Made by a program: the position numbers and the translations under genes. Positions 1 to 36,467 of a stretch of DNA of 36,467 nt are shown here, piece after piece. Under the pieces are notes generated by a model, which saw nothing but the letters and a program-made list of their open reading frames with translations, was not told the origin of the DNA and searched no databases. This DNA is from an uncultured Paracoccaceae bacterium (GTDB taxonomy: Bacteria; Pseudomonadota; Alphaproteobacteria; Rhodobacterales; Rhodobacteraceae), in assembly GCA_913061275.1 (NCBI GenBank), contig CAJXSR010000007.1:93410-129876 (forward strand), read 5' to 3'. Within the stretch, counting starts at the first letter, position 1. Each line of letters starts with the position of its first letter.

Positions 1-1
1 T

Positions 2-748
2 ACAAAATGCGGGATTGTCGCTGGGCCAGACCGCAGCTTTAACAACTCTGAAACCTATATTCGCGAAGCACTTTCAGGTTCCTTTAAGCGCCTTGGTGTA
101 GAATACGTCGATCTTTATTATATCCATCGCCGCGAACAAGGCCGCCCGATTGAAGAGGTGGCGCAAACCATGAGGAAACTTATTGATGAAGGTAAAATCG
201 GTGGGTGGGGCCTATCAGAGGTTTCGCCAACTACCATAAGACGCGCCCATGCCGTGACGCCCCTTATGGCTGTGCAAAGCGAGTATTCTTTATGGACGCG
301 TACGCCCGAAGTTGGTGTTTTGCAGACCTGCGAAGAATTGGGCATATGCTTTGTGCCCTTTTCCCCTGTAGGGCGCGGAATATTTGCACAAAACTTCCCT
401 GACATTAACGATTTCGAAGACAAAGATTTTCGCCGAAACGTGCCGCGTTTTCAAGAACCTAACTATTCTGATAATTGTCGTATTCTTGAATGTTTCAAAA
501 CCTTTTGTACGGATAACGGTTGGACAGTTTCAGCCACAGCCTTAGCTTGGATACTGGATCAAAACACCACAATGGTGCCAATTCCTGCAACACGTTACGC
601 AAAACACCTAAACGAATGGGCAGATGCCACCACAATCGCGTTTAACGATGCGCAACGTGCAGAGATAAACCGATTATTGCCGATCGGATTTGCGTATGGG
701 GATCGCTACAATGAAAGCCAATGGATTGGCCCTGAAAAATACAGCTAA
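2..748 (+). CDS. Aldo/keto reductase, 5' end outside the window
   Basis: The reading frame is open from base 2, so the true start lies upstream; about 248 residues are present. These NAD(P)H-dependent oxidoreductases are (beta/alpha)8 barrels acting on carbonyl compounds in the cytoplasm. The visible segment carries the family strand RLGVEYVDLYYIHR, whose His is the conserved active-site histidine. It continues with GKIGGWGLSEVSP, a VQSEYSLWTR segment and the late block FVPFSPVGRG, all typical of the AKR11/AKR13-like group. The Asp-Tyr-Lys part of the catalytic tetrad would be in the missing N-terminus. The substrate cannot be predicted. The gene ends just before a hairpin with a T-rich tail and converges on the cytochrome c gene. 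Confidence 0.9.
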   Translation, partial: TKCGIVAGPDRSFNNSETYIREALSGSFKRLGVEYVDLYYIHRREQGRPIEEVAQTMRKLIDEGKIGGWGLSEVSPTTIRRAHAVTPLMAVQSEYSLWTRTPEVGVLQTCEELGICFVPFSPVGRGIFAQNFPDINDFEDKDFRRNVPRFQEPNYSDNCRILECFKTFCTDNGWTVSATALAWILDQNTTMVPIPATRYAKHLNEWADATTIAFNDAQRAEINRLLPIGFAYGDRYNESQWIGPEKYS

Positions 749-769
749 GCTGTGAAACTAGATGTAGTT

Positions 770-794
770 TACCGCTTGATGCGGTATTTTTTAT
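770..794 (+). terminator. Intrinsic terminator of the aldo/keto reductase gene
   Basis: The hairpin TACCGC-TTGAT-GCGGTA is followed at once by TTTTTTAT, 22 bases after the reductase stop codon. Its 3' arm and T-tail are the first part of a 25-bp unit that is tandemly duplicated. The second copy therefore carries a spare arm and tail. Confidence 0.7.
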
Positions 795-830
795 GACAAG
801 CTTTGGCGGTATTTTTTATGACAAGCTTTG
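781..830. repeat. Perfect 25-bp tandem duplication
   Basis: Bases 781-805 and 806-830 are identical and directly adjacent. The unit begins GCGGTATTTTTTATG and ends ACAAGCTTTG. It covers the 3' arm of the reductase terminator and the coding end of the convergent cytochrome c gene. Because 25 is not a multiple of 3, it changes the reading frame and stop codon of the cytochrome. Confidence 0.95.
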
Positions 831-1258
831 CAAGTATTTCCCAGTTCAATTAAAATCGCTTTGATTTCTGATTGATCCGATGAAGCGGCTAAAGTTTTTG
901 AGGCAGATAAAGATGCCGCTTCAAGCTTTTTAGCAAGCTCTTTAAATCCTGCCGTGTCTGTCCAAATTTCTGGTGCAGCTTCACTGGGCGCAGCACCGGA
1001 ATGCTTTGTAAACATGGTTGGATATTTTCCTAGATCATCCGAGATTTGCCGCGTTGCCTGTGCTGCGCGTTTTGCATTGAAAGGAATGCTACCTTTAGCC
1101 ATTCCAGACAGCATTTTAAGCGTGTCGCCAACCGTAACCATTATATCCATACGCTCTTTCACGATACCAGTTGCACTACCATGTGAATATGTTTGCGTTG
1201 AATACAGCAATGCGAAGGCGACAAAGCCAGATGTAAGCAGTTTTGAGCGGTAAATCAT
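791..1258 (-). CDS. Class II cytochrome c (c'/c556 type), periplasmic
   Basis: The 155-residue precursor starts with a Sec signal peptide (about residues 1-26: KLLTSGFVAFALLYSTQTYS), which sends it to the periplasm for haem attachment. The mature part reads as the four-helix cytochrome c'/c556 fold, with ERMDIMVTVGDTLK in the first helix and the haem motif CKACH at about residues 143-147 close to the C-terminus, where this family carries it. The role would be electron transfer; the partner is unknown. An AGGAT ribosome site precedes ATG 1258. The C-terminal tail (QSLS) is created by the 25-bp tandem duplication: with one repeat copy the frame would read CHKKYRIKR and stop, a more usual ending. 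The haem site is unaffected, so the gene is probably still functional. Confidence 0.88.
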   Translation of the reverse strand: MIYRSKLLTSGFVAFALLYSTQTYSHGSATGIVKERMDIMVTVGDTLKMLSGMAKGSIPFNAKRAAQATRQISDDLGKYPTMFTKHSGAAPSEAAPEIWTDTAGFKELAKKLEAASLSASKTLAASSDQSEIKAILIELGNTCKACHKKYRQSLS

Positions 1259-1341
1259 TTTAATCCTATGGTGATTTGGGCATATTTGAAAATAATCCGT
1301 ATATACTTAAAGTATTTAGATTATAAAGAGACTTATTATTT

Positions 1342-2085
1342 TCAACGCTTGGTAAATTCCAACAAATTCGTCAACCTATCTTGTGATACCAACAATAAGC
1401 CGCAGTCTTTTTGTGCGTCTTTAGGCCCTAAAACGCAATAATCATATGCCCCCATATCCAAATTAAGGGCCATATCAGGAGCTAGTTCAACCTGCACTTG
1501 GCGGGCCGCCTCATAAAGTGTTTCGGCATGTTCTGTTTCCCAAACGGCAAAACTGCCATCTTTGAATGTAACCAATAGGCGTCTTTTAAACTTAGGGGCC
1601 GCTTCAATATTCTTAAGATCCAACTGGCCATTGGAAATAAGCAAATGCGATTGCAATACGGTCACGCCCATTTCACGCGCTTTGGCACTAAACCCAGCGC
1701 GACTAACTGTTTGTTTTAGATTAAACCCTGTACCGCCCAAAGTAACACGTTTTGCATGAAACAAACGCGGTTGCGCGTTTTTATCGAGAATAAGAACCCC
1801 ATCCCAATTTTGATACCTGCGGCTGATAACAGACCTTTCCCGAAGCACCAAACCTTCAATCCCAAAACGATCGCCGCTGGAATACGTGCCTGCAACCGTC
1901 AAAAGATGATTACTGTCTGATTGCGTGTTATCTGGCAACACCCGCAGTCGCACTTGCACATCTGCCTGACACGAATGAAGCAAAACCGAAGATGAAAGCA
2001 CACAGGTTTGTGCATAGGCTGCAATGGGTAAGGCGATGCAAATACCTATTGCCCAAACAAAACGCTGCATGATTTGAAAAGCCAT
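1342..2085 (-). CDS. Secreted protein, possible phosphodiester glycosidase (NAGPA/DUF2233-like)
   Basis: The 247-residue product has an N-terminal signal peptide ending around AYAQ, so it is probably periplasmic. The body resembles the NAGPA/DUF2233 phosphodiester-glycosidase fold: a stretch reporting on text-like strands (WDGVLILDKNAQPRLFHAKR), VLQSHLLISNGQLDL, a DGSFAVW strand, and near the C-terminus MALNLDMGAYDYC, which looks like the family's NLDGG-type active-site loop. Four cysteines could form disulphides. An AGGAG ribosome site lies 7 bases before ATG 2085. The assignment rests on motif resemblance only, and the loop has Met where I would expect Gly, so catalysis is uncertain. It lies in the same direction as the cytochrome c gene but 83 bases away. 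Confidence 0.5.
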   Translation of the reverse strand: MAFQIMQRFVWAIGICIALPIAAYAQTCVLSSSVLLHSCQADVQVRLRVLPDNTQSDSNHLLTVAGTYSSGDRFGIEGLVLRERSVISRRYQNWDGVLILDKNAQPRLFHAKRVTLGGTGFNLKQTVSRAGFSAKAREMGVTVLQSHLLISNGQLDLKNIEAAPKFKRRLLVTFKDGSFAVWETEHAETLYEAARQVQVELAPDMALNLDMGAYDYCVLGPKDAQKDCGLLLVSQDRLTNLLEFTKR

Positions 2086-2172
2086 ATGAACTCTCCTACT
2101 GTGTATGTAGATTTTGACTTATTTTATGTGACTTGCCAAATCACCAAAATGCCACGGTAGGTGAAAAATTGC

Positions 2173-3036
2173 CTATTCTTTACCGTGACTTCCAGAATAT
2201 CCATTTAAAGCAGGAGGTTGCCACCCACCTAACGTTTCAGGTGCTGGTTTGTAAATTTCGACCTTTAATGGGTAGCAGGCAGCCGTATCACTGGAATGCG
2301 TACTGCTACAATCGCCACCTGGGCAAGCGGACAGCCCGCCTATCAGATCAATTTCTGCAAAAAACTCAATATAGTCACCTAACTGCACTGGGCTGGATTT
2401 CATAAAATATTGTTTTGTGTTGGGCATAAAACCCGTACACATGAAAACATTCAAAACATCATGCACCAAAGGTTCTGCACCGTTCAGGGATTGGTTTTGA
2501 AATGCGGCTAAAGCGCGAGTTAAGTTAGAATGGCAGCAATAATGGTAATCCGTGCCGTTTAAGACGTCATTGGTATAGGGGTCACAGCGTGTGCCGATTA
2601 CATCATGTACAGATGCGCCATACTCATCCCAACCGTACCAATCCAACGTATCATACGTGACCGTTGCCATCGGGCGCATTGCAGGAAAACTTGACCACAT
2701 GCGATCACCGGTGCTGATATGTGTGCCGTGCAAGGCCCGTGTTTTACCAGAATAGAACTTTTCGTTCAAATCATGTGCATTCCACAGGTTCATATCGCCC
2801 ACCTGCGGCCCCTCAACGCTGACCACACGAAAGAAATGCCCCGCAGGTACATGAAAGCATCGTCCGTCACGTGGGGGGATAATAACTTCATCAATCAGGG
2901 TCATCGATTTGCGCGCTTTAGAATAAAGCGCCATATCAGGTTTGGGTAGCGTATCTATCGGGTAGCAAACTGTGGGTGCGATTTTTCGCAACTCATCGGC
3001 ATTATCCGGTGCGGGGTTTTGAGGTTTGTATTTCAT
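2173..3036 (-). CDS. DUF1989 / urea-carboxylase-associated family protein
   Basis: This 287-residue protein carries the DUF1989 hallmarks: PPRDGRCFHVPAGHFFRVV near residue 55, QVGDMNLWNAHD, ALHGTHISTGDRMWSS, then HDVIGTRCDPYTN and YHYCCHSNLTRAL in the middle, and a Cys/His-rich segment LSACPGGDCSS near the end. The conserved His and Cys suggest a metal site. Family members sit beside urea carboxylase or amine-degradation genes, but the reaction of this branch is not known to me. The gene lies 37 bases downstream of the FAD dehydrogenase gene on the same strand, so the two are probably co-transcribed and may act in one catabolic pathway. The ribosome site before ATG 3036 is weak. Confidence 0.82.
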   Translation of the reverse strand: MKYKPQNPAPDNADELRKIAPTVCYPIDTLPKPDMALYSKARKSMTLIDEVIIPPRDGRCFHVPAGHFFRVVSVEGPQVGDMNLWNAHDLNEKFYSGKTRALHGTHISTGDRMWSSFPAMRPMATVTYDTLDWYGWDEYGASVHDVIGTRCDPYTNDVLNGTDYHYCCHSNLTRALAAFQNQSLNGAEPLVHDVLNVFMCTGFMPNTKQYFMKSSPVQLGDYIEFFAEIDLIGGLSACPGGDCSSTHSSDTAACYPLKVEIYKPAPETLGGWQPPALNGYSGSHGKE

Positions 3037-3073
3037 ATGGCATCTTTGGCAGATTACCCAAATGGGTCAAGCA

Positions 3074-4729
3074 TTATGCGTTTCGGCCTGCTTGGCGACC
3101 TGAAAAAATACATCCACCCAGAAATGACCCTTCTAAAGCTTTGTATCCATGATACCCACCACCGCCAAAACCAGAGGTTTCACCCGCAGCATAAAGACCT
3201 TCAAATGCCGCCCCGTCAGGGCGCAAAACCTGCCCGCTTAAATCCGTATGCAACCCCCCTAACGATTTACGGGTCAAAATATTCAAACGCACCGCAATAA
3301 GCGGCCCATTTTCAGCATCCAGTATCTTATGCGGTTTAGCCGTACGGATAAGTTTATCCCCCCAATAGGCCCGCGCACCCCGGATGGCTGTCACTTGCGC
3401 ATCTTTCGCAAACTTATTGTCGATCTGGCCATCACGGTCTGCGATTTGTGCGCGGATATGATCCAAAGACAAAGTCGCATCTGGCATCAAATCATTCATA
3501 CCCACTACCAGCTCTTCCAGTGTATCTTTAACAATAAAATCTTTGCCGTGAGTTTTAAACGCCTCTACCGCATCCGTCGCCCCCTTACCAAGTCGTGATT
3601 TTAAAACCTGTCGCCAACTGCCAGAGGTAAAATCAGGATTTTGTTCCGAGCCCGACAAAGCAAACTCTTTTTCAATGATTTTCTGGGTCAAAATAAACCA
3701 GCTATGTTCATGCCCAGTCGACAGAATGCGCTTCAAAGTAGAAAGTGTATCAAACCCCGGCAAACACGGGGCTTCCAAGCGGTCACCATTACCATCAAAC
3801 CACATGGAACTGGGGCCAGGCAATATTCGAATGCCGTGATTTGGCCAAATCGGGTTCCAGTTTTGCAACCCTTCGGTGTAATGCCACATCCGATCCCCGT
3901 TAATCACCGCAGCACCTGCAACTTGTGCAATCTCTTGCATTTGCCCGTCAACATAGTCTGGTACACCTGCAATCATCCGTTTAGGTGCCTTTCCCAACCG
4001 TTTTTCAGGCCAGTATTTACGCACCATATCATGATTACCACCAATACCGCCTGTGGTCAGAATTACAGATTCCGCGTCATACGAAAAACCACCAACAACA
4101 TTGCGGCTAGTACTATGACCGCGCTCTACATCTGTGGTTTCCAGCAAGTCACCAACAACCCCCGTCACTTTACCTGCCGTGATTTGCATATCTGTAACTT
4201 TATGGCGAAACCCAAAGGTTAATTTGCCTTCTGCTTCTGCCGCTCGCACAAGCCGTTCAAACGGGGCAACAACACCCAACCCCGTCCCCCAAGTCAAATG
4301 GAAGCGCGGCACAGAATTGCCATGGCCCGACGCAAATGCCCCGCCGCGTTCAGCCCAACCGACTACGGGAAACCAGCGCATGCCCATCTGATGCAACCAA
4401 CTGCGCATTTCACCACTAGCAAAATCCAGATACGCCTCTGCAAACGCTTTTGGATTGGCATCATCTGCCCTGTCAAACTGTGCCGATCCATACCAATCAG
4501 CAGACGCCAAACCACGGCTGTCTTTAATCCCCATGCGCCGTTGTTCAGGCGTATCAACCATAAACAACCCGCCCAAAGACCAGTGCGCCTGCCCGCCTAT
4601 TGATTGCTCTGCTTCTTGGTCTAACAGCAAAACTGTACGCCCCCGCGCCACAACTTCTGATGCGGCAACAAGCCCTGCAAGCCCTGCACCTACGACAATT
4701 ACATCTGCATATTTGCGTTTATCTGCCAT
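3074..4729 (-). CDS. FAD-binding dehydrogenase (fumarate reductase/3-ketosteroid dehydrogenase-like flavoprotein)
   Basis: A 551-residue flavoprotein. The N-terminal Rossmann motif is VIVVGAGLAGLVAASEVVARG followed by VLLLDQE, and the C-terminal FAD block is GLYAAGETSGFGGGGYHGY with EGSFLGGCIFSGR, as in the FAD_binding_2 superfamily (fumarate reductase flavoprotein, KsdD, FAD-binding dehydrogenase). There is no signal peptide, so it is probably cytoplasmic. It would oxidise or reduce a C-C bond of a small organic substrate that cannot be named from sequence. AGGAT precedes ATG 4729. It is the first gene of a two-gene operon with the DUF1989 gene and is divergent from the DUF2339 gene, with 140 bases between the two starts to hold both promoters. 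Confidence 0.85.
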   Translation of the reverse strand: MADKRKYADVIVVGAGLAGLVAASEVVARGRTVLLLDQEAEQSIGGQAHWSLGGLFMVDTPEQRRMGIKDSRGLASADWYGSAQFDRADDANPKAFAEAYLDFASGEMRSWLHQMGMRWFPVVGWAERGGAFASGHGNSVPRFHLTWGTGLGVVAPFERLVRAAEAEGKLTFGFRHKVTDMQITAGKVTGVVGDLLETTDVERGHSTSRNVVGGFSYDAESVILTTGGIGGNHDMVRKYWPEKRLGKAPKRMIAGVPDYVDGQMQEIAQVAGAAVINGDRMWHYTEGLQNWNPIWPNHGIRILPGPSSMWFDGNGDRLEAPCLPGFDTLSTLKRILSTGHEHSWFILTQKIIEKEFALSGSEQNPDFTSGSWRQVLKSRLGKGATDAVEAFKTHGKDFIVKDTLEELVVGMNDLMPDATLSLDHIRAQIADRDGQIDNKFAKDAQVTAIRGARAYWGDKLIRTAKPHKILDAENGPLIAVRLNILTRKSLGGLHTDLSGQVLRPDGAAFEGLYAAGETSGFGGGGYHGYKALEGSFLGGCIFSGRQAGRNA

Positions 4730-4869
4730 GAAATTATCCTATTTTCATATAAGCCTAATCTCTAATGGGCCATCCTTGAAAGAAAAATCTAACGTCACAG
4801 GTTGAAAAATCACAGTTGACGCATTCTAGGACATTCTTCATCTTAAGGGTGAGCCGTTAGGAGCGTTCA

Positions 4870-7500
4870 ATGCACGATGAGTTTTATATCACTTTAGCAA
4901 TCTTAATAGGCGCCTATCTTTTTTTAATGCCTTTAATTGCACTGATCGTCGCAAAAAACGCATCAAACCAAGCTAAGAAACTGCGGGCGGAAATTGAGTT
5001 GTTAAAGCTTTCACCAGAAGCTGTACCGCCTGTGAAACCTGTTCATAAAGCTGCAACCATTGAAACCGCTGAACCTGTTAAAACAGAAGCATTCATAGAA
5101 GACAGTACAGCAAAACCTGACCCTGTACCAAAGGATAGCCCTAAATTAGCACCAGCAGAACCCAAAGGGCCAAGCTTTTTTGATCGTATGCTTACCAATT
5201 TCAAAGCCAACTGGGTTATATGGTTGGCTGCCTTATCTTTGGCCTTTGGCGGGTTGTTTATCGTGCAATACGGACTAGAACGCGGCTTTTTAGGGCCGCT
5301 GGCGCGGGTTATTTGCGCCTTGGTATTTGGCGCAAGCTTATTGGGGGTCGCAGAATATCTACGCCGCTTACCCAAGCTGGGCTTAGAAGGCTGGTTTACA
5401 GTACCTGTAGCCTTAGCCACTGGGGGTATTGCATCACTTTTTGGCGGCGTGGTGTCAGCCCATATCCTGTATGATTTAACCAGCCCGTTGGTTGGGTTTG
5501 TATCTATGGCAGTTGTCTCTTTTCTGGCCGTCGCAGCGGGGCTTATATTTGGCCCTGTACTGGCAGTGATCGGCATTTTAGGTGCGTTTATATCCCCTGC
5601 CCTTGTATCAACGGGTGAAGGCCATACGATCATGTACCTGTACTTTTTAATGGTCTTGATATCGGCTCTTGCAATCGAGCGAATGCGTAAATGGATATGG
5701 CTTTCATCCCTTGCGGTGGTTTTCACCTATATAGCTGGTTTGGCCCTTAACGATGCAATCCCCAACCAGCCCTATCTGGCTTTGTACCTTATCGCGGTCA
5801 TTCTAGCAGTCACAACTATACCTGCCTTTGGGATACGGCCCAAATGGGGTCATACTGAGCTGATAAATGAAAAAACATTGGGCAATATTGCTACGCATTA
5901 CCCCACAATTTTAACAGTCATAACCGCTGCGGCGGGGGTCGCTATTTTGTGCCTTGTTGCAAATAATAGCCTGATATTGTGGCAAACAACCCTGTTAGCA
6001 CTTCTTGGCCTTTGTGCTTGGTCAATTTATTGGTGCTCGAAAGCCCAAAACCTGGATCAATTACCTTTGATTTTTGCCGCAGGCCTGATGTTCAGCGCAA
6101 CAGCAGAACTACCCTATCAAATCTATAGCGCCTCTGGTTCAGATAAAACGCATTTCCACTTTGTTGCAGCTATAATGATGGCCACAGCCGCTTTGTTTCT
6201 GTTCGCCACTTTCTGGCGAACACCACGCTCTATCCGCCCACTTTATTGGATTGCAGCAGGGGCCATTGCCCCCGTTTTGATCTATTTCCTTGCTTATGCC
6301 AGTTGGCACGGAATTGCGCCAATTCGTGACACTACATGGATGTTCATCGCATTACTGTTGTCCATCATGCTGGTTGCCAGTGCGTTGATGATGTTACGCA
6401 GCCGTATCCGTCAAAGGCGCATGGCGTCTGATCTGTTGTTTGCGGGCATGTTGGTAACAGTTTCATATGTTGCCTACCTAACGATAGAGCCTGAATATCT
6501 GGCACATATTGCAGCGTTATTATCGCTTAGCGCATTAAGTTTGGTCATACGGTTCAAATATATATGGACAGGGCATCTGATTGTGGCATTTGTTGCCGCT
6601 TCAACTGGTTTTATAGTCTTTGATCTGTTCCCAGACTACGCATTGCAAAACTCTGTCCTTATTGTTGTTGCCATCTTTAGTGTGGCCATAACCTTGTTTG
6701 GGGTGGGCTATAAGATGGCCACGCATGCCAAACTACCCAACCGTGCCGTGCTTTATGAAACTGCGGCACTGCTAAGTATAGCGTTATTGATATGCACCCT
6801 AATCGCACGATTTGCTTCAGGTGGAAAATGGGAATTTGGCTATATGGTACTGGGGCTATATGCGACAGTCTGGATCATGTTGGCAGGCGTGCAGTTCAAA
6901 CGCCGCCTAACCATCCAAGATGGCCTTACACATATCAGGCTTTGTTTAGGGTATGGCTATGGTTTGTTAGGTTTGGGCGCACTTTTACTAAGCATCATTA
7001 TGTCGCCGCTTATTCTGGACAAGGTCAAAGGCATATTCCCGATAGATACAATCATGGTCGCTTATGCTTTGCCTATGGTGGCCGCATATGGGCTATATCA
7101 TTTCAAACTGCTGCCCAGTTTTATTACCCGTAAAATTGCCCTTGGATTTATGGGTATTCTAGCTGGGTTCATCGCAATACAAGAGGTGCGCCGTTTTTGG
7201 CACGGGCCAGTTATCCGACTTGAGGAAGGCGTGAAGCTTGGCGAGTTATATACCTATACGGTCATTCTGTTGGTCGCAACTTTATCCACTGTTATACTGG
7301 CTATTACACGTGACAAGCCCCATTTACGCAAGATTGGCTTGGCCTTAGCCGGTCTGACTGCCGCGAAAGTTTTCTTGTGGGATACGGCAGGAATGCAAGG
7401 GTTAGCGCGCGCTTCAGTGTTTATTGCATTAGGTCTGACATTGGCAGGCATTGGTTGGTTGCTACAAACACCCAATAGTACTGACAGTGAAGATACCTAA
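4870..7500 (+). CDS. DUF2339 giant polytopic membrane protein
   Basis: An 876-residue inner-membrane protein. It begins with one hydrophobic helix (about residues 5-28), then a short charged helical stretch (NASNQAKKLRAEIELLK) and a Pro/Ala/Lys-rich linker to about residue 105. From about residue 113 onward there is a near-continuous series of twenty or more hydrophobic segments, starting with NWVIWLAALSLAFGGLFIVQYGLERGFLGP, which is characteristic of DUF2339. The function of the family is unknown to me. AGGAG lies 7 bases upstream of ATG 4870. The gene stands alone between a divergent flavoprotein operon and the convergent sdh operon, with a shared hairpin terminator after the stop codon. 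Confidence 0.88.
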   Translation: MHDEFYITLAILIGAYLFLMPLIALIVAKNASNQAKKLRAEIELLKLSPEAVPPVKPVHKAATIETAEPVKTEAFIEDSTAKPDPVPKDSPKLAPAEPKGPSFFDRMLTNFKANWVIWLAALSLAFGGLFIVQYGLERGFLGPLARVICALVFGASLLGVAEYLRRLPKLGLEGWFTVPVALATGGIASLFGGVVSAHILYDLTSPLVGFVSMAVVSFLAVAAGLIFGPVLAVIGILGAFISPALVSTGEGHTIMYLYFLMVLISALAIERMRKWIWLSSLAVVFTYIAGLALNDAIPNQPYLALYLIAVILAVTTIPAFGIRPKWGHTELINEKTLGNIATHYPTILTVITAAAGVAILCLVANNSLILWQTTLLALLGLCAWSIYWCSKAQNLDQLPLIFAAGLMFSATAELPYQIYSASGSDKTHFHFVAAIMMATAALFLFATFWRTPRSIRPLYWIAAGAIAPVLIYFLAYASWHGIAPIRDTTWMFIALLLSIMLVASALMMLRSRIRQRRMASDLLFAGMLVTVSYVAYLTIEPEYLAHIAALLSLSALSLVIRFKYIWTGHLIVAFVAASTGFIVFDLFPDYALQNSVLIVVAIFSVAITLFGVGYKMATHAKLPNRAVLYETAALLSIALLICTLIARFASGGKWEFGYMVLGLYATVWIMLAGVQFKRRLTIQDGLTHIRLCLGYGYGLLGLGALLLSIIMSPLILDKVKGIFPIDTIMVAYALPMVAAYGLYHFKLLPSFITRKIALGFMGILAGFIAIQEVRRFWHGPVIRLEEGVKLGELYTYTVILLVATLSTVILAITRDKPHLRKIGLALAGLTAAKVFLWDTAGMQGLARASVFIALGLTLAGIGWLLQTPNSTDSEDT

Positions 7501-7519
7501 GGGTTGTAACAACCAATAA

Positions 7520-7541
7520 AAAGGGGCCGCAAAGCCCCTTT
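7520..7541. terminator. Terminator between convergent DUF2339 and sdhB genes
   Basis: The 8-bp stem AAAGGGGC/GCCCCTTT closes a six-base loop, with A-rich sequence upstream and a few T residues downstream. It lies 19 bases after the DUF2339 stop and 25 bases from the sdhB stop, so it can serve both strands. Confidence 0.75.
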
Positions 7542-7565
7542 CAAATCAATCCTGATACCGCCCGT

Positions 7566-8345
7566 TTACATCGTGCGTTCAACCATCTTTTTCTTGATCT
7601 CAGCGATTGCCAGCGCAGGGTTCAGACCCTTAGGGCAGGTTTTTGCACAATTCATGATCGTGTGGCAGCGGTATAGCTTGAACGGGTCTTGCAACTCATC
7701 CAGACGCTCGCCTGTGGCCTCATCACGGCTGTCGATAATCCAGCGATACGCGTGTAGCAATGCAGCTGGGCCTAAATAGCGTTCGCTGTTCCACCAATAT
7801 GACGGGCACGATGTAGAGCAACATGCACACATCACACATTCATACAAGCCATCCAACTTTTTGCGGTCTTCAATAGACTGACGCCATTCTTTTGCAGGCT
7901 TGTTGGTTTTGGTTTCCAACCACGGCATAATGGATGCGTGTTGGGCATAGAAATGCGTCAAATCCGGGATCAAATCCTTGACCACAGGCATGTGTGGTAG
8001 CGGGTAAATTTTCACATCACCCTTTACTTCATCCAGTCCAAAAATACAGGCCAGTGTATTGATACCGTCGATGTTCATCGCACAAGAGCCACAAATACCT
8101 TCGCGGCATGAACGGCGGAACGTCAGTGTTGGGTCGATCTCATTTTTGATCTTGATTAACGCGTCCAACATCATCGGGCCGCATGTATCCATATCTACAA
8201 AATATGTATCCGTGCGCGGGTTCTCACCCGTATCAGGGTCATAACGGTAAATGGTAAACTTGCGCACGTTGGTTGCCCCTTCGGGCTTTGGCCAGGTTTT
8301 ACCCACCGTCATGCGAGAGTTTTTTGGAAGGGTCAGTTCTACCAT
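7566..8345 (-). CDS. sdhB: Succinate dehydrogenase iron-sulfur subunit
   Basis: The 259-residue electron-transfer subunit of complex II passes electrons from FADH2 on SdhA to ubiquinone in the membrane. All three cluster sites are visible: the [2Fe-2S] ligands C80, C85, C88 and C100 (CREGICGSC), the [4Fe-4S] ligands C170, C173, C176 and C180 ([11 protein letters not shown]), and the [3Fe-4S] ligands C227, C233 and C237 ([11 protein letters not shown]). The length and start match alphaproteobacterial SdhB. It is the last gene of the leftward sdh operon. A small lipoprotein gene separates it from sdhA, with 25 bases between that gene and ATG 8345. No defect is seen. Confidence 0.97.
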
Positions 8346-8370
8346 AATCTTCGTCCTTTGCCTTATTCCG

Positions 8371-8670
8371 CTACAGCTTCAGCGGTTCGGTTGGTTTTTC
8401 GCCAGATTTGGCGACAACACATGTTTCATATATTTCGTTCGGGTCGCGGCCATTCAAATAATCAGCGGATAGTTCTATGCCTATCCCGCCTGAAACATGA
8501 CCACCCGTTCCTGTTCCAATACCAACAGTCACCTGCGGTTTTGTAGCAGCGCGCGCCCGTTCAGTGCATTGCGCCATTGCGCGTTCCACGGATATTGGTT
8601 TTGGGTCAGCACAGGCACTTAGCCCCGATGCTGCTGCCAATGCCAAATATGCCGTGTGGGATAACTGCAT
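8371..8670 (-). CDS. Small predicted lipoprotein encoded between sdhA and sdhB
   Basis: A 99-residue product starting at ATG 8670. The start overlaps the sdhA stop as TGATG, so translation is coupled; a TTG one codon upstream is less likely. Residues 1-20 form a lipoprotein signal ([13 protein letters not shown]) with the lipobox Cys at about residue 20. The mature part has a basic, Cys-containing helix ([16 protein letters not shown]), a Gly-rich strand pair ([21 protein letters not shown]) and a second Cys in ETCVVAK. I do not recognise a named family. The position inside the sdh operon suggests a periplasmic accessory to complex II or to the envelope, but that is inference only. Confidence 0.75.
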
Positions 8671-10490
8671 CAATAAACCCGTTTTTTTGGGGCTATGACT
8701 TTTAGATCAATGCCGCCCTCTGCCTGCGTGGTCAGCGGGTCAAGGTGTACATCGCGGTAGCTTAGTTTCACCTTATGCCCATCCACACGAGACAGGCTGT
8801 GCTTGCGCCAGATTTTGTCATCACGATCAGGGTAATCTTCATGTGCGTGCGCACCACGGCTTTCTTTGCGCGCTTCAGCTGCAACAATCGTGGCCATAGC
8901 ATTTGGCATCAGGTTATCCAGCTCTAATGTTTCCATCAAATCCGAATTCCAGATCAGGCTGCGATCAGTGACTTTCAAATCACCCATATTTTTGGCAATT
9001 CCTGCCATCTTTTTACAGCCTTCGTCCAAAGTTTTATCCGTACGGAAAACCGCTGCGTCTTCTTGCATGGTTTTTTGCATCTCAAGCCGCAGATCAGCAG
9101 TTGAAATAGCCCCGTTTGCATGACGGAAACCATCAAACCTTGCCATAGACGCATCTACTGATTTTTTATTCAGCGGCTCGTTCGGCGTATTCGGGTCAAC
9201 CACTTCTGCCGCTTTAATCGCAGCGGCACGGCCAAATACAACCAGATCAATCAGGCTGTTAGAGCCCAATCTGTTGGCCCCGTGAACCGATGCACAACCT
9301 GCTTCACCCACGGCCATTAGACCTGGTAGAATACGGTCATGATCTTTCGCGGTCGGATCTAGCACTTCACCCCAGTAATTCGTGGGCACGCCACCCATGT
9401 TGTAATGCACTGTAGGCAAAACTGGGATTGGTTCTTTGGTCAGGTCAACACCTGCAAAGATGCGCGCACTTTCGGTAATACCCGGCAGGCGTAAATCCAG
9501 CGTTTCGGGTGGCAGATGGTTTAGGTGCAGGTGAATATGGTCCTTATTCGGCCCAACGCCGCGCCCTTCACGAATTTCGATGGTCATGCAGCGCGATACT
9601 ACATCACGTGACGCCAAATCTTTATAGGTCGGCGCATAACGCTCCATAAAGCGTTCACCTTCCGAGTTGGTTAGATAGCCGCCTTCGCCGCGCGCCCCTT
9701 CGGTGATCAAACAACCAGAACCATAAATGCCCGTGGGGTGGAATTGCACAAACTCCATATCCTGCAAGGCCAGACCTTGACGTGCTACCATGCCGCCGCC
9801 GTCACCTGTACAGGTATGGGCGGATGTCGCGCTAAAGAACGCACGGCCATAACCGCCCGTGGCCAAAACAACCATCTTGGCGTTAAAGCGGTGCAACGTG
9901 CCGTCATCCAGCTTCCATGCAACTACGCCCTGACACCGACCATCTTCGGTCATAATCAGATCAACGACGAAATACTCGATATAAAATTCCGCATTATGCT
10001 TCAGGGATTGGCCGTAAAGCGTGTGCAAAATTGCGTGCCCCGTGCGATCAGCCGCAGCACAGGTGCGTTGCACAGGCGGGCCTTCGCCAAATTCAGTTGT
10101 GTGACCACCAAAAGGACGTTGGTAGATTTTACCTTCTTCGGTTCTTGAGAATGGAACGCCATAATGTTCCAGCTCATACACAGCTTTCGGGGCTTCGCGC
10201 ACCAGATATTCCATCGCATCCGTATCACCCAACCAGTCAGAACCTTTTACTGTATCGTAAAGGTGCCATTGCCAATGGTCGTTCATTTCCGTGCCAACAT
10301 CCATGTTACCAAGTGACGCCGCAATACCACCTTGGGCTGCAACCGTATGGGAACGTGTTGGAAAAACTTTCGTCACACAGGCGGTTTTCAACCCCTGTTC
10401 AGCCATGCCCAATGTCGCGCGTAAGCCAGCACCGCCGGCCCCCACAACAACAACATCATATTCGTGATCGATATATTCGTAAGCAGTCAT
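8670..10490 (-). CDS. sdhA: Succinate dehydrogenase flavoprotein subunit
   Basis: The 606-residue catalytic subunit of complex II oxidises succinate to fumarate. The FAD-binding Rossmann motif [13 protein letters not shown] is at about residues 13-25. The block [10 protein letters not shown] supplies H48, the histidine that bears covalent FAD. Substrate-site blocks include [32 protein letters not shown] and the C-terminal [18 protein letters not shown]. The C-terminal domain ends with the usual [17 protein letters not shown] region. The length is normal. It lies 12 bases downstream of sdhD and overlaps the start of the small lipoprotein gene, so it is part of one sdhCDA-lipoprotein-sdhB transcript. 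Confidence 0.97.
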
Positions 10491-10502
10491 TATAGTCTCC
10501 GA

Positions 10503-10883
10503 TCAGGCGCCAAACGCGATTTTAGCAACCGCAAATGCGCCCGCAAACCCCATGCCCCAGCATAGAAGTTTTGTTGAAACCAGCAAAACCACCAACATGG
10601 CTTTACCGTGTATGTAATCCACGATCACCTCTTGCAGGCCACCTGCAAGGTGGATGAAAGCGATCATGATAAAAAGGATAGTCGTAATCGAGGTAAGCGG
10701 GCTTTGAAAAGCTGCCAGCACATCCGCATGTGAGCCACCGATAAGTGGCGCTACTTTCCAGATAAAGCATAAGGTCAGCGGGATGAGCGCTACTGCGGTC
10801 AGGCGGCCGATCCACCATTCATGTGTGCCTTCTTTGGCTGTACCCAACCCCTTAACGCGGCCCATATCAGTTTTATATGTCAT
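10503..10883 (-). CDS. sdhD: Succinate dehydrogenase membrane anchor subunit
   Basis: A 126-residue protein with three predicted membrane helices (about residues 28-48, 58-80 and 92-118). Together with SdhC it anchors complex II and forms the haem b and quinone sites. The second helix ends in FIHLAGGLQEVIVDYIHG, where the His and the Asp-Tyr pair match positions used for haem and quinone binding in SdhD. The N-terminus (GRVKGLGTAKEGTHEWWIGRLTA) is the standard alphaproteobacterial form. It starts 10 bases after the sdhC stop. Sequence divergence is normal for anchor subunits, and the operon position makes the call secure. Confidence 0.93.
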   Translation of the reverse strand: MTYKTDMGRVKGLGTAKEGTHEWWIGRLTAVALIPLTLCFIWKVAPLIGGSHADVLAAFQSPLTSITTILFIMIAFIHLAGGLQEVIVDYIHGKAMLVVLLVSTKLLCWGMGFAGAFAVAKIAFGA

Positions 10884-10893
10884 ATGCCCGCCC

Positions 10894-11286
10894 CTAGAAT
10901 GTAGACAAGCAAATGATGCTTGCCGTTGTTAGTACAAGACTTAAAGCGATAATCGCCCAGCCCCAAAAATCCACTGATTTAATTTCGTAACCATAACCGA
11001 AGTCCATCACCAGATGGCGGACGCCGCCCAAAAAATGAAACCATAAGGCCCAAAGTGATCCAAGCATCACTAGCAAGCCTAACCAAGAGGTTAGCAACCC
11101 ATTCACAAAATCAAAGTATGATGCAGATGTTGCAGCCGCCAGCAACCACCACACCATCAATACAGCCGCCAAAGACATGGAAACGCCAGTGATGCGGTTA
11201 ATGATAGATGTAATAGAGTTAATTTGCGGGCGATAAATACTTATATGGGGTGATAACGGGCGCGCGCCCTTGTTCACATCAGCCAT
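10894..11286 (-). CDS. sdhC: Succinate dehydrogenase cytochrome b556 subunit
   Basis: A 130-residue protein with three predicted membrane helices. The N-terminus RPLSPHISIYRPQINSITSI and NRITGVSMS carry the SdhC signature residues near the quinone pocket. The second-helix block WFHFLGGVRHLVMDFGYG holds the histidine expected to bind haem b. It is the first gene of the sdh operon. Upstream are 131 bases of AT-rich leader and then a pair of TGTGATCACA palindromes (11418-11448), so expression of the whole operon probably depends on that site. Confidence 0.95.
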   Translation of the reverse strand: MADVNKGARPLSPHISIYRPQINSITSIINRITGVSMSLAAVLMVWWLLAAATSASYFDFVNGLLTSWLGLLVMLGSLWALWFHFLGGVRHLVMDFGYGYEIKSVDFWGWAIIALSLVLTTASIICLSTF

Positions 11287-11417
11287 GAATATCCCTCTCG
11301 TTGGCTTTTAAAGCTATTAATTATTTACACGATAAATTCTGAGAGTCACAGGGCTCTGGATAAAAAAAATGGCTGTTTTTACCCTATATATTGTCGCATT
11401 TAGGTTTATTTTTACAA

Positions 11418-11448
11418 TGTGATCACATATTTTTACTTTGTGATCACA
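11418..11448. promoter_or_regulatory. Paired TGTGATCACA operators upstream of sdhC
   Basis: Perfect 10-bp palindromes lie at 11418-11427 and 11439-11448; the second extends to the 12-bp TTGTGATCACAA. Their centres are 21 bp apart, about two helical turns. The distal copy overlaps the stop codon of the upstream DUF1737 gene. An AT-rich stretch containing TATATA on the minus strand follows on the sdhC side. The same pair with the same spacing occurs before sucC, and a single copy lies at the GntR gene at 27978. Confidence 0.8.
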
Positions 11449-11647
11449 ACCTCCTCAGTTTCACATCCCGTGAATAATCGCCATCAGCATCTTTCACAAC
11501 CGCCTGCGCACAGCGCATAACACCATTTGCTGCATCAAATGCATAAGACGGGCTGCCGTGCAAACCCCAGCCGTTCGATAGGGCTTCGGTTACACGGTGG
11601 CAAAAATCGGATGTATCTTCATCAGTTATCAAACGATAGGCCTTCAT
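11444..11647 (-). CDS. DUF1737 family protein
   Basis: This 67-residue protein has the DUF1737 pattern: MKAYRLITDEDTSDFCHRVTEALSNGWGLHGSP, followed by a variable strand and CAQAVVKDADGDYSRDVKL. It is small and soluble, and its function is not known to me. Its ATG overlaps the nnrU stop codon (11644-11647, ATGA), so it is translationally coupled to nnrU. Its last codons overlap the distal sdh operator, so transcription of this operon would run across the sdh control region. That position may connect the two operons by read-through. Confidence 0.85.
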   Translation of the reverse strand: MKAYRLITDEDTSDFCHRVTEALSNGWGLHGSPSYAFDAANGVMRCAQAVVKDADGDYSRDVKLRRL

Positions 11648-12222
11648 GCGTAACCTGGGGAAAAAGGATTATATCCCAACAAAATGTGAATACTGGCAAT
11701 GACCGTAAACACAATTATCGTAATAACAACCAATCGAATATCCCCCGCAGGCGAGCCTGCTTCAGGGCGTACCCACGCCCCTTCGGCACGGTTAATCAAC
11801 ACCATTGTGGCAGCAGCCCAAAACCCTATTCCGCCAAATAAAATAAGAGAAGCAAGATCACCGTTCACCAGTAAATGCGCTACCATCCATATCACAACAC
11901 CTGTCAGCATCGGATGCCGCAACCATGTCCGCATCTTTCCTTTTGATGATCCCATCCCCATACACATGACAGCGACCACCATCAAAAAGTTATTAACGGG
12001 GCCCACGCCATCAAAAGGCGTATAAATCGGTATGAAATCGGCGCGTCTGAAACCAATAACCATCATGACAATAGCACCCAATAACAGAATTGTGATAAGC
12101 CCGCGCGCAGGGCCCGCACCAAATCGCGTGTCCATTTTTTTGCGCACATTCGGCATCAAACGCTTTATCCAATGCACATCAGCCCACAGGAAAACACCCA
12201 GTATCAATATCTCAAAATACAT
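11644..12222 (-). CDS. nnrU: NnrU family membrane protein
   Basis: A 192-residue inner-membrane protein with about six hydrophobic segments. Family marks are VHWIKRLMPNVRKKMDTRFG near the N-terminus and MRTWLRHPMLTGVVIWMVAHLLVNGD in the middle, as in NnrU/isoprenylcysteine-methyltransferase-like proteins. NnrU was named for genes linked to nitrite and nitric oxide reduction, but homologues are common outside denitrification loci, and no denitrification genes are present here. It starts one base after the stop of the malyl-CoA-lyase-like gene and overlaps DUF1737 by ATGA, giving a tight three-gene operon. Confidence 0.85.
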   Translation of the reverse strand: MYFEILILGVFLWADVHWIKRLMPNVRKKMDTRFGAGPARGLITILLLGAIVMMVIGFRRADFIPIYTPFDGVGPVNNFLMVVAVMCMGMGSSKGKMRTWLRHPMLTGVVIWMVAHLLVNGDLASLILFGGIGFWAAATMVLINRAEGAWVRPEAGSPAGDIRLVVITIIVFTVIASIHILLGYNPFSPGYA

Positions 12223-13098
12223 CTATGTACCTTCTCTTTTGGCCCGTTTGGCAATCATTTGTGCCATTTCAAGCAATTTACGCGCACTGTCGGCGTGTAA
12301 ACCTTCTACTAGTTCACCGTCCACAACGGCAACCCCCTTGCCTTGCGATTTGGCAAGATCATATGCCTGTACTTGGCGTTTTGCCAGATCAATCGCATCA
12401 ACACTGGGCGCGTATTGTGTATTTGCAGGGGCTATTTGGCTGGGATGGATAAGTGATTTTCCATCAAACCCAAGCACCTTGCCTTTTGCGCAGTTCTCGA
12501 CAAAACCCTGTGCGTCTGTGAACTGCTTATAAATGCCATCTATGCAAATCAACCCATAGGCACGCGCCGCAATAATACATAATCCATAGCTGGTAAGTAA
12601 CGCTTCCAAACCGGCAGTTTCTGTTGCACGCAGATCTTTCACCAAATCATTTGGCCCAACAACTATGCCTGAAAGACGTGATGAGGCTGCACAAATTTCA
12701 CGTAAATTCATAACCCCCATCGCAGTTTCAATCATAATCCATATTTTTGTATCTTTGGCTGCAGGTTCTGCATCCAATAGTTGTTCAACTGCCAAAACAT
12801 CTGACGCACAATTCACTTTCGGAACTAAGACAGCCTGCACACCCAGCGAAGACAAAGATGTAATATCTGCTTTAAAATATGGGCTTAGAACATCATTCAC
12901 GCGCACCATTGTTAAGGGTGCATCAAATCCACCTGCCTGCAAAATATCCACCACAACCTTGCGAGCTTGCTCTTTACGGTCAGGTGGTATTGAATCTTCT
13001 AAATCCAGAATTACAGCATCGCATTGCAGGTTTTTAGATTTTTCTACTGCCCGTTCATTTAACGCAGGTACAAACAGCAAAGAGCGCATGGGTGTCAT
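12223..13098 (-). CDS. mcl2: HpcH/HpaI aldolase family (CitE-like; probable (3S)-malyl-CoA thioesterase Mcl2)
   Basis: A 291-residue (beta/alpha)8 enzyme of the CitE/malyl-CoA lyase family. Typical blocks are MRSLLFVPALNERAVEKS, DAVILDLEDSIPPDRKEQAR (acidic metal-binding region), VRVNDVLSPYF, VLVPKVN, WIMIETAMGVMNL (catalytic/metal Glu) and GFDGKSLIHPSQI near the C-terminus. From memory, a paralogue called Mcl2 lies close to mdh and sdh in Rhodobacter and acts as a (3S)-malyl-CoA thioesterase that makes malate and CoA. The shared neighbourhood favours that identity, but citryl- or methylmalyl-CoA lyase activity cannot be excluded. AAGG precedes ATG 13098. It leads the operon with nnrU and DUF1737. 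Confidence 0.7.
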   Translation of the reverse strand: MTPMRSLLFVPALNERAVEKSKNLQCDAVILDLEDSIPPDRKEQARKVVVDILQAGGFDAPLTMVRVNDVLSPYFKADITSLSSLGVQAVLVPKVNCASDVLAVEQLLDAEPAAKDTKIWIMIETAMGVMNLREICAASSRLSGIVVGPNDLVKDLRATETAGLEALLTSYGLCIIAARAYGLICIDGIYKQFTDAQGFVENCAKGKVLGFDGKSLIHPSQIAPANTQYAPSVDAIDLAKRQVQAYDLAKSQGKGVAVVDGELVEGLHADSARKLLEMAQMIAKRAKREGT

Positions 13099-13185
13099 TT
13101 TAAAACCTTATCAATTTACCTATTTCTGCTAACTCATCAAATTTTCAGATTAATTGCAAATGCCAAATTCACCTTTGAACGCACG

Positions 13186-13199
13186 TTGAGTTAACTCAA
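13186..13199. promoter_or_regulatory. Perfect 14-bp palindrome in the mcl2 upstream region
   Basis: TTGAGTTAACTCAA is a perfect inverted repeat in the divergent gap between the mcl2 start (13098) and the small periplasmic gene (13268). Its position 88 bases from one start and 69 from the other fits an operator, but no regulator can be assigned. Confidence 0.4.
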
Positions 13200-13267
13200 T
13201 CTTACCATATCAGGACAACCCTTTAGCCATCAACAACGCATCAAACAAGGTGCTAGAAAGGTCTATA

Positions 13268-13585
13268 ATGCCTGTAAATACACAAAAAATAATGCTCGCT
13301 TTCACCATCGGATTTGTCGCAATAATGCTCACGCTAAAAACGGTACACGCTAACCCTGCAAACTGCGCAAAACGTGGCGAACTGTTAACTAAACTTAATG
13401 AACGTTTCGGCGAAAGCCGTCAAACCACGGGCTTAACCCCAAATGGGCAGGTGATTGAAACCTATGCACACCCTAGAACAGGAACGTGGACAATTATTCT
13501 TACTTTGCCAAATGGAATCAGTTGCATGCTCGCCTCTGGCAAAGCTTATGAACATATAAACGCCCCAGCTGGTCAGGGCGTTTAA
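13268..13585 (+). CDS. Small conserved periplasmic protein of unknown function
   Basis: ATG 13268 is preferred because AAAGG lies 8 bases before it; an in-frame GTG at 13250 has no ribosome site. The 105-residue product has a signal peptide (IMLAFTIGFVAIMLTLKTVHA) cleaved before NPANC. The mature domain of about 75 residues contains two Cys (NCAKRGELLTKLNERFGE and GISCMLASGKAYE), which could form a disulphide. The strand block VIETYAHPRTGTWTIILTLPNG suggests a small beta-sheet. I do not know its function. It lies before mdh in the same direction. A hairpin overlaps its stop codon, which may partly separate it from mdh. Confidence 0.7.
   Translation: MPVNTQKIMLAFTIGFVAIMLTLKTVHANPANCAKRGELLTKLNERFGESRQTTGLTPNGQVIETYAHPRTGTWTIILTLPNGISCMLASGKAYEHINAPAGQGV
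13558..13583 (+). terminator. Hairpin overlapping the end of the small periplasmic gene
   Basis: An 8-bp stem AAACGCCC/GGGCGTTT surrounds a ten-base loop and reaches into the TAA stop codon. No clear T-run follows, so it may be a weak terminator or an mRNA 3'-end stabiliser. Confidence 0.4.
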
Positions 13586-13646
13586 CCCGCAAAACGTCGC
13601 GCTTACAGCAAAATCACACAAAGTCGCTTGCTCTTCTTGTATATAA

Positions 13647-14651
<1,005 letters not shown>

Positions 14652-14667
14652 TCAATAACGACTCATG

Positions 14668-14703
14668 AAAAGGCTGCCTAAAAACTATAATGGGCAGCCT
14701 TTT
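14668..14703 (+). terminator. Strong intrinsic terminator of mdh
   Basis: A perfect 11-bp stem AAAAGGCTGCC/GGCAGCCTTTT with a 14-base loop runs into a T-rich tail 16 bases after the mdh stop. It separates mdh from the sucC control region. Confidence 0.88.
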
Positions 14704-14710
14704 CTATTTT

Positions 14711-14741
14711 AGTGATCACAAAATTTAATCGTGTGATCACA
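14711..14741. promoter_or_regulatory. Paired TGTGATCACA operators upstream of sucC
   Basis: AGTGATCACA (14711-14720, one mismatch from the palindrome) and TGTGATCACA (14732-14741) have centres 21 bp apart, the same spacing as the pair before sdhC. They lie between the mdh terminator and sucC. AT-rich sequence with TATATT (14751-14756) follows, so a promoter could start just downstream. This suggests joint control of the suc and sdh operons. Confidence 0.8.
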
Positions 14742-14847
14742 AAATCTCAATATATTCACATTATTACACTTTTTTCATTTTTTCCCTTCTTCCTTGCTAC
14801 GTCCTCTGTAATTATTGCGCGACGCATTCAACAAGAGGGACACACCC

Positions 14848-16041
14848 ATGAACATTCATGAATACCAAGCCAAAGGATTACTGCGCAAATACGGTGCAAA
14901 CGTATCTGAAGGCCGCATCGTAATGAACGCCGCTGAAGCCAAAGCTAAAGCCAGCGAAATGGGTGGCCCACTTTGGGTTGTAAAAGCACAAATTCATGCA
15001 GGTGGTCGCGGTAAAGGCCACTTTATGGAAGCCGAAGCAGGCGATGCGGGCGGTGTACGTTTGGCACATTCTGTCGAAGAAGCAGCTGAAGAAGCGCAAA
15101 AAATGCTAGGCCGCACGTTGGTCACACATCAAACTGGCCCCGCAGGCAAACAAGTGAATCGTGTCTATCTTGAAGATGGTGCTGACATTGAAAAAGAATT
15201 TTACCTAGCCGTACTGCTAGACCGCGAAAGTTCACGCGTTTCTTTCGTCGCCTCAACCGAGGGCGGCATGAACATCGAAGAAGTTGCCGCTGAAACCCCC
15301 GAAAAAATCGTAAGTTTCACTGTTGACCCTGCCGCAGGCCTATCAGGCTATCACGGCCGCCGCGTGGCCTTTGCCCTTGGTCTTGAAGGCAAGCAGATCA
15401 AACAATGCGTACAACTGATTACCCTTCTTTATAAAATGTTCATCGAAAAAGACATGGACATGCTGGAAATCAACCCGCTTATAATTACCAAAGATGGCGA
15501 CCTTAAGTGCCTTGATGCCAAAATGGGCTTTGACGGCAACGCTTTATACCGACAGCCCGACATCATGGAACTGCGCGATGAAACCGAAGAAGACGCCAAA
15601 GAACTGGAAGCCAGCAAATACGATCTGAACTACATCGCACTGGACGGTGAAATCGGCTGCATGGTGAATGGTGCGGGGCTAGCCATGGCAACAATGGATA
15701 TTATCAAACTATACGGCTCTGACCCTGCCAACTTCCTAGACGTAGGCGGCGGTGCTACTAAAGAGAAAGTTACCGAAGCTTTTAAAATCATCACCTCTGA
15801 CCCGAACGTCAAAGGCATCTTGGTCAACATCTTTGGCGGCATCATGCGCTGCGATGTGATCGCCGAAGGTGTTGTGGCCGCTGTCAAAGACGTAGGCCTG
15901 AAAGTGCCATTGGTAGTGCGTCTAGAGGGCACCAAAGTTGAAGAAGGTAAAAAGATCATCAATGAAAGTGGCCTGAACGTGATCGTCGGTGACGATCTAG
16001 GCGATGCTGCCAAGAAAATTGTAAAGGCAGTTCAAGGGTAA
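14848..16041 (+). CDS. sucC: Succinyl-CoA synthetase beta subunit (ADP-forming)
   Basis: The 397-residue ATP-grasp subunit makes ATP from succinyl-CoA together with SucD. ATG 14848 gives the canonical N-terminus [16 protein letters not shown] and follows AAGAGGGA; an upstream TTG frame extension is rejected. Visible blocks are [12 protein letters not shown] (nucleotide binding), [26 protein letters not shown] (metal-binding region), [15 protein letters not shown] and [11 protein letters not shown], with [17 protein letters not shown] in the C-terminal ligase domain. It is the first gene of the suc operon, directly below the paired operators. A methyltransferase gene starts 4 bases after its stop instead of sucD. 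Confidence 0.96.
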
Positions 16042-16045
16042 CTCC

Positions 16046-16852
16046 ATGACCCGCTCCACCCAATCCACAAGGGCCTGCCCCAACTGTGCTGCTGACAAAG
16101 CAGCACCTTTACCTGCATATTCGCAAGACGAATGGCAGGTTGTGGAATGTATGGGGTGTACAATGGTCTATCTTCAAAATCCGGCAGATTATGAAGCACT
16201 GGAAGAAGATTTTGCATGGGAAAAAACCTTTGCTGCAGAAGATGCCATGCGTCACCGTCGGAAATCATGGATCAAACGTGCAGCGCGGCAAGTACGCATC
16301 TTAAGTTACAAGCTAAGACGTGACCCCAACGATCATTATCTGTCGATATTAGGGGCTGGAAACATACTGGATGTAGGCTGCGGTGACGTTGTACGTTGGC
16401 GTGCGCCCTTTATTCCACATGGCATCGAAATATCAAAAGCATTACAAAAAACTGCACATGAAAAAATGCACGCTTTAGGCGGCGAATGCTTGCTTGGCGC
16501 GGGTGCAGAAGTGATTTGGCACTTTTCCGAAGATAAATTCGACAGCGTCATGATGCATTCCTATTTGGAACATGAAACGCAGGTCAGTAAAATCTTGAAT
16601 GGCGCCATACGTTGCCTGAAACCGGGCGGCAAAGCTTTTATCCGTGTGCCTAACTTCAACTCACTAAACCGCCGCATATCAGGCCCTAAATGGCCGGGTT
16701 TTCGTTACCCCGACCATGTCAACTATTTCACCGTGGAAACGTTAAAGGCGGTTGCCGCCAACGCTGGTTTCGACTTCAAACTCGTGAACCGTCACAAAAT
16801 CTGGCTGGATGACAATATCCAAGCCGTTCTCATAAAACCAATAATCGCGTAA
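16046..16852 (+). CDS. Class I SAM-dependent methyltransferase inserted between sucC and sucD
   Basis: A 268-residue protein. The N-terminus has a zinc-finger-like CPNC (C11, C14) and CMGC (C35, C38) pair, as seen in sugar C-methyltransferase-type proteins. The Rossmann core follows with the SAM motif ILDVGCGD at about residue 107. Motif-like blocks MMHSYLEHE, IRCLKPGGKAFIRVPNF and HVNYFTVETLKAVAANAGF complete the Methyltransf_11/23 pattern. The substrate is unknown; no polysaccharide genes are nearby. It lies 4 bases after sucC and 12 before sucD, with its ribosome site inside the sucC end, so it is co-translated with the succinyl-CoA synthetase subunits. Base composition looks like its neighbours, so recent insertion is not obvious. 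Confidence 0.88.
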   Translation: MTRSTQSTRACPNCAADKAAPLPAYSQDEWQVVECMGCTMVYLQNPADYEALEEDFAWEKTFAAEDAMRHRRKSWIKRAARQVRILSYKLRRDPNDHYLSILGAGNILDVGCGDVVRWRAPFIPHGIEISKALQKTAHEKMHALGGECLLGAGAEVIWHFSEDKFDSVMMHSYLEHETQVSKILNGAIRCLKPGGKAFIRVPNFNSLNRRISGPKWPGFRYPDHVNYFTVETLKAVAANAGFDFKLVNRHKIWLDDNIQAVLIKPIIA

Positions 16853-16864
16853 GGATCAAATTCA

Positions 16865-17746
16865 ATGTCTGTACTTATTAACAAGAACACCAAAGTTATT
16901 TGTCAGGGTCTAACAGGCTCGCAAGGCACATTTCACTCTGAACAAGCCATTGCTTACGGCACTAAAATGGTTGGCGGTGTAACACCCGGCAAAGGTGGCC
17001 AAACCCACCTTGATCTGCCGATTTTCAATTCCGTCCACGAAGCCCGCCATGTCACAGGCGCCAACGCAACAGTGATTTATGTACCACCGCCCTTCGCAGC
17101 AGACGGTATTTTAGAAGCTATTGATGCAGAAATTGAACTGATCGTTTGCATCACCGAAGGCATTCCTGTGCTGGATATGATGAAGGTTAAACGCGCATTG
17201 GATGGTTCCAAATCCCGCTTAATCGGCCCGAACTGCCCTGGTATCATCACGCCCGATGAATGCAAAATCGGCATTATGCCAGGCCACATCCACATGGCAG
17301 GCACCTGTGGTGTTGTATCCCGTTCAGGCACGCTAACCTATGAAGCCGTTAAACAAACTACCGATCTGGGCCTAGGCCAATCAACTGCCATCGGCATCGG
17401 CGGCGACCCGATTAAAGGTACAGAACATATTGATTGTCTGGAAATGTTCATGGCCGACCCTGACACCCATTCCATCATCATGCTGGGCGAAATCGGCGGT
17501 TCTGCCGAAGAAGATGCCGCACAATTCATCATTGATGAAGCCAAAGCAGGCCGCAAAAAACCCATCGCAGGCTTCATCGCAGGCATAACAGCCCCTCCGG
17601 GTCGTCGCATGGGCCACGCGGGCGCGATTGTTGCAGGCGGCAAAGGTGACGCTGCCAGCAAGATCGAAGCAATGAAAGCCGCAGGCATCGTGGTGGCAGA
17701 CAGCCCAGCGACACTTGGTGAAGCCGTGATGAAAGCTATCGGGTAA
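16865..17746 (+). CDS. sucD: Succinyl-CoA synthetase alpha subunit
   Basis: The 293-residue alpha subunit carries the phosphohistidine intermediate and binds CoA. The N-terminus [29 protein letters not shown] matches the CoA-binding Rossmann domain. [14 protein letters not shown] and [14 protein letters not shown] are family blocks. [18 protein letters not shown] supplies the active-site H251. The length is normal. It forms the heterotetramer with SucC although a methyltransferase gene separates the two. The 86-base gap to sucA contains a GC-rich hairpin that may tune downstream expression. Confidence 0.97.
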
Positions 17747-17758
17747 CCACAAAAATTG

Positions 17759-17781
17759 CCTCGCGCAACACACGCGCGGGG
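17759..17781 (+). terminator. GC-rich hairpin between sucD and sucA
   Basis: CCTCGCG and CGCGGGG can pair over 7 bp (one G-T) around a nine-base loop. No T-run follows, so it is more likely an attenuator or processing/stability element than a full terminator. Confidence 0.35.
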
Positions 17782-17832
17782 CCTCCACGTAATACCTTCG
17801 TACAATCGACGGGGAAATTTGGGACCAAAAAC

Positions 17833-20775
17833 ATGACAGATCAATTATCAAATGACCAGCTTCACGCATCATCCTTCCTACAAGGGCATAATGCGGAATA
17901 TATTGAACAGCTTCACGCCAATTACGTGAAAGACCCTGCCTCGGTGGATGCAAGTTGGGTCGCGTTTTTCAATGATCTGGGCGACGATGATACGACGATC
18001 ACCAAAGAGGCCGAAGGCGCTTCTTGGTCGCGTTCTGACTGGCCACCTACCCCCAACGATGACCTGACCGCCGCCCTTGACGGGCAATGGGCCGCTGACC
18101 CTGAAAAAGCCATCAAAACTAAAGCTGCAACAGCAGGTGTTGAACTAAGTGACAACCAAATTCAACGCGCAGTGCTGGACAGTATACGCGCACTGATGAT
18201 TATTCGCGCCCACCGTATTCGCGGCCATCTGGCAGCTGACCTTGACCCGTTGAAGCTGAAAAAGTCAGGGCCACATCCCGAGCTTGACCCAACATTCTAT
18301 GGCTTCAATGAAATCGATATGGATCGTCCGATATTTTTGGACAATGTGCTAGGGATGCAAACAGCCACCATGCGCACCATCATTGCCAAGCTGCGCAAAA
18401 CCTATTGCGGCACGTTCGCACTGCAATACATGCACATATCCGATCCTGTGCAAGCTGCATGGCTGAAAGAACGCATCGAGGATTACGACAAAGAGAGTTT
18501 CTTCACCAAAATGGGCCGCAAAGCCATATTGGGCAAAATGGTCGAGGCCGAAGGGTTTGAAAATTTTTGCCACGTCAAATATTCTGGCACCAAACGCTTT
18601 GGCCTGGACGGTGGCGAGGCGCTAATACCCGCGATGGAACAAATCATCAAACGCGGCGGTGCATTAGGTGTCAAAGACATTATCATCGGCATGCCGCATA
18701 GGGGCCGCTTAAATGTACTTTCTAACGTGATGGGCAAACCGTATCGCGCAATCTTCAACGAATTTTTCGGAGGCAGCTACAAACCTGACGATGTCGAAGG
18801 TTCAGGTGACGTGAAATACCACTTAGGCGCATCCTCTGATCGCGTATTTGACGGCAATAGCGTGCATCTGTCACTTACCGCCAATCCATCACACCTAGAA
18901 GCGGTAAACCCTGTTGTTTTAGGCAAAGCGCGGGCCAAGGGTGACCAAATGGGACGCAATCGCGGTGCCGTGATGCCTGTACTGTTGCACGGCGATGCAG
19001 CCTTTGCTGGCCAAGGCGTGATTTCCGAATGTTTCGGCCTGTCAGGCCTTAAGGGCCATATTACAGGCGGCACAATACATATCGTTGTGAACAATCAAAT
19101 CGGCTTCACCACCGCCCCGCATGACAGCCGCTCATCGCCATATCCAACTGATATAGCCATGATGGTAGAAGCCCCGATCTTTCATGTGAACGGGGACGAC
19201 CCCGAAGCGGTCGTTCATGCCGCCAAAATTGCTACAGAATACCGCCAGAAGTTCCAAAAAGATGTGGTTCTGGACATTTTCTGTTACCGTCGTTTTGGTC
19301 ATAACGAGGGTGATGAACCGATGTTCACACAGCCCGAAATGTACACAAAGATTAAAACCCACAAAACTTCATTAGCTTTGTATACCGAACGTCTGATTAA
19401 AGACGGTTTAATCCCTGAAGGTGAAATAGAAGACATAAAAGTCGCGTTTCAGGCCAAATTGAATGAAGAATTTGAAGCGGGTAAAAACTACAAACCCAAC
19501 AAAGCCGATTGGCTGGACGGCAAGTGGAAACATCTGGAAAGTAAAGACCCAGAATACCAACGTGGAAAAACTCATATCACCGAAGGACGCTTCAAAGAGG
19601 TCGGCGCGGCATTGACCAAACTACCAAGCGATTGGGCACCACATAGAACCATCTCACGCATCTTGAAGGTCAAGTCTGAAATGATCAATTCGGGAAAAGG
19701 TATTGATTGGGCCACAGCCGAGGCCCTTGCCTTTGGCTCATTGCAGGTCGAAGGCTTTCCCGTGCGTCTGTCAGGTCAAGATTGCGAACGCGGCACATTC
19801 AGCCACCGCCATTCCGCCATTCTGGATCAGAAAACATCCGAAAAATACTACCCACTGAACAATATCCGCTCTGAACAAGCATCCTATGAAGTAATAAACA
19901 GTATGCTGTCCGAATACGCCGTCCTAGGCTACGAATATGGCTACACATTGGCCGAACCCAATGCGCTAACGTTATGGGAAGCCCAGTTTGGTGACTTCGC
20001 TAATGGTGCCCAAATCATGATAGACCAATTCATAAGCTCTGGTGAAAGCAAATGGTTGCGCATGTCAGGGCTAGTGATGTTGTTGCCTCACGGCATGGAA
20101 GGCCAAGGGCCAGAACACTCTTCAGCACGACCTGAGCGTTTCTTGCAAATGTGTGCCGAAGATAACTGGGTCATCGCCAACGTGACCACCCCAGCCAATT
20201 ACTTCCACATTTTGCGCCGCCAATTGCACCGCACTTATCGCAAGCCGTTGGTTATCATGTCACCAAAATCCTTACTCCGCCACAAAATGGCAATCAGCAC
20301 GATGCAAGAATTCACTGGCAAATCCAGTTTTCACAGGGTTCTGTGGGATGATGCTGAAATGGGCAATTCAGATACAAAACTATTGCCAGATATCAAAATC
20401 AAACGTGTGGTTCTGTGTTCAGGTAAGGTTTACTTTGATCTGTTGGCTGAACGCGATGCTCGTGGCATTGACGATATCCACCTACTGCGTGTCGAACAGC
20501 TTTACCCAATCCCTGAAAAAGCCCTCACAGACGAATTAGGCCGCTTTGAAAAGGCAGATTTTGTCTGGTGTCAGGAAGAGCCTAAAAACCAAGGCTACTG
20601 GACACATATCTACCCACCGATTGAGGAAGTTTTGGACCGCGTAGACGCCAAACACCCACGCCTAAAATACGTAGGCCGCCCGCCCGCCGCAGCCCCCGCA
20701 ACGGGCTTGGCCAGTAACCACAAATTACAACAAGACGCGCTGGTAAATGATGCGCTTACCCTTGGAGGAAAATAA
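17833..20775 (+). CDS. sucA: 2-oxoglutarate dehydrogenase E1 component
   Basis: This 980-residue thiamine-diphosphate enzyme decarboxylates 2-oxoglutarate and passes the succinyl group to the E2 lipoyl domain. The N-terminal E2-binding arm reads [22 protein letters not shown]. Core blocks are [41 protein letters not shown] (TPP/metal site), [24 protein letters not shown], and in the transketolase-like domain [13 protein letters not shown] and [20 protein letters not shown]. The C-terminal part ends with [12 protein letters not shown] and the [10 protein letters not shown] tail. The length is normal for alphaproteobacterial SucA. It is followed one base later by sucB. Confidence 0.97.
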
Positions 20776-20776
20776 G

Positions 20777-22282
20777 ATGACCGAAGTACGTGTACCAACC
20801 CTGGGCGAAAGCGTCTCTGAAGCAACCATCGCTACATGGTTTAAGAAAGTAGGTGACAGCGTTGCCGTAGATGAAATGATCTGCGAGCTGGAAACCGACA
20901 AAGTAACCGTCGAAGTGCCCTCACCCATCGCAGGTACTTTAACCGAAATCATTGCCAATGAAGGCGATACAGTTGGCGTTGATGCGTTACTGGCAAATAT
21001 TTCCCAAGGCGATGCAGCAGCCCCTGCACCTAAAGCCGAAACAACTCCAAAAGCTGCCCCAAAAGCTGCCAAGGCATCTAGCGATGAACTTGTTTCCATC
21101 ATGGTGCCTACTTTGGGCGAAAGCGTTACTGAGGCCACCGTAGGCACTTGGTTCAAAGCTGTTGGCGATACCGTTGCCGCTGACGAAATGCTGTGCGAGT
21201 TGGAAACCGATAAAGTTTCCGTTGAAGTGCCTTCACCTGCATCAGGTGTTATCACAGAAATTCTGGCCGCTGACGGCGTGACCGTTGGCGCAGGTGCCCA
21301 ACTTGGCACCATTTCCGGCTCTGCATCATCTGCGGCAATGACCCCGCAACCCTCTGCCGCCCCAGCTGACGCACCTGCTGATGCCGTTAAAAACGCACCC
21401 GCCGCAGAAAAACTAATGGCTGAAAGTAACCTGAACGCCGATCAGGTAACGGGTACTGGCAAAGACGGGCGGGTTATGAAATCAGATGTGCAGGCAGCTC
21501 TTGCCACACCTGCCGCAGCACCTGTAGTTGCCCCAGCGCCAGCCGCCGTCGCACCACGTGCGCCTGTGGCCGCAGATCAGGCATCCCGCGAAGAGCGTGT
21601 AAAAATGACACGTTTGCGCCAAACCATTGCGCGGCGTTTGAAAGAAAGCCAAAACACAGCCGCGATGCTGACCACATATAATGAGGTCGACATGTCCGCC
21701 GTTATGGCTTTGCGTAACCAATACAAAGATATCTTCCTTAAAAAACACGGCGTCAAACTGGGGTTTATGTCTTTCTTTACAAAGGCATGCTGTCACGCAC
21801 TAAATGAGGTACCCGAAGTGAACGCCGAAATCGACGGCACAGATGTTGTTTATAAAAACTACGTCAACATGGGTATTGCCGCAGGCACACCTACAGGCCT
21901 AGTAGTACCAGTGATCCGCGACGCCGATCAAATGTCTTTTGCCACTATTGAGAAATCCATTGCCGAAAAAGGTGCGCGTGCGCGTGACGGCAAGCTTAGC
22001 ATGGCCGAAATGCAAGGTGGTACCTTCACCATCTCAAACGGCGGCGTCTACGGCAGCCTGATGTCATCGCCCATCCTGAACCCGCCACAGTCGGGCATCC
22101 TTGGCATGCACACCATCCAAAAACGCGCCGTGGTAGTGAATGATGAGATCGTCATCCGCCCGATGATGTATCTGGCATTATCTTACGACCACCGCATCGT
22201 CGACGGTAAAGGTGCTGTGACCTTCCTTGTAAGGGTGAAGGATGCACTGGAAGATCCGCGTCGGTTGTTGATGGATTTGTAA
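20777..22282 (+). CDS. sucB: 2-oxoglutarate dehydrogenase E2 (dihydrolipoyl succinyltransferase) with two lipoyl domains
   Basis: ATG 20777 is preferred because GGAGG lies 8 bases before it and gives the standard N-terminus [13 protein letters not shown]; an upstream start would run into sucA. The 501-residue core protein contains two lipoyl domains, with lipoyl lysines K42 ([12 protein letters not shown]) and K146 ([12 protein letters not shown]). Ala/Pro linkers follow, then an E3/E1-binding domain ([25 protein letters not shown]) and the catalytic domain with [13 protein letters not shown] (active-site His/Asp). Many SucB proteins have only one lipoyl domain; the two here are similar to each other and probably arose by internal duplication. 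It acts with SucA and Lpd. Confidence 0.96.
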
Positions 22283-22288
22283 ATAAGT

Positions 22289-22308
22289 TACCCTGCTATA
22301 GCAGGGTA
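22289..22308. promoter_or_regulatory. Perfect 20-bp palindrome just after sucB
   Basis: TACCCTGC-TATA-GCAGGGTA is self-complementary over all 20 bases and begins 7 bases after the sucB stop. As RNA it makes an 8-bp hairpin with a TATA loop. No T-run follows, so it may be a weak terminator, a processing site or an operator for the small genes downstream. Confidence 0.45.
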
Positions 22309-22328
22309 TCACCTACTTGGAGTATCTA

Positions 22329-22757
22329 TTGAAACGTCCAACTGGCATTCTAGTAATTGCATTCGCAGCTGCTGCGCTATCATTATGGAGTGCTATTCAA
22401 TTGTACTATACTATGTCTTTTGAAATTTTGTTAATCAAAGAAGAGGGTGGAAATTTAACAGATCTATTAGCAAACTTTGCATCCTCTTCACTACTAGTTT
22501 TCACAATAATATCAATTACATTCACTATACTTGTATATGGAATGAAAAAGCTATCGATTGCTGCAAACATCTTATTGGTAACAGCAATCCTATCGCCAAT
22601 ATTCCTTTATCAAAACATCGGGACAACATTCTTTGATCCTGCTTATACAGATACATATTATGTTATACTTAGCCCAAGTGCATGGGTTATGATTATTGCC
22701 CTATCTTTTTCTATTTTCTATTTAATTTGGTGTAATTCTAGGAATTTACTGAAATGA
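22329..22757 (+). CDS. Small four-helix membrane protein, unknown
   Basis: TTG 22329 (MKRPTGILVIAF) is preferred because GGAG lies 6 bases before it; an in-frame TTG at 22317 would overlap that site. The 142-residue product has four predicted membrane helices (about residues 5-25, 44-68, 76-92 and 112-136). The coding DNA is visibly more AT-rich than sucB or lpd, with many ATA, TTA and AAT codons, which suggests foreign origin. I do not recognise the family. Its stop TGA overlaps an ATG (ATGA, 22754-22757) that begins a sequence copying the start of the VOC gene at 23421. Confidence 0.6.
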   Translation: MKRPTGILVIAFAAAALSLWSAIQLYYTMSFEILLIKEEGGNLTDLLANFASSSLLVFTIISITFTILVYGMKKLSIAANILLVTAILSPIFLYQNIGTTFFDPAYTDTYYVILSPSAWVMIIALSFSIFYLIWCNSRNLLK

Positions 22758-22894
22758 TCACTTTCGACCATACCTCCCTCGCTCAGCCTAAAAGCCTGAA
22801 CAGCAAAACTGCAGCGATCTTCCTAAGCTACGAAAGAAGCCCTAAAATACCCGCCTCAGCTATTAATAGAATTGTGAACCAAAAATGGACCTAA
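22754..22894 (+). pseudogene. VOC-gene start remnant 1 (small ORF in the coupled chain)
   Basis: The first 19 bases (ATGATCACTTTCGACCATA) are identical to the start of the VOC gene at 23421 and encode MITFDH. The similarity then fades. The open frame is 46 codons and ends INRIVNQKWT, overlapping the start of the next membrane ORF. It shares both its start and its ending with the remnant at 23103. It is best read as a leftover from duplication of the VOC gene start. It may be translated, but a function is not implied. Confidence 0.5.
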
Positions 22895-23106
22895 AAAAAA
22901 CGCGTACAGGACACCCAAAACGGAAGTTTTACTCTGTATTGATACTGTGGTTAATTATGGTGGCTGTCCTGATGTACGACTTAAACAGCGTTTCTTCAGG
23001 CGGTGAGCCCCGAAATATTTTGTTGCTGCTCTTTGCCGCTTTTGGATGGTTGTTTCCAGCATTCCATCTGTGGCAATGGTGGAAGTATCATAAGGGTACG
23101 ACATGA
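22885..23106 (+). CDS. Small membrane protein, first copy of a tandem pair
   Basis: The 73-residue protein has a basic N-terminus (MDLKKTRTGHPKRKFYS) and two predicted membrane helices (about residues 18-34 and 45-63), ending in an aromatic/basic tail WQWWKYHKGTT. It is clearly homologous to the ORF at 23156 (shared HPKRKFYS, LWLIMVAVL/MWLIVVAVL, GWLFPAF/GWLLPAY and W-W/C-KY tail). No ribosome site is evident; translation may depend on coupling, because the start overlaps remnant 1 and the stop overlaps the ATG of remnant 2 (ATGA). The function is unknown. Confidence 0.6.
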   Translation: MDLKKTRTGHPKRKFYSVLILWLIMVAVLMYDLNSVSSGGEPRNILLLLFAAFGWLFPAFHLWQWWKYHKGTT

Positions 23107-23165
23107 CAATCCTCGACCATATAGTACCCGTTACAAACAGAATTGCGAACCTAAAATGGACATGA
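23103..23165 (+). pseudogene. VOC-gene start remnant 2 (20-codon ORF)
   Basis: It encodes MTILDHIVPV, resembling the VOC start MITFDHIAIA, and then runs at once into NRIANLKWT, which matches the NRIVNQKWT ending of remnant 1. It is coupled by ATGA to the upstream membrane ORF and overlaps the downstream one (ATGGACATGA). It looks like a shortened duplicate of remnant 1 and helps define the duplicated unit. Confidence 0.45.
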
Positions 23166-23374
23166 AAGAATGGCGGGCAGTACACCCGAAACGAAAATTT
23201 TATTCAGAGTTAGTTATGTGGCTTATCGTTGTCGCGGTTCTAATCTATGATTTCTATATAAATCCACTTGTCGGACGGCAACGCTTTGGGTTGATGCTGA
23301 TTGCCGGCCTTGGCTGGCTACTTCCAGCCTATCGTTACTGGAAATGGTGCAAATATGACGAAGAGCAGAAATGA
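23156..23374 (+). CDS. Small membrane protein, second copy of the tandem pair
   Basis: A 72-residue paralogue of the ORF at 22885, with N-terminus MDMKEWRAVHPKRKFYSELVMWLIVVAVLIYD, a second hydrophobic segment GLMLIAGLGWLLPAYRYW, and tail KWCKYDEEQK. ATG 23156 aligns with the first copy, and upstream bases also match (GAATTG-GAACC before both starts), so the duplicated unit includes the 5' region. A longer in-frame extension to 23003 reads through the first copy in another frame and is rejected. Its stop overlaps the next ATG (ATGA at 23371-23374). The function is unknown. Confidence 0.6.
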   Translation: MDMKEWRAVHPKRKFYSELVMWLIVVAVLIYDFYINPLVGRQRFGLMLIAGLGWLLPAYRYWKWCKYDEEQK

Positions 23375-23424
23375 TACAAGATCAGGCCCAAATAGATAAG
23401 TACGCACTGGCCATAGTCCCATGA
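23371..23424 (+). other. 17-codon coupling ORF between membrane copy 2 and the VOC gene
   Basis: ATG 23371 overlaps the preceding stop as ATGA. The frame (MIQDQAQIDKYALAIVP) ends with a TGA that itself overlaps the VOC start codon as ATGA at 23421. No function is proposed for the peptide. It would let ribosomes pass from one gene to the next by re-initiation. Confidence 0.35.
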
Positions 23425-24059
23425 TCACTTTCGACCATATCGCCATTGCAGCACCTTCCCTCAAAGAAGGCGCAAAATATGTGCATGCGCAAACGGGCCT
23501 GACAGTCGCCAAAGGTGGTGAGCATCCCGATATGGGCACTCATAATCTGCTGACGGCCCTTGGCCCTAATACTTTTGCCGAAGTAATCGCCATCAACCCA
23601 GATGCCCCTGCCCCCAACCGCCCGCGTTGGTTCGGGCTTGATGACCCATCCGAACAGGCCAGGTTTCCCCGCTTGCAAGCATGGTTACTGCGTACCGATG
23701 ATATAGAAGGATGCATCAAAAAAGCCGCCGAAATCGGCATTGATCTAGGCCATGCAATCCCTTTCAGGCGTGACGCATTGCGGTGGCGTTTCACCGTCAC
23801 AGATAGTGGTGCTATCCCCTTAGACGGTGCCGCCCCTTTAATATTACAATGGGATACAAAAGGCCCGCATCCCGCAAGTAATATGACCGATCTTGGCTTG
23901 CGCATGGATGCGCTCACTATAAAAACTCCGCACATGGCAAAACTCACCGAATTATTAACCGTCTTAGGTTTAAAAAACCAACCCAATATCAAACTTGCAA
24001 ACACCACAAAAATTACTGTAAGTTGTTCAACACCAAACGGAAAGGTTACCCTACAATGA
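23421..24059 (+). CDS. VOC family protein (glyoxalase-like domain)
   Basis: A 212-residue protein of the Glyoxalase_3-like group in the vicinal oxygen chelate superfamily. The N-terminal DHIAIAAPSLKEGAKYVHAQTG, then GGEHPDMGTHNLLTALGPNTFAEVIAINP, carries His and Glu residues where VOC enzymes place metal ligands. The middle has RTDDIEGCIKKAAEIG, and a second repeat-like half ends with LTVLGLKNQPNI. The substrate is unknown. The start at 23421 overlaps a 17-codon ORF by ATGA, and the stop overlaps the MAPEG gene start by ATGA (24056-24059). Its first bases are repeated twice upstream. Confidence 0.8.
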   Translation: MITFDHIAIAAPSLKEGAKYVHAQTGLTVAKGGEHPDMGTHNLLTALGPNTFAEVIAINPDAPAPNRPRWFGLDDPSEQARFPRLQAWLLRTDDIEGCIKKAAEIGIDLGHAIPFRRDALRWRFTVTDSGAIPLDGAAPLILQWDTKGPHPASNMTDLGLRMDALTIKTPHMAKLTELLTVLGLKNQPNIKLANTTKITVSCSTPNGKVTLQ

Positions 24060-24445
24060 CCCCCGAACTCACCGCACTTGCCCTTGCAGGCATCTTGCAA
24101 CTGTTGCAACTGATGATCTATGTCATTGCGGGCGACCGCCAGATCGGTTTGAAAACTGCCATGGGAAACCGTGACGACAAACCAGAACTCACCGGCATTC
24201 CCGCCCGCTTGCAACGCGCCTATAACAACCACTTTGAAAGCCTAGCCCTGTTCACCATAGCCGTGATCGTGATTACACTTTCAAACCAATCAAGTCCTCT
24301 GACCCAATGTTGCGCATGGATCTATCTAGCCGCACGTATCCTTTACATCCCCGCCTACATATTCGGCCTGTCCCCTTGGCGTTCGGTTATCTGGACGGTT
24401 GGCATCGGGGCGGCTGCTCTCATGTTATTGGCGACCCTATTTTGA
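24056..24445 (+). CDS. MAPEG family membrane protein
   Basis: ATG 24056 (MTPELTALALAGILQLLQLM) overlaps the VOC stop as ATGA and is preferred to an in-frame ATG 33 bases upstream inside the VOC gene. The 129-residue product has four predicted membrane helices. The MAPEG signature RLQRAYNNHFESLALFTIAVIVI sits between helices 1 and 2, and YLAARILYIPAYIFG in helix 3. MAPEG proteins include glutathione-dependent membrane enzymes, and bacterial members are mostly uncharacterised. It is the last member of the coupled chain; 142 bases separate it from lpd. Confidence 0.88.
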   Translation: MTPELTALALAGILQLLQLMIYVIAGDRQIGLKTAMGNRDDKPELTGIPARLQRAYNNHFESLALFTIAVIVITLSNQSSPLTQCCAWIYLAARILYIPAYIFGLSPWRSVIWTVGIGAAALMLLATLF

Positions 24446-24517
24446 CGCTTCCAAATGGTCAAAATATCCTCGCCGAAGGCAACAAAGTTAACAAACAGCA
24501 ACCCTTGCGGTTGCCAT

Positions 24518-24550
24518 ACACTTTCCATACACTTTCCATACGCATTCCAT
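24518..24550. repeat. Three tandem 11-bp repeats upstream of lpd
   Basis: Two perfect copies of ACACTTTCCAT (24518-24528, 24529-24539) are followed by a third with two changes, ACGCATTCCAT (24540-24550). The array lies 37 bases before the lpd start codon. The period is close to one helical turn, so a protein could bind the copies on one face of the DNA; slippage-generated repeats are the plain alternative. Confidence 0.8.
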
Positions 24551-24587
24551 ACCGCCAAATCGGCGCAATCACGAAAGGTTAACACCC

Positions 24588-25976
24588 ATGTCTGACTATG
24601 ATGTAATCGTAATTGGCGGTGGCCCTGGCGGCTACGTCTGCGCCATACGCTGCGCCCAGCTAGGCCTAAAAACCGCCTGCGTTGAGGGCCGAGATGCCCT
24701 TGGTGGCACTTGCCTGAATGTGGGTTGCATCCCGTCCAAAGCTCTACTGCACGCCAGCCATATGTACCATGAGGCCACACATAATTTTACCAAAATGGGC
24801 CTAATGGGAAAATCCCCCTCGGTCGATTTTGGAAAGATGATAGAATACAAAGACAGCGTGATTGCACAAAACACCAAAGGCGTCGAATTTTTGTTTAAGA
24901 AGAACAAGATAGATTGGCTGAAAGGCTGGGGAAGTATTGCAGGTGCTGGCCAAGTAAAAGTTGGCGATGAACTGCATAATGCCAAAAGTATTGTCATTGC
25001 ATCAGGCTCTGAACCTTCATCCTTACCAGGCGTCGAAGTTGATGAAAAAGTGGTGGTTTCCTCTACAGGCGCGCTGGCTTTACCCAAAGTTCCTAAAAGC
25101 CTAGTAGTCATCGGTGCAGGCGTTATCGGTTTAGAAATGGGCAGCGTTTACGCCCGCCTTGGTGCAGAAGTCACAGTTGTAGAATTCTTGGATCACATCA
25201 CCCCTGGCATGGACAAAGAGCTTGGCAAAACACTGCAAAGATCACTGAAAAAACAAGGACTTAAGTTTGTGATGGGTGCTGCCGTTCAGTCAGTGGACAT
25301 ATCCAAAGGCAAGGCAAAAGTAAATTATAAGTTACGCAAAAACGATAAAGAAGACACGCTAGATGCCGATGTGGTCTTATTGGCCACAGGTCGCAAACCG
25401 TTTACGGACGGTTTGGGTTTTGAGGCCTTGGGTGGTAAAATTTCACCACGCGGCCAAATCGAAACTGATGACCATTGGCGCACCAATATTAGTGGTGTTT
25501 TCGCCATTGGCGATGTCATTGATGGCCCAATGCTGGCCCATAAAGCCGAAGATGAAGGTATGGCTGTTGCCGACGTAATTGCTGGCAAACATGGTCATGT
25601 GAATTACGGCGTAATTCCGGGCGTAATCTACACCTCACCAGAGGTTGCCAATGTAGGCCAAACTGAAGAGCAGTTAAAAGAAGCGGGCATTGATTACAAA
25701 GTCGGCAAGTTCAGCTTTATGGGCAATGGTCGTGCTAAAGCAGTGTTTCAAGGCGAAGGTTTCGTGAAGCTTTTAGCCGATGCAAAAACCGATAAGATCT
25801 TAGGTTGTCATTTGATTGGCCCCGCCGCAGGTGAATTAATTCATGAAATTTGTGTCGCAATGGAATTTGGTGCATCGGCAGAAGACATCGCGTTGACTTG
25901 CCACGCACACCCCACACTTTCAGAGGCCGTCCGCGAAGCTGCATTGGCATGTGGAGATGGCGCAATTCACGCTTAA
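24588..25976 (+). CDS. lpd: Dihydrolipoyl dehydrogenase (E3)
   Basis: This 462-residue flavoenzyme reoxidises dihydrolipoyl groups of SucB with NAD+. The FAD motif [18 protein letters not shown] opens the protein. The redox-active disulphide is C42/C47 in [13 protein letters not shown]. The NAD-binding motif is [25 protein letters not shown], the second FAD block is [22 protein letters not shown], and the C-terminal [15 protein letters not shown] supplies the active-site His and Glu. GAAAGG precedes ATG 24588 at normal spacing. It completes the 2-oxoglutarate dehydrogenase complex genes, is set apart from sucB by the small-gene chain, and is followed by a strong terminator. Confidence 0.97.
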
Positions 25977-25982
25977 GGGCGC

Positions 25983-26038
25983 GTTACAAACTATAATTCC
26001 TGATAGGGCGCGTACATCCTATCAGGAATATTTGTAAC
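25983..26038 (+). terminator. Large two-part hairpin terminator after lpd
   Basis: An inner perfect 12-bp stem ATTCCTGATAGG/CCTATCAGGAAT with a ten-base loop is enclosed by an outer 8-bp stem GTTACAAA/TTTGTAAC. It starts 7 bases after the lpd stop and is followed by ATTTTGC. It probably ends the suc-lpd transcript. Confidence 0.82.
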
Positions 26039-26157
26039 ATTTTGCTAAACAGTTTAATGCTGCAAGTTACCTGCCTTGCCAGCAATTCCTAATACTCACA
26101 TCATTGTCATCCGAATTCATTTGTGGCATCCAATGTGCCTATGCAAATACCCGTTCT

Positions 26158-27144
26158 ATGAACGATACAACCAATATGCCCCATTCCCTTTACCGCTATA
26201 TTTTCCAAAACTCATATGGAAAACAAGTTTTGGTAGTTATTCTAACCTTGGTGCTTTTGCCCCTAGCCCCAATCCCTTTGGAATTACAAAGGCGTATGTT
26301 GGATGATGCTGTTGCCAATGGGGATGTTGATTTATTATTTAAACTCAGCGGCTTATATTTATTGGCAATGCTTGTATCAGCGTGTTTTAAATTTGCCATG
26401 CGTACACAACGTGAGCTTATTTCGGCACATATTGTCCGCTCGCTTCATACATCGGTATTTTATTGCATGTATACCTATGTGCCAAAACTGCGTCCTATCC
26501 AAACACCACAAGACTTAGATAAGGTTGATGAAGGTGCTGTGGTATCAATGTTATCATCCGAAGTTGAAAAACTTGGCGGTTTTGCAGGTTCTGCCATTTC
26601 TGGCCCTTTGTTTGAAACAGGCACTTTGTTTTTCGTTTTGGGTTATATGTTTTGGATAGAACCTTTTGTTGCATCAATCGCTTTAGCTTTTTACATGCCA
26701 CAGTTTATTATTGTTCCGTTCTTTCAGGCCCGAATGAACCGACTTGCCCAACAAAAAGCCCTTAAAATGCGGACATTGGGTTCATTCATCGTTGACCACC
26801 CAGAGGATGATTTAGTCCATGCCGATCCCCCAAAGATCTTTGTTAGCCTTATCGAAGATATTTTGGCTATACGCACACGTTTCATATTAAATAAAAATGT
26901 AATGAAAACCCTTAATAATCTGCTGATCGCACTTGGGCCGTTTGGTGTTATTTCATATGGCGGGTATTTAGCGACGCAAGGGGAAATAGAGGTTGGTGTT
27001 ATATTGGCCTTTGTATCCGGGTTGGAACGGCTTAGTGGGCCAATTCGTGATTTGGTAAGCTCGTACAGCCAGATTACAGATGCCCATATGCGTTATTCCA
27101 CTCTGCTGGATGCGTTCCCTAAACCCCATATAAAAACCAGTTAA
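26158..27144 (+). CDS. Stand-alone ABC exporter transmembrane domain (no ATPase domain)
   Basis: From ATG 26158 the product has 328 residues and about six membrane helices. It matches the type 1 exporter membrane domain: FKFAMRTQRELISAHIVRSLHTSVF, a long coupling-helix region, GYMFWIEPFVASIALAFYMPQF, and near the end GEIEVGVILAFVSGLERLSGPIRDL, which is the usual end of this domain. The ATPase domain that normally follows (Walker A, signature, Walker B) is absent, and a terminator lies 28 bases after the stop. It may pair with an ATPase encoded elsewhere or have lost transport function. The start is uncertain, since no candidate start has a good ribosome site; TTG 26104 and ATG 26176 are alternatives. 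Confidence 0.75.
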   Translation: MNDTTNMPHSLYRYIFQNSYGKQVLVVILTLVLLPLAPIPLELQRRMLDDAVANGDVDLLFKLSGLYLLAMLVSACFKFAMRTQRELISAHIVRSLHTSVFYCMYTYVPKLRPIQTPQDLDKVDEGAVVSMLSSEVEKLGGFAGSAISGPLFETGTLFFVLGYMFWIEPFVASIALAFYMPQFIIVPFFQARMNRLAQQKALKMRTLGSFIVDHPEDDLVHADPPKIFVSLIEDILAIRTRFILNKNVMKTLNNLLIALGPFGVISYGGYLATQGEIEVGVILAFVSGLERLSGPIRDLVSSYSQITDAHMRYSTLLDAFPKPHIKTS

Positions 27145-27172
27145 ATCACAAAAAACATATCTAAAATAATGG

Positions 27173-27214
27173 AACTCCCTGACAGACTGCTCATGCGCTG
27201 TCAGGGAGTTTTCT
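27173..27214 (+). terminator. Intrinsic terminator after the ABC membrane-domain gene
   Basis: A perfect 13-bp stem AACTCCCTGACAG/CTGTCAGGGAGTT with a twelve-base loop is followed by TTCTC, with TTTT at the stem end. A second hairpin (GGCCTCT/AGAGGCC, 27218-27243) follows; it lacks a T-run. Confidence 0.85.
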
Positions 27215-27316
27215 CGTGGCCTCTAAAGAGGGGGGAAGAGGCCAAGCTGACAGGGGAAGCCAGCCGTTCGATGTATGATATACGTAGGGCGAACCGCTTT
27301 CCGTCGCAAGTATATG

Positions 27317-27970
27317 TCACTCATTTGTGAGCATTCGTAAGCTCTGCGTTACATCTGTTCGAATAGCCAATTTCAGCCCAGGTTCATCACCTGCTTTTAA
27401 AGCTGAAATAACCATTCGATGATTGTCAGATGCATCACGACGTTGCAGTTTTTCATACAAAACAGTCATCGTTGGGCTTAGCTGCAACCACACGGTTTCA
27501 ACCATTGCCAGCATTGCAGGTGCTTGCGCACGTAAATAAAGTGTTCGGTGGAATTCCAGATTTGCCCGGATATATGCGACAGGTTTATTTTTGACGATTG
27601 CCTGCGATATGGTGCTGTTAATTGTATAGAGCCGTTCAATAAGCGCCATGTGCGCCCGTGGTAATGCACGGCTTGCCAGTTCTGGTTCCAACAGTGCGCG
27701 GATAGAAGCCAGTTCTTCAATCCGTTCCGTCGATAATACAGGTGCAGTCACACGCCCTGTTGACGAAACAGAGACCGCCCCTTCTGCAGATAAGCGGCGT
27801 ACAGCTTCGCGTGCAGGTGTCATACTGGCCCCATATTTTTGCGCAATTCCGCGAATGGTCAATGCCATACCTGCCTCTATTTCGCCGTGCATAAGTTCAC
27901 CGCGCAAAGACCGGTAAACCCGTTCATGATGCGGGATAGTTTTTTCTGTATGGCCATCTTTTTTAAGCAT
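27317..27970 (-). CDS. GntR-family regulator, FadR/FCD subfamily
   Basis: From ATG 27970 the protein has 217 residues; a GTG two codons upstream is an alternative. The N-terminal winged helix reads ERVYRSLRGELMHGEIEAGMALTIRGIAQKYGASMTPAREAVRRLSAEGAV, a textbook GntR DNA-binding domain. The C-terminal FCD helical domain (about residues 80-210) normally binds a small acid, often through a metal held by Asp/Asn and three His. Here EFHRTLY and DNHRMV supply two His, but the third expected His position reads RTDVTQ, with Asp. A single TGTGATCACA palindrome lies 8 bases before the ATG, probably for autoregulation. The same sequence is paired before sdhC and sucC, so this protein is the best local candidate to control them. 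Confidence 0.9.
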   Translation of the reverse strand: MLKKDGHTEKTIPHHERVYRSLRGELMHGEIEAGMALTIRGIAQKYGASMTPAREAVRRLSAEGAVSVSSTGRVTAPVLSTERIEELASIRALLEPELASRALPRAHMALIERLYTINSTISQAIVKNKPVAYIRANLEFHRTLYLRAQAPAMLAMVETVWLQLSPTMTVLYEKLQRRDASDNHRMVISALKAGDEPGLKLAIRTDVTQSLRMLTNE

Positions 27971-27977
27971 ACCCACA

Positions 27978-27987
27978 TGTGATCACA
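27978..27987. promoter_or_regulatory. Single TGTGATCACA operator at the GntR gene start
   Basis: The perfect palindrome lies 7 bases upstream of the GntR ATG codon (minus strand). A possible -35 box TTGACT lies at 27999-28004 on the minus strand, so the palindrome would overlap the -10/start region, a usual place for a repressor site. A 7-bp inverted repeat CAAGATG/CATCTTG (28002-28025) also overlaps the -35 box. Confidence 0.75.
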
Positions 27988-28139
27988 AATGCCAAAACAG
28001 TCAAGATGTTAATGCATGCATCTTGTAATCGTAAAACAGACTTACCCGGCACAGTTGAAATAAATTGATGCATGTGGTCTATTTCTTGAAAGAATATATA
28101 ATCCAATACCTTGGACATTAGCATTTTAGGAAAAAGTAT

Positions 28140-29489
28140 GTGGCGAAAGCCGATTTGACTAAATCACCGCAGTTCCTTCAATGGGTTACTAAGATTGGTA
28201 CGTTCTTATGTTTATCAATACTGGTGGCGTGTGCCGCTCCACAATCATTAACCGGAACACCTACGCTGTATCTTAAAAAAGAATATCCAGCTAACGCTAT
28301 TCCCAAAACATTGCAAACCACAGACCCCAAATTATTTTTTATTACCGACCGTTTTTTGTCAGATAACTGGACAGATGAAGCGCCCTATTCGTCAGATCGG
28401 TCGCCCTCTATGGCATTCGGCGAGGTGACAGTTTCATTTGGAGATAAAATAAGTTGGCCCAAACTGGTTGAATACAGCACCACAAAAGATCGCGGTAAAC
28501 AGATTAGACTTCAAATTACAGATGCCGATGAATTGATCCGGTTTCCATCAACACCATTACTGTTCACACAAGACGACAATCAGGTGGAAGCCCTTAAAAA
28601 CCCACCTTACCGGATCTATAAAAGGCGTGAAGTGGAATTTAAAAACAGGCTTTCCAGCTTGTTAAAACAGGCCAATCGCAACGAAGTGGTTTTATATGTT
28701 CACGGCATCAACAATGAGTTTAGTGATGCTGCATACACTATGGCCGATCTTTGGCACTTTTCCGGTCGCATCGGGGTGCCGATATTTTTCACATGGCCGT
28801 CAGGTTCGGGTGGGCCGTTGGGGTATCTAAAAGATCGCGAAAGCGGTTAATATTCCATTTATCACTTGAAAGAAACACTGCGTTTAATATCACAAACCCC
28901 TGGTCTTGGGAAACTTCACATCATTGCCCATAGCCGTGGCACAGACGTGGTTACAACTGCAATGCGTGAACTTATCATAGAACAGCGCGGGCGCAGTTTA
29001 CATGTCAGCAAGAAGTACAAAGTAGAAAATTTGATTTTAGCGGCACCTGACCTTGATTTTGGTGTTGTGCGCCAACGGTTGATAGCGGAAAATTTCGGGC
29101 AAGCTTTTGGCAATATCAACATTTATGTTAATCGCAAAGACGGCGCCTTAAAATTTGCACAAAGAATAGCCAGCGGTCAACGCACCGGGCAGTTATCAGT
29201 TACAGATTTGGAAAATATCGACCGTGAAATATATGCCCGCGTTGGAAATGTACATTTTATTGATGTTGAAAATGCAGATGGCGCGTCCAATCACAGCTAC
29301 TTCAGACAAAACCCAAATGTTCTTTCAGATATTGCATTGACCCTGCAAACTGGCGCCGCCCCAGGTGGCACAGACCGACCCTTGTTGCCGATTTCTGGAA
29401 ACTTCTGGAAACTGTCAAAGTTCTACCCGTTTGATTTACCGCCCGATGGGTTCGTACCTGGAAAACAAAGCCTACGGGATCGTAAATAA
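28140..29489 (+). pseudogene. Alpha/beta hydrolase lipoprotein (DUF900 type) interrupted by one in-frame stop
   Basis: Starting at GTG 28140 with AGGA 8 bases before it, the frame runs 236 codons, meets TAA at 28848-28850, and continues in the same frame to 29489 (450 codons including both stops). The N-terminus has a lipoprotein signal with lipobox LVAC. The first part holds the DUF900 nucleophile-side block VVLYVHGINNEFSDAAYTMADLW and FFTWPSGSGGPLGYLKDRESG. The part after the stop begins YSIYHLKETL and holds the nucleophile elbow HIIAHSRGTD and later APDLDF and NHSYF (likely His). Family members read DRESALYS-like at this spot, so one T-to-A change from TTA would explain the stop. Without readthrough the catalytic Ser is lost. 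Confidence 0.8.
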
Positions 29490-29507
29490 TCCCGTCCCAA
29501 TCAGCCC

Positions 29508-30194
29508 TTAAAATGCATAACGGTGTAACAAAGCCCCGTTCTGTTTTAGCCATTGCCGTCTTTCTTTATATTCAGGAAAGATATTCGCGACCAACGCCCA
29601 ATATGCTTGTGAATGGTTCATCTCTATCAAATGGCATACTTCATGGGCTGCAACATAGGCCTGAACCTGCCTTGGGGCCATGATAAGGCGCCATGAATAC
29701 ATCAAATTACCCTCTGATGTACAAGAACCCCAGCGCGATCTTGTATCGCGTATTGTAACCCGCCCGATCGGTCGCGCCAGTTTATCGGCGTAATAGACCG
29801 ATGCGGCAACCATACGTTCGCGTGCAATGGTTTTGTAATAACCGCGCAGCTTTGCAGCAAGCTTATCAGCTTGGCCCGGGACGTATAGAATACCATCTTC
29901 ATACCGCACAGAGCGGCCTGTACCTTGTCTGATCTCACATTCCACACCATCAAATAAAATAGTGCTGCCAAAATTAAGTGTTTGGGGCTTCACCCGCGTT
30001 GCCAGATGCTTGCGTATCCAGCCTTCTTGTATTCTGGCAAATTCAATAGCCGCTTCCAAACTGGCAAATCTGGGAACTGTCAAATTTACAGTCCCGGTTG
30101 CATTGGACATCCGCAACGAATATCTGCGCGCCCGCATAGAGCGCTTTATCATTATCTGGATCGGGGGATCACCAATTTCTATTTGCTCTATCAT
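29508..30194 (-). CDS. YgjP-type zinc metallopeptidase (SprT/M48-like)
   Basis: A 228-residue protein. The zinc motif is HEVCH (HExxH) in VQAYVAAHEVCHLIEMNHS, with a downstream FW/YW-containing segment HSQAYWALVANIFPEYKERRQWLKQNG, which is typical of the YgjP-like metallopeptidase domain (third ligand His in NHS). The upstream RVTIRDTRSRWGSCTSEGNLMYSWRLIMAP block is the other family hallmark. The N-terminal half forms a beta-rich domain with many basic residues (RRYSLRMSNATGTVNLTVPRF). It is probably cytoplasmic; the substrate is unknown. It converges on the broken hydrolase gene with 18 bases between the stop codons, and is divergent from the FYDLN gene. Confidence 0.88.
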   Translation of the reverse strand: MIEQIEIGDPPIQIMIKRSMRARRYSLRMSNATGTVNLTVPRFASLEAAIEFARIQEGWIRKHLATRVKPQTLNFGSTILFDGVECEIRQGTGRSVRYEDGILYVPGQADKLAAKLRGYYKTIARERMVAASVYYADKLARPIGRVTIRDTRSRWGSCTSEGNLMYSWRLIMAPRQVQAYVAAHEVCHLIEMNHSQAYWALVANIFPEYKERRQWLKQNGALLHRYAF

Positions 30195-30278
30195 TAACCC
30201 TGTGTAGGGCTTTTATACCCAGCTTAAAACCATGTTTTTCACTTGGTCATCAAGTTTATCAATTCAGGCTTTGACAAG

Positions 30279-30329
30279 CCTTACAGGTTGTGGCAGTTGG
30301 CAACACGGAATTAATAATGACCTGTAAGG
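30279..30329 (+). promoter_or_regulatory. Inverted repeat covering the FYDLN-gene ribosome site
   Basis: CCTTACAGGT (30279-30288) is the exact complement of ACCTGTAAGG (30320-30329), which contains most of the AAGGGG ribosome site for ATG 30339. If both arms are in the leader RNA, pairing would hide the ribosome site. Confidence 0.45.
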
Positions 30330-30338
30330 GGATTTAAA

Positions 30339-30683
30339 ATGGCTGAAGAAGCTTGGGGCGTAAAACGTGTCTGCCCAGAAACTGGAAAACGTTTTTACGA
30401 CTTGAATAAAGATCCAATAGTCAGCCCATACACTGACATTGAATATGAATTGTCTTTCTTTTCGAATGACAAATCAAAAACGTCTATGACGGATAAAGCC
30501 GACAAAGCAAATGTTGCAAAAGCAACTGAAGATGATTTGACGGATGAAGTTGATGTACTGGATGATGATGACACAGATATTGATGTAGATCTGGGTGATG
30601 ACGTTCTGGATGATAGCGATGACGACGATACTGTTCCCTTGGAAGAGATTGCCGACGTAGCAGCGCCAACAGACGACAGCTAG
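30339..30683 (+). CDS. TIGR02300 / FYDLN acid family protein
   Basis: This 114-residue protein has the family signature at the N-terminus: WGVKRVCPETGKRFYDLNKDPIVSPYT (FYDLN motif). A very acidic tail runs from about residue 70 (DEVDVLDDDDTDIDVDLGDDVLDDSDDDD). The single Cys near a short turn could be half of a degenerate zinc ribbon, but no second CxxC is present. The family is common in alphaproteobacteria and its role is unknown to me. AAGGGG lies 7 bases before ATG 30339, inside a possible hairpin. A terminator follows the stop codon, and tRNA-Ala lies downstream on the same strand. Confidence 0.92.
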   Translation: MAEEAWGVKRVCPETGKRFYDLNKDPIVSPYTDIEYELSFFSNDKSKTSMTDKADKANVAKATEDDLTDEVDVLDDDDTDIDVDLGDDVLDDSDDDDTVPLEEIADVAAPTDDS

Positions 30684-30703
30684 AACTAACAGAACTTGAA
30701 TTG

Positions 30704-30727
30704 GGGCGGCTTTTGTTGCCCTTTTTT
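30704..30727 (+). terminator. Intrinsic terminator of the FYDLN gene
   Basis: GGGCGGC and GTTGCCC pair over 7 bp (two G-T) around a TTTT loop and are followed by TTTTTT. It begins 21 bases after the stop codon. Confidence 0.8.
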
Positions 30728-30880
30728 ATTGCCTATTATCATGCCCCAGTTTTATCTACACTCTTCTTTGTTCTATGGGTTGCAAGAGGTTATATATTTG
30801 CCATCTAAAATGCAGGCCAGATACACAACGCAGAAACTGGGCGCAGTTCTAGAATAGCGATAGAGATACAGCCGAATTAA

Positions 30881-30894
30881 TATAACATGTTATA
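30881..30894. promoter_or_regulatory. Perfect 14-bp palindrome upstream of tRNA-Ala
   Basis: TATAACATGTTATA lies 65 bases before the tRNA. A possible promoter follows: TTGCCA at 30905-30910 and TAAGTA at 30928-30933 with a 17-base spacer. The palindrome may be an operator or chance AT-rich symmetry. Confidence 0.35.
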
Positions 30895-30958
30895 GCGTTT
30901 TCGCTTGCCAAGCTTTGCACTATTTTCTAAGTAACCCGAAGTGTTGTTTACACAATAC

Positions 30959-31034
30959 GGGGCCTTAGCTCAGCTGGGAGAGCGCTTCGCTGGCAGCGAA
31001 GAGGTCAGGAGTTCGATCCTCCTAGGCTCCACCA
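30959..31034 (+). tRNA. tRNA-Ala (anticodon GGC)
   Basis: The 76-base gene folds as a standard cloverleaf. The acceptor stem GGGGCCT pairs with AGGCTCC and includes the G3:U70 pair that identifies alanine tRNAs. The D-arm is AGCTCAGCTGGGAGAGC, the anticodon stem CTTCGC-TGGCA-GCGAAG carries anticodon GGC (reads GCC), the variable loop is AGGTC, and the T-arm has GTTCGATC. CCA is encoded at the 3' end. The DNA beyond it looks accessory, but I found no second copy of the tRNA 3' end within the window to mark an integrated element. Confidence 0.97.
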
Positions 31035-31778
31035 ATAAATCAATGACTTAGCTGTTTTTTACGAAGTGCCCTTAAGTTCATTGAACTCAAGTTCTATATT
31101 TCCCTGAAGTTTTTGTAAGAAATAACGATATAAACAATACTTTCTTGAAGTCTATTTTATAGAACCACATGAGCATAAAATGTCGTAAATGATGAAAATC
31201 TCTGAAAAACAACAAAAACCATACAATACAAAAGCTTAGTAATTTTTGCCCCGTCCACGTGCCGTGCTAAAGCCGTGTGAATCTTGCTCTTTTTGTACCG
31301 TGTAATCGGAAATGGTTTGTATTAACGTCTAGAGAGCGATCCTAAAGCTTGCTGGTCGGTTGGGAATGATTCATGCTGAGTTAGCAAGGGAAGCCAATTT
31401 GCGTGGAATTTTAACTACTCGAAATAACGAATGGTCGCGAGCAACTGTCAATCGTACACTCAAGAAATTAGCGGAATACAAGGCAGACAATCAAGAGAGC
31501 GGCAAATCTTGAAATATTGCTCAACATCGCAATATCAAGTGAACTCGTGAGGCCCATTTTAAAGAGTCCCTGGCGAGATGTCTGGCCTGACTGCTACGCA
31601 TGCATATGTGGGCTGTGTAGGTGCTGCCAGTGACGCCCTATGAGCGGCTGCGCTCACATTTCAGAAGATTGTAAAAACTATCGTTAGTGCGCTTACAGCG
31701 AATGTCTACTTCTCCGCACTTTTATACTTCGCTAGAAACTGGTTCACAGCCCATTTGAGCTATATGCAGCGGTTCTTA
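31035..31778. other. Gene-poor stretch between tRNA-Ala and the AEC transporter
   Basis: Apart from a short recombinase-like remnant (31333-31512) I see no convincing gene, terminator or repeat. The composition is AT-rich at the left end and more mixed after 31300, which suggests a patchwork of old insertions at the tRNA. Confidence 0.5.
31333..31512 (+). pseudogene. Remnant resembling a serine-recombinase C-terminal segment
   Basis: Between an in-frame TAG and TGA, the frame reads HAELAREANLRGILTTRNN, then EWSRATVNRTLKKLAEYKA. This resembles the recombinase-domain pattern in large serine recombinases (ELNRRGI-T-RG--W---TV-R-L). Only about 60 codons remain, with no catalytic N-terminal domain, so it is a fragment at most. 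Its place 300 bases after tRNA-Ala fits an old integration event. The similarity is by eye only. Confidence 0.35.
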
Positions 31779-32714
31779 TCACGTATTGAAAAAAGCCTGG
31801 GCCAAAACCAAGGTTACAGGAATGCTGATAAAACTCAACGCGGTTTGAACCGTAACAATTGCAGCCATAACAGGGGCATCTCCATCCATTTGACGGGCCA
31901 ACGTATAAGAGGCGGAAGCCGTTGGCGCGGATGCAAATAGCAATGCAATCATAGTCTGTGTTTCGGTCAAGCCAATGCTGATCGCAATGATGAAAGTTAC
32001 AGCTGGAAACACAATCATCTTACCTAGAGTTGCTAGCAGCATGGGAATGGCCGACGTTGCCATCGCCCGTATACGAATGCTCGCGCCTACGCTCAGCAAT
32101 ACAATGGGCAATGCGGCTTGGCCCAGAATACGTGTCATATCATGTAAGATTGGAATTTCATTAGCAATCAAATAGTTACAACTAATACCAGCCCCTACAG
32201 CTAATAACAGTGGATTACGCATCAAATCGCGCAATATACTTGGTATCAATCCAAACCCCGTTTTATTTGAAGTCATAATTACCATTAGTGACACAACAGT
32301 CAGATTGGTTGTCGGTATCAACATTGCAGATATCAATGTGGCCATTGCCAAACCGTCTTGCCCAAACATCAGCTCTGCCAAGGCAAGTGCAATAAATGTG
32401 TTGTGGCGCGCAGACCCCTGCATAACTGACGATGCCGTAGCCCCTGATAAAGATGAAATCCGCCAGACAGCAATGCCGTACAGAAGTGCAATCGCAAATG
32501 CCCCCAAAACCGCCATAGCGAAGGCACCTAATAGGGCTAAGTCAAAGTCGGTTGTAGATGTTTTATAAAACAACAATGATGGCATCAGAACCCAATAGAC
32601 CAACTTGTCGTTTAGCAGCCAAAACTCAAAACTTGGGATCCCACCACGCCGCAATACATGCCCTAAGACAATCAGCCCGAATATTGGGGCAATAAGCAAC
32701 GCGACTTGTATCAT
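31779..32714 (-). CDS. AEC family transporter (auxin efflux carrier type)
   Basis: A 311-residue inner-membrane protein with about ten hydrophobic helices in two five-helix halves. Family blocks are LIAPIFGLIVLGHVLRRGGI at the N-terminus, YWVLMPSLLFYKTS, QGSARHNTFIALALAELMFG and, in the second half, GQAALPIVLLSVGASIRI and the final FASAPTASASYTLARQMDGDAPVMAAIVTVQT. Such carriers move organic acids or similar anions; the substrate cannot be told. The gene is intact and stands alone, flanked on both sides by gene-poor DNA. That may mean it travelled with the surrounding material or that insertions landed around it. Confidence 0.9.
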   Translation of the reverse strand: MIQVALLIAPIFGLIVLGHVLRRGGIPSFEFWLLNDKLVYWVLMPSLLFYKTSTTDFDLALLGAFAMAVLGAFAIALLYGIAVWRISSLSGATASSVMQGSARHNTFIALALAELMFGQDGLAMATLISAMLIPTTNLTVVSLMVIMTSNKTGFGLIPSILRDLMRNPLLLAVGAGISCNYLIANEIPILHDMTRILGQAALPIVLLSVGASIRIRAMATSAIPMLLATLGKMIVFPAVTFIIAISIGLTETQTMIALLFASAPTASASYTLARQMDGDAPVMAAIVTVQTALSFISIPVTLVLAQAFFNT

Positions 32715-33172
32715 GCGGTGGCACCATTCTAATTTGAAGATTGGATTACCTTATAGGGTAAAAGTTGCCAATAAACACTCTTTATAAGATTGGCACCACA
32801 GAAACCCACCGCATCACAGATTAGCCCACGTTTACAGGGATCACAAACTAACACATCAGGTGCTGCCCATAATTTTTTCGTTATAGTCACCCGTAAGTAT
32901 TCGCCATGCAAAAACGTGCTTGCTCTTTGTTGCCGAGCAAACCTACTGGAAAACTTATAGGTCGGAGATGCGTCGAGACCCTTAGTTACATACACATTGC
33001 AAATTTTCTCCAAATAACCTGCCCCGTAAGACCCGTATCGTTTGTTTTTTGTTGCTGCTCATTAAATTCTAAAAACTTCAAATAAAACTTCCACACCAAG
33101 CAAGGCTTCTACCCCCCCGACTAAGATAAGTCAGAAGAGCGAAACAACGCTTAAACTTATCAGGAGTCACAG
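32715..33172. other. Intergenic stretch before the XRE-type regulator
   Basis: A TTG-started leftward frame (32729-33013, 94 codons) exists but has no ribosome site and no recognisable family. Close to the regulator start there is an imperfect dyad GACT-AAGATA-AGTC and AGCG-AAACAA-CGCT, which could be weak operator sites. No other feature is supported. Confidence 0.4.
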
Positions 33173-33580
33173 ATGACAACCAAACAACAAACCCAATCCC
33201 CGACAGCACAATTCTTTGAACGTGCTTTATCATTTTCCACATCCACCCAGCGCGAGATAGCGAAACAAGCGGGCTTTCCGATGCCCAACGCGATTTCGAT
33301 GATGAAAAATGGACAGATGAAAGTACCAATCGAACGGATACCCGCACTTGCAAAGGCTATGGGTGTGGATCCCTCCGATTTCCTAGTGTCAGCTTTGATG
33401 GAATACCAACCTGAAGTTTGGCAGGTTCTGAAGCAAACACTTGGGGTTCATATAAATTCAGCAGAGAAAGATCTTGTTCTTCTGTATCGTCTTGCAGGTA
33501 CCAAAGGGCACATCGAGCTAAATGAGAAGGCGGGTGATCTTTTACTGTCTTTGTTTTCTATGTTGGCAAAGAAAAAGTAA
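33173..33580 (+). CDS. XRE-like helix-turn-helix DNA-binding protein
   Basis: A 135-residue protein. The helix-turn-helix reads STQREIAKQAGFPMPNAISMMKNGQMKVPIERIPALAKAMGVDPSDF (about residues 24-70), which matches the XRE/Cro pattern, with the recognition helix at MPNAISMMKNG. The C-terminal half (VWQVLKQTLGVHINSAEKDLVLLYRLAG and LLLSLFSMLAKKK) is helical and may form a dimer. AGGAG lies 8 bases upstream of ATG 33173. It could be an element-encoded repressor, since it lies in a gene-poor region near a possible replication protein, or a chromosomal orphan; sequence cannot decide. Confidence 0.82.
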   Translation: MTTKQQTQSPTAQFFERALSFSTSTQREIAKQAGFPMPNAISMMKNGQMKVPIERIPALAKAMGVDPSDFLVSALMEYQPEVWQVLKQTLGVHINSAEKDLVLLYRLAGTKGHIELNEKAGDLLLSLFSMLAKKK

Positions 33581-34324
33581 GGCGTCGGTATGCATGTGAC
33601 ATCACCTACATGCTTGGTAATTTTATGGGTCTTATAAATGCACTTATTGGCAGCTTCGATAGCCGCATTTAGAGCTTCACTGATTAGCTCTAGCAATAAT
33701 TCAGACACTCACGCGCAAACCCGCACGGAGCCAGCCAGTGAGCTTTATTTCAAGGCTGAGATCTTACCTGCCTGACATCTCATTAAATTTGATCTGAGCC
33801 CCTGAGATTCCACCAAAATGATGTAGATTTCACTCAACCAAAGGACGGGTAAATGAAGAGACAATTCACAGACAAGCTGCCCATTGCATGCCGATTTTCA
33901 GTAAATCATTTCAATACTTTTCCAATCCTGTCGGGACGAATTAAAGGCACAACATTATGGCGAACTTCTTCTACCAAAAAGCTACTAATCTGCTGCACTC
34001 AGAAAAGAGCTTCAAAAAACTTTTTGCTACCAAAAAACGAGTATATTGCACATTGACGGAGTACTAGTGCACCTGCTGGATCCCCTAATAAATAAAGGCT
34101 TTATAAACGCCCTATTCCATGCCCTTTAGGGGGTATAATTTGATCCGCTATTTACTATGGTATAGACACTTCCTTTACACCCTTAAGACAAGCATAAGAA
34201 CAACAGTTCAGAAAAGGTAATAACGGACTAACTATTGATGTGATTTAGATACCCAATATAACAATGATCACCCCCTAAGTTAAACAAAGAACGAATAGAA
34301 CGACTTGTGTCCATTAACCCTGAT
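33581..34324. other. Gene-poor stretch with possible IS remnant and inverted repeats
   Basis: Bases 33790-33860 (TGATCTGAGCCCCTGAG followed by an ATG frame beginning MKRQFTD) vaguely resemble the left end and OrfA start of an IS3-type element, but the frame then loses all similarity. TTAGGGGGT (34126-34134) and ACCCCCTAA (34270-34278) form a 9-bp inverted repeat 135 bases apart, just past the end of the possible replication gene. Two short open frames (33853-34056, 33957-34067) are not convincing genes. Confidence 0.3.
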
Positions 34325-35632
34325 CTATACGTCAAACAGTGACCATTTCTTTGTTAGTACCCTTAATGCTCTTCCTATCTTTTGATTTAGATCATCATAC
34401 CCAAGCCTATATCCCTTACTTCTAACTTTCTTTGGTTCCGGTTCACTACTGTCACGTTTATGTCTTGCTTCTTCCAACATATATTTTGCTCGATAGTATT
34501 CCTCCAACCCATAGATCCCCGTTTTAGAGAATATCGTAAGTTCCGTGCTATCCGCGGAAAGAAACCTACCTTCTTCTTTTGCTGAGATTGTCGGGTAGTA
34601 AAAATTAAATGCTAATTTTCGTAATGTTTGAAACTTAAACCCCTTTAAGTCTTCAACATTATCCAATCCAATTACTTTTGGGCTTCCATATGTATTGATG
34701 CCATTCTTTTGAAATGTGACCTCAATCCTCGCTCGCCTATCTTTGGCTTCAAGTTCTATTGCGGTTCCATTGGTCGCATTCCGTTTGTCACCAACCTTAT
34801 CCATGCTTCTAAAAGATACTTCATTGTCCCTTTTCCCAACATAGAATGTTCCATCGATTTCAGGGGCTCTGTGGTTCTTCTCATGTAGGGCTACTAATTC
34901 TTTTGTTTTCAGTTTAAGTTTTCTTACTTCTTTTACAAGATCATCATTTATCGCACCAAGGCTTTCATTCGGATCTATTAGCTTAGGTGTTTCTCCAAAT
35001 TTAGCACCCGCATATACTCTTGGTGTATCCTCAAAAACATCACTAAATACCGGATCGATAAAATGATGTTTCCTAAGAACATCAATCATTTGCCATCTTA
35101 AGAGTGAACTCTCAGCATCTCCCCGATCTTCTTGCCACATCGGGTAAAAGTCTACGGATACTTCAATGCCCCTAATTTCAATGCTTGGCACATTGACAGT
35201 ATACAACACATATTCATTGCGGATGCCGTCTATGATGATTTTTAAACTTTCTGGTGTAGGTTCCTGTACCTTGACTACAAAATGATTGCCAATGTAGCCA
35301 ATTTCCCTTTCTGGGCCAGTAACGAATACTGATACTTCTGAATTGCAGCTATTTAAACTTGCTTGAAGACGACTCTTTACAGCTTTTGCTTTGAATGTAT
35401 CTTCGGTTTCAAAGCCGATCTCCATCCAGTCAATTACGGCACTTGGTTTGAAATCATTTAAGTTCAATGCTGGCTCTAGTTGCACTCTACCTTTGAACCT
35501 AGGTTGGATTGATTGCGGATTTATAAGCCTATACTCGGTTCCATGTAATTTGGGTGATATGCCTGCTATCAGATTTTTGTTTTCAATGCGAAAAGGAGAA
35601 AAATATTCTTCAAGTAAAGTTTTGTTCTGCAT
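34325..35632 (-). CDS. Large orphan protein, possibly a Rep_trans/phage CRI-type replication initiator
   Basis: The 435-residue soluble protein matches no family I recognise with confidence. The order of some blocks recalls initiators of filamentous phages and integrative elements: AVIDWMEIGFE near residue 64, IEIRGIEVSVDFYP near 150 (like the RIDVAVD strand), GTFYVGKRDNEVSFRSMDK near 260 (like YIGSR...RIYDK), and RRARIEVTFQK near 300 (like VRFELEL). A basic C-terminus (KKVRSKGYRLGYDDLNQKIGRALRVLTKKW) could bind DNA. If this is right, the protein would nick an origin with a tyrosine. The gene is AT-rich and alone, with long empty flanks. A DNA-binding protein of other type remains possible. 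Confidence 0.4.
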   Translation of the reverse strand: MQNKTLLEEYFSPFRIENKNLIAGISPKLHGTEYRLINPQSIQPRFKGRVQLEPALNLNDFKPSAVIDWMEIGFETEDTFKAKAVKSRLQASLNSCNSEVSVFVTGPEREIGYIGNHFVVKVQEPTPESLKIIIDGIRNEYVLYTVNVPSIEIRGIEVSVDFYPMWQEDRGDAESSLLRWQMIDVLRKHHFIDPVFSDVFEDTPRVYAGAKFGETPKLIDPNESLGAINDDLVKEVRKLKLKTKELVALHEKNHRAPEIDGTFYVGKRDNEVSFRSMDKVGDKRNATNGTAIELEAKDRRARIEVTFQKNGINTYGSPKVIGLDNVEDLKGFKFQTLRKLAFNFYYPTISAKEEGRFLSADSTELTIFSKTGIYGLEEYYRAKYMLEEARHKRDSSEPEPKKVRSKGYRLGYDDLNQKIGRALRVLTKKWSLFDV

Positions 35633-36036
35633 TTATTGTACTCTTTGATCATTAATGGAGTTTCTTTCTCTGTATTTGCATGCGTTGTGGATTACACCCT
35701 AAATAAGTCGCCATAAGCCAACTTTTTGTCGCCACAATTCAATCTATGGGAGAGCTTGCGGTAAATGGGTGGAGATTGCGGTCTTTTGCACTTGGTTTAA
35801 GAATCTAACGATAGAAGTATCAAGATACTCAGTTACCTCTCATCGCGAAGTCCAATCCACGATAAGCCGCTATTATACCCCGGTCTGTATTTTTTCAGAC
35901 CATATTCGAATGATATCCTTATATGTAGATTAATATATATAATAATCAATAATTTACATACCATTATCTAACAAATTATCAAACATCATTTTAACCATAC
36001 AGGTATGAAGCTTTGATTTACACATTCATCTGCCAT
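35633..36036. other. AT-rich intergenic stretch with one hairpin
   Basis: GGTCTG-TATTTTTT-CAGACC near 35882-35901 can form a small hairpin. The next 100 bases are very AT-rich (runs of ATATATAATAATC). No gene is supported. The stretch could hold the promoter of the leftward orphan gene and the 3' flank of the SRAP gene. Confidence 0.4.
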
Positions 36037-36467
36037 TCAAACAATCGGCATAAGCAACTCATACCCATCATCTTTCACCCCAAACGGCTTAACCGGATGG
36101 TGCTTAAATCCACCAGACCATCCATAGTCACCATCATCACACGCCATCCAAGGCTCAATCTGATCCACTGGCAGGATAACAGGCATCCGGTGATGAAGTT
36201 CCGCTGTATCAGACCCAGCGTCTTGTGTGAGGATTGTAGTCGTCTGCGTGCCATCCCTGAGCGTTGAATACAGTCCAGCAAAGAAGAACACCGGCACATT
36301 CTGTTCAGGTGTTATGTAATGTGGTTGCTTGCTACCCTTTGGTCCTGTCCATTCATAGTAACCAGTCGCAGGAATGATGCAGCGGTTCTGTCGCCATGCC
36401 GTCCTAAACGTTGGTTTCTCATGTGCTGTTTCAATCTTGGCGTTGAAGGTGGTTGCCTTCCAGTCTT
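36037..36467 (-). CDS. SRAP family protein (YedK/HMCES type), N-terminus outside the window
   Basis: The frame is open to the right edge, giving about 143 C-terminal residues. SRAP proteins shield abasic sites in single-stranded DNA by a covalent link through Cys2, which would lie beyond the window. Present are FNAKIETAHEKPTFRTAWRQ (Asn and Glu of the active-site region), RCIIPATGYYEW (the conserved Glu of the GFYEW motif), VFFFAGLYS, TTTILTQDAG, and ELHHRMPVILP with the catalytic His. Only Lys replaces the usual Arg in NARxET. It is probably a functional chromosomal gene and marks the end of the accessory stretch. Confidence 0.9.
   Translation of the reverse strand, partial: DWKATTFNAKIETAHEKPTFRTAWRQNRCIIPATGYYEWTGPKGSKQPHYITPEQNVPVFFFAGLYSTLRDGTQTTTILTQDAGSDTAELHHRMPVILPVDQIEPWMACDDGDYGWSGGFKHHPVKPFGVKDDGYELLMPIV

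Follow-up and report, generated by a model that had tools for sequence, protein, structure and literature searches.

Paired and single copies of a predicted AkgR operator at the sdh, suc and akgR genes of a Paracoccaceae bacterium and its relatives

The window, which is the whole stretch of 36,467 nucleotides analysed from an uncultured Paracoccaceae bacterium, carries two enzyme operons of the TCA cycle and a regulator gene. The sdhCDAB operon (7566-11286) lies on the minus strand and is composed of sdhC (10894-11286, Pfam Sdh_cyt), sdhD (10503-10883), sdhA (8670-10490, SdhA by Pfam) and sdhB (7566-8345), of which sdhD and sdhB are named from their translations. On the plus strand, sucC (14848-16041, ATG start) is followed downstream by sucD (16865-17746), sucA (17833-20775), sucB (about 20777-22282) and lpd (24588-25976), with sucC, sucA and lpd assigned by Pfam and sucD and sucB named from their translations. 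A plus-strand hairpin 3' of mdh (14667-14704; fold -22.9 kcal/mol, z -6.55) is a probable terminator, so that sucC would be a separately started unit; a consensus terminator scan lists no terminator at these positions, because the loop is longer than the scan allows. The regulator gene, named akgR here for reasons given below, occupies 27317-27970 on the minus strand, and its product contains a GntR DNA-binding domain (E 1.1e-12) and an FCD sensor domain (E 1.7e-17), each above the Pfam gathering score. Although the ORF caller placed its start at GTG 27976, ATG 27970 is taken as the start, because that position is common to relatives.

A scan of the window reveals four exact copies of the palindrome TGTGATCACA, at 11418-11427, 11439-11448, 14732-14741 and 27978-27987, and a one-mismatch copy, AGTGATCACA, at 14711-14720 before sucC. 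Before both sdhC and sucC, the sites are paired with their centres 21 bp apart. Since sdh is on the minus strand, 11439-11448 is the promoter-distal site of that operon and 11418-11427 the promoter-proximal one, while at the suc operon 14711-14720 is distal and 14732-14741 proximal, with the sucC ATG 106 nt further on. The stop codon (11444-11446) of a 67-codon ORF falls within the distal sdh site.

The first-pass annotation had described both pairs and a single copy beside the start codon of a GntR/FCD gene, and the scan confirms this arrangement, except that the likely start, 7 nt from the single copy, is the ATG and not the GTG. Its statement that no other copy occurs in the window holds for exact copies, but a one-mismatch copy, TGTTATCACA, lies at 21247-21256 within sucB. 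At up to one mismatch, the window has six matches, whereas 100 shuffles average 1.27 and never reach six, and 300 first-order simulated windows together contain one pair 12-60 bp apart. All five sites share the shape of a contiguous 10-bp palindrome, unlike the TGTGA-N6-TCACA of CRP/FNR-type proteins, and a CRP/FNR reading was rejected, as half sites six bases apart were not found in any of them.

In the 3.39-Mb assembly, WGTGATCACW, the only pattern used for this genome-wide scan, which left out other mismatch variants, occurs 11 times: at the five window sites and at six positions outside the window. The annotation had proposed such a search for unrelated copies, and all six of these lie inside ORFs; intergenic exact or A/T-ended copies are found only before sdh, suc and akgR. 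It had also suggested a search for the pairs in relatives, and a core pair at 21 bp is present in 380 of 390 genomes of the order, 280 of which carry two, while the reversed control pattern has no match in any of the 390 genome rows. Five of the ten genomes without a 21-bp pair have a pair at 20 bp. Among the matches listed, there are 122 exact pairs in 119 contig stretches, and 120 of them precede sucC (96), sdhC (23) or sucA (1); the remaining two lie beside mdh and are cut by the locus end. When genes of close relatives were picked by protein and not by motif, pairs were found at 28 of 30 sucC and 15 of 30 sdhC genes, and a single exact copy at six of the 15 sdhC promoters lacking a good pair.

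The spacing is narrowly distributed. Pairs spaced 13-43 bp apart were counted by hand in 48 genomes (the ten that lack a 21-bp pair, 35 of the 90 that have one, and three others). Of these 71 pairs, a set only partly assigned to operons, 37 are at 21 bp, 31 at 20 bp and one each at 15, 36 and 42 bp. A spacing of 32 bp, seen at sdhC in two genomes, hints at a three-turn arrangement but is absent among the 71 pairs, so that helical phase is supported for two turns only. Ten genomes carry three 21-bp pairs, and these third pairs were considered as new regulon members and rejected: of the eight that were placed (all but those of G155 and G239), five are triple arrays (0/21/42 bp), every one at sucC, and three (G091, G307 and G144) fall in long ORFs. 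The arrangement of pairs with a single site recurs in most relatives whose genomes were examined.

The palindrome most likely serves as the AkgR binding site. AkgR is a known TCA-cycle regulator of Rhodobacter and its relatives, and the orthology of the window gene is predicted from family, location, targets and motif. AkgR of Rhodobacter sphaeroides, which we take to be RSP_0981, was reportedly described by Imam, Noguera and Donohue in mBio in 2015. RSP_0981 is placed in the GntR family and predicted to regulate sucCD, sdh and alpha-ketoglutarate dehydrogenase (PMC4344238); a second paper lists the palindrome GTGATCAC among the AkgR sites and calls AkgR a transcriptional activator (PMC6365646). 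The window protein is of the GntR family too, the FCD domain being an observation on the window protein, and the suc/odh and sdh regulon is matched by the intergenic exact or A/T-ended copies, which occur only before suc, sdh and the regulator gene. Judged by locus-tag order (RSP_0962-0981), regulator and targets also share one neighbourhood in R. sphaeroides, where the gene would lie on the sdh side, whereas in the window it lies behind lpd. PS417_07240 of Pseudomonas simiae, 32% identical to AkgR, has the same palindrome upstream of its cluster, but its proposed target is deoxyribonate oxidation, unlike the TCA cycle of AkgR (PMC6365646).

A match to the akgR product (60-85% identity) is found in 33 of 36 relatives from the genus and family, one match being partial, and the 64% match in the Rhodobacter ruber genome (L082) supports a family-wide orthologous group. 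In a sample of 318 genomes of the class, an orthologue (E<=1e-40) occurs in four, all from the family of the window, and in none of the 314 class-mates outside it. The pair occurs in five genomes of this sample, three of them in the family; of the two outside it, one has the pair before another GntR/FCD gene and one within an ORF. At up to one mismatch, the palindrome stands at the start of 49 of 62 akgR orthologue copies, the other 13 being without it. A genome with no orthologue found (G036) is without sites at sucC and sdhC. There are departures: G011 (AkgR 66%) keeps its own akgR site and has no pairs, G286 (AkgR 65%) lacks both a site in the 19 kb surrounding akgR and any pair spaced 13-43 bp, and a MAG named Robiginitomaculum (L066) has a pair before a sucC fragment although its genome yields no orthologue at E<=1e-20, possibly through mis-binning. 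As judged by sequence scans, the AkgR-type palindrome is present in the window and co-distributed with the akgR orthologue.

The sites could instead belong to another regulator, either a 36% identical GntR/FCD paralogue or a CRP/FNR-type protein, with akgR one of its targets. Similar palindromes, such as TTTGATCAAA, do occur in some upstream regions of the paralogue, and G014 has pairs although no AkgR orthologue was found in it. Nevertheless, only 3 of 25 paralogues (27-40% identity) have the palindrome at their own start at up to one mismatch, against 49 of 62 orthologues, the pair occurs in 2 of the 314 genomes of the class sample outside the family, where no orthologue was found, and the motif is the one reported for AkgR (PMC6365646). 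Together with the contiguous shape of the sites, this makes another owner very unlikely.

At akgR, the orthologue operators typically follow a TTGAC box by 17 nt and precede the ATG by 6-8 nt. Among 38 orthologues with a site, 31 have at least five of the six bases of TTGACA upstream, in 28 of them at exactly 17 nt. The window operator (27978-27987) likewise begins 17 nt from the first base of TTGAC in the predicted -35 box (TTGACT, 27999-28004, minus strand), which puts it at the expected -10 position; all -10 boxes and start sites given here are predicted. One AkgR dimer would cover the -10 region and limit AkgR synthesis. The single autoregulatory site proposed in the first-pass annotation thus finds sequence-level backing in the operators at orthologue starts.

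In fragments from the family, the distance from the end of the pair to the gene is 95-169 nt at sucC and 107-191 nt at sdhC, with the pairs upstream of the predicted -35 boxes, a position compatible with activation. Many FCD proteins are repressors, and AkgR might accordingly repress sdh and suc until released by a carboxylate, the classic behaviour of such proteins. NanR of E. coli, a GntR-type protein that represses sialic acid genes, likewise occupies a tandem operator by the cooperative binding of three dimers, its sites being (GGTATA)3 repeats and thus different (PMC8012715). However, the pairs are poorly placed to block polymerase, unlike the akgR site, the sucC -35 is degenerate (TT in 60% and TTG in 8% of 137), and AkgR is called an activator (PMC6365646), so that repression at the enzyme operons is very unlikely and probably only akgR itself is repressed. 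The earlier proposal of a local TCA-cycle controller is supported, with a literature regulator of the same targets and palindrome core behind it, but as an activator whose repression is probably limited to its own gene. The joint reading, that the palindrome is the AkgR operator through which sdhCDAB and sucCDAB-lpd would be activated and akgR repressed, is held with high confidence. Two AkgR dimers would sit adjacent on one face of the DNA, two helical turns apart and some 50-65 bp before the -35, and the bound array would recruit polymerase and switch on both operons together; the FCD domain probably binds a small carboxylate as the signal.

Between operator and promoter, family profiles show A/T and G/C alternating in helical phase, in the segments that correspond to 11365-11417 (sdh, minus strand) and 14742-14794 (suc, plus strand). 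The profiles were built from 224 distinct fragments, each holding an exact core pair with 20- or 21-bp spacing, thinned to <70% identity, fragments cut by a locus end having been dropped uncounted. None of 1000 rolled controls reaches the observed power at sucC or at sdhC, and the two profiles correlate with r 0.73 at lag 0 and -0.66 to -0.68 at 5 bp. The best period is 9.5 bp at sucC, at the lower edge of the power band, and 10.25 bp at sdhC, compared with 10.5 for B-DNA. The window segments themselves fit weakly, the sdh one with r 0.32 to the sdhC and 0.16 to the sucC profile, and the suc one with r 0.42 to the sucC profile.

These data suggest, tentatively and at somewhat below even confidence, that AkgR promoters carry a physical code of four to five A/T tracts helically phased with both operators and most pronounced towards the promoter. 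The phased tracts are seen at two unrelated promoters and would make the DNA curve or wrap, bringing the activator array round to RNA polymerase; they would bend the DNA or offer minor-groove contacts to the polymerase alpha subunits. A/T tracts are common upstream of promoters, and the phasing may instead be an ordinary promoter feature or a product of common descent, independent of AkgR, which is a serious though lesser possibility. The promoters within each operon are orthologous, and some ~10-bp power exceeds the rolled controls outside the segment as well (0.10-0.11 upstream of the pair, 0.24-0.37 in the leader). Against this, the pattern survives the thinning: at maxima A and T replace one another freely, at minima C and G do so, and the class stays conserved. 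The sdhC and sucC promoters also share the phase. The ~10-bp power is 1.15 and 0.81 at the two operon promoters, against 0.04 at 43 akgR promoters, an imperfect control because the sequence upstream of them often belongs to the end of a neighbouring gene, and 0.016 in 22 other predicted promoters, a set that is small because the filters left at most 22 non-redundant promoters (one with the first filter; 1, 6 and 22 with three relaxed patterns). If the phased code is real, a change of phase, and not of sequence, would abolish activation.

The AkgR system is already known, and the window adds another instance of it. The LacI-family protein RSP_1663 of R. sphaeroides, presumably CceR, is predicted to control overlapping TCA genes including mdh and sdh (PMC4344238), is named GapR elsewhere (PMC4052901), and differs from AkgR in family and motif (GTT-N6-8-AAC). 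The available portions of the literature on tandem FCD operators, the regulon and phased A-tracts yielded nothing further on AkgR, and the strict 20/21-bp spacing, the operator over the akgR -10 and the phased A/T tracts are possibly unreported. A regulator studied in one species is thus reduced to a minimal regulon of two enzyme operons and its own gene, present in nearly all genomes sampled from a large family and with a geometry strict enough to be readable from sequence alone. If the phased segment is functional, some 190 natural promoters would conserve DNA shape, and not base identity, between activator and promoter.

The 10-bp palindrome read as the putative operator of AkgR, a GntR/FCD regulator of the TCA cycle, was found by pattern search where the first-pass annotation had placed it: in pairs before sdhC (11418-11427, 11439-11448) and sucC (14711-14720, one mismatch; 14732-14741), and singly (27978-27987) before akgR, the GntR/FCD gene itself (27317-27970, minus strand). 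At up to one mismatch the window holds six matches, whereas 100 shuffles averaged 1.27 and never exceeded 4, and 300 simulated windows together produced one pair 12-60 bp apart; the sixth match lies at 21247, within sucB. In the 3.39-Mb assembly, TGTGATCACA has eight copies, four of these in the window (reversed control pattern, 0), and WGTGATCACW has 11, five in the window (control pattern, 1). The genome-wide scan for unrelated copies that the annotation had proposed returned WGTGATCACW beyond the window within ORFs only (six of six copies; of the one-mismatch variants, the search of the whole assembly covered those of this pattern). These ORFs, read from their translations, are folA, a fadB-like gene, a FAD-dependent oxidoreductase, a TRAP-type solute-binding protein, methylmalonate-semialdehyde dehydrogenase and a glutamine-synthetase-like gene.

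The window protein agrees with AkgR of R. sphaeroides in domains, targets, motif and neighbourhood. Therefore, the earlier idea that this regulator controls the TCA cycle was right in substance and amounts to the rediscovery of a known system. AkgR is presumably RSP_0981. Its primary study is reportedly that of Imam et al. 2015. For RSP_0981, a GntR protein of R. sphaeroides, the predicted targets are succinyl-CoA synthetase, succinate dehydrogenase and alpha-ketoglutarate dehydrogenase (PMC4344238). AkgR is described as a transcriptional activator whose sites include the same palindrome core (PMC6365646). Among 62 orthologue copies (at least 55% identity), His 143 and His 186, typical of FCD metal sites, are invariant, as is Asp208. 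The latter residue, we assume, takes the position of the third FCD metal-site histidine.

In a named-genome collection, exact pairs with centres 21 bp apart occur in at least 119 stretches. The 80 titles among the matches listed are nearly all Rhodobacteraceae/Rhodobacterales, apart from Maritalea, Robiginitomaculum and an unplaced alphaproteobacterial MAG. Of 122 exact pairs among the matches listed (119 stretches), 96 precede sucC, 23 sdhC and one sucA, and the remaining two adjoin mdh, truncated at the locus end. The proposed scan of related Rhodobacterales bore the arrangement out, with the 8-bp core paired at 21 bp in 380 of 390 genomes sampled evenly from the order (control pattern, 0 in all); by hand count, there are two such pairs in 280 genomes, one in 90, three in 10 and none in 10. 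Spacing was left free (13-43 bp) in 48 genomes, namely the ten without a 21-bp pair, 35 from among the 90 single-pair genomes, plus G011, G014 and G036; the 71 pairs found lie mostly at 21 bp (37) or 20 bp (31, both counted by hand), with one each at 15, 36 and 42 bp. Among promoters of close relatives chosen by protein and not by motif, 28 of 30 for sucC and 15 of 30 for sdhC hold a pair whose two copies together have no more than two mismatches, and six further sdhC promoters have a single exact copy. The two sucC promoters without a pair belong to G036, where the orthologue was not found, and G011, where it is present.

Five of the ten genomes without a 21-bp pair have 20-bp pairs. Among the others, the best AkgR match of G199 is 33% identical, G287 has no match at E<=1e-20, and G168 and G282 have 45-47% matches and keep the operator at the regulator's own gene. 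G286, with a 65% match yet no sites found, is the real exception. In a class-wide sample of 318 genomes, where at most nine candidates per genome were scored, AkgR matches at E<=1e-40 occur in four, all in the window's family; pairs occur in five, of which three belong to that family; of the other two, one precedes a 27%-identical GntR/FCD gene and one lies in an ORF. The pair before the GntR/FCD gene (L328, 991-1021, from G564 of another family of the class) lies about 140-190 bp upstream of it and is flanked on the opposite side by an ORF whose translation suggests a TonB-dependent receptor; the paired arrangement may thus predate AkgR. G014 (L337, the first 20 kb of a 42-kb contig) retains both the sucC and sdhC pairs, and no AkgR orthologue was found in it; the contig includes the place behind lpd, here without akgR. 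Among 61 orthologue loci, lpd is within 1.5 kb of akgR in 33.

Near the start of akgR, the palindrome is exact in 44 of 62 orthologues (window included) and has one mismatch in five, versus one and two, respectively, of 25 paralogues at 27-40% identity. A subset of 48 orthologues includes 38 with the site at no more than one mismatch. Of these 38, 35 have their start codon 6-8 nt beyond the site, and 31 show upstream a match to TTGACA in five or six of its six positions, 28 of them exactly 17 nt before the site. Because of this box, the operator, judged from sequence, sits at the place of the -10 element, an arrangement from which we infer autorepression. Since the ATG coincides with the expected transcription start, the akgR mRNA may be leaderless. 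Among the ten three-pair genomes, those with operators at 0, 21 and 42 bp before sucC (L283, L285, L287, L294 and L296, from G105, G231, G227, G308 and G211) are exactly the five whose akgR is without an operator. They belong to two genera whose AkgR proteins are 86% identical, so the coincidence may go back to one event. The operator is also absent at akgR of L262, L264, L265 and L325, and has two mismatches at L031. Upstream of a 34-38% identical GntR/FCD paralogue, a TTTGATCA-type palindrome is the best match at 8 of 12 loci (L269, L272-L274 and L277-L280 among L269-L280), possibly a related but distinct operator.

Genes of the window were named from their translations, with Pfam for nine proteins. 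Between mdh and the sucC pair lies a strong hairpin (-22.9 kcal/mol, z -6.55), so sucC (from 14848, plus strand) is probably transcribed from its own promoter. A methyltransferase-domain gene (16046-16852, Pfam) lies between sucC and sucD, an interval that varies widely among relatives. Upstream of sdhC, a small ORF (11450-11647, minus strand) has its stop codon inside the promoter-distal operator. Between sdh and mdh lie NnrU (11644-12222) and HpcH_HpaI (citrate/malyl-CoA lyase-like; 12223-13098) genes, both on the minus strand and identified by Pfam, which recur near the sdh/suc operons of many relatives.

Between operators and promoter, profiles aligned at the promoter-proximal site, after thinning to below 70% identity (131 sucC and 49 sdhC promoters, 21-bp spacing), show strong alternation of A/T and G/C in both sets. 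The sucC A/T fraction ranges from 0.20 to 0.98, with maxima near 9, 18-19, 29, 39 and 48-49 bp. The period that fits best is 9.5 bp for sucC and 10.25 bp for sdhC, and the power at 9.5-11.5 bp was matched by none of 1000 rolled controls in either set. With 20-bp pairs added (137 sucC, 56 sdhC), it is 1.15 and 0.81; on the upstream side of the pair the values are 0.11 and 0.10, and further downstream they are 0.24 and 0.37, all four of which exceed their own rolled controls. The two profiles correlate in register (r 0.73) and oppose each other at a 5-bp shift (-0.66 to -0.68); the correlation with the sucC profile is positive for 55 of 56 sdhC promoters (median 0.29). At the maxima, A and T occur in roughly equal proportion and A/T steps are AA, TT or AT in 92-93%; the minima are shared between C and G. 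Runs of four or more occur roughly twice as often as upstream (2.71 vs 1.26 and 2.48 vs 1.07 per 46 nt, counts uncorrected for A/T content), and TpA is modestly depleted over the whole segment (0.10-0.11 vs 0.12-0.18 elsewhere). No A/T phasing was seen in 43 akgR promoters (power 0.04), which upstream often run into the 3' part of a neighbouring gene, or in 22 other predicted promoters (0.016). The window, being A/T-rich, shows a weak fit of its own segments to their profiles (suc, r 0.42; sdh, r 0.32).

Probable -35 regions, which differ by about one turn between the two operons, are indicated by a TT conserved around 55 bp from the proximal site at sucC and, in 23 of 56 sdhC promoters, by a best -35 match around 66-68 bp; the sucC -35 box is degenerate. 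The sites, their spacing and positions, and their co-distribution with the protein are observed in the sequences. At the enzyme operons, the effect of AkgR is probably activation: two dimers would bind one helix face and could act in a class-I-like manner from about 50-65 bp upstream of -35, curved or wrapped DNA would help this activation, and akgR itself would be autorepressed.
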